The notes beneath the pieces were generated by a model that ran no database searches, was not told where the DNA came from, and saw only the letters and a list, made by a program, of their open reading frames with translations. From the NCBI GenBank assembly GCA_964017235.1, contig OZ024927.1, forward strand, positions 19,921,160 to 19,985,159: DNA of 64,000 nucleotides, read 5' to 3'. Positions 1 to 64,000 of this stretch are shown in pieces. This stretch comes from Sabellastarte sp. h YS-2021. Lineage: Eukaryota; Annelida; Polychaeta; Sabellida; Sabellidae. Position numbers and translations under genes: made by a program. Positions within the stretch are counted from its first letter, which is position 1, and each line of letters opens with the position of its first letter.

Positions 1-1200
1 CATTTCAATTAAGGCACAGTTTCTGTTAAAAAAGACCCCTTATTTTTCTGTTTAATAATCCTAAAGAAATATCTTTATAAAAACCAGTCATATGCTCTCT
101 GAAGGTCTATAAATTAATTCTAATTACAGAAGTTATCCATTGGGGCCGATTTGCCCAGGGGAGTCTTTTTTAGGGGCCGATTTGCCGAGGGCCAAGTTGG
201 CAAAGGGCCAATTTGTCCAGTGTTGGTTTAAAATATAGCTCTGCATGAAGGCTTGTTTTCGAAACTTCAAGAATTGTTTGCATCCATCATCGGATCCAGA
301 TCTTTTCCAAAATGTAATTTCCGCCAGACCCTACCCACATAAAAAATGTTATGAAGATCTGCTACCATCACTGAAAATACATTGAAAATGGGACCTTTTG
401 AAATTTTGGGATTTGTTTTTGTATTCAGTATGATAAGGATCAATCCCACCTCACAATCACTTCTTCCTTTGACCACAAAACTCAAAAACTCGGCAAACCA
501 TTCATTAGCCTTACCTAAGACTCTAGTTTCCGTGAAATTAGGAAAACGCTTTCAGTATGCATAATGTACTCTTACATATACTGTTTTGTCATCAGTTTAC
601 TGCCAAGACAGACTCTCTCTGTCTAGTGAATCAATACCTCACAACATGTGGGAGTGCGTTGACCCAATGTGTGCATGTTTGAAACCTGTTGGTAGATATT
701 TGAGCCATCAACAAAGCTAGTAATCCATGTGGAAAAACGTTGCATCTGATTCAATGCCACTGACATGTTGTATTGTGTTGACTTAAATGGCAAAAGAAAT
801 GTAATTAGAATACTTGAAGAGTACATTACCTCCATGAAATAACTGACAAGCTTTTTTTTGTGATTTCTTGTTACATTTTGGCACAAATATTCTCTCAAAG
901 AAATCTGAATTTTTTTTAAACATTTGGAATTAGATAAATGTGAAACATAAATCTGGAAATCTAATCAGTGTGTTTTTACTAGGCATAGATCAGTAGGCCC
1001 GGTGTCTTAACGAGTGCATTTTACTGAAATACTGTGATGAGATTTTACAAGCGTCACTTTGCTCGTCAACACAAATAATGGAAGGAAGACTTAAAATATT
1101 GGAAACATACGCCAAATCTTAAGAAATTATAAGCTTTTATCTCCAATTTTCATGCATTGGCAGACTTTATACAGTACTAATACTACTTCATACTAATACT
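1..1200. other. Non-coding, mostly unrecognised
   Basis: AT-rich sequence without a convincing gene. It contains a short degenerate repeat at 142-220. At about 280-365 there is a fragment resembling, in reverse orientation, part of the repeat at 16378-17723 (the run around 17341-17450 with 'gatctttataaaaaatttgtgggtaggacc'-like words). Nothing else was recognised. Confidence 0.5.
142..220. repeat. Short degenerate repeat (GGGCCGATTTGCC)
   Basis: The word GGGGCCGATTTGCC occurs at 142 and again at 173. It is followed by the related GGGCCAATTTGTCC near 205 and its partial inversion TTGGCAAAGGGCC. This is a small local duplication of unknown origin. Confidence 0.6.
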
Positions 1201-1237
1201 AATAACATGTAATAGGGAGGTGAATATAAGTAAAAGT

Positions 1238-3062
1238 ATGAGCAAAGGTACTGTTTTTATTAGAAATACAAATGAATCTAATATGTCACTTTTTGAAAAT
1301 AAATTGAAAGTAGTATGCTGGGAGATGTTGTATAGTCAGTCTAATGTAAACTCAGCATATGATATGTTATTAAAAATTGTAAATAGTTTAAAAAATAAGA
1401 CATCAAAAGATGTAAATGACTTAAGTATGAAAGTGATAAAGAGGGTATTTAATTGTATTGTTTCACCTTTTTTGCACATACTTAACTTGTCATTAACTAG
1501 TTGTTGTTTCCCTGATAAAATGAAAGTGGCAAAGGTTGCACCTTTGTTTAAATCTGGAGAAAAAGAATGTTTTTACAAATTACAGACCTGTTTCATTATT
1601 GCCACAATTTTCCAAAATATTATATTGAAAAATATAATATTCTATCAGGGAATCAGTATGGATTCAGAACAAAGCACTCTACTTCACTAGCTTTAACTGA
1701 ATTGTTAGAAAATTTATCCACATCAATAGACAGTAAAAATATAACAGTAGGAGTATTTATTGACTTGAAAAAGGCATTTGACAGTATAGATAATTCTTTA
1801 TTAATTAGAAAATTGGAATTCTATGGAATAAGAGGAAAAGCATTAAGCTGGGTTAAGTCATATCTAGATAATAGAAAACAATATGTTCATTTTGATGGTG
1901 TAAATTCAAGTTTGCTAAAAATATTATGTGGTGTTCCACAGGGTTCAATCCCTGGCCCAAAGTTGTTTCTTTATTTATTTGGGGTTTTTACGTCGCTTTC
2001 AACACTGTACAGGTCATATCACGACGGGTAGTTGGAAGGGCAGAGGAAACCAGTACATATAGTTCGTTAGGGTTCTGTACTGTAAACTGCCGACCAACGG
2101 CAAGCAACTACCAGCTTTCCCACTTGAGGCCGTCACGGGGATCGAACCCTGGCCTCAGAGGTGGGAGGCGAGAGTGCTACCACTCTGTCACCGTGGCCCC
2201 TTGGCCCAAAGTTGTTTATTTTATATATAAATGATATCTGTAATGACTCGAAAATTTTGAAATTTATCTTATTTGCAGATGACACAAATTGCTTTTATAC
2301 TGGTTCAGATTTTAACAATATCTGTAACGTTATAACATTGGAATTAGAACATTTAAATGTATGGTTTGCATACTATCACTAAATGTAAGTAAAACCAATT
2401 ATATGGTCTTTACAAATAAAATTGTACTTGGGGATGCCAAAATTGTAATAAATAACCAAGATGTTGAAAGGGTACAAACTACAAAGTTTCTTGGTGTTAT
2501 CATTGATGAAAAATTAACATGGAAATATCATATAGCTGATATAAGTGGTAAGATCAATAAAAATATATCAGTTATCTATAAAGTAAAGAAAGTTATAAGC
2601 TTTGATGCATTAAAAACATTATATACCTCCTTGATTTTACCATATTTAACTTACTGTTGTGTAATTTGGGGCAATGCCAGTAAATGTAACCTGAACAAAG
2701 TCATTGTATTGCAGAAAAGAATTCTAAGAATACTAGTAATTTGTAACTCTAACTACAGAGAACATACTTCACCACTTTTTAAGAGAAGTAAGTTACTAAG
2801 ATTTAGTAAATATAAATATTTTAATAGTGATGTTCAAAGTGTACAATAATTTATTACCTGAAAATATTCAAATATTCTTTTTAAAGAATGTGAATTGTCA
2901 TTATATAACTAGATCACATGGTAAATTTATTTTCCAATATTATAGAACAAATTTAAAATCTAAAAGTGTTTCTTTCCTTGGTGTCAAGCTTTGGTATAGA
3001 CTTAGCAATGAGAAAACAAATATAAGTGAGGCTAAAAAGAGTATGTATGATATATATGTTTG
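1238..3062 (+). pseudogene. LINE reverse transcriptase, broken
   Basis: The conceptual protein is a non-LTR reverse transcriptase, which would copy the element's RNA at a nicked target. Visible blocks in order are: the FIDLKKAFDSID palm motif at about 1756-1790; GVPQGS at 1930-1947; the catalytic FADD at 2272-2283; a thumb/connection region (about 2385-2850, with a KFLGV..D..LTW block); and a C-terminal tail to 3062. The reading is broken by a frameshift near 1575-1585 (the NYRP-type region is lost), by the SINE at 1969-2201, and by frame changes near 2375 and 2830. It cannot make a full protein. The superfamily is clear; the clade (CR1, jockey or a relative) is a guess. Confidence 0.88.
1969..2201 (-). 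mobile_element. tRNA-derived SINE (family 1) inside LINE
   Basis: Read on the minus strand, it starts GGGGCCACGGTGACAGAGTGG (A-box region), has a B-box GGTTCGATCCC, a conserved body ('gccgttggtcggcagttt'), and ends in CCCCAAATAAATAAAG. It is flanked by the perfect 16-bp direct repeat TGGCCCAAAGTTGTTT at 1953-1968 and 2202-2217. This shows LINE-type target-primed insertion right after the GVPQGS motif of the host LINE. Confidence 0.95.
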
Positions 3063-3396
3063 AAATAATGTTATTTATAGGTGCTTTAATTTGTAATATC
3101 TATACCTAACATTGCAATTTCAAAAGCCTTGTATAATTATAAGTTAAATTAAATATAATTGTATAAATAGGTAACTGGAAACAGGGGTGGCACTCATGAA
3201 AAGCCAATAGCTTCTGCCAACTCCTTTTCCCAAATTTATATAATTCATATGTATTTTGAAGATGTCTGTTGCTTTCATATTACTTTATTTTTTGAAATGT
3301 TGTTTTCATATAACTATATTGTAATCTGTTATTTCACAATTGTGTATGATTATACATTGATTATCTGGGAAATAAACTTAAACTTACTTACTTACT

Positions 3397-4138
3397 AGCG
3401 ATTATGTTGAGCAAATATGCCATGTTTTGGTTACGACACTTTATAACCTCAATCTCGCTTGTCAACACATGTAATAGAAGGAAATCTTAAAATATTGTAA
3501 ACCAAGTACAAATATGAAGAAATTAAACAAGTTTACTTAATATTTTGTGTATTTGGAGACTTTTATTGTGATGTCATTAAGAGGAAACATTCATGTTTGT
3601 TTGGGGTGTACTAAAACCCGGAGTCCCGGAATGGGTACAGTTTTGCATTGGTGACCTCCCGATTCACACAGGTTCGATACCGACCTATTCCTAGTTTATA
3701 CAAAAGAAATCACACTGAAATATGTTCACAGAGCTATGAAATAATTTTATGGTGGTTTCCATATGTTGGTCTCACTGACAATATTTGAAGAAAAAGGTTC
3801 TGTTCCACTCTCATGAACAGTTCTGAAACCTCTCCGCAGATCCACTACGTTGGACAAATTTAGCACGTATAGATTTTTTGTATTTTTCTATAACTTTTAA
3901 ACCTTAAAATATGTGAAAAACATCACTATAAAAGTATTCTCACAGAACTTTAAAATTTTGTTGCATTAAAATCAAATGCACAAATGGTAGAGAAATATCA
4001 AATTAAAAATTGAAGGTTTTATATTTACAGGTGCTCCTTAAAATGAACAAGTTTCAAATTTTATTTCATTTTTGGCATTCTTTGAGTAAGTGTGAACCCG
4101 TTTTGCTTATTATCCAAAATGACAGATAATAAATGTAA
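3397..4138. other. No gene or clear repeat seen
   Basis: AT-rich sequence downstream of the LINE tail. Short words near 3610-3690 look weakly tRNA-like (ggttcgatacc) but no A-box lies at a proper distance. Nothing else was recognised. Confidence 0.4.
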
Positions 4139-4345
4139 AACAAGAGCACTCGGGGAACTCAGACCTCCGCCAAGGCATGTAATCATATGTAAATCAGAAA
4201 ATATGGATCTTTGATATTTTTTTGTATCCAGATGGAGTTCCAGATTTTTTACGGGATTTAAGTTGGGCCAAGACCGATCTTCTGATGTTTTTTTTGGTGA
4301 CAATCCAACTAGTAGAATTTGCGTAATCCTGAAAACAGTCAAGAA
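4139..4345. repeat. Dispersed repeat, 'gagcactc' family
   Basis: The sequence starting caagagcactcggggaact and running through 'tttgtatccagatggagttcc' and 'caagaccgatcttctgatg' is recognisably related to 10866-11080, and its first part to 9628 and 39224. It is an old interspersed repeat without coding capacity; boundaries are approximate. Confidence 0.6.
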
Positions 4346-4490
4346 AACCACATCTCCCTGATAAAGGTTATTACCCCTATAAAATATTAGTTTTGAAAGT
4401 TTTGTCACTTGGACTCACATGTTAATTTTCTTTTGTCTTTACTCCAAATAAAACTATTAAACAAGTGTCACCGATTTTCATTATGTAATT

Positions 4491-4729
4491 GGGGATCACA
4501 GTGGCATAGTGGTAGCATACTTATCTCCCGCTTCTGAGGTTGGTGGTTCAAACCCCATACCTTATGTGGGAAAGTTGGAAGTTGGTTATCAATGGTCGGC
4601 AGTTTATAGTACAGAACCTTGACCAACTGTGTGTACTGGTTTCCTCTGCCCATAAAACTACCCATCGTGATATGACCTGTACAGTGTTGAAAGGGGCGTA
4701 AAAATTCAAATAAATAGATAAATAAATTC
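4491..4729 (+). mobile_element. SINE family 1, full-length, diverged
   Basis: A plus-strand copy with A-box-like 'agtggcatagtggtagca', B-box-like 'ggtggttcaaacccc', the family body (ggtcggcagttt, tgtactggtttcctctgccc, gtgatatgacctgtacagtg) and the tail 'caaataaatagataaataaa'. No flanking duplication could be fixed. Confidence 0.9.
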
Positions 4730-5147
4730 ATATTTTCATTAGAGCCATAAAATAAGCATATATGAAGGCAGTGATAATGGCTGTGATAGAAATTTTTTAT
4801 GCAATACCCCAGCAGCCGGTTTGGATTGTTTATTCTTGAAAATAACTCCCCAAAATATAACAAAGTTAAAATTCAGTATATTTTCACTGATGAACGAAAC
4901 TCGTCTTGTTTAAGCTCATCTTTTTATGCTTATTGGTATAAAATTTTATCTAAACTTAAGTCAAAATTTTGCTCCAGCTAATTTTTTTTTGTATTTACGG
5001 GTAAAGCTAAGTACCCTTTGGGCTGAAGTTTTTATTTTGGTTATAACGCAATATACACTTAAATAAATGTGCCATAAAAGGGAACTCTGATGTGTTAGGG
5101 CTTTTGTTCATTATTTCTGTCATTTTTACAGATTTTTTCACAGTTTA

Positions 5148-6185
5148 TTATCTCCCGCCAGTGGCCGAAGGCTGTGGTCTGGAGATTATAAAATGCCTTC
5201 TGTCCGAGGGTCCATTTGTCCATTCGTCATATTTTTACATAAACCTTGATATCTCATTCATTTATAAAGCTATCTTCACCAAATTTGCAAGGCATGTTTA
5301 AAGCTATAAAAACCTTTCGGTGCAAAATTTTGGCCTTATTTTGAAAAAAAAAACCCAACAAAATGGCAGCCATAGCTAATCGTTTGAAAATCATAAAGGT
5401 GCTCTAAATCTTGAAATATTTCAGCTAGCTTCATCAAATTTGTACAAAACATATATGGCTTAAAAAGCTAGCCTGACAGTAACTTTGGCCTAGTTCAAAA
5501 CACAAAATGGCCGCCATATCACATGTTTAATGTCAAATGAGGTTATCCCATTAACAAAGCCTTATATCTTCCCTAATAGTGCTCCTAAAGCTTTGGAATG
5601 TGAAAACAACTTGTAGGAAGTCTGTTGAATTTGACCTTGGACCCCTGCTTCAAAGATAAATGGGGTCATCACACTAAAACATCCTTATTTCGCCCTTATT
5701 ATTGGTGCTATGGCTTCAGGATGTAAAGAAAGACCATGAAAAAGTCTTGGCCTGCAAATGTCTTGTCTGAGAAAAATTTTGCCCTTATTTTAAAAACAAA
5801 ATGGCCGCCATAGCCAATTGTTTCAAAATCATTAAGATGCTCTAAAACTTGAAATATTGCAGCTAGGTTCATCAAATTTGCATGAACGTTATATGGCTAG
5901 GAAAGGTAGCCACCTGATAGTAATTTCGAAAACAAAATGGCTGTCATATAACATGTTTAAGTTAAATGGAATTATCCTATTAAAATGCTTTATATCTCAG
6001 TTATCATTGCTACTAGGGGTTCCAAATATGAAAACAACTTATATGAAGTCATGGCCTAAGACTCTTTTCCAATTGCTGACTTTTACCTTTGACCCCTTCT
6101 TCAATGTCAAGTGGGGTTATCTTACTACAAAGGCCTGATATCTCCTTTAGTTCTCCATTATTACTAATCCTAAGGCGGGAGATAA
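5148..6185. repeat. Repeat element with inverted GGCGGGAGATAA ends
   Basis: A block of about 1 kb that begins TTATCTCCCGCC (5148-5159) and ends with its inverse GGCGGGAGATAA (6174-6185). Inside are repeated monomers with the words 'aaaatggccgccata', 'caccaaatttgca', 'gaccttggacccc' and 'gtgaaaacaactt'. Related copies lie at 20400-21790 and 25662-26030. No open reading frame of note is present, so a non-autonomous element is likely. Confidence 0.7.
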
Positions 6186-7966
6186 CCACTGCGGCAGTGG
6201 CCTTGTTTTTAATAAATTGGTGTACATTAACAGTAATATTTGCCTTATAGGTACTTCCACTTGGTAACTACTAAAACCTGAACAGCTATGTCAATACACA
6301 AACCCAGTCTATTGTTACTCTCAGTCACACAGTCGCCTTAACGTGGCAGTTTCAATGTGTCGTTAGTTTCTTGTGATTGAACATGCACGAGTTCATTATG
6401 ATGTCATTTTGTAGTGGGGTGTAGTTGATATTCTAGATAAAATAGCTAGCTAGCTAGCAAGGTAATATTTCTATTATACTGACGGTGTGTTATATAAAAA
6501 TTTACATATAAATAAATAGAAAGTTTATACAACAGTTTTACTAAAACAAAATATAGTAACACACAGCCATTTAGGCTTGCAGGTCAGTATGAAATCTTCT
6601 AATAGAAAACATATGTTCATAACAATATATAGAAAAATAAGAAATATACACACAAAACAGTTTCTATCTGTGGTTTTAGTTAAATAACTCTAGTTTAGAT
6701 TTTGAATAATGTGGATTTTCTACAATCTGACATTGAGGTTATATATTTGTCAAAAAACATTAAATTTTTGTTGTTTCAAGTTATCAGTTTTATATACTGG
6801 TCTTCAGAATTTAGACTACCAAATGCTCAGAAACATTACAGAAGATATAATTAAAAAGAGATATTCTTTGAGTCTTATAAAATGGACAAGTAACAATAAA
6901 GTGCTCTTCATCTTCAATTACATCACTATTACATAATTCACATAGTCTTTGAGATAATTGTTCACTTTTGAATCTTCTTGTTTCTACTCCCAGTGGCAAT
7001 GTGATAGACTTTAATTTGGCCAAAAGCGATCTTTGATATTTATTAATATTTTTTAAAACATAATTTTCATTAGAAATGTGACATTTAAATTTTCACATAC
7101 GTTCTTAATTTCGGTTTAGTGCCAATAGAATCCTGCCGTTCTAGGTCATAAAATGTAAATAATATCTCTCTTGCTACATCAATATTAATTTCAGTAACAG
7201 CATTTAGATTCTCCGGCATGCCTATCTGATCAAGTATATTCTTGAGTTCTCCACACCAGCTATCATTTGTTATATTCTGAAGGTCATGTTCAAATATACG
7301 GTAAGTTAGTCCATCATGAGCCATTTTAATAAGTCTATTGTAGTATTTAAGCATGTTCCAATAAATCCTATATTTTGGTTTTAACCAACCTACATCACCT
7401 TGAAGTACATGCAGTGGGGTTTTTAAACACCCCCAAAATATTGACAGGCTCTGGGTTTTATTCTGCATTTTTTCTGAATTTTTTCATCCCCCACCCCCGA
7501 TACTGCTGCAGTAATCAGTTATTGGTATTGCTTCCTGTCCATACAGTTTTGTAAATGTACTATAACCAATACCTTTATATGGTTTGAATTTTGATATTAA
7601 GCTACTTGGTGCACGGCCGCCAGAATCTGCAAGTTCTTGGGCTAAAATTTTGTAATCAAGATTTTCATTCAAAGTTATCCCTAAGTATTTATATTGATCA
7701 ACTGTGTTGGACCAACAGAAAACTAGAAATCTGATCTCTTCTTCCTTTTTCCCCCTAAAATGCACAATTTGGCTTTTATCAGTATTGATATTCAGACACT
7801 AACTCTGACACCATTCATATAGCTTATTTAACATCAGTTGTAAATTAGTTTCATTGTCAGACACAATTGCAATGTCGTCTGCACATAGCAGGATTGATAC
7901 TTTATTATTTCCATTTGAAACACCTAGCCCCATATTTTTTATTTCCACTGCCAGATCATTCATATA

Positions 7967-8191
7967 GAGTAAGAAATCTAAAATTCGCCAGGAATCTAAA
8001 ATTCGCCACCTCTAAAACCTTTGTTAATTTTATGAAGAAAATGATGTTTTTATCTAAAAATTGGTATTTTTCAGTTCAAAAAGCCTTAATTTACTATACA
8101 GTCAACAAATCTCACCACAATTCATTTATTTTATTAGTATTTTCGCATGTGGCGAATTTCAGATATGTGGCGAATTTTAGATTTCTTACTC
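7967..8191. mobile_element. MITE-like element, TA duplication, doubled TIR motif
   Basis: The 225-bp block has perfect 24-bp terminal inverted repeats (starting GAGTAAGAAATC at 7967 and ending GATTTCTTACTC at 8191). It is flanked by TA on both sides (7965-7966, 8192-8193). Each end carries the inner word ATCTAAAATTCGCCA twice, the second copies differing at one base. It sits in the LINE between the GVRQGD and MNDL coding blocks. The TA duplication fits a Tc1/mariner-type mobiliser; the family is not recognised. Confidence 0.85.
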
Positions 8192-8355
8192 TATATGCTC
8201 AATAGTTTAGGGGATAAATTGTCTCCCTGCCTCACGCCTATATTTACTTCAAGCCATTGACTTAATAGGTTGTTGAGTTTAATGCAAGATTCATTAAAAG
8301 AATAAAAGCATCTTACTGCTCAGTAAATATTTCCTGTAATGTTATGAGATAATAG

Positions 8356-8568
8356 GGGCCACAGTGGCAGAGTGGTAACACTCTCGCCTCCCACCTGGCA
8401 CGGCCTCAAGTGGGAAAGCTGGTAGTTGCTTGCCGTTGGTCGTCAGTTTACAGTGCAGAACCTTGACGAACTGTATGTACTGGTTTCCTCTGCCCTTCCA
8501 ACTACCCGTCGTGATATGACCTGTACAGTGTTGAAAGCGACGTAAAAACCCCAAATAAATAAAAATAA
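8356..8568 (+). mobile_element. SINE family 1 lacking its B-box
   Basis: The head 'ggggccacagtggcagagtgg' and the body and tail of family 1 are present. The stretch between 'cctcccacct' and 'cacggcctcaagtggg' that normally holds the B-box is deleted. It is flanked by the 17-bp direct repeat ATGTTATGAGATAATAG at 8339-8355 and 8569-8585. The host is the minus-strand LINE. Confidence 0.93.
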
Positions 8569-8905
8569 ATGTTATGAGATAATAGTGTATACCAGAGCTG
8601 GTCTCTGTTTACACAGTCAAAAGATTTCTGCATGTCAATGAAAGCAACAAACAGATCTTTATTTACCTGAAAACGATTTCTTATGATTGATGTTAACGTG
8701 AAGATATGCTCTTCACATGATCGAAATTTACGAAGGCCATTTTTGTTCTTCACAAAATAAATGTACTTCATTGCAGTATTTGATAATACTATTATTTGAT
8801 AACTGGGAATATGCTTTACCAACATGTGATAACAAAGAAACACCTCTGTTCTTTAGCTTGTTTACTTTAATCTGGTATAGTCATTCGTTTATTAGATTAA
8901 TTTAG

Positions 8906-9627
8906 ACGCACGTTAGACATCCAGTGCTATACTCATAACGTCATCATGTATGGTATGTCAGTATGAACACATACATAACCCATTGTATCGGGTGGAAAGA
9001 TAAACTTATCCAACGTGAATGTACCTGTTTAAATGGTCATTTGAATGGTCCCCTCGGTTAATTGATTGATCAATTATCATTAGATTAATTGATCTACTGA
9101 TTGATTGATTAGGTTTTAACGTAGCTTTTAATACATTGCATAAGACATATTGCAAAAGGTATTTTAGGAGATGGAGGAAGGCAGTGCATACTAAATGTTC
9201 AAGAGTCTACATTAAAAACCTTTTGGACGTCTGCAAACAACGCTCCCACTGCTGGCCATGTCAGGAATAGACCCCTAGAGTGATGTAAGGCTGAAGGCCT
9301 ATTAAATTTTTCTTCAATTGAAACACCAACAAGAAAGCAACACAGAGAAGAACTGAAGGGGGTAAATCCCTTTCAGAGGTCGTTATAGAGACACTCAAGT
9401 GCAAAAAAGACTCCTCGTGGGACTTGAAGTTTTTTTTACTCATTAGAAACTCGCCTCCCAATTCTAAAGTGATGGGTTAGTTTCTCGACCTTCCTCATAA
9501 TGGTGCTATTTTGCCAATATTTTGTTATTCATGCTTGGCTTTATCGACCTTGGTTATCATAACATACTCTAGAATGCCTTACAGCAATACTATATTGCTT
9601 TGATCCCTGAATTGGGTATTAACCCAG
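8906..9627. other. No gene seen
   Basis: AT-rich sequence with short GATTGATT direct words near 9060-9110. No coding signal or clear dispersed repeat was recognised. Confidence 0.4.
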
Positions 9628-9905
9628 AAAGCACTCAGAGTGCAGATCCTCCATCAGGGCACATTAAAAAAATATTTTGGTACCCACAATATGATTTCAG
9701 CCTTTTCCAAAATGTAATTATATCACCGTTGGCGAAGTCTTACCCATATATAAATTCAGAGGATCTATTCATTCTTATCACAAACATATACAAACCGACA
9801 GACTGAAAGGGAGAAAGAATGAAAGGGAGACAGACAGACAGACAGACAGACAGACTGACAGATGAACAACTATAAATCTTAACCACCTGGTGGAGGTATC
9901 TAATT
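9628..9905. repeat. Dispersed repeat with (GACA)n tract
   Basis: Starts 'aagcactcagagtgcagatcctcc' and ends 'ccacctggtggaggta', with a GACA microsatellite at about 9828-9857. The middle resembles, on the opposite strand, the 16378-17723 element (Tyr/Lys-poor 'cttacccatatataaa...gatct...' words). It has no coding capacity. Confidence 0.6.
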
Positions 9906-10603
9906 ATTACGAGTAACACCAAAACATCACATTGTCACTCCAGGAACAGTTCATATATCATTACCCTAGGAAAACATTTGTTGGTGTTCAGAAAGCCGTC
10001 CCAAGAAGTTTCCAGACATAGAGAAATTTGGATTCCAGATGAACCAGAATTGTATTATTGTGCTTGTGAATGACCAGGAAGCATTCGTCAAAGTGGAACA
10101 GCTCCTCAACTGGGAAAGTTTAGTAGATACTTTGCCGATATTTTTGCAGTTTAAAGTCTCTTAATAGCTTAGCTTCCTTATACCCTGTAGACTTTCATCA
10201 AGTCCTTTTGTCTAAGGTATTATATGTGGACTGAATGACTTTTTTACCAGATTTCTCTACACAGAAGCTTTTTTTACTCATCATGTGGGTTCATAATGAT
10301 TTCATGTATGTCAGATTTGCTGGAATAAGAAATACAAAGACTTGGAGCAAGTCTATATACCCTGCCAACCTGATGGTAATGGCTGACAAATCAAAAATTC
10401 ACCGAAAGTTAGACCCATGAACTGACAAACGGTTTTGTATCATTAGTTTACTTCAGCCTGTAAAACCATGCCCATTTTACATGTTTCCATATTCAAAAAT
10501 ATCCATCACCCAGAACAACCTAAATTATGTGTAATCCAGGAAAAAATGCAACTACAGCATGATTCACAAAAAAACCAGGAAATTTTCTTAAACTTTAAAG
10601 AGG

Positions 10604-10841
10604 GACCCAGTGGCACAACGGTAACACGCTTGCCTCACACCCCTAAGACCAGAGTTCTAATCTCGGCCAGATTTAAAGCAATAAAGCTGTTAGTTACTTA
10701 CTGCTGTCTGGTGTTATACCATACAGAATATCGACCAACTATATGTACCTGGTTTCTTTCGCCCTTCAAATTGCCCGTCGAAATATAACTGATACAAAGA
10801 TACAAGGTGTTATGTAAAACACTAAATAAATGAATGAATGA
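10604..10841 (+). mobile_element. SINE family 1, strongly diverged
   Basis: Head 'gggacccagtggcacaacgg', body words 'tatgtacctggtttctttcgccc' in part, 'attgcccgtcgaaatataac', and tail 'actaaataaatgaatgaatg'. The B-box is decayed (gagttctaatctc). This looks like an old copy. Confidence 0.8.
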
Positions 10842-10865
10842 AATATACTTGCAATTTTATACCCA

Positions 10866-11080
10866 AATAAAAGCTCTTGGGGAGCATAGACTGCCTTCAA
10901 GACATGGAATAATAAGTAAATGGGAAAATCAGGATATTTTTGTATCCAGACAGTTATCCAGATCAGTTTCAAAATTTAATGGGATCTACGCCAGTTGGAT
11001 CAAGACCCATCTTTTGATTTTTTTTCATGAAGTTCTAACCAGTAGTATTTCTGTAATACCGCTAGTAAACAGACAAATGG
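10866..11080. repeat. Dispersed repeat, same family as 4139-4345
   Basis: Shares 'aaaagctcttggggagcatagactgcc', in the form of the 'gagcactcgggga' head, then 'tttttgtatccagacag' and 'tcaagacccatcttttgatt'. It lies just downstream of the acidic-protein exon, in what would be its intron. Confidence 0.55.
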
Positions 11081-11090
11081 ACAAAAGGTC

Positions 11091-11180
11091 CTCAGTGGCT
11101 TAGTGGTTAGCAAGTTTGATATCTAATTACAGGCTGTCACCTCTGTGTGGTTCGAGTCCCACACGTGACAAACGGGCAAG
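11091..11180 (+). repeat. tRNA-like sequence (pseudo-tRNA or SINE head)
   Basis: An A-box match TGGCTTAGTGG near 11098 and a B-box match GGTTCGAGTCC near 11149, about 50 nt apart. The T-arm stem is imperfect (GTGTGG / CCCACAC with a bulge) and the acceptor ends do not pair. This is a decayed tRNA-derived sequence rather than a working tRNA gene. It differs from SINE families 1 and 2. Confidence 0.5.
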
Positions 11181-11236
11181 AAAACAATACCTTCTTGGTA
11201 GAGGTAATAAAGCATTATCTATCATTACCATCTCAC

Positions 11237-12012
11237 CTGATTTCAGACATTTCTGTGTATTCACTGGTTGGTGTATAGACCTTTCTGTATCCACTTGCCG
11301 AATCACTAGCATCTACCTCTGCACGATGCCTCTCTTTGGCACTCTTGGTTCCATTTCTGAACACCATATTGTAATCCACCTTTATTGGCACTTTATTCTG
11401 TTGGGCCTCCGCCTGACAAAACTCACACATTGCACAACCTTGACCTCCTTTATGACCTTCACTGGCTGATGCTCTGCTGCTCATAACTCTTTCTAACTCT
11501 GCCTCTTGTTCTTCATCCAGAACCATGGATTGGGTGAGGGTATGATCTATGCTGCCTAAATGGTCATCATTCATAATACCATTGTGCAGTAAATCTTCCT
11601 TCAGTTCAGTAGGATCAGTTCCACACTTATCCGTATCATCAGGTCTCTCTGAAGGTTTCTCACTACGGGCACTATTTGGGGGAACAGATTCCCAAGATGC
11701 CTTCTCTTCAGCATCTTCCTCCTTTTCTTCACCCTTACCATTTTCACTTTCGTTTTCTAATTTTAGCTTCCCACCACTGGTGTCCTCTGATTCTTCCTTC
11801 TGCTCCATAGTCACATCATCTAGATGCTGGCTATGTCCACCATCTTGTGGTTGCTGCACATTTTGCTCAGGTCGCGGACTTTTCCCTTCTTCATCTTCTG
11901 TGAGCGGACCTTGATTAGGAATTATGATAACAGACTGCTTTTTCACATCTGTTGGGTCAGACAGGTTCCCCTTGTTCCACTCTGGATTTGTATCACCTTC
12001 AGTATCAGACAT
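11237..12012 (-). CDS. First coding exon of an acidic disordered protein
   Basis: The minus-strand open exon has a 3' splice site at its upstream side: a pyrimidine-rich tract ending TTTGGCAG, with the AG at 12088-12089 and the exon from 12087. It ends at a consensus donor CAG|GTGAGA, with the GT at 11235-11236. The likely start is the ATG at 12010-12012 (A at -3, beginning MSDTEGDTN), which leaves 75 nt of 5' UTR in this exon. The exon encodes 258 residues plus two bases of a split Arg codon. The protein is rich in Glu, Asp, Lys and Ser, with a poly-acidic run near residues 80-110. A cysteine cluster GCAMCEFC (C-x2-C-x2-C) lies about 60 residues before the exon end. No domain was recognised and the function is unknown; the remaining exons were not found in the window. 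Confidence 0.7.
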
Positions 12013-12134
12013 CTTGGATGAAAATGGTCTTCTGCCGACCAAGGATAATCTTTCCAGCTGTCTCTCTTCTTTATATGAAGGTCTGGTCTGCCAAAGTAGA
12101 AAAAAAAACAATAAAAAATGATAATAATTAACAT

Positions 12135-13560
12135 TGGAATTTAATACACATTGGGGCTAAATTCCCACAATGGATAAACTATTTTCGCCCAGTAGGAGAT
12201 GAAGTCATACACAAATACAAATATAATATATATTATTTTTATACCCCACTTGCATTTCCAGGAGTTTGTAATAAGAACTAGCTGATTATAATTTAAGAGA
12301 CTTCTACCATTGATTCAGTTTAAAAAGCGATGGAGGAAACCGACAATACATGTTATGAACTGCTAGTGACTGTTACAACTCATGAAAATTATGCATAACA
12401 ATAACCCAGACCTCTCTTGTGCAGTACTTGGTGGGCTCCTGAAAGACTAATCCATTAAATAGAAAAGTTCACTCCTTGGCTCCACTTTTAAAGAAGCATT
12501 TATACGATTAGTTACAACACCATAAAGATGAGTGATAGCCCTAACAAGATAAGCCATAGCATTATTAAGATATGTCATGGTACTCATAAGGTAAGTCGTA
12601 ACTGCCTTACAACCAAAGAAAGCTGGATGGTGAATACTTGGGATAGAAATACTTATTTACAAAAGATTTTAAAGCATGTTTAAACGTGCGACTGCCATCT
12701 AAGGTCAGCATAATTATGTAAATGAGCTTTACGACTGAGAAGATAGGTGTTACGACCAATAAGATTACACTTGGGACTTCAATGTCATCGGGGCAATAAG
12801 GAGGTGAAGTCAGGAGAGTGGGAGTGCAAGCTATCATCAGTGCAAATAGACACAGGGATATTACATGCCAACTCCTTAGGGAGGAGCCTATTTTCAGGTC
12901 TTATATGTATACCTTACTACACTTAAAATGTCTTGGCTGGCAAGAATTTTTGGTGGGGCAATGGGGGTCTGCAACGTGAACATAAACAGCTTGGCCTCAA
13001 TCAAGAAGCCATCTTGGGGCCTTCTAATTGTATACCAGCAGGATAAATAGAGTCTGGTACTTTAGCCACATGAGCTAAAGGTACTTCCAAGCTATTAGTG
13101 ACCACAATATGTTGGTCCTCACATTACTCCTGATACAAGTAAAAAATGGTAAAGGTAGTAGATCCAATAAGACCTTCTTAACTCCTCCAGCTTTCAAAAA
13201 AGCACCCCAGCATTTAAGTTAGACAGAAGTTTACCAACTTTCCCCAAATAGATCAGACCTGTTGTAATATTCTTCCAACTCTTGCCGACCTTACCGATTT
13301 TGCTTCCTAACATATATATTTTTATAAATTTCGATTCTGGTTTCAAAATCTCAATGAACTGGGGCAAAAGTCAGGGATATGGAATCAGCACTTAAAGGTC
13401 TATTTGCAAAGTGAATGAAAAATATATGAATTATGTGCTGTGTGTTACATTTAAAAGATTAGAAAACAAAATATTAATGTGTGTTGAACATAAATAAACT
13501 TTGCGAAAATATAAAACTTGTAGTAACTGTGTCAATGTCATATCAAATATTTATTTGTAT
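12135..13560. other. No coding signal; probably intron or upstream DNA
   Basis: The sequence upstream of the acidic-protein exon. It has short repeated words around 12480-12730 (ataagatatgtcat, cataaggtaagtc) but nothing identifiable. If the 5' UTR of that gene is spliced, part of this is its first intron. Confidence 0.4.
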
Positions 13561-13564
13561 TTTT

Positions 13565-13876
13565 TTTTGTGTTTATACTCAGTGCAATATCTCTATGTAC
13601 TACAGGACTCAAAGCTCTATATGACCCATCCAATTGTACAAGTGCAGTCCAACTCTCAAATTACTGTCATTCCTAACTGAAAAACAGAGACTCAAGGATG
13701 GCCATTTATCAACATCCTTGAGGTTCTTTAACCTGCCACTGGGGATAGGACCTAATGACAGATAACCACCATTGTAAGTGATCATCCGAGCCACTATGTA
13801 TCTCCCTGTACTTGGGACTAAAGTTGTGTATGCTGTGTTCCTAGGCGAGTGTGTTACTCACTAGGCCACAGTGGCC
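13565..13876 (-). mobile_element. tRNA-derived SINE, family 2
   Basis: Read on the minus strand, the 5' end (near 13876) has the form 'gccactgtggcctagtgagtaacacactcg', a tRNA A-box-like head. The body matches the copy at 23957-24268 over about 310 bp ('ctactgatctatatgtactacaggactcaaag' words near 13590-13620 on the plus strand). The B-box is mutated here. Confidence 0.8.
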
Positions 13877-13879
13877 TTT

Positions 13880-15185
13880 TAAAAATGACTCTGACAAATA
13901 TATTCTTGAATATCACATACTGTTCACATCCAACTTTTGATATTATCTTGTGTATTAACCACTAAGGAATCGTACAAAATGAAGAGAAATCCTACCTTAT
14001 ATTCCTTTTGAAACTTCATTTTGAGTACAATCCTTATGATCTGATACTAGCAAGTTTATCCAACAATATTTATGAACACACACAAATTTATTTATAGAAA
14101 ACTGGCACAGAATGTCTGAAATTCACCAGGTCTAGTTTGTGTTAATAATCACATGGAGTTTGTTATATTGCTTCAAACTTTACAAAACTTATTCTCGCAC
14201 AAGAAAATCCTTTAAAAAGCAAAGGGTCAAAGTTAAATAACCTGAAATCATATCTCCACTTTTTAGTCTTATCTCTTGTGTCAATGGTCATAAATTCCTC
14301 CATTAAGTTCAAATGTGCTTGACATTTTTTTCATATTATCATAAATTTTAGAAGAAATGCTATTCAAAATCCAATTAAGCCACTTATTTGGAGTGGTTTT
14401 CAGGGAGGGCGGGTAATTCATGTTTTACAAACAATAACTGCAAGCAATCAGCATAAAATCCTAACCTTTCTAAGACCCACTAATGTAAATGAATTATAAA
14501 AATAGATTAGGTTATGTTTTGTCAAATTCTATTAACAGTATTTAGAAATGGAATTTTTGTAGACATAAATAGATATTATGTCATATTTGAGTTTTTCCAT
14601 TGTTTTTCCATTATTGGTATAATGTTAAGGCTAAGTTATTTTAAACCCCAAATTTGAGAAGTTAAAGAACATATATAAATCAGCATTCCTCTGTCAGATG
14701 TGATGCTTAAATGAATGGTAAAATTTGCAGCCATTTCAAACAAACTCGACTGCTGTATATAGTTGGGCTTATGTAGGCCTTTGCTTCTGAAGATTTTAAA
14801 ATACAAAAACAGGTGTTTTAGATTCGTGTATACTGACAATAAATTGGTTTCAGGACTTTTTAATTTAATATTACATGAAAAGACAAAACACACAATCCTT
14901 GTCCTCCCGGGCTCGGATTGTATTGATTTGTTTATATCCTCCATGAGCCTTGTCATATTCTTAATAGTGTGACATACAAAAAGACATATATAATTTTTAG
15001 ATACCTGGTACTGCTTACTCTGGATAATGAGCTTAACAAATTTCATTGACAAGTGACGATTTCTATTTTTAAAACTATGTTATCGATAAATATTGATATC
15101 AAAATATCCCACAAATACATTTTTTAGTTTTGAATTATGGGACATGTACAATCGTAGTTAAGTTGCATTGTATTGAATGCAAAGG
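13880..15185. other. No gene seen
   Basis: AT-rich sequence. The longest open frame (14636-15052, minus) has no domain, biased composition or splice context and is probably chance. Confidence 0.4.
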
Positions 15186-15191
15186 TGTACA

Positions 15192-15783
15192 GAGAAAACC
15201 CCCTACAGAGAAAAGCCCTACTGAAAACAGCCCTATATCTTTTTGACACCTGTGGAGAAAAGCCCTATACTAATTTGTTAGACTTTGGAGACAACTGCTA
15301 CACCTTTTTAGACAATAGAGAAAAGTCCTACACTAGATTTACTAGTTGGTACAAAGTACACACATGTAATGGCTCAAAATTAAGTATCAGTTTTGTTAAT
15401 TCAATAATGTTATCATTATATTACTTACAATACAAATTACACATTTATTATAGTCTGACAAAACAAAAACATAGCACCGTTTTTAATCTTACCAATAAAA
15501 TATCACACTGTATTGCAATCATATGCAGCTGTTTTTCAGTACAGGTATATACAATAGAGAGTACAATAGAGATATAGAAATGTTATTACTTTATCGTGTT
15601 TTGTAAAATAGTGACAATGTTTTGTGAAATACATAACTTTGAACTAGTATTTCAAACTATCCGTCTGAAAATGGTGATGGCCTTTTTCACAGGGTCTGAA
15701 AAAAGGGTGTAGAGTATTTCTCCACGTTTATCAAAAGTGAAGGGCTTATGTCGAGTAGGGCTTTCCTCTGTGGGGGTTTTCTC
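15192..15783. repeat. Inverted-repeat element with GAGAAAAGCCCTA-rich arms
   Basis: The left arm (15192-15270) contains GAGAAAACCCC, ACAGAGAAAAGCCCTACT and GTGGAGAAAAGCCCTATAC. The right arm (15711-15783) carries the reverse complement of a diverged copy, with AGGGCTTATG, AGTAGGGCTTTCC and GGGGGTTTTCTC. Arms are roughly 75% alike around a 440-bp AT-rich centre. The repeated GGAGAAAAGCCCTA resembles a C2H2 zinc-finger linker codon string, but no Cys/His pattern follows, so a foldback or MITE-like element is more likely. Confidence 0.6.
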
Positions 15784-15789
15784 CCAGAT

Positions 15790-16377
15790 TGGTATGGCAC
15801 ACCCGATTTCTTTCGATTTAAAGTCTTGGAAACCACATCCAACCACAGTCAGTTCCCATATTATAGTCTCTTGAAATATTCTTTTTTAAAAGAGTAATTG
15901 GAAAGACTATATTTGTTTATCATGTAACTAGAGTTTTAATTAAGTCACACAAGGTTAAGAGAAAAATAAACAACAAATATATGAGGAGTTCAGCTAAGCA
16001 AAAAACATGGGACCTATTCTAATCTTGTGTACATATCCAAGTGTGTTTCATCTAGTTTTAAATTTCCTACTACCGTAACAGTAGGGCTTATACAGGTGAT
16101 CTAATATACACAGGAATAAATCAATGAATTATCTTGTAGAAAAAAAGTTTTCTGTATAAACTATGAATGAGGATCGAGGGTGGATTTGGAAGATTGTTTG
16201 GTGCAGTGTTAAAGTGTCGTCTGTTCCATTGACACCAATCCCCAAAATATATATCAAATATTTGCTGAAAGTTTTTGAGCTATAACCTATACAATCTCTT
16301 TTATTAAAAGACGTCTGTAAAATATATAGAGAATAAAAAGAAACCCCAAGAATGGAAATATCTGAATAGACCTTATT
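15790..16377. other. No gene or clear repeat seen
   Basis: AT-rich spacer between two repeat elements. Nothing recognised. Confidence 0.4.
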
Positions 16378-17723
16378 AACGCTCGACGATAGGAGAGGGT
16401 TATTGTAATCAGTTTGTTTCTGTCAGTCTGTCTGTCTGTCTGTCTGTCTGTCTGTGCACCGTTTTGCCCTTATAACTCAAAAACTATACCATCAATCGAG
16501 CTCAAATTTGGTGGGTAGATATTTCATGGGGTACAGACGGAATCTTCCAAATTTGGTGTAATTTGTTTCAAAATTAAAGTCAGGAGACAGGTTTTTAAAT
16601 TTTTAATTGGGTATATACAGTGAAACCTACTTGTCTTCAAAAATCAATATCATGATAGGATTTCCTCCTCATAAATTCTTGCCTCATCAGATATCCTCTG
16701 TGGCTGTGAGTGTAATGTGTAGAACTTGTAATCTCATGGTTGGGGTTCAATACCAGTTAATTCTAAATTTTTTTTTTTTTTAATTTTTGTTTTTAGGTTT
16801 TTTTTAGCAATTTTTTTAAAGGTCTTTTAAAAAGAAAAGAGAAAAACACAGCATCTAAAATTTTACTGTTCAAAAAAAAAACTTTAACTAAGATAAAGTG
16901 TTCAACTTGATGGACAATAATAGATCAATTGGGCATATACAGAGAAATCTGATTTTCTTTATTGCATAAGTAAAAAAATCAATATTTTGCTGTCCGATGA
17001 TGTCATTACTTAATGATGTCACAATGCAATTGTCATTGTGAGGTCACAAAACCTAGCTTGTGATACGTGTGATATACTTCTTCTCATTAAATTTATGTCT
17101 TGAAATTGACATAAATACAATTGAGAGGGAAGTGGTGTATTTGTCATGTTTATTTATTTCTGGTTTTTTTTTCGTTTTTTTTTTGTTTGTTTGTTTCAAT
17201 TTCTTGACAGTCCATCACAAAAATTTACCCTGAGTAATTTTGACCAAGAAGTGGCTTTTAACCAATATTTTTACCTCTACCAGGAATTTATGTTTGTTGT
17301 GTGCTTTTTTGTCTATTTGTCTGCCTGTTTTTGGTGTTTAGATTACTCCAGAACTAATGAACAGATCTTTATAAAAAATTTGTGGGTAGGACCTGGTGAA
17401 AGGAAGAAATTACTAATTTTTGGGAAAGACGTGGATCATATTTTGGATACAAAAAAATCATGAATTTTCATAGGTCCCATTTCAATGTATTTTAATGATT
17501 TTAGCTTTCTACTTCATATTTCTTCAAAAGTAATTAATAAATTTTGATGTCAAATTTGAAGTAGGAAGGGACTAGCCATGGGAAGGAGTGATTATAGTTT
17601 AGGAAAGATCCAATTAATATATTGGATACCAAGAAGCCTCCAGAATTTCTGGAAATGCCACCATGATGGATGTGTGTTATACTTTATAACACTTGTGAGA
17701 CTGGTCACATCGAGTCGAGCGTT
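16378..17723. repeat. Repeat element copy 1 with AACGCTCGAC ends
   Basis: Begins AACGCTCGAC (16378-16387) and ends with its exact inverse GTCGAGCGTT (17714-17723), then 'ttgctctctctgagtgcatcttgt'. The left part holds a (CTGT)n tract (about 16428-16456) and 'gcaccgttttgcccttataactcaaaaact'. A second copy lies at 18029-19133. There is no coding capacity, so it is a non-autonomous repeat of unknown class. Confidence 0.75.
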
Positions 17724-18028
17724 TTGCTCTCTCTGAGTGCATCTTGTATTGTGCCTGTATTTATCTTCATTTTGTTAAAGCTTGGTGGATTTGAATACCA
17801 TTGTCTGGACTATAGAAATTGATTTCTTAAATTTATGAGTGGGGTGAAATTATTCTCATTGTTACTTCCACAAGGAGGTTCTGTTTTGGGGTGTTTTTTG
17901 TTTTGTTTTTCTGCCTGCCTGTGTGTTTGTGTTCATGATAACTCCCAAAAAAATGAACAATCTATTTTCAATGATTTTGGCTTTCTGGTTGATATTACTC
18001 CAAATGTAATGGGCCGACCTTCATGATT

Positions 18029-19133
18029 AACGCTCGACGATAGGAGAGGGTTATTGTGATCAGTTTGTTTCTGTCTGTCCGTCTGTCTGTCTGTCTGTGC
18101 ACCGTTTTGCCCTTATAACTCAAAAACTATAACACCAATCAAGCTCAAATTTGGTGGGCAGATATTTCATGGGGTACAGACGGATTCTTGAAAATTTGGT
18201 GTAATTTGTGTGAAAATTAAAGCCAGGAGAGAGTTTTTCTTATTTGTAATTGGGCTTTTACAGTGAAATCTGCTTCCCTGTCTGTGCACCGTTTTTCCCT
18301 TATAACTCAAAAACTACAACATCAATCAATCTCAAATTTGGTGGGAAGGTATTTCATGGGACACAGACAGATCCTGCCAAATTTGGTGTAATTTGTTTGA
18401 AAATTAAAGCCAGGAGAGAGTTTTTCTTATTTTTAATAGGGAATTCACAGTGAAACTGCTTCTCTTCATCACATACGTCAAAAATCAATATTTTACTTTC
18501 TGATGATGTCATTACTCAGTGATGTCACAATGCAACTGTCATTGTGAGGTCACAAACCTAGCTTGTGATACTTGCTGACTTTAAGTAAAAATATTTCTTC
18601 TCATTTTATGGCTTGAAATTGACATAAACATAATAAAGAGGGAGGTGATATATTCATTAGTTTTATTAATTATTATTTCTGTTTTATTTTCTCTTTTTTC
18701 TTTCAATACCTTGACAGTCCATCACAAAAAATTACCATGCGTGATTTTCACCAAGAAGTGATCTTTAAGCAATATTTTTACCTCCACCAGCAGTTTATAT
18801 TTTTGTGTGCTAATTGTTTAATTGTCTCTTTGTTTTTTTTTTTGTGTGTGTGTGTGTTTACATTACTCTAGAACTAATGAACAGATCTTTATTTAAAAAT
18901 TTGTGGGTTGGACCTGACTGAAGGAAGAAGTTACTAAAAGAAAGATCTGAATCTTATTTTGGATACAAAAAAATCATGATTATTCAGAGGTCCCATTTCA
19001 ATGTATTTTTAATGACTTTAGCTTTCTACTTGATATTTCTATGAAGATTAATTTACATGTTTGGTTTTATTTTATTGTCTTCCGTACAATACTTTATATC
19101 ACTTGAGAGACTGGTCACTAAGAGTCGAGCGTT
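18029..19133. repeat. Repeat element copy 2 with AACGCTCGAC ends
   Basis: The same ends as copy 1 (AACGCTCGAC at 18029-18038, GTCGAGCGTT at 19124-19133) in the same orientation. The 'gcaccgtttt.cccttataactcaaaaacta' block is duplicated inside (near 18098 and again near 18286), giving a 180-bp internal tandem repeat. Both copies share the 'gatgtcacaatgcaa.tgtcattgtgaggtcac' segment. Confidence 0.75.
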
Positions 19134-19159
19134 TTGCTCTCTCTGAGTGCATCTTGTTT

Positions 19160-20399
19160 TTATATGGGTCGGGCCTGGTTAAAGGAAGAAGTCATTACAT
19201 ATTGGGAAAGATCCGGATCATAATCTGGATTCCTGAAATTTCAGAAGCTTGCTCTGGTGGAGTGCTTTTTAATATTAAGGTTATTAATATCAGGCCTTAT
19301 AATCTATTCCAATAATGTATTAAACATTTTTGTTGAAAATGCCATGTTTATCCATGGAGTTTGTTGGTATACAGGATAACTTAAAGTCAATGGTTTACTA
19401 TTACTTTGTGGTATTACTTAAGACCAACAATTAGAAATGCATCCAAAATGTATGGATAAGTCCCGGAATGTTTGGGGTACTCAGATCACACTACAAGGGG
19501 TTTCACCTACTTTTATAGGCATTTATGTAACTCCTTATTCCTCCCTGTACAGCCAGAGTTTTTGTTTATAACTTAAATACTAAGAATACAGTATCTTTAT
19601 ACATCTGTACTATATCATACTAATCATTCACGTTTGAAATAATAGAAATACAACATTTATGTACATTTTATCATCTTCTTATCATTTCCTAGTTAAATAC
19701 TTAACGTAGACCATTTTTATACAATGTATTGTCTTCGGAGCAGTTTTAATTTCAATACAAAATACTCAATTTTTGTTTATCTTATCATGTCTTTATTGTC
19801 AACAACTTAAATAATAAAAATATACCATTTTAATAATCTTATAATGTCCTTATCGTTTACAACTTATTATTTGTTTTGCAAACTTAAATACACTATTTTT
19901 AACCTTTTTTCATCTCCTTATCATCTGCAGTTTTAATTCTATATATACAGCATTTTGATTTCTAAAACATTTTGTGAGCCTTGCTCAATGAAAAGAATTT
20001 TAAAACTGAATCCAGTAGTCTAGAGAAGGGTGATGGCCCCATTAGTAAAAATAATAAGTCTAATTTGAAGAAAATGTCAACAGATGATTTGATCAAATTG
20101 GTGAATGCTTGAGTCATATCCTTGCCTTGCTCAAGGCTCAAGTTTCTTTGAGATTAAGAAAAATACTTTAATAAGTCTCTGTTTACATAATGTACTCTTA
20201 CATACACATGTGTACAGGTTTCTACATCAGCATATTACTAATACAGAATCTCTGGGGAGCTTTTATCTCCTCACATGTATGAGTGCTTTATGAATATCAA
20301 AACACTTGTGTACGTATTTGTAAAAATATGGTTTAAATTAGAGCTTTAAATAAGGCCATGCATATTCTTGCATCAGGAAATTTCTCGTATTAATTCGGA
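19160..20399. other. AT-rich, no gene seen
   Basis: Repeated AT-rich words such as 'cttatcat' and 'acttaaatac' between about 19560 and 19950 suggest a decayed local duplication. No gene or named element. Confidence 0.4.
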
Positions 20400-21790
20400 A
20401 GAATCCAGTGGATACTTTGGTTTTTAGCTACGCCACCGCCACACATAGAGAAATTTTAGACGTTAACGCTCTCAGAGGGAAAACTACACCACCTACGTTC
20501 ACCAAATTTGCAGAATATCTTCATTGGTGGGTAAGCGTCTATGGGACTGAAATTAGCCTCATTCTGAAAAACAAGATGGCTGCCACGGGCATTTCTTTGA
20601 AAATTATCTAGTTTTTTCTACTGGCTGGTTCTCATAGGTAGAAGGTTGCATCTCTTCATAGGTGATATGTATAACATATATACATATCCTCTACGACCTT
20701 GCAGACAATTAACCTTGAAACTCTTAATTCAAGGTCATCCACTGAGTGCCAAAGTACCTCACATAGTGGACTTTAAAAGTACCTATATCTCCCTTATTAT
20801 TGGTCCTAGAGGTTTGCAATGTGAAACCAAGCTATAGGAAATCATGGGCTGGGAATCTTCTGGTGCGGTCAGATTTGACCTTGGACCCCTCCTTCAAGGT
20901 CATATGGGGATAGCCAAACTTAAAAGTGCTTATAACTTGCTTATTATTGGTCCTAGAGGTTTGCAATGTGAAACCAGCTCACATGAAATCATGGGCTGGA
21001 ATCTTTTGATGTGGTCAGATTTAACCTTGGGCCCCTCTTTCAAGGTCAAACGAGGATAGCCAAACTTAGAAGTGCTTATAACTTGCTTATTATTGGTCCT
21101 AGTGGTTTGTAATGTGAAACCAACTTTTAGGAAATCATAGGCTGGGAATCTTCTAATGTATCTAGATTTGACTTTGGGCTCCTCCTTGAAGGTCAAACAA
21201 GGATAGCAAAAGTCAAAAGTGCTTATAACTCGTTTATTATTGGTCCTCGAAGCTTGTAATGAGAAACCAACTTATAGGAAATCATGGCCTGGAATCTTTT
21301 GATGTGATCAGATTTGACCTTAGACCCCTCCTTCAAGATCAAAAGGGGATAGCCAAACTTACAAGTGCTTATAGCTTGCTTATTATTGGTCATAGAGGTT
21401 GAAACCAACTTATAGGAAATCATGGGTAGGGAATCTTCTGATGTGTTGAGATTTGACTTTGGGGCCCTCCTTCAAGGTCAAATGAGGATAGCAAAACTTA
21501 AAAGTGCTTATAACTCGCTAATTATTGGTCTTGGAGGCTTACAATATGAAACCAACTTATAGGAAATCATGGGCTGGGAATCTTCCACTGTGGTCCGATT
21601 TGACCTTGGGCCCCTCCTTCAAGGTGAAGCGAGGACAGCCAACTTAAAAGTGCTTATAACTCGTTTATTATTGATCCTAGAGGTTTGCAATGTGAAACCA
21701 ACTTGTAGGATATCATGGGCTGGGAATCTTCTGATGTCAAATTTGACCTTCAACCCCTCCTTCAGGGTCAAATGATGGTTCACTGGCTTT
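20400..21790. repeat. Repeat element with 147-bp tandem array
   Basis: The head (about 20400-20610) resembles the head of the 5148-6185 element ('caccaaatttgcagaatat', 'ctgaaaaacaagatggctgcca'). It is followed by seven tandem monomers. The anchor word '(c/t)ttattattggtcctaga' (with variants) starts at 20793, 20940, 21086, 21233, 21379, 21518 and 21664, giving spacings of 146-147 bp except one of 139. Each monomer also has 'ggaaatcatgggctgggaatcttc' and 'tttgaccttgg.cccctccttcaaggtc' words. No conserved frame. Confidence 0.88.
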
Positions 21791-21794
21791 GGTG

Positions 21795-22975
21795 AGTTGT
21801 CTCTCCGGTGGATACAAATTTGCATTGGTTCTCCGATGCGTAGGTATAGTTGTATTTATCATATATAATGTATCTATCACAAGTACTTCGTGCCTTTATA
21901 ATTCTACACTTAAGATTACATTTTGTTAGTGTTTTAATAACCATGAATATCTGGACTTCATTCGTGATGCTTGTCACTTTCTTGCCATATTTAATTGTTA
22001 TAATTTTTATATCATGTTGTTACCTAAGTGTGATAATTAATAAAATCTCAATTCCAATGTTATGAATATGCCTCTTGATCACCTCCAATAATGCAAAGTC
22101 GGGTATAGTCTTGTTGGTTATACTACTTATTTTTATACTCACTAAGGTCTGAATCATAATCAATGTAAATTATATGCCTGTCCCTATTTTGTTTGAATGG
22201 AAATCCACATTTTTAATGTTTTTTTTTGACAAAACCAGTATAAACATCTCCAAGTTTAAAATCCGCTTAGTCCCACAAAAAGTCTACTTTGTGGAATTGG
22301 GCGTTTATCTGATTTGCCTTAAATACTATTGTTAAAACCTTCTAAGGCGTTTCCCGTTGGACCTAGATTATAGTCCCCTTTATCATTGGGTAACCATGGA
22401 AACTCACTTTCTCTATGGGGTCACCCTGGGTGTTCCTAGCTGGATAATGTACTTGACCTTCTGGAGTTAGATGACCTTCAGCATGTCTGTGTTGTATGGC
22501 TATGTATACAAAATCTTGAACTGTAAATCAAAATAGACTTAGGTTATGTATTATCAAAGTACATAGTTTGTATAACATTTGATGAATGTATATATAATAA
22601 AAAAATAATATCCGCACCCTTGTGTTTATATGGGGACTTTTGGGGGCGTTGGGGACTGTAAACCTTATCACGATTTTTGAAGTTGTGCATGTGTTTACAA
22701 ATGTATATCTTCTAAACCCATGGCAAAGTATCAGTGATTGAGTAGTGAACAAGTTTGACAGCCCCTAACTCAACCCTAAACCTAACCCTAGCCTAATAAA
22801 CCTAACACCTGACCTTTTTATGTCTATAGTCCTTGGTTTGAAATCCGACGCATGGCTACATATAATCCTTTGGCCAGACAATGGTAAATTTTAATGGGAA
22901 TATCTGTGAACAGTAAATTATTTAATGTTCGTGACAGATTCTTCAATGTTTGTCCATTATTTTCAAGCCTCTTGT
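21795..22975. other. No gene seen; short telomere-like run
   Basis: At about 22765-22805 the sequence reads as degenerate CCCTAA-type units (ccctaactcaaccctaaacctaaccctag). The rest is unrecognised AT-rich DNA. Confidence 0.45.
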
Positions 22976-23100
22976 AATATCCTTACCTATATCAGTTCTG
23001 TTAACACCTGGACTTCCGGGGCTTCCTCTTCAATCAGCTGAGCCAAAGGTGGATACCTGGACGCCTAGGTGTTAACAGAACTGATACACATGAGGATATT
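22976..23100. mobile_element. Short hairpin element
   Basis: TATCAGTTCTGTTAACACCT at 22990-23009 is matched exactly by its reverse complement at 23067-23086. An outer pair AATATCCT (22976-22983) and AGGATATT (23093-23100) extends the symmetry. The loop is 57 bp. It looks like a very small foldback or MITE; no other copy was found in the window. Confidence 0.7.
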
Positions 23101-23208
23101 CTTGTTTCATCAACTGGATTATCGTAGTACCCTATCTAGTGTGTAACTTCATACTTAGAAGCTTAAAAGTAAAATCTTATCACTAAAAGCCACCTTGATC
23201 TTGACCCA

Positions 23209-23935
23209 AGTGTTACATATATAGACACTGATTATGCATGATTTATTTTAATGAAAGAGTTCTCTGTGTGTGTTACCATTTAAGGATATTGAATACATTA
23301 TATTATGTATTGATGGTCTGTTTACGTAATTTGGGAGTATCTTGATTCTTCTAGAACCTCCTCAGTAGTTCTTGTAACAATATTTACTATCAGGTGATTT
23401 CTATAACTTTCTGGGCATTTTCCCCAGCTGTATATAAGTGCTTAAGTCTGAGCACAGTTTTATTATGGAATTCACTTTTATAAGGACAGTTAATTATGCC
23501 TTAAAGCTGTTATGCCACAAGTGAAGAAAACTGCTTGATCTCTTCATCTTGTGGTGAAATTTTATTGGAGTGAACTGGATATAGTGTGTGGATCTACCAG
23601 AGAGCAAATTTGCTGTATTTTGGATATTGTTCATTTTTTTAGGTGAACAGCACAGTTGTGGAGATATTTGGAACATCTGGATATAGATATTCTGTGTGAA
23701 TGGACACTAAAAGGGTCACAGGATGTGGACACTTTGTGTTATTCGACCCTGAATGGATCACAGGAGAGAGTACTGGATACAGTGGACAAACTTAACTATT
23801 ACGTGGATAGGACTGTGGTCAGGTCAGATTGTACCATTGTACAAACTATTAAGTGTATCTCAATTGACTGTAACTATTATTTTTATTGTTTAATAAATTT
23901 GCTGATTAAAACTCTGACTTTTCCTGTTGCAACTT
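23209..23935 (+). other. Possible solo LTR (weak)
   Basis: The segment begins TGTTAC, has a TATA-like TGTATATAAGTG near 23430, an AATAAA near 23890, and ends near CTGTTGCA. These are the ordered parts of a retroviral-type LTR, but no partner LTR, primer site or target duplication could be shown. Confidence 0.2.
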
Positions 23936-23956
23936 GAAATTGTCTTGTATTTTTGT

Positions 23957-24268
23957 ATTGTGTATTTATACTCAGTACAATATCTCTATGTACTACAGGA
24001 CTCAAAGGGCTATATAACCCATGCGACTGTACAGATATAGTCCAACTCTCAAATTACTGACATTTCCATAACTGAAAGAGAGGCTCAAGGATGACCATTT
24101 ATCAACTGGCTTGGCGTTCATTAACCTGTAATTGGGGATAGGATCCAATGATAGAAGACCACCATTTTAAGCGGTCACCTGAGCCACTATGTATCTGCCT
24201 GTACATGGGTTTGAACCCACGTCATCTGTGATCCTAGACGAGTGTGTTACCCACTAGACCACAGTGAA
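23957..24268 (-). mobile_element. tRNA-derived SINE, family 2, best copy
   Basis: On the minus strand it begins 'cactgtggtctagtgggtaac' (A-box TGGTCTAGTGG) and has a B-box GGGTTCAAACCC about 45 nt on, then a body of about 220 bp shared with 13565-13876. Only the tRNA-like 5' third is also recognisable at 63525-63768. It is unrelated in body sequence to SINE family 1. Confidence 0.85.
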
Positions 24269-24269
24269 A

Positions 24270-25660
24270 GCTACAGGTAATTGCTATCACACTCACCTCA
24301 TGACTGCAACACCACCTTAACTTTTGCTATCGTAAACTCTTACCTATTGAAGCATATATCATAATCTAATGAGGTGACCTTTAATTAAAAGTATATAAGT
24401 AATCTTTAGTAGCTTTATATGTATTTAATAAATTTAAATAATCCCAGTGTGTAGTTTCTATATAAAAGCTATTAACCCATGGGGCTCTTTGTCAGGATAA
24501 CACCCTAGGGCTACCCTAGTCAGTGCTGCAGGGGTAGAATATTCTTGTTATTATTTACCTCATCTGTGAGAAGGGGCCATATTTCATTAACAAACTTAAA
24601 GGCAAAGAGGCAACTTGCCATTTTAAAATTTCTAGTCTTGCATGTCTAATTTTCCCCCGACCCCACCCTAATTCCTTCAAATTCTCATTCAGCTTTTATA
24701 GTTTCAGATGATTATGAATTGGACCACATTTGTGATGGCCCTATTCTCTACACAATCAAGATTGCTCAGTGTGTTTAGCCAACTGGACAGCCATAGCGAC
24801 TGGCAATCTGCCATAACATTAAAACAATTAAAGAGTAGAGGCAAAGGGTTGCAACGACCCACTTAATTTATTTTATGAAATAATGAATGATCGTCCAAAC
24901 ACTGGTGAACTCTGTGCCCCTGTTTTCCATCGCATGAACTTTTGAAACAGACATTAAAACCCCAACTGTGTCTATTTTCATTCAACACTGTTGTGTATCT
25001 CTTTGAAAAATAAAGTTACTCCGAATGTGACAGCACATTAACGAATCAAATATCAAAGGAAGAATATGACCATTATAAACATTTACTAAATGGAATTATT
25101 TCATAGGAATTCAATATCCTATTGTTTTATATATTTACTCAGCTTTTAGAACACATTATACAAACTTGTAAAATAATACACCACAATGTTTTTTTCTTAC
25201 AATGTTTTAATTCCTTTCTTAATAAGAATGAGATGGAGGACTTAAATAATAAACTAAGTAACAATAATCAACATTGACTTAATAACTAAGACACTGGTAA
25301 GTCAATATAAAACTCCAATAGTTCCAGAATGAATAAATACTGTAATTTCTGTGCTTAATGCCCCTCTCTTATTAAAGCCCAACATGTTACACAGTTGTGG
25401 TAACCTAGGGTTAGAAAAGTTAATAGCACTGGTAAAAAACCCAATGAGAGATTGGTAAATTATACAATATTTTTGTTTTCAGGCTGGAGTTTGTATGTCA
25501 TATAAATATATCAAAATCTTGCAGTAAATGTACACATTCATCAGTATGTTGCAAAATCTGAGAGAGAAATCTTTAGTTCTTTTGTTCTTAAACTTTAGTA
25601 TCTAAATGGCTTGAACTGAGATATTTTTGTTGTTGTTGTAACAAATACCCCATTGTTATC
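24270..25660. other. No gene seen
   Basis: AT-rich sequence without open frames of note or recognised repeats. Confidence 0.4.
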
Positions 25661-25661
25661 T

Positions 25662-26030
25662 CCTGCCAACAGCCAAAGGCTGTGGTTGGGAGATTTTAAA
25701 CACCTTCCTATGTGCGTGTGTGTGAGTCCATTGGTCCGTTCGTCAGTTTTTTTACATAAACCTTAATATCTCATTCATTTATAGAGGTATCTTCACCAAA
25801 TTTGCAGGGAATGTTTATATCTATGCAAAGATGTCTGTGGCCTCATTCTGAAAAACAAAATGGCCGCCATAGCCAATTTAGGAGCTCTAAATCTTGAAAT
25901 ATTGCAGCTAGCTTCATCAAAGTTGCACAAAAGATTTTTGGCTAGTTTCAAAAACAAAATGGCCGCCATATCATATGTTTAATGTCAAATGGGGTTATAT
26001 CTCCCTTACCATTGCTCCTAGTTATGAATG
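25662..26030. repeat. Truncated copy of the 5148-6185 element
   Basis: Starts 'tgttatctcctgccaacagccaaaggctgtgg', parallel to 5146-5180. It then shares 'acataaaccttaatatctcattcattta', 'cttcaccaaatttgcagg', 'aaaatggccgccatagccaat' and 'atgtttaatgtcaaatggggttat'. It stops after about 370 bp. Confidence 0.8.
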
Positions 26031-26483
26031 GGCCTGTAAAAATACAATCCCCCCAGAGCAATTATTACAGAAATTACATGATATTGTCCCATCTACACTA
26101 ACCAGCAGCCGAAGCATTTTATCTAGACATATGATTTTTTTAATTTGTTGAACTTTACCTCTTGTCTCTTTCACAATGACAGGATGAAGACTTCAGAAGA
26201 GGATATTGTAAAATTGAAGCAATATAAATGAAGAGCATTCAAACCAATGACCTCTCAATCTCAAGGCTACACCCTTCTATGTTAGGCATAAGAGATACCA
26301 CCCGGTAGCTGATGAAACCCTCCCACTTTCAAATTTGTTTTCGCTACTTTTAGTTTATGACCTGTATTGGATCTAAAGTTTATTTTATTGTGTGTTTCAT
26401 GCCAGAATTCAGTAAGGCAGATTGGCAAATCACTATGCAGACATTTGTAGACAAAGTAACTGCAGAAAACTGAATTTAATGTT

Positions 26484-26760
26484 ATACAGATAACCAGTAT
26501 CTCAGAGTTGTTGTCTTAGAGGCCCAGCATTTTCTCTTACAAATGCTTTGAAAATTTGTGTTGGCCATACAGTTTTGTAGGTATTTAAGTTTCATAATGT
26601 GACATCTGTTAATTCTATAGAGTAGGTTTGCACAATAATCTGGACTTGACTCAATAAAAGCTTGGATCAGTGTTTGGCAAGCAAAGATAAAAGGAAATTT
26701 GTGATACATTTGTTCTAGATATACAACAATTTCCCTTATCATCATGATAAACTCGGAAAT
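26484..26760 (-). pseudogene. LINE reverse transcriptase fragment (CR1-like)
   Basis: The minus frame contains CQTLIQAFIESSPDYCANLL followed by a YRIN...KLKYLQN block. This matches the usual CR1/L2 pattern in which a Leu-Ile-x-x-Phe-Ile-x-Ser...Asp-Tyr-Cys-Asn motif precedes a Lys-Leu-Gln-x-x-Gln-Asn block near the end of the reverse transcriptase. It is a short relic only. Confidence 0.65.
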
Positions 26761-26839
26761 ATAAGAGCACCTTCCTGAAAAGTGTCGTTTGGCAGATTTT
26801 GCACCCCCTACCAACTTTGACTGTCCCATTAAATTATAT

Positions 26840-28895
26840 GAGAATTAAATCGGATCGGAAAAGTTTTAACTTAGCATTACATGATGATATTGTATCTCTC
26901 AAATACAAAAGTGAAATTTTTTTTATTACGTCCTTCTCCAAGGTCACACAAGGGCAGGTCCTCAGTGGAGCCCGCACAGCCATAAGCCCGATTCGAACCG
27001 GATGAGAGCCAAGTACCTCAATGCACAAAGATGAAGGGGTTACAAGGGATTCAGAATAATTCATTCCTCTGTAGAATGTAATGCTTAAGGCCTGGTCACA
27101 CAGTTACGTGTGGCCGTCACAACTCATATTTGAATTCTGGTCGACGACCTTGTAATTATGACTCCAAATACAGACATTGTATGTTGGTGGTTTATGTTGA
27201 AAAAACAAACAAACAAACAAGCCACCCCATATAGCCATCTGCTCCTCTCCTTCAACCTTCCTATGTGGAGAGTTTAATACAGCTTGTGAAAGGTTGTCAA
27301 AGTTTTTTTAAAACCTTTTTAAGAAGCCAATACATGTTGGAAACAATCCATGTTGTGGTGAACAGGTGTGACTTAAATACGAATCCTGACTTATGTACTC
27401 TTATGAAACCTTATGGATATTATTAAAGTACAAATCCCATCAAGCCACACATGATCCCTGACTGGTTAAATATTTTGTGTTCGTACATACCTAACTAGGC
27501 CAGCATGGAGCTGTGTTACCCAGGCATAATGTAAAAATCCTAACATATAACATAATATATATATACATATCATAATATAATAACATAATATACATATCAA
27601 AGCCACAACACTGCTGTGATTAAAAGGATTGTATTGAGGATTCCACCGTTAGGAAGATGACATGCAATAACTCGGAAGCAAGTTTGACTTGTGGATTCTT
27701 CAAGTAAAATTGAATAACATATTTCTTCCGGAATAAAACATTGATCATTAAATTATAAGCCTGCTTAGTACATGACTACTGATGTCTCCTCAGTTTAGTA
27801 TGAGAAATAATGTGCAATGTTTAATACTTACCAATGATATTGTATTTACTTTGTTTTATCAATCTTTATCCAACAAAACCAGTTAAATATCCTATTCAAT
27901 CATATCGAAAACATAATCACACACATTTTGTCCTTTGGTAACTTTTCCACATAGACAATATATTGTATTCCTTCAGACAGACATTTTTTGGAGATATTAT
28001 TAACAAGGTATAAATCGCAAGTCTAGGTTTATTTTGTAGATAATCTTCCACCTAGGGCATTGTAGTTCTATTTTCATTTACATAGTTGTCACCAATATTA
28101 CCCTATAATAACTGTTATTACATATGCTAAATTAGTGTTACTATTTAGGTATTCTGATTTCCTTTTCCATAAATATTCTCACAAAGTTATTATTGAAAGT
28201 TAAATATCTTCCTTGATTTATATGAATATCCTGATAGTTCATTGTGTTATTTATAATTATCGTTTATATTTACACAAGCATTCTGCCATAGAAAACAAAA
28301 ATATTTCTGACAAAATATTTTTCAATTCCTTTATTTGTGTCATATACAAGTGTTATTTTAAATTCAAATCTATTGCTTATTTCGCATGTGCATAATATCC
28401 CTGATGCAACTATGTCCCATTTCATTCGTGGTAAATAAAAACTTATATATTTCTTTAATTACTGACGGAAGTATGCTGATAAAATAATTTGTCAGTCATA
28501 AATCACTGTGTATTTGTCTCTACACAATGACAACCCAGAAATAATTGAACCTTTAAAGGTGAAACATGTGAAAAGAAATCCACTTTTCTAAACCATTCTA
28601 GTCATTCTTTATTAATGTCATTCTCGGTAAACCATGAACAATTTACAGAAGACTTCTTTCAGTCAATCATACATGTCTTCTAGGTGGATCTCCTAACATT
28701 GGCGATAAATATTCTTTTAGAAATCAGTGTCTTGCAAAGCTGACATATTCCTATTGACAAAGCCTGATATCAGCCGCAATAATAGCTTTTGTATTATGTA
28801 AATCCATTGTCAGCTTATACCGATTGGTTATAGATCTTGTAATATGTATTGCTAGATTCACACTTCTCTGGTGTAGTTTCTCCCGGAGTAATACC
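26840..28895. other. No gene seen
   Basis: AT-rich sequence. A B-box-like word lies near 26990 without an A-box. An (AAAC)n run sits at about 27210-27224 and TA-rich runs near 27545-27590. No coding signal. Confidence 0.4.
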
Positions 28896-28950
28896 CCTGT
28901 ATGACCTGTACAGTGTTAAAAGCGACGTAAAACCCCAAATAAACAAATTA
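28896..28950 (+). mobile_element. SINE family 1, 3' fragment
   Basis: Only the last 50 or so bases are present: 'tatgacctgtacagtgttaaaagcgacgtaaaaccccaaataaacaaa'-type sequence. This could be a strongly 5'-truncated insertion. Confidence 0.8.
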
Positions 28951-29164
28951 AGGCATTCCCAAACCATCTGCACCTTCTTCTGCATATTTTACCTGTGGAA
29001 TTGGTCCCAATCATAATGGTTGGGAGTGTAACCATGACGACTGTGGATGCTCAACCCCTTTCTTCTTCAACATGTTTTAAAACCTTTAAAGCATTTCTAT
29101 CTGGAGTGGACACAACTGATCCTTTCTTTCATACGACAATTCTGATATGTCTTTGTGGTACAAC

Positions 29165-29365
29165 TAGAGTACTCAATGGTGTAGTGAGTAGCATAACAGC
29201 CACCTCTGAGGTGAATAGGTCACACCCTGGACCCAACCCTATGTTGGAAAGTTGGTATTAGATCACCAATGCCCTGCAGTTTACAATGTAGAATCACGAC
29301 CATCTAGTATCTATATAACCCACACAATATGTTGAAAGCCACGTTAAACCCTAATGAATCAGTTC
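29165..29365 (+). mobile_element. SINE family 1, very old copy
   Basis: Weak but collinear matches: 'atggtgtagtgagtagcataacagccacctctgagg', 'atgttggaaagttgg', 'gccctgcagtttacaatgtagaatcacgacc', 'aatatgttgaaagccacgttaaaccctaa'. Both polymerase III boxes are decayed. Confidence 0.65.
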
Positions 29366-29369
29366 AAAT

Positions 29370-31835
29370 CAAATCATGGTGCCACAAAATTTACTTTATG
29401 GTGCTACAATGGATTTGTACACTGTCATTAAAATTGAATAGCTTGGTCATTTTAGTTCAACAATTACTGCAATTACTGTTATGAGTTGTTAGTATTACAA
29501 CTATTCTTAACAATTCATAATAGTTGGGAGTAGGTTGGAAGTCTTATCTTCTTGGTAGCACAACCAATCTTTACATGTGCGATAAATCATGTATTTTGTC
29601 AGATTTCCTGCCCCTTTTGCAACAGCACCACACAAAGCAGTCTCCTAAGTTGTGAATAAGTTATATATTTTTATATTTTTGTCACAATTATTGGTATAAC
29701 TCTAATTTGAGAGACTGTGTCGCAAACATAGCTCAAACATTAACTTGGTAACAGTAACTGATCATCAAGTCTAGATACCTAACTCTTGTTCGACCAAAGG
29801 CATAAAACGAGAGCATTATTAGAATTTTGTGACCACAGTTTTTTTAAAGTTTAAACCCCCTGGCTGATTTTTCTTATGGATCCGAAATGAGCTGGTCAAA
29901 CAAAACAGCAAATGCGGCGACACAGGCTTCATTATCAGAGCAGTGTGAACTGGGTTTATTATGAACAGTGTAATGATCCACAAGCAAAATTAAATGTCAC
30001 AAACATGTATAGCAAAATGTTACAAGTGTCATTACAATAACATATATCTAGCCCCGGGTGTAAACAGAGCTTACAGTATATACAGTAAAGCGGGTTTATC
30101 TTGGTGATTTTTTAATTTGCCAACCAAGCCGAGGATTGAAAATTACCGGCATTAAACTGTCAAATATAAACTGACATAAGTTTGTAATATTATATTATGT
30201 TATTTAATAATTCTGTATCTATTACTAAACATTCTACAGTCGCTCTGTCAACTAAAAAGCCAAATTAAAAAGCCAACAAAATTAACATGACTTTAGTGTA
30301 ACTATGACTTTTGATTTTTTATGTGTTTCATAAAAACAGATTACTTCTAGATTACAGTAAAATCTACGTAATCTGCTCGATGTTTTAAACGTGTGTTTTC
30401 AACCTCATATTTATATTGAAAAGAAAATATAAAAGTGGGGTTTTGATAGATCGCTTGTTATGATATTCAGTGTCAATGTAACAGGAAATGGAATTATGCT
30501 TTAAGTGTATCAATGTGAATGACAGGGAGAAGGTTGTGGATCCAAATTCAAGTATAAGTTAATTCGACCGCATTGAATAGTGTAAACAGGAAAGCTGAAA
30601 GGCAATGTGACAAACACTCACGTACTAATTGAAAATCTGCACAATACCGAGTTAAAGTTTAAAGTCGGTAAGATATTATACCCATTCGGTTTAATGATAT
30701 ACTGTAAATACATGACTGCTGTGCAGACGAACATATTTAGATTAATTAATACCTTGTACTTTATTTATGGGTTAATAACCTCGCAAGTGTCCATTGATTT
30801 AAAACAAAACGTGAATTTTGTATGAGGTCCTGAAGGGAAAATTACATTGTCACCCTTTGAAAGGTAATCGGTAGGAGTTTGACAAGTGTGACAAGTATAT
30901 TTATTAGCTCCCGAGACCTTGACAGATCCGCCCCAGGGCCATAAATCAAGAGACAGTCCTTTCATGCATACATACATGTAGTACATTGTGTTATTGGTTC
31001 ATTGGAGTTTTATAAAATAGCCGCCATGTGGGATTTATAATGTACATATTACGGTATATTGTTTTGCGGTAAGAAGATCTTACTAAATAGATTTGTTGTG
31101 ACTTATCAATAAGTTAGTAAGTAAACACAATACACTTGTGATAATCATGTATCAAAACCAGGTCCAGTATATGTATACAAGCCACATATCTACTTGACAA
31201 TGGTATTGCACTGATATACCAATTATTGTCACTTTATGATAAGTGGACCATTTATTGTTTCAACTTGTATATTCTTTCACTCAAACTAAGAGACAAATTA
31301 TGATATGAGAACTTCCTGAATTGTGTGTAGATTTCTGAGTGATATATAAATTTTTGGCATATACCTTATATTTCACCTTTATTATTCACCATTTTGCATG
31401 CATGACAAACATAATAAGCCCCAAGAAATAAAGAATGAAAAAAGGCTGTCATGTAGATGGTGTAATTAGTGCAGGGGAATACAAAAATATTAACCGGTCT
31501 GTATGTTGCATTATTTATATCAATTACGGCTCACAATGGGTTATTAAGTGAACATAGTTACTAAAACAAATATAACACGTGACACCATCATATGAAGCCA
31601 GCCCCAACAATACTAAAAGCAAAGCCGATGAATATTCATTATTGCCAAAGTGCATAAAAGCACCGAAAAAATTTCGCCATCAGATTTTTATAGTAGGGAA
31701 TTGCCTTAATAATTCCTATTCAAATCACTTTGCCACAGGTTGAAATGTCATAAACAACTAGTTGTAAGAATTTAGGGTTAGAATATGGAAAATATAATCA
31801 GATAACGGCTGTTATGATTTGTTTATGTCATGCCT
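29370..31835. other. No gene seen
   Basis: About 2.4 kb of AT-rich DNA without convincing frames, splice contexts or repeats. Confidence 0.4.
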
Positions 31836-31839
31836 ACCG

Positions 31840-32640
31840 AGTAAACGTTAGAAACGTTTTAAAATGGTTGATACATTTACAAAACATTTTAAAACCTAAG
31901 TAAACCCTATCTTTGGTTTTCTAAACATTTCTAAGTAAACGTTTTTGCTATAATGTTTAAAAAACGTTTTATAAACATTCTCTATAAAAACGTTTTTACT
32001 GAAAACGTTTATTAAACATTCATAAAGTAACTCAAAAAGCTAGGTTTGACTGGAAATGTTTTTAAAACATTTATAAAATAGCTGAAGAAATTAAGGTTTT
32101 GCTGGCAATGGTTTCTAAGCATTCATCGTGAAATGTTTGATGAACAGTACACATAAAATGTTTTAACAACATTGCTTGTCAAATGTTCTAAAAACATTCT
32201 ATCAAAAACGTTTTTTAAACCTATAATTTTAAACCTTCACCTTCAAACATGTGCAAACAAAGATGGTGGTGAGCAATAATAGGGGATTTTAGAGGACTTT
32301 GTCAAAAATTGCCCTACATGCAATCCCTAAAAATATGAATTCAATGAGGGCACAATTTTTAAGCCACTATCTTACAATTTTAGACATGAAAATGATATTT
32401 TCAATAGTGAGCAACAATACAAAGATATTGAATTTGACCTCTGATCCCACTATTATTCAGACATTATTATGTTCATTTGTAACGTTTTTCTAACATTTAT
32501 TGTTAAATGTTTAATAAATGGTTTTCATAAAACGTTTTAAAAACATTCCATTACAAATGGTTTTCGTACCCATCATTTTTTAACCTTTGCCAAATGTTTC
32601 CTTTCAAACGTTTGCAAAACCTTAAAATGTTTACTGGACA
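31840..32640. repeat. AACGTTT / AATGTTT palindrome-rich field
   Basis: Between about 31845-32230 and 32480-32640 the words AAACGTTT, AACGTTTT, AATGTTT and their complement AAACATT recur every 20-40 bases. They form many small potential hairpins (for example aaacgttttataaacatt, atgtttttaaaacat). No fixed period is apparent. Between 32230 and 32480 the density drops. Confidence 0.7.
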
Positions 32641-32654
32641 GTACCTTTGTATTG

Positions 32655-32842
32655 GTAATATTGTGATGGGTAGTTTGAAGGGCAGAAGAAACCAGTACAT
32701 ACAGTTGGTCAAGGTTCTGTACTTCAAACACCTGGCCAAGGGCAAGCAACTACCAGCTTTCCCTCTTGAGTTCAGGCCAGGATTCGAACTCTGATCTCAG
32801 AGGTGGGAGGTGATTATGTTACCACTGCGCCGCAGGTGGTTG
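32655..32842 (-). mobile_element. SINE family 1, 3'-truncated
   Basis: On the minus strand the 5' head is near 32842 (gcggcgcagtggtaac) and there is a B-box 'gagttcgaatcctgg'. The body runs to 'cttcaaactacccatcacaatatta' near 32655. The AAAT tail is missing. Confidence 0.85.
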
Positions 32843-32974
32843 TATTAATATATATATATATATGATTAAATTATATACTCATTTGATAATCATATAGTTA
32901 AGGTGTGCTGTACCGGTTACTATCATCTCAGGGATTTGTGATTTATCTGTAAATTCTATTGGCAAATGGCATGA

Positions 32975-33395
32975 TCAGTAGTTGACTAGACTACTGTAAT
33001 CCCTTTCTATATGGGTCCAATAAAGCCAGTTTTGCTAAGCTTCAGAAAGTTCAGAGTGCTCAATGTCATATTGTTTCCAGACTGGATAAATGGGTTGTAT
33101 AACACCCTACCTTGAAAACTCGACTTGCTTCCCATTTCATATCATATTCTTTTAAATATCTTACTTTTAAGGTCATTAATTCTCCCAACCACCCTGTCAT
33201 CTTTAATCTGCTGTTGCAGTCTGACCCATGGAAATAACCTATCTATGTCCTCAATCGGTTCCTGGTGTGGTTTTGCCATGGCTACACCAGTGGAATGGAA
33301 CAGCTTGCCACTTAATGTCCAATCACAGCAGACTATCTGGGTTTCAGGAGCGCACTGAAGACCTACATGTTCAAGCTGGTATACCTGCCAACATA
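32975..33395 (+). pseudogene. LINE reverse transcriptase C-terminal fragment (CR1-like)
   Basis: A broken plus-strand translation gives DYCNPFLYGSNKASFAKLQK, then a decayed block of the HWLPV...R type, and finally a block ending FRSALKTYMFKL. This is the typical order at the C-terminus of CR1-type reverse transcriptases. Several stops and frame changes are present. Confidence 0.8.
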
Positions 33396-33429
33396 GGCAC
33401 CCCTGCCTGGTGGTTGCTTGCTGGGTAAT

Positions 33430-34344
33430 GACCTCTTCTTTTTTTCAACTGTCCCGTTTTGGATGTAAGTGTTTTACAGGATTTACATCAATTAATGTTA
33501 ATAATTCAATGATTAAAATCTGCATAACATTTTAAATGTCTCTATGTTAAACACAACATGGGTATCATTTCGAAAGCCTTAATAACAAGAATCATGTGCG
33601 AAAAATAGGTAAAAAACTTTTGCATTGAGTGCATAAACTTAGAAAAAAACTGTTTCTGTACATATATTACGTGTTACATCACCAAAGTTACTGAGAATTA
33701 TCAAAATATTTTGACATTTACAACAATATTATTCATTTTTGAATAAGATACTTTGATATGATAAACGCAGCCCTGAAACCATATTAAACTCTAGGGCCTT
33801 AAATTCTTATATTACCCTCTTAAGCATCTTATATACTGTAAATAGAATATCTAAATTGGAACTTGTTCACACAATACCTATAAGTTGTAACTAATATTGC
33901 GTTTTCTCAGAGACATTTTACAAAAAATATATATAAATCTAAATGTGCTGTGAATAACTTATAAGCAAGCACCTCACATTAGTTGTTATGTCATTTTCTA
34001 TTGACCTGATGTAAAGTATAAGTAAAAGTTTCAGTCAGAAGAAAATCATGTTTCATACTAAAGAAATTCACTAGAATTAATTTTTACTAATGAGTAGTTT
34101 ATATTTGTGATATTAATACAGATTTAAAATTTCACAAAGAAAATATTGAGCTTGGCCTGCACACTTTATGACCACATTCGGAATTTAAACCCACAGAACA
34201 GTTATTAGCAGTCAGATTGGACTTTATAAATTAATAATGTCCAAAATAAAATTAATTGAATGAATTTACTGCCACAAATACTTAATTAAAAGAAATTAAA
34301 ACTCACCAACACCGAAATTGTATCTACTTGACAAAATATTAGCT
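33430..34344. other. No gene seen
   Basis: AT-rich DNA, nothing recognised. Confidence 0.4.
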
Positions 34345-34358
34345 GTATTGAAATGATG

Positions 34359-34590
34359 AGGGACCACGGTGGTAACACTCTCGCCTCCCACCTCTGAGGC
34401 CGGGGTTCGATCCCCAGCACGGCCTCAAGTGGGAAAGCTGGCAGTTGCTTGCCGTTGGTCGGCAGTTTACAGTACAGAACCCTAACAAACTGTATGTACT
34501 GGTTTCCTCTGCCCTTCCAACTACCCGTCGTGATATGACCTGTACAGTTTTGAAAGCGACGTAAAACCCCAAATAAATAAATAAATAAAA
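34359..34590 (+). mobile_element. SINE family 1, youngest-looking copy
   Basis: The complete family layout: head 'agggaccacggtggtaacac', consensus B-box GGGGTTCGATCCCC, body, and tail CCCCAAATAAATAAATAAATAAAA. It is flanked by GTATTGAAATGATG (34345-34358) and GTATCGAAATGATG (34591-34604), a 14-bp target duplication with one mismatch. Confidence 0.95.
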
Positions 34591-34604
34591 GTATCGAAAT
34601 GATG

Positions 34605-36464
34605 TGACCTTACATGAGTGCATTGTAGAAATATATCTCTGTAATCATATGTGGTTGTTACACTGAGATCAGGAACCCGGATGTATGGCCTATCACATCC
34701 TGTGTCTTTCTGTCATCTGATCCTGGCTGTTGAACGGGATGTAAAATCCCAACTTTGACGATGTGATAGTAACAGACATGGCAAACACTGACAATGTGAC
34801 TCACCTGTGCATGATCTGTGTCAAATGTAGCTTGATTCTTGAATTTCTTAGTACACATTTCCAGATTTCATGCTTTATTGGGGGATATACTGGCATGTTG
34901 GTATTGTGCATTCAAACAGGAAGCTTTTGAGGTGCCAAAACCGAAAAGTAAGACAGGGGATTAAGTTTTTTAAAATTAAAACAAAAATTATTTTCTTGTA
35001 TTTCATGAAATTGAGGTCACTGGTTTCTCTGTGGAAGAATTCTTCAATGTTTGTAGTGAATTAAAGAGAACATCACAGAGAAAAAAATAAATGAGCAAAA
35101 TCCAGCAAATCTGAACATTTTGATTAATTTGACTAACTGATTCAAAGACAAAACAACATGCTCAAAAGAAATAACTTGCTCAGCATCCATCTTCATAGAA
35201 TACAAGCTATGTATTCCTTATCTCATTTCACTAGAATAGCTTGACATGGATAAGTGAATTGCATTGGCAGTTTAAAGAGCAAAAATTATCTTGATTCATA
35301 AATAGATTAAAAATTTAACTTTAAACTGGAGGTTATTGGGATGGTTTGTTTTTGCTCTTGCTACAGATTATTTACTGCAATGTAATGCGATCATTATGTT
35401 ATTCCCTGTCCTTCATCTACCGTCCGAGGTTCATATGTGACCATGCGACACAGTGGCGAAATGTCCCTAACCTTGCGTGTCCTTTTGAAGTTTTAAACTG
35501 TTTAAAATTTCTGCATCTGATTTCGGAACTGTGGGCATGCACAGATGAAAGCTAGCATGTGCAGATGAATTTCCTGCTATGGTAACTGAAGGTGTGTCCA
35601 GTGTATATGAGGTGGTGACTCGGTCGTCTCTCAGTGTAACATACATTAGCATAGCCACCACGGAGACGCTTTTTCAAAATTAGAATTAAAATGAGATCGT
35701 TTTCGGCTAAATCTCTCAGTTTTTACCCACTCTTTTTATAAAATATAGATAATCGGGTCATTTGTTGTGTATATCCTCGATAGTGACATAATAAAATTGC
35801 CTTATCTTCGTATTACAACATTGTCTTGCAATTGCATTCTGTCCTGTAATTTCAGGAGAATCTTTATTGTAATTACCAGGTACAGCTGACAATTATTTGA
35901 GAACATTATATTCATCATATAATATTACAAATCTAAAAAAAACATCTTGTACAAATTGGACAAATGTATCAGTTAAATATTTTACGTGCAAACCTGTGAA
36001 CAGGCAGACAGGCAGACAGTGACAGACATGCTAACTTTCAGCAGGGCTTTCCCCTGTGATCATCATCACTATTGGCTGGAAATACCACTGCTAGATGGAT
36101 GGATGCTTTTGCCCTTTTCATGCATACTATCCCATGGCTCCTCTGGTATATGTTGTCTCATCTTAGTTTGCTATGACACCTTGGTAGTTACTTACCTGGC
36201 GGATATTGTTTCTGAACTGCTTGCATTCAAAGCTATAGCATGTGTCTCTCCTCATGATTTAACAAATACTAGGAGTAGTTTTAGGGGATGGGAAGTGACA
36301 AGTGCTGGCTGTGGTAGCAGGTAACCAGCCTATAGTGAAGAACTCCTGCATGTGTGTTTTTGGTTATGGGTGAATAAGAATCATGCTATGAACTGGTACA
36401 GCTTGTACTCTATATGTCATTGAAGATTTATCTGTTGGATTTCCAATCTATTTAGATGGTTATA
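34605..36464. other. No gene seen; left flank of the palindrome
   Basis: Unrecognised AT-rich DNA. A 112-codon frame at 35986-36324 was examined and not accepted (see rejected items). Confidence 0.4.
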
Positions 36465-36470
36465 GCCAGA
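36465..36470. repeat. Target-site duplication GCCAGA, left
   Basis: GCCAGA directly precedes the first base shared by the two arms (AGTAGTATAG at 36471). The same six bases directly follow the last shared base on the right (58222-58227). A 6-bp duplication is what Polinton/Maverick integration is known to leave. Confidence 0.8.
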
Positions 36471-36530
36471 AGTAGTATAGGGGGCTATTTAGTCACACAA
36501 ATAGTCACACAATCTACGTGGTCCCCCTGG

Positions 36531-36675
36531 GGGGTTGTATAGATTTTTGTGACCAGCAGTCACGGCCCATCCGTGTGAGGAGGGGGATATGGGGGAGTTG
36601 GGGGTTGTATAGATTTTTGTGACCAGCAGTCACGGCCCATCCGTGTGAGGAGGGGGGGGATATGGGGGAGTTGGG
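36531..36675. repeat. 70-bp tandem duplication at left tip
   Basis: The unit 'ggggttgtatagatttttgtg...gtgtgaggaggggg.atatgggggagtt' occurs twice with a 70-bp period, the second having extra G residues. Its position within 60 bp of the terminus resembles subterminal repeats that often bind transposition proteins; that role is only inferred. Confidence 0.85.
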
Positions 36676-36900
36676 GGGTTTACTTAATGCAGGGTGTGTT
36701 AATTATCTGTGAAAATGAGGTTGAAATGAAATACATTTATTGGAAGGAAGTACATAAAATATTCATAGCATCACCAATAAATAAACAACATCTAAAGCTA
36801 CATAAGGGCAAATAAAATCATGTAAACAGCTAAAGGTAAAATAAAAAAAACAGCAAACATCCAAGAACCTTTAAAAACTAGTAAACAAATTTTGTATATT

Positions 36901-37300
36901 TAAGCATCTACATATTTATAGCATCAAATAAGGGACATTTACAGCTATATACAGATCTATCATAACACTAAAGAAATAAAACACAATTAGGACATACAAA
37001 TTTGTAAGGTATAAGGACAAAACATGCAAACAACAAGGATTATTTAAGCATCTACATATTTATAGCATCAAATAAGGGACATTTACAGCTATATACAGAT
37101 CTATCATAACACTAAAGAAATGAAACACAATTAGGACATACAAATTTGTAACAAAACATGCAAACAACAAGGATTATTTAATCATCTACACATTCATAGC
37201 AACAAATAAGGGACATTTAAAACTACAAATTTATCATAAATATGAAACATCCAAAATAGTTAAGACATTTAAACCCGTAAAAATTTGTAAGGACATTTAA
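36901..37300. repeat. 144-bp tandem repeat, left arm
   Basis: The unit beginning 'taagcatctacatatttatagcatcaaataagggacattta' starts at 36901, 37045 and (changed) 37179. The third is shortened and diverged. Non-coding. Confidence 0.85.
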
Positions 37301-37839
37301 AAATGAAATAGTCATGAAAGGTAAAAGGATTATATAGTCCATTAACCGCTGAATGACTCTAGTGTTTGCTACTTTTCATATTTTCAAAATAAAAGCATCA
37401 TAAAAAATCCTGGATTTCCATTGGGGTGACTATAATTCCAGCAACTATAATTCCAGCAATCCGATTGGCGTGACTATAAATCGGAGTCAGGGGTCATTTA
37501 AACATCTACAAATTAAAGCTAACCAAAAAAGTACACACAAGTAATGGTCAAGCTTTTTTCCCACAATTTTTCCCCAGTTAAAGGGACCCAGTTTCAAATT
37601 GTCACAGCAGCCTTTCATTAGACGTTGCATATAATTCAAACCCAATCCCTTTAATTTAAACCAACCCCTGTACATTATTACCTTTATTTTTAAGTAATTA
37701 CCTTATTTTAAAGTTTTCTCCATGACTGCTATTCAATAATACTGGAATAAGTAAGAATCCCTCTAATATACCAAAGTCCCAAAAATTTTAAATATCATAT
37801 ACTAGAGTCCAATGGAAAGGCTATTATTCCCCCCACTGA

Positions 37840-38720
37840 CAAAGCCATTCACACAGGTGGCGTCATTCATCATTAAAAAGGTCTTGTTAAGGAATTATAA
37901 TGTATAATTTTCAAATGCTCATAACTTTTCGAGGAATGGTCCGATTTTAAAAATTCAAAAAGGACCTTGATCCATATCTCCAGACAAAAATTTTGATATC
38001 TAATACTATAACCCCATATGATAAATGCACAATATTTCAAAATCCAGCATGCTAAAAAAGTCCCATTGTAAAAGCCTATAATCCCCCCCCCCCCTTGACC
38101 ATGCCATTCACACAGCTGGCGTCATTAATCATTAAAAATGTCTTGTTAAGGAATTATGATGCATAATTTTCAAATGCTCATAACTTTTTGAGGAATAGTC
38201 CGAATTTAAAAATTCAAAAAGTGTCTTAATCAGTGAGTCAAGACGAACGTGTTGATACCAAACATGCGCCTGTTAAACCAGTAATGAAAAATAGAAAAAA
38301 ATATTCATTAATTACGTCAAGAGACTCCTAAAGGCAATCTTCAAACAGCCTTAACTCAGCAAGGAATAGGCAGATTTTAAAAATTCGAAAAGCGTCTTAA
38401 TCAGTGAGTCCAGACTAATGTTTTGACATCAAACTTAACCATATATGAGCAATAGCGGGAATCAAATTTTAACTATACCAAATGGGCTACATTTTTTTCA
38501 AATGTTGATAACTTTATGAGGGATAGTCCGATTTTAATAATTTAAAAAAAGCTAAATCTACGATTCCAGGCAAAAATTTTGATACCAAATATTCATATAT
38601 TAAAGTTATAGTGAAGGGGTAAAGAAAATATACATTATGGGCTAAAAGTTTTTTTTCAAATGATGATAACTTTATGAGGGATAGTCCGATTTTAAAAATT
38701 CAAAAAGGAGCTTAATCTAC
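37840..38720. repeat. Diverged tandem repeats, left arm
   Basis: The phrase '(c/g)ataactttnngaggnatagtccgattttaaaaattcaaaaag' recurs with variation near 37920, 38179, 38350, 38508 and 38668. Each is followed by 'ccagac.aaaattttgatacc'. The spacing is irregular (about 160-260 bp), so this is an old array. Confidence 0.75.
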
Positions 38721-39010
38721 TATTCCAGACTAAAAATTTAATACCAAACATGCACATATTAAAGTGATAATAAATGAGCAATAAATCTCATAAATAGCTA
38801 CACCATTTAAATCTAAAGCCAAACCAGCAACAGCTAGTAATAAAAAGATTATACGCCCAATTAACTTTCAGGTATCAGGTATCCATGTGCTTAATCTCCG
38901 AAACTCGCGGATTCTAAGGCACGCCATCCAATCATAATGTAAGAATCATATATCATAAGCCATAGCAAGGTCGTCACCAGGGGATCATCGGTGTTCGGTA
39001 GCAATAAAAA

Positions 39011-39222
39011 CTAAGGAGGAAAAGACTTCTGAAACAGGTAGCTTTTGAGTCGCGTTTTGAAGCATGACAGTGTTGGAGCAGTTTGAATTTCCAGTGGCAA
39101 ATCATTCCAGAGTTTTGGAGCATCATATGAAAAAGACTTATTGAAATGAACCTTGGATTTATGAACTTTACTTATGCCAACTTTAATTGTTGAATGAGCA
39201 GTTTTGTGTGACTGCAAAACAA
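39011..39222 (-). pseudogene. LINE C-terminal fragment, left arm
   Basis: The minus-strand frame ends in a block with SYDAPKLWNDLPLEIQ and FKTRLKSYLFQ. This is the usual C-terminus of CR1/L2-type LINE reverse transcriptases (a Pro-x-Leu-Trp-Asn-x-Leu-Pro core followed by FK..LK..LF). The open frame extends upstream to 39313 but that part belongs to another repeat. The rest of the LINE is absent. Confidence 0.8.
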
Positions 39223-40070
39223 ACTGGAAAAAAGCACTCACAGAGCACAGACCTCTGCCACACGTACAAGCAGAAGGACGGAGAGTGGAGCTTATTGGTA
39301 GTGGCACCTCCAAAATTTAATCAGTTGTTACTTACACCTATACCACCATTCCCTGAAAATTTGAATGAAGTCCATGCATTATTTTATGAGTAAAGCGCTA
39401 AAAAGATATTTTTCGAGTTTAAGATAGTCTTAAAATGAACATGGGTGGAGGCATCACCTCCAAAATCTAATCAGTTGTTACTTGGACGTATTGTGATGGT
39501 CCAACGGCTGTCAGGCTACAAATGGGCGATAATAAGGTACTTTTTCAATCTTACCTTCTATTTAACTCTAGAACTTGCGAAAAACAGTATATTAAAGCTT
39601 AAATTCATGGTATTTTATCTTAACCTCATGATATTTGGTGTTTTCTGCAGCATTTAGGTTATTTGTATGAATCAATGAATCATCTGTGATTTGTGATGTT
39701 ATATAAACATCAGCCGGGAGTTAAAGCTTTTCAAAACAAATGGAGTAAGTAAAGTATTTGAATTTATGCATGGAGTTTGTAATATTTCCTTTATATGTGT
39801 GTGCATATGATGTTAAACTATTAATTTAGGCAATGTTGCATAATATTGGACATAATTTATGCGAATGCTGGTTTTAAGTTAAAAGCTATCACCCCCCCAG
39901 TTCATTCTCAGTATCGTCCCACTATTCATGTGACCTCTGGCAAAGTAAATATGAGAGCCACGGATTGCCAGTTTCTTCAGAATTCCGTAGTGAATTCCCC
40001 ATCAACATCAAGGGAGAAGGAGCCGAGAAGACAGAAGCGAAGCAGGAGCTGCCACCAGCAGCCAACTAGC

Positions 40071-40660
40071 AGCCATATATAGTCACCAGTAGCCATCCAT
40101 AGCCACCAGTACCCACCAATATAGCCGCCAATAGCCCCTAGACCCCATCCATCCATCCATGTGGGATGCCAGTAGCCACGTATAGCCGCTAGTAGCCACA
40201 TATATTCAACTATAAGATGCCCAGCCATATATAGTCACCAGTAGCCATCCATAGCCACCAGTACCCACCAATATAGCTGCCAATAGCCCCCTAGACCCCA
40301 TTCATCCATGTGGGATGACAGTAGCCACGTATAGCCGCTAGTAGCCACATATATTCAACTATAAGATGCCCAGCCATATATAGTCACCAGTAGCCATCCA
40401 TAGCCACCAGTACCCACCAATATAGCCGCCAATAGCCCCCTAGACCCCATTCATCCATGTGGGATGACAGTAGCCACGTATAGCCGCTAGTAGCCACATA
40501 TATTCAACTATAAGATGCCCAGCCATATATAGTCACCAGTAGCCATCCATAGCCACCAGTACCCACCAATATAGCCGCCAATAGCCCATTAGACCCTATT
40601 AATCGATGTGGGGCCGTCAGTAGCCATTGATAGCCACCAGTAGCCACCAATAGTAGCTGG
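40071..40660. repeat. 149-152-bp tandem array (TAGCCACCAG subunits), left arm
   Basis: The start word AGCCATATATAGTCACCAG lies at 40071, 40223, 40372 and 40521, giving periods of 152, 149 and 149 bp. Within each unit a shorter motif of about 10 bp (TAGCCACCAG, TAGCCGCCAA and so on) is repeated, so the array is hierarchical. Non-coding. Confidence 0.9.
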
Positions 40661-40757
40661 CAGTACTAATCAATATCCCTTTTCATTGAGCAGTAGAATA
40701 ACAGCTCTTAAAGGCAGATATAGTCCTTAGTAGTAACCAATGGTTGTCAGTAGCCAT

Positions 40758-41610
40758 GTTACGGTTATTAGTTGTTATCTACTTGTCCTAGATGGTATTT
40801 ATAACCTTATCTTGTAGTTGTGCTAATTATCATAATCACAACCTTCTGGTCAATGGTAACTTATAATAATTACCTGATAATTTCAATTCCATGATAATGA
40901 TTTATATATATTATTTAATTGCCTGTTAATAAATGTGAATGGTTCTATATATCCCTTGCTTTTTGATTGCTTGCTTGCCTCCTATTATGTAATTTTCCTT
41001 AGTTAAAATGAATAATAAGAATTGCTGGAGATGAAGATTTGCAATTACATTTTATTACACCCGGGATCCTGCAGTTCCAACAACTGGATATCCTGTGAGG
41101 TATAGTGAGGTTCAGAAGTAAACTTGTTTAATGAGACTTGGAAATCCTAGAGATGTCTGGTGATTCTCTACAGGAATCTGTTTCTGACATTTGGATGTCC
41201 TGTGAGGTGTAATGAGGTTCAGCAGTGAACCTGTTTTATGATACTTAGAAATCCTAGAGATGTCCGGTGATTCTCTACAGGAATCTGTTTCTGACATTTG
41301 AATGTCCTGGAAGGTATTACAAGATTCAGAGTGAATCTGGTTTTAAGATGCTCAGAGATCCTGGAGATGTCTGGTGATTCAGGAGTGAATCTGTTTCTGA
41401 CATTTGGATGTCCTGGAGGTGTCTGATGAAGAATCTATTTCAGTACTTGGACATGTCCTGGAGGTGCTGGTGATTCTGAAAGCTTGATTGAGACTCAGTA
41501 GTGAGTCTGACAATATTTCTGTACAGGTGGGAAATGAAGAATACAATGGCTGGATGGACCGTTCAGTTGAGAGCCAGTGTGAGATATTTATGCCGCTCGA
41601 ATCCATCACA
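40758..41610 (+). mobile_element. Candidate Ty3/gypsy 5' LTR, left arm
   Basis: It lies just upstream of a good tRNA primer site. It may start at TGTTACGG (40758) and end at ATCACA (41610), the usual TG...CA. A TATA-rich stretch and AATAAA lie near 40905-40935. No 3' LTR is present to define the ends, so the left boundary is a guess. The right part contains a 107-bp tandem array. Confidence 0.4.
41086..41480. repeat. 107-bp tandem array, left arm
   Basis: Units beginning 'ggat(a/g)tcctg(t/g)' start at 41086, 41193, 41300 and 41406. Each has 'gaaatcctagagatgtc.ggtgattc' and 'aatctgtttctgacatttg' words; later units are shorter and more diverged. Confidence 0.88.
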
Positions 41611-41613
41611 TTT

Positions 41614-41630
41614 TGGTGTCAGAAGTGGGA
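41614..41630 (+). promoter_or_regulatory. Primer-binding site for tRNA-Leu, left arm
   Basis: TGGTGTCAGAAGTGGGA is the exact complement of a eukaryotic tRNA-Leu 3' end including CCA (TCCCACTTCTGACACCA). It lies 3 bp after the candidate LTR end and upstream of gag, as expected for minus-strand priming by a Ty3/gypsy element. Confidence 0.8.
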
Positions 41631-41937
41631 TTCCATTGTTCGTTAGGAATGCAGTGATGCGGATCCAGCGCTTATTTCTTTAAGCAGAGTTATTTTATAT
41701 TGTAGATATATATAAAGAGTGAAACGGGTGAGAGGAGTGATGTAGCTGACAATGCAGCCGGGGGAGTGTTTTCTCAGTCCACGTGTGGCGGCTCAGGTGA
41801 TGTGGAACCAAAGAGACCAGATGACCAACAACGGATGGAAGCCCTAAAGTGTCTCAGACATCTTTGTCCAGATCGGAGAGAAGAAAGGGGACAAGCATTC
41901 CACCTGGAACAGATGGACAACCCTAGATGGAGAGCTG

Positions 41938-42717
41938 ATGCACCAGCGGGACTGGCCATTGGATTTGAGTCATCTTACTTACTTGGCCCACTTTGAGATA
42001 TGCAGTGAGATCAATGGCTGGAACTTCCAACAGCGCACACATTATCTGAGTGTTAGCTTGAGGGGGAACTGCATCCCAGGTGATGAACAACTTGCCACTT
42101 CACAGACGAAGAGATTATCATGAGCTGGTAACTGCATTAGACAGACGATTCAATTAAGAAAACCAGAGCGAGTTGTACCGTGTCCAACTACGGAATGGGC
42201 TCAGGCAAACAAATGAGAGTTTACCTGAGTTAGTTCAACACATCAGACAATTGGCTAGTCAGGCTTATCCTGGTGCCAATGCTGATGTCTTAGATGTCCT
42301 TGGGAAGGATTATATCATAGATTCAATAGATGATCCTGACATCCGCTGGAACATTTATCAAACAAAGCCAGAGAATTTAGACAGAGCAATATGCACCGCT
42401 GTAGAATTTGAAGCGTACAAATCAGCGGAGAAGCGAAGAACTTCAAGCAAACGTTAGTGAGGGATGTCCAGTACAAACCAAATGCAACAACGCAGAAGTC
42501 ATCACAAGACCATTCTGTAATCGATGAATTGAAGAAACAAGTGGAAGAGCTAAAGAGGAAGCTTCTAGACCAACCAATGAAGAGAGGGATTAGAGGTCAG
42601 ACTTCATACTTACAGTGTGGAAAACAGAGTTCTAATGTTAGGTGTTGGAAATGTGGGGAAATTGGACATATGATGCGTAATTGTCCCCATGAGTCCAAGA
42701 TTGAGATGTCAAACTAG
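41938..42717 (+). pseudogene. Ty3/gypsy gag, broken, left arm
   Basis: Gag would form the particle shell and package the element RNA. In order: a LAHFEICSEINGWNF...YLSVSLRG block (41970-42065) typical of the gag core; a frameshift near 42085; the continuation RRRDYHELVTALDRRFN; an in-frame TAA at 42155-42157; a second core half (42173-42450) with LPELVQHIRQL; then another frame change at 42457. That leads to a tail with a predicted coiled coil (VIDELKKQVEELKRKL) and one CCHC zinc knuckle, CWKCGEIGHMMRNC (C-x2-C-x4-H-x4-C, about 42643-42687). At least three lesions make it inactive. It resembles Mag-type elements; that clade call is inference. Confidence 0.85.
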
Positions 42718-42819
42718 ATCAGGCTGCATCTAGTGGTCGAGGTACAGCCGAACCTTGAAGACCACAAAAGATTTTGAGTCTTAGTGGGAATCGTGGGTAA
42801 GTGCTTATAGGGGAAACCT

Positions 42820-43119
42820 TTGAAATTTTTGATAGATACAGGTGCAGGTGTTACCCTCATTTCTGAGGGTATATTCCAACGGTTGAGTCAAGGTGTGGAG
42901 GGTTCTTTACAGAAAGTGCCATTTGATGTCTGTGGTGGAAGCCAACTAAAGGTTTTGGGCAAGGACCTAACAGAAATCACTATTGGGCCACTGAAAGTTC
43001 TCCATGAAATCATCGAGGCTGATATAGAGGCTGATGCAATCCTAGGGATGGATTTCCTGTCAACACATGAGTGCAAGGTGGACTTAGCTGATCAACATCT
43101 TACTATCCATGGCATTTAA
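42820..43119 (+). pseudogene. Retroviral-type aspartic protease fragment, left arm
   Basis: The pepsin-like retroelement protease matures Gag and Pol. The frame has the catalytic FLIDTGAG (Asp at residue 6 of the frame) and the flap/helix motif ILGMDFL at residues 74-80. It then runs into HLTIHGI and stops at 43119. The natural link to reverse transcriptase is missing: at about 43110 the sequence changes to the antisense ATPase gene, which overlaps the last 36 bases of this frame. A stop near 42807 separates it from gag. Confidence 0.85.
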
Positions 43120-43500
43120 GTCATCCTGTGGCGAGAAGGAAGTCAGCCTCAGTGTTGCCGGATCTACCTCAGCCTGACTCGGTATCCCTTCTAGAAATTC
43201 TATACCCTCCACTTCCCTTTTCATGCTGTCGAAAGTATCTTGGTAGATACCGTAACAATACAATATTTTGTTTACCGGTTCCGAAAACATGACATTCTTG
43301 TTCCTAAGTAAGCGAAACAACCATGTAGTTTTTCCGCTTTTGGTTGCTCCGGATACGCAGCCTGTGGATGCCGCTTCGAAAGGTAAGGGTACAGCTTCCT
43401 TTCCAAAATGATTATTGTGAAACTTCTGAATATGTCTCTTGTAGTTATAGCCTTTAGAAAAGCTTTTATCGCATTCACTACACGTTTTCATGATGGTCAT
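43084..43500 (-). pseudogene. Packaging-type P-loop ATPase with C2H2 finger, 3' truncated, left arm
   Basis: An ORF of 138 codons on the minus strand. Residues 7-28 form a C2H2 finger (C7, C10, H23, H28). Residues 41-75 contain FEAASTGCVSGATKSGKTTW, with Walker A GATKSGKT at 51-58, then a hydrophobic strand KILYCYG and a conserved-looking FLEGIPS. This order (finger, F..., P-loop, strand ending Tyr/Phe, GIP) is that of A32/FtsK-HerA-like genome-packaging ATPases of Polintons and large DNA viruses. The Walker B half is absent: translation runs into the gypsy protease junction after about residue 130. Upstream are TTATAAAAG and a 22-bp minisatellite. Truncation should make it inactive. The family is inferred from motifs; a cellular P-loop protein is less likely. 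Confidence 0.7.
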
Positions 43501-43611
43501 TTTTAAGGATAAAATGTCTTTTGCTTTTATAAAATTCTTAGGATTTTAGGGGCTTAAAGGCTTTAGATTTAGGGGTTTAGGGTACTTAGAGCTTAGGGTT
43601 TTAGGTTAAGG

Positions 43612-43985
43612 TGGCTCCTGAGGGGCTCCTAATTGGCTCCGGATGGCTCCGGATAGCACCTAAATGGCTCCAGATGGCTCCGGATAGCTCCTAAATGGCT
43701 CCTAAGTGCTCCAGAAGGGCTCCGGATAGCTCCTAAATGGCTCCTAAGTGCTCCGGAAGGGCTCCGGATAGCTCCTAAATGTCTCCGGATGGCTCCTAAA
43801 TGGCTCCGGATGGCTCCGGATAGCTCCTAATTGGCTCCGGATAGCTCCTAAATGGCTCCGGAGGGCTCCGAATAGCTCCTAAATGGCTCCGGATGGCTCT
43901 TTAGTGCTCCAGAGGGGCTCATAAGTGCTCTGGATGGTTCCTAAGTTCTCCAGAGGGGCTCAGGATGACTTCCTAAAGAATGTTG
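43612..43985. repeat. 21-22-bp GCTCC minisatellite, left arm
   Basis: About 16 variant units of 'aatggctccggatagctccta' (on the ATPase coding strand: TAGGAGCTATCCGGAGCCATT). The core GGCTCC/GCTCC recurs every 10-11 bp, so each unit is itself a dimer. It stands 110 bp upstream of the ATPase start. Confidence 0.9.
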
Positions 43986-44055
43986 GATAGGTTCGGAATA
44001 TTTTTTACAGTCAGAGCAATGACTAAGGATGTGAGACAAAAATAGCCTACTTCAT

Positions 44056-44394
44056 TTTATTGATAAAATATACATAAAGAATACATTATTAACGATCGAA
44101 AAATACAAACCAAATACTCCTAAAAAAACACAAATTACTGATCTACGTAACTGTACGGAACAGTGTCCTGATTGTTCCTGATTCTCCTTTTGTCATACAG
44201 GACCGAATACGATATCTGTTGCGCCCTGTTGTAACTCTTTGTCTCTTTGAAAAATTTGCAGAATTACCCTGCATGAAATGTGTACAGGCAAGTATAAACA
44301 GGCAGGAAAATTGCTCTGATGCCACACTGTAAAACTCATTAGGGCCATATAAACTCCAACAATACAGAGTAATTATTACAGAATTGAATTGCAA
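44056..44394 (-). other. 3' end of an unknown gene upstream of the ATPase, left arm
   Basis: An 83-codon minus-strand frame (44143-44394), unlike anything I know, with a basic C-terminus (QRVTTGRNRYRIRS). It is followed by an AATAAA signal (TTTATT at 44056-44061 on the plus strand). It reads in the same direction as the ATPase and ends before the minisatellite, as if it were the 3' end of the preceding gene in the captured block. Its 5' part stops at the gypsy boundary near 44405. Confidence 0.35.
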
Positions 44395-44407
44395 CAGGAT
44401 ACAGTAA

Positions 44408-45110
44408 AAAAGTAGTACACCCTTACCATAAGATTCCTTTATAGATGTGGGGAAAACTGGGTGAAAAACTTTATCAACTTCAACAGGAAGGGATTATATC
44501 TAGAATTGAATCATCAACTGACCTAGGCATCCCATTAGTAGTGAACTCAAAGAAGAATGAGGACTTAACAATATGCTTGGATCCTATTGATTTGAACAAA
44601 TATGTTTAAAATGTAACATTTTAAATGACCAAATAAAGAAGAAATTATGGCTTACCACCATGTGGCAAAGATGCTTACTGAACTTGATACAGCTAATGGG
44701 TTCTTCCAGTTAAAGTCAGGCAAAAATTCTCAGAAAGTCACAACCGTTAACACACCAATTTGCATAATATTGTTGTAAGAGGTAACAAAATAAAATTTCA
44801 TCAAAAAGAAAAAACTGCTATTGGAGAAAAAAAACAGGTGGTAACAAGCATGGATGACCTTATCTTGTGGGGCTACAACCAAAATGATATAACCAACAGC
44901 TGAAAACAGTACATCAAATAATTCTAATAGTGGATCTTTTTTTTAATTTAAAGAAATTTCACAATTTTAGGTGGCAGAGGTGATGTATTTAGGTGACTTG
45001 GTCACCCCCTGAAATGGTCACCCATCAAATGCGTCGGCAATAAAAGCACAATAACTCTTGAGTGTAAAAAAGAGTTGCAAAAGTTTTGTATAAAAAGTCA
45101 GCAATTATGT
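44408..45110 (+). pseudogene. Ty3/gypsy reverse transcriptase remnant, left arm
   Basis: Broken plus-strand translation: a start resembling VHPYHKIPL; EKLYQLQQEGIISRIESSTD and PLVVNSKKNEDLTICLDPID (44460-44605); FFQLK near 44705; a MDDLILWG block (44850-44875) at the catalytic Tyr/Met-Asp-Asp position; EVMYLGDLVTP (44975-45010); and a KKELQKF block (45065-45085). Many stops and frameshifts are present. It is the continuation of the same kind of element as the gag/protease at 41938-43119, separated by the ATPase block. No RNase H or integrase follows. Confidence 0.78.
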
Positions 45111-45305
45111 GGCAAGGTGGGTGCCAAGCTAAAAAGAAATAAAATGCACAATAAAAATAAAGACAATACCAATGCACACGAAGTGATAATCAAGATGTTA
45201 ATTGTTTCAACTGAAGATTGGAGAATCAAATTATTGTAGGCTTTGTAAGAAAAATGCTGAATGACGGCTCCTCTTTGATGATTGTCCTCTCTGATAAGAT
45301 TATCA

Positions 45306-46340
45306 TTTTTTTTTAAATAATTTTATTTTGTACAATTACATGTATAACAACACAATTACACAATGGACAAAAAATAAGCAAAACAAAGTAACAAGGATTT
45401 ACATGTATGTTTTTGCTACATTATAGTGAAAGAATTGTGTTCAGCCAAAAATAAATTATAAAAATTCCCCCATGCTTTGTTAAACTTATCCTGTCTGAAA
45501 TCAAGTTTGGCAATATATTCCTGCTCTTGGTATACTGATTTCAAGTAGTCACAAAAACCATCTAATAATAAATTTCCATTTTTATGTGAAGTTTTAAAAA
45601 TGTACATTTTTGCTGTTAAATAAATTGTGTTAAGTGGAGTACTTAAGTTGTTTGTTGCCAGAGAGCCCAGAATTATACAAGATGGATTGACATTAAAATT
45701 GGTCTGTAGTACCAATTCAATTCTGGCTTTGAGCACGAACCAAAACTGACAATTTTGCATTCCACAAACAGATGTACAATAGTTTCAGGTTGTTCCTCAT
45801 AAAAATTACACTTTCCACTGCCATGTTTATTAATTTTTAATAGGAGATCATTTATTCCCAGAATCTTATATAGTATTCTAAGCTGTAGCCATATCATGTC
45901 ATTGTCCTTCGCAGTTTTAAAACAAATTTGGAATATGTGTCTCCATGTATTTTCTGCAATGGTTAAATTAAATAAGTTTTTCCAGGACAGAAGAGGTGAA
46001 TTCTTATCGAGACACTGATAATTTCAAAATAATAAAAAGATTATCAGTTTGGGGTCTTGTACTTTCAGTAGTGTTCTGTACCAATTATGTGCCTTTCCCC
46101 ATTATTTTAAACTGTTAGAAATTATAATGTAAACTGTCACAGATCTTTTCCACATCTTGATTTCAGGAATTCAGTCACAAACCTATCTCAATCTATCTTA
46201 ACATTCGTGAAGCAATATTTCCTACCCTGAATCAATCCTAGTAATTGCATCAATTTCAGAAAAGTCTTCAACCATATAGGATACAAATGATTAAAATATA
46301 TTGAAACATTAAAGATTTAGCCCAAATATGGGGTGCTAAG
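45306..46340 (-). pseudogene. LINE 3' part with zinc-binding end (Tx1/L1-like), left arm
   Basis: Minus-strand coding remnants: a PIFGLNL block near 46330, FVSYMVEDFSEID near 46270, SWKNLFNLTIAENTWRHIFQ (about 45920-45990), LQLRILYKILGINDLLLK, then a knuckle-like C-NFYEEQPETIVHLFVEC (about 45770-45830). After that comes a C-terminal stretch to about 45422 (FRQDKFNKAWGNFY). This order is the C-terminal zinc-binding region of Tx1/L1-type LINEs. The 3' end is near 45306. Frames are broken. Confidence 0.72.
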
Positions 46341-46860
46341 AAAACCTTTCAAATTTAGGAGTAATAAATTTCAAATAAAATTAACAGTTAATCTGTAGCT
46401 ATTGTAGTTTTGAAGAATATGGAAATACAAAAACTTTTCTGCCACAAAGCATGATAAAATGTCAGGTGACAGAATTTAACCATTGGGGAATTTGGGGGAA
46501 GAAAGGAATAGTATATAATTAACTGAGGCAATATTATTATCTGGTAAAAAGCACAAAGAGCACAGGGGAGGGGGTAAACACATCATACCAGTTTGCATGT
46601 TTAGCTTATCACATAAGTCACCAAACGAGTACATTGACTGAAATCTTGAATATAACCTACACAATGAAGCCAAGTTGAACAGATTTTGTTTGCTAAAAAT
46701 GTTTCGTGGATAAAATAATATTTGGTGGCAAGTATTTTTTTAACATTCCTATAAATTGTCAAAGCAAACTGGAATCAATTTTCAAGAACCTGTTCTTTAA
46801 GTACATTGCTGAAGTACAATTATATATACGTTTTATATATTTAAAATTATGACAAATATA
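46341..46860. other. Unassigned inner left arm
   Basis: It contains a 65-codon minus frame (46476-46673) repeated in the right arm as part of a longer frame (47990-48277, plus). It may be more of the same LINE, but no motif was recognised. Confidence 0.35.
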
Positions 46861-47034
46861 TTCTTTAAGTCAGCCAGTTTCATAAACAAAATATTTTGGA
46901 AAATACATTTAAAAGTATTTTACATTAGGTATATGAGAATATATGAGACATTCATTGTAGCAAATGCCATGAATGCCAATAATATTTCCATTAGAGCACA
47001 CAGTATTTTTACATCAAGATGATATGTGTACAAT

Positions 47035-47849
47035 GTGGAGAGAAGTGGTTGAACTTACATCATCAGACCAATCATTCCAAATCTTTGGAGCATCATAAGA
47101 TGTTTTGAAGACTTTGTACTGATGTGGAAAAGTGTGGGACCTCAAGCAACACACTGTCAGCATGGCTTTTACCTGTGTTACAAACACTGTCTAGGTTTAA
47201 GGAAAGGTGTAAAATATTTTGAATAACCACTATGTAGGAACTTTTACACCAATATGACAGTCTTGAATATGGAATGGTGTTCAATAGGCAACCAATGTCT
47301 CCGTAACAGGAGCGATGTGTGAATACTTAATGGTGTTGGTTACAATTCTAGCCAGACTATTTTGAACACATTACAGCTTATAAAGATCAAGAGCTGAGAG
47401 ACTCCTAAACAAGAATTTATAGTAGTCATAGTCAACTCCCAACCAAAGCATTTGGAGCGATAAGAGCACCATGATGTGTTAGATAAGGTGACTGCAAATG
47501 ACAATCTGGCAGCTATGCTGACATTGGGCTAACATGGGTCAATGGTGGAAAGTTATCTGGAAAATATGAAGGAAAAAGGGCTTTTTGTCAAACAAAAATG
47601 TAACTTGTACACATATTTCATCTTGTTTAAATTTGAAAGGCAAATCTTTTGACTTGTCTACACTATTAAGCCTGCAATATATAATACTTATATTATTCAA
47701 AGGTAAGTTTTGTAGTTTCTGACCTGAATGTTGAATGGGAGGTAAAACCCCAATTTTAACTTATGTAGTTTATGACACTTTTAATTTGATAAAACTTTGG
47801 TGTGATGTCACACAAATGCACACATGAAAGGTTCTTTCCTGACAAATAT
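47035..47849. other. Spacer (loop) of the palindrome
   Basis: Unique sequence between the arms. Its left half holds a CR1-like LINE fragment on the minus strand. The right half (about 47480-47849) shows nothing recognisable apart from 'ggaggtaaaaccccaatttt' near 47740, which resembles a SINE tail. Confidence 0.7.
47040..47470 (-). pseudogene. CR1-like LINE C-terminal fragment in the spacer
   Basis: In broken minus-strand frames there is a LYKL block (near 47385), a block resembling RHWLPIEH (near 47300), VFVTQVKAMLTVCC (near 47165) and SYDAPKIWNDW (near 47080). This is the order of a CR1/L2 reverse-transcriptase C-terminus. It is related to, but not the same as, the fragment at 39011-39222. 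Confidence 0.55.
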
Positions 47850-48417
47850 ATTGTACACATATCATCTTGATGTAAAAATACTGTGTGCTGCTATATTTGT
47901 CATAATTTTAAATATATAAAACGTATATATAATTGTACTTCAGCAATGTACTTAAAGAACAGGTTCTTGAAAATTGATTCCAGTTTGCTTTGACAATTTA
48001 TAGGAATGTTAAAAAAATACTTGCCACCAAATATTATTTTATCCACGAAAACATTTTTAGCAAACAAAATCTGTTCAACTTGGCTTCATTGTGTAGGTTA
48101 TATTCAAGATTTCAGTCAATGTACTCGTTTGGTGACTTATGTGATAAGCTAAACATGCAAACTGGTATGATGTGTTTACCCCCTCCCCTGTGCTCTTTGT
48201 GCTTTTTACCAGATAATAATATTGCCTCAGTTAATTATATACTATTCCTTTCTTCCCCCAAATTCCCCAATGGTTAAATTCTGTCACCTGACATTTTATC
48301 ATGCTTTGTGGCAGAAAAGTTTTTGTATTTCCATATTCTTCAAAACTACAATAGCTACAGATTAACTGTTAATTTTATTTGAAATTTATTACTCCTAAAT
48401 TTGAAAGGTTTTCTTAG

Positions 48418-49445
48418 CACCCCATATTTGGGCTAAATCTTTAATGTTTCAATATATTTTAATCATTTGTATCCTATATGGTTGAAGACTTTTCTGAAAT
48501 TGATGCAATTACTAGGATTGATTCAGGGTAGGAAATATTGCTTCACGAATGTTAAGATAGATTGAGATAGGTTTGTGACTGAATTCCTGAAATCAAGATG
48601 TGGAAAAGATCTGTGACAGTTTACAATATAATTTCTAACAGTTTAAAATAATGGGGAAAGGCACATAATTGGTACAGAACACTACTGAAAGTACAAGACC
48701 CCAAACTGATAATCTTTTTATTATTTTGAAATTATCAGTGTCTCGATAAGAATTCACCTCTTCTGTCCTGGAAAAACTTATTTAATTTAACCATTGCAGA
48801 AAATACATGGAGACACATATTCCAAATTTGTTTTAAAACTGTGAAGGACAATGGCCTGATATGGCTACAGCTTAGAATACTATATAAGATTCTGGGAACA
48901 AATGATCTCCTATTAAAATTAATAAACATGGCAGTGGAAAGTGTAACTTTTGTGAGGAACAACCTGAAACTATGATACATCTGTTTGTGGAATGCAAAAT
49001 TGTCAAACAGTTTTGGTTCGCACTCAAAGCCAGAATTGAATTGGTACTATAGACCAATTTTAATGTCCATCCATCTTGTATAATTCTGGGCTCTCTGGCA
49101 ACAAACAACTTGAGCGCTCCACTTAACACAATTTATTTAACAGCAAAAATGTACATTTTTAAAACTTCACATAAAAATGGAAATTTATTATTAGATGGTT
49201 TTTGTGACTACTTGAAATCAGTATACCAAGAGCAGGAATATGTTGCCAAACTTGATTTCAGACAGGATAAGTTTAACAAAGCATGGGGAAATTTTTATAA
49301 TTTATCTTTTGGCTGAACACAATACTTTCACTATAATGTAACAAAAACATACATGTAAATCCTTGTGTTACTTTGTTTTGTTTTTTTGTGTCCATTGTGT
49401 AATTGTGTTGCTATACATGCAATTATACAAAAATAAAAAATATTA
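48418..49445 (+). pseudogene. LINE 3' part with zinc-binding end (Tx1/L1-like), right arm
   Basis: Mirror of 45306-46340, with about 3% differences. It keeps CNFCEEQPETMIHLFVEC-type residues in one frame (about 48935-49000), closer to the expected Cys pattern than the left copy. It ends in an A-rich tail near 49425-49445. Confidence 0.72.
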
Positions 49446-49589
49446 AAAATCTGATAATCTTATCAGAGAGGACAATCATCAAAGAGGAGCAGTCATTCAG
49501 CATTTTTCTTACAAAGCCTACAACAATTTGATTCTCCAATCTTCAGCTGAAACAATTAACGTCTTGATTATTACTTCGTGTGCATTGGT

Positions 49590-50290
49590 ATTGTTTTTAT
49601 GTTTATTGTGCATTTTATTTATTTTTAGCTTGGCACCCACCTTGCCACATAATTACTGACTTTTTATACAAAACTTTTGCAACTCTTTTTTACACTCAAG
49701 AGTTATTGTGCTTTTATTGCCGACGCATTTGATGGGTGACTGCTTCAGGGGGTGACCAAGTCACCTAAATACATCACCTCTGCCACCTAAAATTGTGAAA
49801 CTTATTTAATTTAAAAAAATCCACTATTAGAATTATTTGATGTACTGTTTTCAACTGTTGGTTATATCATTTTGGTTGTAGCCCCACAAGATAAGGTCAT
49901 CCATGCTTGTTACCACCTGTTTTTTCTACAATAGCAGTTTTTTCTTTTTGATGAAATTTTATTTTGTTACCTCTTACAACAATATTATGCAAATTGGTGT
50001 GTTAACGGTTGTGAGTTTCTGAGAATTTTTGCCTGACTTTAACTGGAAGAACCCATTAGCTGTATCGACTTTGGTAAGCATCTTTGCCACATGGTGGTAA
50101 GCCATAATTTCTTCTTTATTTGGTCATTTAAAATGTTATATTTTAAACATATTTGGGCAAATCAATAGGATCCAAGCATATTGTTAAGTCTAGATTCTAG
50201 ATATAATCCCTTCCTATTGAAGTTGATAAAGTTTTTCATCCAGTTTTCCCCACATCTATAAAGGAATCTTATGGTAAGGGTGTACTACTT
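49590..50290 (-). pseudogene. Ty3/gypsy reverse transcriptase remnant, right arm
   Basis: Mirror of 44408-45110, with a deletion of about 57 bp at 50186-50198. It removes the STDLGIPLVVNSKK-coding part present on the left. The TGA in the LGDLVTP block is replaced by GAA here (near 49747). Confidence 0.75.
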
Positions 50291-50306
50291 TTTTACTGTA
50301 TCCTGT

Positions 50307-50645
50307 TGCAATTCAATTCTGTAATAATTACTCTGTATTATTGGAGTTTATATGGCCCTATAATGAGTTTTACAGTGTGGCATCAGAGCAATTTTCCTGC
50401 CTGTTTATACTTGCCTGTGCACATTTCATGCAGGTAATTCTGCAAATTTTTCAAAGAGACAAAGAGTTACAACAGGGCGCAACAGATATCGTATTCGGTC
50501 CTGTATGACAAAAGGAGAATCAGGAACAATCAGGACACTGTTCCGTACAGTTACGTAGATCAGTAATTTGTGTTTTTTTAGGAGTATTTGGTTTGTATTT
50601 TTCGATCGTTAATAATGTATTCTTTATGTATATTTTATCAATAAA
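50307..50645 (+). other. 3' end of unknown gene, right arm (frame broken)
   Basis: Mirror of 44056-44394. Small indels near 50360 (TATAATGAG versus TAATGAG) break the frame. The basic C-terminal stretch and the AATAAA (50640-50645) are kept. Confidence 0.35.
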
Positions 50646-50706
50646 ATGAAGTAGGCTATTTTTGTCTCACATCCTTAGTCATTGCTCTGACTGTAAAAAA
50701 TATTCC

Positions 50707-51080
50707 GAACCTATCCAACATTCTTTAGGAAGTCATCCTGAGCCCCTCTGGAGAACTTAGGAACCATCCAGAGCACTTATGAGCCCCTCTGGAGCACTAA
50801 AGAGCCATCCGGAGCCATTTAGGAGCTATTCGGAGCCCTCCGGAGCCATTTAGGAGCTATCCGGAGCCAATTAGGAGCTATCCGGAGCCATTTAGGAGCC
50901 ATCCGGAGACATTTAGGAGCTATCCGGAGCCCTTCCGGAGCACTTAGGAGCCATTTAGGAGCTATCCGGAGCCCTTCTGGAGCACTTAGGAGCCATTTAG
51001 GAGCTATCCGGAGCCATCTGGAGCCATTTAGGTGCTATCCGGAGCCATCCGGAGCCAATTAGGAGCCCCTCAGGAGCCAC
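50707..51080. repeat. 21-22-bp GGAGC minisatellite, right arm
   Basis: Mirror of 43612-43985, with nearly the same unit order. Confidence 0.9.
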
Positions 51081-51190
51081 CTTAACCTAAAACCCTAAGC
51101 TCTAAGTACCCTAAACCCCTAAATCTAAAGCCTTTAAGCCCCTAAAATCCTAAGAATTTTATAAAAGCAAAAGACATTTTATCCTTAAAA

Positions 51191-51607
51191 ATGACCATCA
51201 TGAAAACGTGTAGTGAATGCGATAAAAGCTTTTCTAAAGGCTATAACTACAAGAGACATATTCAGAAGTTTCAGAATAATCATTTTGGAAAGGAAGCTGT
51301 ACCCTTACCTTTCGAAGCGGCATCCACAGGCTGCGTATCCGGAGCAACCAAAAGCGGAAAAACTACATGGTTGTTTCGCTTACTTAGGAACAAGAATGTC
51401 ATGTTTTCGGAACTGGTAAACAAAATATTGTATTGTTACGGTATCTACCAAGATACTTTCGACAGCATGAAAAGGGAAGTGGAGGGTATAGAATTTCTAG
51501 AAGGGATACCGAGTCAGGCTGAGGTAGATCCGGCAACACTGAGGCTGACTTCCTTCTCGCCACAGGATGACTTAAATGCCATGGATAGTAAGATGTTGAT
51601 CAGCTAA
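51191..51607 (+). pseudogene. Packaging-type P-loop ATPase with C2H2 finger, 3' truncated, right arm
   Basis: Mirror of 43084-43500 with two amino-acid differences. One changes the fourth finger ligand (His28 to Gln; His31 could replace it). The other changes Pro to Leu after MFSE. Walker A is intact. It has the same abrupt junction with the protease fragment. Confidence 0.7.
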
Positions 51608-51871
51608 GTCCACCTTGCACTCATGTGTTGACAGGAAATCCATCCCTAGGATTGCATCAGCCTCTATATCAGCCTCGATGATTTCATGGAGAACTTTCAG
51701 TGGCCCAATAGTGATTTCTGTTAGGTCCTTGCCCAAAACCTTTAGTTGGCTTCCACCACAGACATCAAATGGCACTTTCTGTAAAGAACCCTCCACACCT
51801 TGACTCAACCGTTGGAATATACCCTCAGAAATGAGGGTAACACCTGCACCTGTATCTATCAAAAATTTCAA
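51572..51871 (-). pseudogene. Retroviral-type aspartic protease fragment, right arm
   Basis: Mirror of 42820-43119 with an identical 99-residue translation, including DTG and ILG. Confidence 0.85.
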
Positions 51872-51973
51872 AGGTTTCCCCTATAAGCACTTACCCACGA
51901 TTCCCACTAAGACTCAAAATCTTTTGTGGTCTTCAAGGTTCGGCTGTACCTCGACCACTAGATGCAGCCTGAT

Positions 51974-52753
51974 CTAGTTTGACATCTCAATCTTGGACTC
52001 ATGGGGACAATTACGCATCATATGTCCAATTTCCCCACATTTCCAACACCTAACATTAGAACTCTGTTTTCCACACTGTAAGTATGAAGTCTGACCTCTA
52101 ATCCCTCTCTTCATTGGTTGGTCTAGAAGCTTCCTCTTTAGCTCTTCCACTTGTTTCTTCAATTCATCGATTACAGAATGGTCTTGTGATGACTTCTGCG
52201 TTGTTGCATTTGGTTTGTACTGGACATCCCTCACTAACGTTTGCTTGAAGTTCTTCGCTTCTCCGCTGATTTGTACGCTTCAAATTCTACAGCGGTGCAT
52301 ATTGCTCTGTCTAAATTCTCTGGCTTTGTTTGATAAATGTTCCAGCGGATGTCAGGATCATCTATTGAATCTATGATATAATCCTTCCCAAGGACATCTA
52401 AGACATCAGCATTGGCACCAGGATAAGCCTGACTAGCCAATTGTCTGATGTGTTGAACTAACTCAGGTAAACTCTCATTTGTTTGCCTGAGCCCATTCCG
52501 TAGTTGGACACGGTACAACTCGCTCTGGTTTTCTTAATTGAATCGTCTGTCTAATGCAGTTACCAGCTCATGATAATCTCTTCGTCTGTGAAGTGGCAAG
52601 TTGTTCATCACCTGGGATGCAGTTCCCCCTCAAGCTAACACTCAGATAATGTGTGCGCTGTTGGAAGTTCCAGCCATTGATCTCACTGCATATCTCAAAG
52701 TGGGCCAAGTAAGTAAGATGACTCAAATCCAATGGCCAGTCCCGCTGGTGCAT
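51974..52753 (-). pseudogene. Ty3/gypsy gag, broken, right arm
   Basis: Mirror of 41938-42717. All three open segments have the same translations and the same lesions, so the damage is older than the arm duplication or has been homogenised. Confidence 0.85.
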
Positions 52754-53060
52754 CAGCTCTCCATCTAGGGTTGTCCATCTGTTCCAGGTGGAATGCTTGT
52801 CCCCTTTCTTCTCTCCGATCTGGACAAAGATGTCTGAGACACTTTAGGGCTTCCATCCGTTGTTGGTCATCTGGTCTCTTTGGTTCCACATCACCTGAGC
52901 CGCCACACGTGGACTGAGAAAACACTCCCCCGGCTGCATTGTCAGCTACATCACTCCTCTCACCCGTTTCACTCTTTATATATATCTACAATATAAAATA
53001 ACTCTGCTTAAAGAAATAAGCGCTGGATCCGCATCACTGCATTCCTAACGAACAATGGAA

Positions 53061-53077
53061 TCCCACTTCTGACACCA
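53061..53077 (-). promoter_or_regulatory. Primer-binding site for tRNA-Leu, right arm
   Basis: The plus strand reads TCCCACTTCTGACACCA, the mirror of 41614-41630, with no change. Confidence 0.8.
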
Positions 53078-53081
53078 AAAT

Positions 53082-53935
53082 GCGATGGATTCGAGCGGCA
53101 TAAATATCTCACACTGGCTCTCAACTGAACGGTCCATCCAGCCATTGTATTCTTCATTTCCCACCTGTACAGAAATATTGTCAGACTCACTACTGAGTCT
53201 CAATCAAGCTTTCAGAATCACCAGCACCTCCAGGACATGTCCAAGTACTGAAATAGATTCTTCATCAGACACCTCCAGGACATCCAAATGTCAGAAACAG
53301 ATTCACTCCTGAATCACCAGACATCTCCAGGATCTCTGAGCATCTTAAAACCAGATTCACTGCTGAATCTTGTAATACCTTCCAGGACATTCAAATGTCA
53401 GAAACAGATTCCTGTAGAGAATCACCGGACATCTCTAGGATTTCTAAGTATCATAAAACAGGTTCACTGCTGAACCTCATTACACCTCACAGGACATCCA
53501 AATGTCAGAAACAGATTCCTGTAGAGAATCACCAGACATCTCTAGGATTTCCAAGTCTCATTAAACAAGTTTACTTCTGAACCTCACTATACCTCACAGG
53601 ATATCCAGTTGTTGGAACTGCAGGATCCCGGGTGTAATAAAATGTGATTGCAAATCTTCATCTCCAGCAATTCTTATTATTCATTTTAACTAAGGAAAAT
53701 TACATAATAGGAGGCAAGCAAGCAATCAAAAAGCAAGGGATATATAGAACCATTCACATTTATTAACAGGCAATTAAATAATATATATAAATCATTATCA
53801 TGGAATTGAAATTATCAGGTAATTATTATAAGTTACCATTGACCAGAAGGTTGTGATTATGATAATTAGCACAACTACAAGATAAGGTTATAAATACCAT
53901 CTAGGACAAGTAGATAACAACTAATAACCGTAACA
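53082..53935 (-). mobile_element. Candidate Ty3/gypsy 5' LTR, right arm
   Basis: Mirror of 40758-41610. The 3' end differs by one base (GCGATGG versus GTGATGG opposite 41604-41610). Confidence 0.4.
53212..53606. repeat. 107-bp tandem array, right arm
   Basis: Mirror of 41086-41480. Confidence 0.88.
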
Positions 53936-54031
53936 TGGCTACTGACAACCATTGGTTACTACTAAGGACTATATCTGCCTTTAAGAGCTGTTATTCTACT
54001 GCTCAATGAAAAGGGATATTGATTAGTACTG

Positions 54032-54621
54032 CCAGCTACTATTGGTGGCTACTGGTGGCTATCAATGGCTACTGACGGCCCCACATCGATTAATAGGGTC
54101 TAATGGGCTATTGGCGGCTATATTGGTGGGTACTGGTGGCTATGGATGGCTACTGGTGACTATATATGGCTGGGCATCTTATAGTTGAATATATGTGGCT
54201 ACTAGCGGCTATACGTGGCTACTGTCATCCCACATGGATGAATGGGGTCTAGGGGGCTATTGGCGGCTATATTGGTGGGTACTGGTGGCTATGGATGGCT
54301 ACTGGTGACTATATATGGCTGGGCATCTTATAGTTGAATATATGTGGCTACTAGCGGCTATACGTGGCTACTGTCATCCCACATGGATGAATGGGGTCTA
54401 GGGGGCTATTGGCAGCTATATTGGTGGGTACTGGTGGCTATGGATGGCTACTGGTGACTATATATGGCTGGGCATCTTATAGTTGAATATATGTGGCTAC
54501 TAGCGGCTATACGTGGCTACTGGCATCCCACATGGATGGATGGATGGGGTCTAGGGGGCTATTGGCGGCTATATTGGTGGGTACTGGTGGCTATGGATGG
54601 CTACTGGTGACTATATATGGC
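54032..54621. repeat. 149-152-bp tandem array, right arm
   Basis: Mirror of 40071-40660 with the same copy number. The CATCCATCCATCCA variant in the outermost unit is also kept. Confidence 0.9.
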
Positions 54622-55470
54622 TGCTAGTTGGCTGCTGGTGGCAGCTCCTGCTTCGCTTCTGTCTTCTCGGCTCCTTCTCCCTTGATGTTGATGGGGAATT
54701 CACTACGGAATTCTGAAGAAACTGGCAATCCGTGGCTCTCATATTTACTTTGCCAGAGGTCACATGAATAGTGGGACGATACTGAGAATGAACTGGGGGG
54801 GTGATAGCTTTTAACTTAAAACCAGCATTCGCATAAATTATGTCCAATATTATGCAACATTGCCTAAATTAATAGTTTAACATCATATGCACACACATAT
54901 AAAGGAAATATTACAAACTCCATGCATAAATTCAAATACTTTACTTACTCCATTTGTTTTGAAAAGCTTTAACTCCCGGCTGATGTTTATATAACATCAC
55001 AAATCACAGATGATTCATTGATTCATACAAATAACCTAAATGCTGCAGAAAACACCAAATATCATGAGGTTAAGATAAAATACCATGAATTTAAGCTTTA
55101 ATACACTGTTTTTCGCAAGTTCTAGAGTTAAATAGAAGGTAAGATTGAAAAAGTACCTTATTATCGCCCATTTGTAGCCTGACAGCCGTTGGACCATCAC
55201 AATACGTCCAAGTAACAACTGATTAGATTTTGGAGGTGATGCCTCCACCCATGTTCATATTAAGACTATCTTAAACTCGAAAAATATCTTTTTAGCGCTT
55301 TACTCATAAAATAATGCATGGACTTCATTCAAATTTTCAGGGAATGGTGGTATAGGTGTAAGTAACAACTGATTAAATTTTGGAGGTGCCACTACCAATA
55401 AGCTCCACTCTCCGTCCTTCTGCTTGTACGTGTGGCAGAGGTCTGTGCTCTGTGAGTGCTTTTTTCCAGT

Positions 55471-55682
55471 TTGTTTTGCAGTCACACAAAACTGCTCATT
55501 CAACAATTAAAGTTGGCATAAGTAAAGTTCATAAATCCAAGGTTCATTTCAATAAGTCTTTTTCATATGATGCTCCAAAACTCTGGAATGATTTGCCACT
55601 GGAAATTCAAACTGCTCCAACACTGTCATGCTTCAAAACGCGACTCAAAAGCTACCTGTTTCAGAAGTCTTTTCCTCCTTAG
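55471..55682 (+). pseudogene. LINE C-terminal fragment, right arm
   Basis: Mirror of 39011-39222 with an identical translation. Confidence 0.8.
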
Positions 55683-55971
55683 TTTTTATTGCTACCGAAC
55701 ACCGATGATCCCCTGGTGACGACCTTGCTATGGCTTATGATATATGATTCTTACATTATGATTGGATGGCGTGCCTTAGAATCCGCGAGTTTCGGAGATT
55801 AAGCACATGGATACCTGATACCTGAAAGTTAATTGGGCGTATAATCTTTTTATTACTAGCTGTTGCTGGTTTGGCTTTAGATTTAAATGGTGTAGCTATT
55901 TATGAGATTTATTGCTCATTTATTATCACTTTAATATGTGCATGTTTGGTATTAAATTTTTAGTCTGGAAT

Positions 55972-56852
55972 AGTAGATTAAGCTCCTTTTTGAATTTTTA
56001 AAATCGGACTATCCCTCATAAAGTTATCATCATTTGAAAAAAAACTTTTAGCCCATAATGTATATTTTCTTTACCCCTTCACTATAACTTTAATATATGA
56101 ATATTTGGTATCAAAATTTTTGCCTGGAATCGTAGATTTAGCTTTTTTTAAATTATTAAAATCGGACTATCCCTCATAAAGTTATCAACATTTGAAAAAA
56201 ATGTAGCCCATTTGGTATAGTTAAAATTTGATTCCCGCTATTGCTCATATATGGTTAAGTTTGATGTCAAAACATTAGTCTGGACTCACTGATTAAGACG
56301 CTTTTCGAATTTTTAAAATCTGCCTATTCCTTGCTGAGTTAAGGCTGTTTGAAGATTGCCTTTAGGAGTCTCTTGACGTAATTAATGAATATTTTTTTCT
56401 ATTTTTCATTACTGGTTTAACAGGCGCATGTTTGGTATCAACACGTTCGTCTTGACTCACTGATTAAGACACTTTTTGAATTTTTAAATTCGGACTATTC
56501 CTCAAAAAGTTATGAGCATTTGAAAATTATGCATCATAATTCCTTAACAAGACATTTTTAATGATTAATGACGCCAGCTGTGTGAATGGCATGGTCAAGG
56601 GGGGGGGGGGATTATAGGCTTTTACAATGGGACTTTTTTAGCATGCTGGATTTTGAAATATTGTGCATTTATCATATGGGGTTATAGTATTAGATATCAA
56701 AATTTTTGTCTGGAGATATGGATCAAGGTCCTTTTTGAATTTTTAAAATCGGACCATTCCTCGAAAAGTTATGAGCATTTGAAAATTATACATTATAATT
56801 CCTTAACAAGACCTTTTTAATGATGAATGACGCCACCTGTGTGAATGGCTTT
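55972..56852. repeat. Diverged tandem repeats, right arm
   Basis: Mirror copy of 37840-38720. Confidence 0.75.
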
Positions 56853-57391
56853 GTCAGTGGGGGGAATAATAGCCTTTCCATTGGACTCTAGTATATGATA
56901 TTTAAAATTTTTGGGACTTTGGTATATTAGAGGGATTCTTACTTATTCCAGTATTATTGAATAGCAGTCATGGAGAAAACTTTAAAATAAGGTAATTACT
57001 TAAAAATAAAGGTAATAATGTACAGGGGTTGGTTTAAATTAAAGGGATTGGGTTTGAATTATATGCAACGTCTAATGAAAGGCTGCTGTGACAATTTGAA
57101 ACTGGGTCCCTTTAACTGGGGAAAAATTGTGGGAAAAAAGCTTGACCATTACTTGTGTGTACTTTTTTGGTTAGCTTTAATTTGTAGATGTTTAAATGAC
57201 CCCTGACGCCGATTTATAGTCACGCCAATCGGATTGCTGGAATTATAGTTGCTGGAATTATAGTCACCCCAATGGAAATCCAGGATTTTTTATGATGCTT
57301 TTATTTTGAAAATATGAAAAGTAGCAAACACTAGAGTCATTCAGCGGTTAATGGACTATATAATCCTTTTACCTTTCATGACTATTTCATT

Positions 57392-57791
57392 TTTAAATGT
57401 CCTTACAAATTTTTACGGGTTTAAATGTCTTAACTATTTTGGATGTTTCATATTTATGATAAATTTGTAGTTTTAAATGTCCCTTATTTGTTGCTATGAA
57501 TGTGTAGATGATTAAATAATCCTTGTTGTTTGCATGTTTTGTTACAAATTTGTATGTCCTAATTGTGTTTCATTTCTTTAGTGTTATGATAGATCTGTAT
57601 ATAGCTGTAAATGTCCCTTATTTGATGCTATAAATATGTAGATGCTTAAATAATCCTTGTTGTTTGCATGTTTTGTCCTTATACCTTACAAATTTGTATG
57701 TCCTAATTGTGTTTTATTTCTTTAGTGTTATGATAGATCTGTATATAGCTGTAAATGTCCCTTATTTGATGCTATAAATATGTAGATGCTT
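57392..57791. repeat. 144-bp tandem repeat, right arm
   Basis: Mirror copy of the array at 36901-37300. Confidence 0.85.
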
Positions 57792-58016
57792 AAATATACA
57801 AAATTTGTTTACTAGTTTTTAAAGGTTCTTGGATGTTTGCTGTTTTTTTATTTTACCTTTAGCTGTTTACATGATTTTATTTGCCCTTATGTAGCTTTAG
57901 ATGTTGTTTATTTATTGGTGATGCTATGAATATTTTATGTACTTCCTTCCAATAAATGTATTTCATTTCAACCTCATTTTCACAGATAATTAACACACCC
58001 TGCATTAAGTAAACCC

Positions 58017-58161
58017 CCCAACTCCCCCATATCCCCCCCCTCCTCACACGGATGGGCCGTGACTGCTGGTCACAAAAATCTATACAACCCCCAACTCCCC
58101 CATATCCCCCTCCTCACACGGATGGGCCGTGACTGCTGGTCACAAAAATCTATACAACCCC
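58017..58161. repeat. 70-bp tandem duplication at right tip
   Basis: Mirror of 36531-36675, with the same two units, including the longer C run in the inner one. Confidence 0.85.
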
Positions 58162-58221
58162 CCAGGGGGACCACGTAGATTGTGTGACTATTTGTGTGAC
58201 TAAATAGCCCCCTATACTACT

Positions 58222-58227
58222 GCCAGA
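58222..58227. repeat. Target-site duplication GCCAGA, right
   Basis: Direct repeat of 36465-36470, immediately after the final CTATACTACT of the element. Confidence 0.8.
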
Positions 58228-60559
58228 TCCGTACATTCTGAATTGCCAGGGAACTTAAGATGTTAAGGGAGTGGACTATATTTTGAATTGAAGTTAGGAT
58301 GATGTATGGAATTTCTGTAATCTTATAACAATGTCTGCCATTGTTTTAAGTTCATCATCTACACTGAATTCAGAATAAGGACTGCTAAGTACATGAAGTT
58401 AACTCTTTGATATTTAGTTCATTACTGGAACTATCCATTGTCTTCTTCACTACATAGGAACTGTTGAAATCTGATTAGTATTTTAGTAGTCTACCACAAC
58501 TGTATTATTGAGGTTATACTTACTTCCAATATTTTCATGGTACTCCTATGATTGTTCTAATGTGATGGGAACATTTCATTTAAGCATCTCATTTTGTTGA
58601 AGGACTGTAACGTCATTGGGACGTTGCGGACTGTATTGTGGGTTATTTTGGTACTGTTGGATTTAATACAACTGTAGTTATGAACTTTCATAAACATTAG
58701 GTTAATTGTGCTCTAATAATTTCATTTGCTTATTTTACCCATATATATTAAGGAAATGGCATTGCTATTATCTGGCTATAGTTGGATGAGCTCTTATTGA
58801 CATTATGCTATTAAATGTTAATCATGTTATAATCATCTATTTTAATCCATACTTTATCTTATTTCATTTATGTAACTACTTATTAGATCTGGCATTACCT
58901 GGTTTACCATGGCATACTGAAAGTTAGGGACTTCTTGACTTAACTGCACCACTGTCCTTCATTTAGTATCTATATCTCACTATTTGCCTGACATATGCTT
59001 ACTCCTGCTGCCAGTGATTTGCAACTCTATTGTGGCTTTTGACCTTCATAGGGTTGAAATCGGCTTTGATCTTGGTTTCCTTGCTGTAATTGTAAGTATT
59101 CTCTACCAATTCACCTGGGCGGTTACTAGTATTTTACCTTGGCTTGAGCTTACATGTTTAATCTGACCTAATGTCTTTAACTGCATTCACTGTGAATTAC
59201 TTTTACAATGACCTTGCTGTAATTTAGCTATCTCATGGAGTTGACCTTGGTTATTGATCTCTATGTTGGATCTAAATTAGATTGTGTACACTAGTGGGCA
59301 GTGAAACCGACAGTACAGTCTTGTTAGACACAAAAATAAATTGTGACAGATGCATTTTTATTGAATATTAGTATTGAAATGAAATAAAGACAAAAGTAAC
59401 AATATAGACACAAGAAGTGTCCATCTTTTCACATCTCTTTTTATGCTTTTAACAGGAACTCGAGTACAAATTTCATTGCTGTCCAACATGGCTATCCAGG
59501 CCGATTCACTGTGTGTATATTTAACTTTCTGTGATCATATACATCTGCTTATTAACAGTCTGTTACTTGTCTCTAGCAAAGGCTTTAATAGCAACTGTAT
59601 GTTGTATATAATAAAATGTGATCCCATTTCTTTTCTTGCTTTAATGAGGCGTGGGTAAGGATTTACAAAAACTTATGGAATTCCCTGATTCACAACCATC
59701 AGTTCTACAATGTATTGCAGTTCAGACTACGTAAAGGTCAACATAGACTATTCCAGTTCCGTCTTTTTCAAGGAGACTAGTTTCCGGTTTGGGATAGTTG
59801 AATAAAGTGGTTGTTTTGGAGAATATATATCGGCCTCTATTACAGTATACAACAACAGATGTGACACAGTTGTTACATGTAAAAGGACTGCAGCATTTTG
59901 TAAATGATCTGTGTCATGGGCGGAAGCCTGAGTATTTTTTATAGATTTCACCAGAAAACAAATGCTTGATCAAGTCATTGCATGTCTTGAAGCTGGGGAC
60001 ATGAAACCAGTCCCAGCCTGACAAAATTAGACAGTCAACCTCTAATACGATGGTAAGTGTCAACATTGTGAATTGTTTGTAATGTGTGTCAGTAATAATG
60101 TATAACAATATCAACTGTTAATTGTATGTTTATTTTATTAGATGTTAAGAAAACTCATATTTTTATAACAAAATAAACTTGAATGAGCAAATTGAGTGAC
60201 ACACAAAGTAATTAGTACTGGGAACAGCTAACCCCTGACCACCCTGTACAATGGAGAAAATTATTTATGGTATTTATGTTTAAACAACATTGGGAGTCAG
60301 TTCCTGTAAGAGGAGCCAGCATTTAGAAAGAATTTATCTTTATTACACAGATGAATCAGTAGAAGATGAATGTAACTTTCTATGTTGCTGTGTAGCATAT
60401 AAAACAGAAATGTTTTGTTTGCAAGATAATAAATCTAATAAAAATATCAAAAGGACTAGAGTCAATGTTGTGAGGGAATCGTTGTCTTACGTAATCTTGA
60501 CTTCCGGTTGAATGGGGGCACAACAATAGTAGTATAAAAGTGAGATATTTGAGATAAGG
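58228..60559. other. No gene seen; right flank of the palindrome
   Basis: AT-rich unique sequence. Short open frames (58984-59166, 59443-59658) have no supporting features. Confidence 0.4.
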
Positions 60560-60760
60560 TCATTATGTTTGGATCAATAGTCAACACAGACAAACAAACA
60601 GAAAGATAAACACACAAACAAACACACCCCAAAACACATCAAATTACTAATATAGCTTAGATTTGTATCCAGAATATGATCCAGATCTTTCGATAAATTT
60701 AATCTCTTCTTCTTTTGATCATGAAATCAAACTAACATTTTAGGCAAGGACGTGACTTGG
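60560..60760 (-). repeat. Fragment of the 16378-17723 repeat family
   Basis: Inverted match to the part with 'gatccagatctttc' and 'tttgtatccagaatatgatcc' preceded by (AAAC)-rich words (aacaaacagaaagataaacac). Boundaries are approximate. Confidence 0.5.
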
Positions 60761-61057
60761 AAGGGCAAAATGTTTTTAAGGGATTTCTGAAACTATATAC
60801 ATTAGGTTATTATGGGAGGTAAATGAATGTCTTAAAAGGTGCTTTTATAGGAGGTCAGAACTCAACTGTAAATAATAACTTTTATTTACCTTTTTCATCT
60901 ATGAAAAGCAGAATATAAAGGACTATTAAAAAGCTTTTGTCTTATTGGACTGCATCTACCTTTTTGCCACGTTTATGTACTTACAAGTATTGATACAATA
61001 CACCAATAAATGGAAATTTCACAGAGACTAGTTTGTTATGGTCTTTAAGTACATCAA

Positions 61058-61294
61058 ATGGGGGGGGGGGGGGGGCACGGTGGTATAGTGGTAGCACACT
61101 CACCTCTCACCTCTGAGCTCGACCTTGAACCCCGGACCTTATGTTGGAAAGTTTGTGGTTGCTTACCGATGGTAGGCAGTTTACAATACAGAACCTTGAC
61201 AACTGTATGTACTGGTTTCTTCTGCTCGCAAAACTACCCATCGTGAAATGACCTGAACAGTGTTGAAAGCAATATAAAACCCCAAATAAATAAA
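61058..61294 (+). mobile_element. SINE family 1 with poly-G head
   Basis: The head is preceded by a run of 14 or more G residues (61060-61074), then 'cacggtggtatagtggtagcac', a B-box-like 'ccttgaaccccgg', the family body and tail CCCCAAATAAATAAA. It is flanked by the 13-bp repeat TTAAGTACATCAA at 61045-61057 and 61295-61307. Confidence 0.92.
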
Positions 61295-61299
61295 TTAAG

Positions 61300-62014
61300 T
61301 ACATCAATTCTGAGAATATAATTTCATGGCACAGGCAAAATGTACACATGCACGCATGGCATATGGTGCATTCAAAATTAATTGAACAGCCTTTCACATT
61401 TACTGCTAAGGAAAATGCATGAAGAAAAGGATGCATTCTGTTTACTTTCAGGTATTGAATATAATAAGTATTGAAGATGTAGTATAAGTTAACAAAAACA
61501 TCCATAACTACTGCCTTATGAAAGGCCACATAAACTCATTGATTCCTCTCTGGCCTGAATTGATCCAACTTTTTTTATATTCACAGTGGCATTAATACTG
61601 GTGATCACAAGTCCATCAATGTTACCCTCGGGAAAGAATTACTATACACAGTAGAATTGTATATTCTCAGAATTTGTTACATATCTATCAATGAAAATAT
61701 AGACAAGCCTACTTATACATCTTCATAATTCTTTGTAGTCATAATATCAGAAATATTCATCATGGAAATTGCCTATTCAAATATACTCGTGTCATTTACT
61801 TAGAATGAAAACGGAGCCTGATGAAAGGCTATATCTGTTTATTATCCATATATCATTAATTGATACCCCTTCTTTGAATTTATGATAATAGGCATGCTCA
61901 TCATCACAGGTATTCCTTTATTTTTGATGCAGATACGGTCTGAACTCCAAGCAGTGGAACTAGAACCTTATGGAAGGCTATCCAGATTACTTTACTCCCT
62001 TTGGCTGATTCCCC
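61300..62014. other. 3' flank / 3' UTR of the LRR gene
   Basis: No coding signal. It contains a candidate polyadenylation signal for the minus-strand LRR gene at 61917-61922. AT-rich otherwise. Confidence 0.5.
61917..61922 (-). terminator. Candidate AATAAA polyadenylation signal
   Basis: The plus strand reads TTTATT, 93 bp beyond the LRR stop codon. It is the nearest perfect signal I saw downstream of the gene. Confidence 0.45.
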
Positions 62015-63385
62015 TTATTCGTATTCATAATAGTAGTAATAGTCATGATCGCAAGTGAAGTCCTTTAGAGACACTCTTACAATAGCCTTTCCTTTCAAAT
62101 AATCAGGCAGGTTACATTTCATTCTTGTCAAGTCTGAAAACATACTAATCCTTTCGCTTTTTTTCCTGTAATCTTTCTTGATCCATTTCACCAAGCAATT
62201 ACAAAGCCATGGGTTACCACTGAGATAGATTTCTTTGTCATGATAATTTTGCCAGTGAAACATTCGGTCATCTAACGTTACAAGTTTATTCTTACGCAGA
62301 TCGATTTTGTGAATGGTATCAAGACCAATAAAGGCTGAATTACTTAACTCTGAAATCTCATTCCTACTCAAGTCGAGGATAACTAAGTTCCGGGAACAGT
62401 TGAAAGTCCTTCCAGAGATCTTTTTAATCCGATTTCTACTTAATTCAAGGATCTCAAGATTGATCAAAGAGCAAACAGCCTCTTTGGGAACTTTGTGGAA
62501 ATTATTTCCATTCAGATGCAGGGTTCGCAAGGAAAGTTGAATTTCTGTGAATAACCCAGGGTCCAGATGTGACAGATGATTATTGTCCATCTTGAGAAAC
62601 CTAAGGGAAGTAAGGTTAGAAAACCATTGATCTGGAATGGTCCGGATATTATTCTTTGACACCGATAAACCCTTTAGTGTCTCCAGATCTCCAGTAGGGA
62701 TACTCTGTAAGCCTTTCAGAGCTAGTTTATCCAGTAGTAACAGATACAGATTTGTCCCGGCGAAAGCATGTCTGTCAATATCTTCTATGGGGTTGTTGTC
62801 CAGTGCCAGAACTTCCAATTTATCTAGACTTGAGAATCCATAGCCTTCCAGATGCCTGATATTGTTATTTGAAAAGCTTAAGGAGCGTAGGTGACGCAGT
62901 AGTCTCAGAGATGGAGATGGGATGGTGAGAAACTGGTTTGAGCTGAGATTCAATGTTTCTAAGTAGTATTCTAAACCCCAGAAAGAGAGGACATTCAGCT
63001 GTGACAAAGTGTTATTTCCTAGAAGTAACCTCTCTATCTTTAAACCATAGAAGTCTCCATGCTCAATTTCTGAGATGAAGTTGTTCTCCAAATTGAGGGT
63101 CCGCACAATGTTTGATGCCAACTCAAAAGTGGGCACTTTGTGTAATTGTTCGTTATAGCATGAAATGGCTAACAACCCCTGTGATTTGCTGCAGGAGCAG
63201 CCATTGTTTATCTTCACACCACATCGGTATCTTTTGGGGCCATTCGTTGAATTGGCCTTTGTGACCGTTTTATTGGTTGGTCTCTTGTTGTGACCTTGTC
63301 TTTGTTTAGAGGTCACTGATGGTGTTAGGAAACAGATGAAAATGATAAATATGGCTGTAGTGATGGTTCCTTTTGCAACCTGCAT
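62015..63385 (-). CDS. Secreted leucine-rich-repeat protein
   Basis: A complete frame of 456 codons. The start is the ATG at 63383-63385, which begins MQVAKG and gives a good signal peptide (residues 1 to about 26, core TAIFIIFICFLT). The open frame extends 17 codons further up, but a 3' splice site (pyrimidine-rich, TTTTCAG, AG at 63413-63414) shows that the exon begins at 63412, so the upstream codons are intron. Domains: a basic Asn/Thr/Lys linker; an LRRNT-type cysteine cap (Cys at about 55, 63, 65, 76); about 12 leucine-rich repeats of 23-25 residues (consensus L..L.LS.N.I..I); and an LRRCT cap (NPWLCNC, then Cys at about 425 and 445). It ends in DHDYYYYYEYE. No transmembrane or TIR domain follows, so it is probably extracellular and binds proteins or glycans. 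Close to LRR-only or Slit-like proteins; the ligand is unknown. Confidence 0.9.
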   Translation of the reverse strand: MQVAKGTITTAIFIIFICFLTPSVTSKQRQGHNKRPTNKTVTKANSTNGPKRYRCGVKINNGCSCSKSQGLLAISCYNEQLHKVPTFELASNIVRTLNLENNFISEIEHGDFYGLKIERLLLGNNTLSQLNVLSFWGLEYYLETLNLSSNQFLTIPSPSLRLLRHLRSLSFSNNNIRHLEGYGFSSLDKLEVLALDNNPIEDIDRHAFAGTNLYLLLLDKLALKGLQSIPTGDLETLKGLSVSKNNIRTIPDQWFSNLTSLRFLKMDNNHLSHLDPGLFTEIQLSLRTLHLNGNNFHKVPKEAVCSLINLEILELSRNRIKKISGRTFNCSRNLVILDLSRNEISELSNSAFIGLDTIHKIDLRKNKLVTLDDRMFHWQNYHDKEIYLSGNPWLCNCLVKWIKKDYRKKSERISMFSDLTRMKCNLPDYLKGKAIVRVSLKDFTCDHDYYYYYEYE

Positions 63386-63524
63386 TACGTCACATAGGTT
63401 GTATGATCTGTTCTGAAAATATAAAAATATATTCATAAATGTCTAGGTGTTATATTGTATATTTATATTCATTGAAATATCTCCTTTACTAGAGAATTCA
63501 AAACACTGTTTGACTCATCAGAAC

Positions 63525-63768
63525 TTTATTAATACAGACCAATCTCTCTGATGACTGGAATTGCCTAAAGGGAAAGACAGAGTCTCAGGGATAACAATTT
63601 AGAAGCATCCCTAAGGCCCTTCAGTAAAACACTGGGGATATAACCCAGTGACACAGGATGGCCACTTATGTGACCCTCTGATCCACCATGTATCTGATTG
63701 TACCTAGGATAAAACCTAGGTCCTCTGACTTTCTAGGCAAGTGTGTTATCCATTTGGCCACAGTGGCA
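63525..63768 (-). mobile_element. tRNA-derived SINE, family 2, diverged
   Basis: On the minus strand it starts 'ccactgtggccaaatggataacacact' with a B-box-like 'ggttttatccta'. It continues through 'tacatggtggatcagagggtcac' and 'gtcactgggttatatcccc', matching the tRNA-like third and part of the body of 23957-24268. It lies upstream of the LRR exon, in its presumed first intron. Confidence 0.7.
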
Positions 63769-63769
63769 A

Positions 63770-64000
63770 ATGCTGTAGTAGGCATATTAGGTATAGTAAG
63801 AGTCTTCAAGGAGATCCTGAAATTAAAATATCTTTTTAATCAGGCTTCCGGTAATGGGTATTGTGTGTTTCTGTCACAGATATTTACCATTTATTTATGG
63901 CTTTTAGTTGTTACCTACTCCAATTGTCATTTACTGTCAAAATAAGAATATATGTTTATATCAAAGAAAGAGGTCAATTTGTTCAACCAGACATTTATAA
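63770..64000. other. No feature seen
   Basis: AT-rich end of the window, probably intron or promoter side of the LRR gene. Confidence 0.35.

Follow-up and report, generated by a model that had tools for sequence, protein, structure and literature searches.

A 21.75-kb near-perfect palindrome as a probable gene-less satellite of the Mavericks/Polintons in its genome

Introduction

An adenovirus-like, protein-primed linear replication has been inferred for the Mavericks (Polintons) mainly from their PolB gene. The MITE-like non-autonomous DNA transposons keep only their ends and are moved by the enzyme of a relative, foldback elements are marked by inverted repeats of great length, and the defective genomes of adenovirus carry symmetric duplications of the left end. 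In a study on vertebrate Mavericks, the elements end in the motifs (AG)3//(CT)3 or (AGT)2//(ACT)2 along with a 6-bp duplication, measure 12.7–24.6 kb, and, in 134 intact elements, possess inverted repeats of 46–1,447 bp (PMC8097293). The incomplete particles of adenovirus contain left-end DNA, according to two reports (PMC5033970, PMC12090768).

The window—by which we mean the whole 64,000-nucleotide stretch of DNA analyzed—contains at 36471–58221 a 21.75-kb palindrome of two inverted arms around a spacer, which feature very probably belongs, as a gene-less satellite, to a Maverick/Polinton family of the same genome, was mobilized in trans, and was palindromic before its dispersal. With the vertebrate Mavericks the element shares the (AGT)2//(ACT)2 tips, the 6-bp duplication, and a length within their range, and its relatives in the same genome likewise encode PolB, an integrase, an A32-like ATPase, and a capsid; the element differs in its inverted repeats of ~10.4 kb (against 46–1,447 bp), in having no complete Maverick gene, and in bearing the same end at both tips (PMC8097293). 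The AAV snapback genomes are also self-complementary with one parental end retained; AAV, however, is single-stranded with hairpin ends and its snapback molecules were seen in virus particles, whereas the form in the window sits in the chromosome and is passed on as one of a family of repeats (PMC8235507). Sex-chromosome palindromes similarly have arms over 99% identical that are kept alike by gene conversion (PMC8981503), but those palindromes consist of host genes, whereas the window family is mobile with target-site duplications. Defective and incomplete adenovirus genomes resemble the present case in that their DNA is linear, protein-primed, and bounded by inverted terminal repeats, with one end favored; the incomplete genomes come from particles, whereas the window form is known here from genome sequence alone. 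The palindrome also resembles the MITE-like and foldback elements in the traits named above, and is set apart from them by tips that are those of a Maverick and by arms of which much is captured foreign sequence. A search of open-licence papers turned up no description of such palindromic Maverick satellites.

Structure of the palindrome

The element comprised the following parts, the duplications being read directly and the arms delimited by self-blastn plus an inverted match:

36465–36470, unstranded: target-site duplication, left copy GCCAGA
36471–47034, + strand: left arm, 10,564 bp
46861–46994, unstranded: 134 bp present in the left arm and absent from the right (between 47889 and 47892)
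47035–47849, unstranded: spacer between the arm ends, 815 bp
47850–58221, - strand: right arm, 10,372 bp, repeating the left arm in inverted orientation
58222–58227, unstranded: target-site duplication, right copy GCCAGA

As read directly from the sequence, the left tip, AGTAGTATAG, starts at 36471 and the right tip, CTATACTACT, ends at 58221, with AGTAGT at 36471 and ACTACT at 58221. In the self-blastn of the window, 36471–46860 paired with 58221–47892 at 98.5% identity over 10,404 columns, and beyond that main pairing a perfect 40-bp inverted match joined 46995–47034 to 47850–47889, from which match we took 47034 and 47850 as the inner limits of the arms. The 134-bp segment was found in both arms of three other palindromes, and was therefore lost from the right arm in the window. 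An inverted repeat so long and so alike cannot be chance. The divergence between the arms was uneven, amounting to 7 of 7,785 sites in 36471–44266, 63 of 1,584 in 44267–45911, and 1 of 949 in 45912–46860. The spacer starts at the exact end of a LINE-like repeat that recurs at many loci; two further palindromes contained it in full, differing at 4 and 11 of the 815 columns.

These results bear out the near-perfect palindrome of the earlier note, its inverted arms of about 10.4–10.6 kb, and its placing of GCCAGA exactly outside both tips, while reducing its 816-bp spacer to 815 bp; the tip motif is one of the two end motifs published for vertebrate Mavericks (PMC8097293).

Resident Mavericks and contents of the arms

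The same animal's assembly (1.79 Gb) was searched, and contained ordinary Mavericks with two different ends (X and Y), mostly about 20–23 kb long and with 6-bp duplications. The genes of this X-Y family encode an integrase, an A32-like ATPase, and a double-jelly-roll capsid, PolB being present in other copies. The X-Y copy at C4:151.63 Mb encoded an A32-like ATPase of 254 aa (Pox_A32, E 1.2e-4), whose 22.1 bits fall just below the cut-off of 22.8 bits, an rve integrase of 365 aa (4.7e-13), and a candidate capsid protein of 417 aa, the predicted structure of which (pLDDT 88) matched the double-jelly-roll capsids of PBCV-1 (E 4e-15), SGIV (8e-15), and mavirus (3e-13) with a TM of about 0.55–0.65. 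Stop-free PolB frames of 1,115–1,123 aa lay inside the X-Y copies at C1:54.77, C4:161.46, and C3:186.92 Mb. In the arms of the palindrome we distinguished:

36471–36716, + strand: 246-bp terminal repeat, common to Maverick X and Y ends, starting with (AGT)2
57976–58221, - strand: the same 246-bp terminal repeat at the right tip, ending with (ACT)2 on the + strand
36471–38264, + strand: X end as in ordinary X-Y Mavericks, main pieces 83–96% identical to C4:151.63 Mb
39014–39316, - strand: open frame like the C-terminal tail of a LINE reverse transcriptase, recognized by eye; mirrored at 55380–55682
40070–40647, unstranded: 149-bp minisatellite, 3.9 copies; mirrored at 54045–54623
42158–43119, + strand: retroelement fragment with zinc knuckle PF00098 and gag-type aspartyl protease PF13975 (Pfam)
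43163–43545, - strand: Maverick zf-C2H2 and A32-like ATPase, N-terminal part; mirrored at ~51146–51528
44095–45310, unstranded: segment occurring once in many X-Y Mavericks, read here toward the Y side
45676–46023, - strand: LINE fragment, zf-RVT PF13966 (Pfam)

The terminal repeat, inside which a 70-bp unit is repeated in tandem 2.1 times, was 98.4% identical over 246 bp to the Y end of C4:151.63 Mb, and the window tip was 95% identical over 642 bp to the X end of that copy; both tips of the element are X junctions. The Pfam scan covered 29 frames from the arm and the spacer, out of 77 stop-to-stop frames of at least 45 aa, and gave no match there to DNA_pol_B (protein-primed PolB) or to the rve integrase, nor any Pfam match for the reverse-transcriptase-like frame at 39014–39316. 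The genome search with PF03175 (116 matches; 76 of 1,309 candidates scored) listed no place within the element, and the integrase and capsid regions of the X-Y Maverick L032 had no blastn counterpart in the window arm. The packaging ATPase that had been claimed for the element was there only in its N-terminal part, truncated at the junction with the gag/protease fragment. Of the attributes of an autonomous Maverick, then, the terminal motif and the 6-bp duplication were found, and PolB, integrase, capsid, and a complete ATPase were not; as judged from its reading frames, the element, in being without any complete Maverick gene, is gene-less.

Within the segment at 44095–45310, which includes an RT-like stretch, the part 44480–45310 was 89–97% identical to X-Y Mavericks, and this segment and PolB were never together at any X end compared. 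With one X-Y copy (20,000 of its 20,963 bases compared) the arm had almost nothing in common except the X end and the segment from the centre of the ATPase; since the arm was otherwise nearly absent from that copy, the progenitor was itself a rearranged element. No unduplicated form from which the palindrome could have come was found.

Related palindromes and homogenization of the arms

Four further palindromes of 21–22 kb were found in the same genome:

C3:174.62 Mb: duplication AGTGCT on both sides, perfect
C7:106.00 Mb: duplication TATAGT, perfect
C1:111.71 Mb: duplication AGAAGG, provided that five additional left-tip bases are assigned to the element
C11:89.49 Mb: TAAAGC at the left; right edge damaged

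Two 7-kb X-X elements examined had the duplications ATTATG and AATTCT. The earlier note had named tip copies lacking 6-bp duplications as evidence against its reading; among the 14 elements read at both ends (7 X-Y and 7 X-X), the 6-mers adjoining the tips were identical in 12, identical with a 5-base offset in the C1:111.71 palindrome, and damaged at the right edge in that at C11:89.49. This pair with imperfect duplications is also the pair that contains the full window spacer. The window, C1:111.71, and C11:89.49 palindromes share the arm/spacer junction as well as the 815-column spacer (4–11 differences), and their flanks are different; the turn point of C7:106.00 differs from that of the window, and the spacer of C3:174 is shorter.

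Matches to the X junction numbered 264 versus 72 to the Y junction, the listed X ends holding about 1.3 junctions each. Among the 76 X-end clusters derived from 100 listed X matches, which cover contigs only up to C6, we counted at least 18 X..X pairs, and among the 72 Y ends of the whole genome, two Y..Y pairs, most of the former and both of the latter being known from coordinates only. The end-doubling process is therefore not confined to X.

Over 874 inner columns, the two arms of the same element differed at 1 (window), 2 (C1:111), 1 (C11:89), 9 (C3:174), and 4 (C7:106) positions, versus 6, 6, 8, 41, and 283, respectively, for the nearest arm of another element. The arms, mostly more alike within than between elements, have therefore been homogenized; this pattern across the elements might reflect arm-to-arm gene conversion or a passage through hairpin replication intermediates. 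The left arm in the window contains one departure:

44267–45911, + strand: 1.6-kb tract of another palindrome subfamily, 58 of 63 differences matching the C3:174.6 Mb palindrome

When this tract was included (1,230 columns), the window right arm had 7 differences from C1:111 and 16 from its own left arm, and the tree of arms did not join the two window arms; the left arm would later have acquired the tract from the different subfamily.

Mobilization and origin

Because palindromes in different flanks at two further loci have this spacer, joined to the arm at the same point, the comparison of loci shows the palindromic form itself to have been copied and inserted as such, as a mobile family and not as a structure made in place at the window locus. 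The terminal repeat is common to the gene-bearing copies, and there are several insertions with duplications of their own, as in non-autonomous derivatives; from the common tip and the 6-bp duplications we infer a mobilization in trans, whereby X-Y copies with PolB and integrase genes would supply the proteins that recognize that tip and that copy and integrate the palindromes. The non-autonomous, self-inverted Polinton descendant proposed in the earlier note is thus upheld by the tip shared with gene-bearing Mavericks, the published motif, and the related palindromes elsewhere, whereas its mobilization by Polinton machinery agrees with the common tip and the duplications and, as regards movement in trans, is still a deduction.

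The X-X form may—with about even chances, and by analogy—have originated in a fold-back error (a snap-back or template switch) during replication of the linear element. A strand begun at one tip would turn back on itself and re-copy its own half, which product would end with the identical tip at both termini, as defective-interfering genomes do in linear viruses. More than one such turn probably took place. The X junctions and the inverted arms do make the element a self-complementary sequence that begins and ends with one and the same parental end, as in a snap-back; the left arm end, however, falls exactly at a repeat boundary (47035), which position a simple snap-back does not predict and which therefore counts against it. 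Conceivable, if somewhat doubtful, is a repair within an integrated or excised element, the product being mobilized later: a break in one half would be followed by copying from the other half via the common terminal repeat and by sealing to the remaining middle. Consistent with this repair are the 246-bp repeat on both X and Y, which would let one end act as primer for the other, the sequence exchange seen between arms, and the second turn at C7:106, which resembles one arm re-copied to a new end point; such an origin in place at the window is nevertheless very unlikely, in view of the same spacer and junction at loci with other flanks. Fold-back and TIR-to-TIR gap repair alike yield palindromes, and as the present tests fit both, the two could not be separated.

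A separate origin for every palindrome at the site where it now lies, without movement of the palindromic form, would agree with the clustering of arms mostly by element instead of by side, with the different turn point of C7:106, and with the shorter spacer of C3:174, but is improbable in the face of the spacer (4–11 differences) and junction common to the window, C1:111.71, and C11:89.49 in differing flanks. An assembly artefact (a missed hairpin adapter or a head-to-head join of two haplotypes), of which near-identical arms are a classic sign, is highly improbable given the unique, differing flanks, the 6-bp duplication exactly at the tips, the several palindromes with different duplications, and the left-arm tract from another subfamily; nor would an adapter artefact end at a transposon tip.

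Returning to the fold-back origin, we tentatively suggest, as a possible extension, an inherited endogenous defective-interfering system, in which snap-back errors of protein-primed Maverick replication would repeatedly yield one-ended palindromes, those doubling the X end—with its cis-signals for copying or packaging—would multiply as satellites of satellites, and hairpin replication would re-equalize the arms in each round; the tiers would be PolB-bearing X-Y, PolB-less X-Y, 7-kb X-X, and 21-kb X-X elements. As an addition, X-X might outnumber Y-Y because the X end holds a packaging or replication signal like the adenovirus left end, near which the packaging domain lies (PMC5033970). This idea, which we regard as rather unlikely, accords with the 264 X versus 72 Y junctions and with the X..X pairs, of which the listed X ends (to contig C6) gave at least 18 against two Y..Y genome-wide; the X-X copies, however, are related by descent, so that one cannot count them as separate events, most pairs come from coordinates only, and the signal itself is hypothetical.

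Significance

Same-end palindromes with varying turn points and equalized arms are the by-product to be expected of protein-primed linear replication, and would thus constitute a genomic record of how Mavericks replicate, testable from sequence data alone. The findings suggest that Mavericks carry satellites of their own, and show that a near-perfect palindrome of 21 kb is able to be inherited and to spread in an animal genome.

Structure and content of the palindrome

The palindrome that the earlier note had read, with GCCAGA at each outer edge, is real: the tips are AGTAGTATAG from 36471 and CTATACTACT up to 58221, GCCAGA adjoins both on their outer sides, and the arms pair at 98.5% identity across 10,404 columns. 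An additional 40-bp perfect inverted match extends the arms to 47034 and 47850, with a spacer of 815 bp between them. The differences between the arms were unevenly spread (Fisher p 2.9e-41 and 2.7e-12)—the outer 7.8 kb had 7 differing sites out of 7,785, the stretch 44267–45911 had 63 out of 1,584, and the innermost part 1 out of 949—which distribution rules out a uniform ageing of both arms.

The left arm plus the spacer contain 77 stop-to-stop frames of at least 45 aa; in the 29 of these that were scanned with Pfam no complete Maverick gene was found. The features recognised were:

Features of the left arm
40070–40647, 41085–41420, and 43612–43944: minisatellites
within 42158–43119: zinc knuckle and gag-type protease (Pfam, above cut-off)
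43163–43545, minus strand: zf-C2H2 ahead of a P-loop (Pfam, below cut-off)
44629–44775: weak RVT_1 (Pfam, below cut-off)
45676–46023: zf-RVT (Pfam, above cut-off)

The P-loop frame at 43163–43545 represents the leading portion of an ATPase; relatives of this ATPase score close to or over the Pox_A32 cut-off. Pfam gave nothing above cut-off in further arm frames, and the Rfam and tRNA scans of the 64-kb window returned no hits. Viral contigs queried with the ATPase, the ATPase alignment, and the tip yielded no relatives; nor did genome contigs queried with the ATPase alignment.

Outside the element, the window carries a dispersed SINE-like short repeat (1963–2183, 4509–4726, 8354–8563, 32648–32826, 34369–34588, and 61071–61294; 74–95% between copies), a tandem array at 20773–21775 (unit of about 145–150 bp, about 82% between copies), and, at 62015–63436 on the minus strand, the frame of a 473-aa leucine-rich-repeat protein, whose top named relative comes from the annelid Paralvinella palmiformis (50%).

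Resident Mavericks with two different ends

We searched the genome assembly (1.786 Gb, 647 contigs; the window lies at C1:19921160–19985159, loci being denoted by contig and Mb position) with a 250-bp tip probe, which search gave 42 matches, the best 40 of 349 candidates being scored. Behind the tip stood one of two different sequences, X or Y: at the 30 tip loci listed, X came next in 11—both window ends included—and Y in 19. Ordinary elements have one X end and one Y end, which ends share a terminal repeat of 246 bp, and 6-bp duplications were present at both ends of all seven X–Y elements checked:

Six-bp duplications of X–Y elements
C4:151.63, ACAGAG
C3:20.11, TATAGT
C19:0.44, TTAGTG
C8:12.42, AATATC
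C4:54.65, AGTAGG
C1:149.74, GGTATA
C5:151.86, AAAAGC

Vertebrate Mavericks, according to PMC8097293, have inverted repeats of 46–1,447 bp in 134 intact elements, and their end motif and 6-bp duplication, as described there, agree with those of the resident X–Y family.

The Y half of the copy at C4:151.63 (L032) encodes a zf-C2H2/A32-like ATPase of 254 aa, an rve integrase of 365 aa (Tudor-knot above cut-off, chromodomain just below), and a 417-aa protein whose predicted fold (mean pLDDT 88.3) matches the double-jelly-roll capsids of PBCV-1, SGIV, and mavirus. The latter protein has many relatives, a few of which, in bivalves and amphioxus, carry the name F54H12.2-like; the named capsid relatives among the matches listed came mainly from bivalves or from records named after symbionts of bivalves, and in one instance from amphioxus. 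The same copy contains two further genes:

L032:7219–7713, plus strand: TATA-binding-protein-like gene (PF00352, 6e-20)
L032:9234–9713, minus strand: BIR (inhibitor of apoptosis) gene (PF00653, 3e-20)

PolB did not turn up in the 20,000 bases of this copy that were covered. The idea thus suggested, that resident X–Y copies lack PolB, is false for the family, since PolB open frames of 1,115–1,123 aa are present in other X–Y copies, e.g., at C1:54.77, C4:161.46, and C3:186.92 Mb. Among the matches listed, 40 unpaired X ends had inward of them either PolB (9), the segment corresponding to 44480–45310 of the window (16), or neither (15), and in no instance both. Two kinds of X–Y elements therefore exist, of which the one with that segment in place of PolB looks like a PolB-less lineage. 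The arm probe found the segment once per element in many X–Y Mavericks, so that it belongs to the PolB-less lineage; an RT-like stretch is still recognised inside it. That 44445–44775 might be a gypsy-type retroelement insertion private to the arm is ruled out by its presence in X–Y Mavericks. We take the X–Y copies as bona fide Mavericks.

Palindromes at other loci

A spacer probe of the genome (best 40 of 3,401 candidates scored) found the full-length spacer at C1:111.72 Mb and C11:89.50 Mb, with 4 and 11 differences, respectively, in 815 positions; the first 477 bp of it at C3:174.63 Mb, at 90%; and an 80% match at C7:22.77 Mb, which place is not palindromic within 3.8 kb. With an arm probe (best 40 of 90 candidates scored), paired inverted copies were found in five elements—the window, C1:111, C11:89, C3:174, and C7:106.01—and the other 30 matches were single. 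Direct reading showed an X junction at either end of the window element and of those at C1:111.71, C3:174.62, and C7:106.00; at C11:89.49 the X junction was read at the left end, and the right end matches the X arm. Two short X–X elements also occur:

X–X elements and their 6-bp duplications
C3:174.62, AGTGCT
C7:106.00, TATAGT
C1:111.71, AGAAGG, a duplication only if five extra left-tip bases (AGTAT) are counted as element
C11:89.49, TAAAGC on the left side; right tip and duplication edge damaged
C5:9.77 (L036:1–7627), short, 7,627 bp, ATTATG; arms 94.9% over 2.6 kb
C14:65.77 (L037:2798–10000), short, 7,203 bp, AATTCT; arms 88.6%

At C1:111.71 the AGTAT lies between the apparent duplication and the usual AGTAGTATAG (C1:111709134–111709148), as if the tip had slipped while being copied. 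The short elements, with inverted arms of 2.6 kb, have a central ATPase-like frame—546 aa at C14:65.77, divided into two frames at C5:9.77—which matches Pox_A32 and, weakly, Adeno_IVa2, and differs from the 254-aa ATPase of the X–Y copy at C4:151.63.

The X–X palindromes are thus multi-copy, have made 6-bp duplications at insertion, and have tips in common with gene-bearing Mavericks. The proposal of a non-autonomous, self-inverted descendant mobilised by Polinton machinery accordingly holds, the mobilisation itself being what these tips and duplications suggest.

Numbers of X and Y ends

With up to three mismatches allowed, the genome contains 264 X junctions. The 100 matches listed, all with one mismatch and reaching contig C6, form 76 X ends: 36 stand in 18 inward X..X pairs spanning 3–21 kb, for 28 a Y end lies opposite at no more than 30 kb (in four cases at 7–9.5 kb), and 12 could be assigned to neither group. 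Since one of those 12 is the X–X element at C5:9.77, and the one at C1:111.71 (two mismatches) falls outside the list, the X–X form is undercounted. At C3:59.27, 84.26, 126.00, and 179.55 Mb the X-to-Y junction distance is 6.9–9.5 kb, by coordinates that of shortened X–Y elements.

The Y junction occurs 72 times in the whole genome, with two inward Y..Y pairs:

C4:60934745–60956425: 21.7 kb apart, PolB matches on opposite strands and equidistant from the centre
C6:104913849–104931940: inward, by coordinates

All pairs not named here were assigned from their coordinates. Y–Y elements had seemed absent, since the Y ends seen initially were each paired with an X end; these two pairs contradict that. 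The C4 pair is probably a Y–Y palindrome, and, given its opposed and symmetric PolB matches, Y–Y palindromes seem to form too. The excess of X–X over Y–Y agrees with a cis-acting signal close to the X end; it may also reflect descent from a few founders.

Homogenisation of the arms

We compared the inner arms of the five palindromes over 874 columns of 45912–46860. The two arms of one element differed at 1 (window), 2 (C1:111), 1 (C11:89), 9 (C3:174), and 4 (C7:106) columns, and from the nearest arm of another element at 6, 6, 8, 41, and 283, respectively, the last value being in part due to a different inner sequence. The spacers of the window, C1:111, and C11:89 differ from one another by 4–11 of 815 positions; with a common spacer and junction, the palindrome most simply predates the separation of these three elements, so that their arms would have been made alike afterwards.

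The arms of one element thus evolve together, with one exception, the tract at 44267–45911. Over 1,230 columns, 356 of them from the tract, the window's right arm is 7 differences from C1:111 and 16 from its own left arm, and a tree on these columns did not join the window's two arms. In the 356 tract columns the distance to C1:111 and C11:89 is 1–2 for the right arm and 16–17 for the left. At the 63 arm-differing sites the left arm agrees with C3:174 in 58 and with C7:106 in 55, which agreement indicates that a stretch of about 1.6 kb in it comes from the other subfamily; a hypermutation of one arm is ruled out, the left-arm bases being those of that subfamily.

Origin and propagation

The arms of C7:106, 99.8% alike over 3,848 bp, close on a different loop of 1,223 bp, which contains once what the window carries twice; C3:174 has the left junction of the window, without 47517–47853. 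These differences point to two or more distinct events of turning or re-copying. In window-type copies the left arm/spacer border at 47034/47035 coincides exactly with the end of a repeat with LINE-like protein remnants, which is present at many loci and ends there at the four others aligned, for which coincidence a simple fold-back gives no explanation. A LINE insertion at the dyad centre was dropped, since in L049, a copy that is non-palindromic within 3.8 kb, the homology runs on past the border between spacer and right arm.

Adenoviruses form symmetric duplications of their left end. PMC5033970 places the adenovirus packaging domain near the left end, to which arrangement we liken the proposed X–X origin. 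The founding X–X molecules would, with about an even chance, have been snap-back products of linear replication, for which the AAV snapback genomes, as PMC8235507 presents them, offer a likeness; a fair rival is that the founding event was a TIR-to-TIR repair. The integrase and PolB supplied by X–Y copies would act on the X–X tips.

Judged by the titles and starts of abstracts listed, the open-licence literature searched holds no description of palindromic Mavericks; the larger finding is that one-ended, palindromic satellites of Mavericks form a family resident in this genome.
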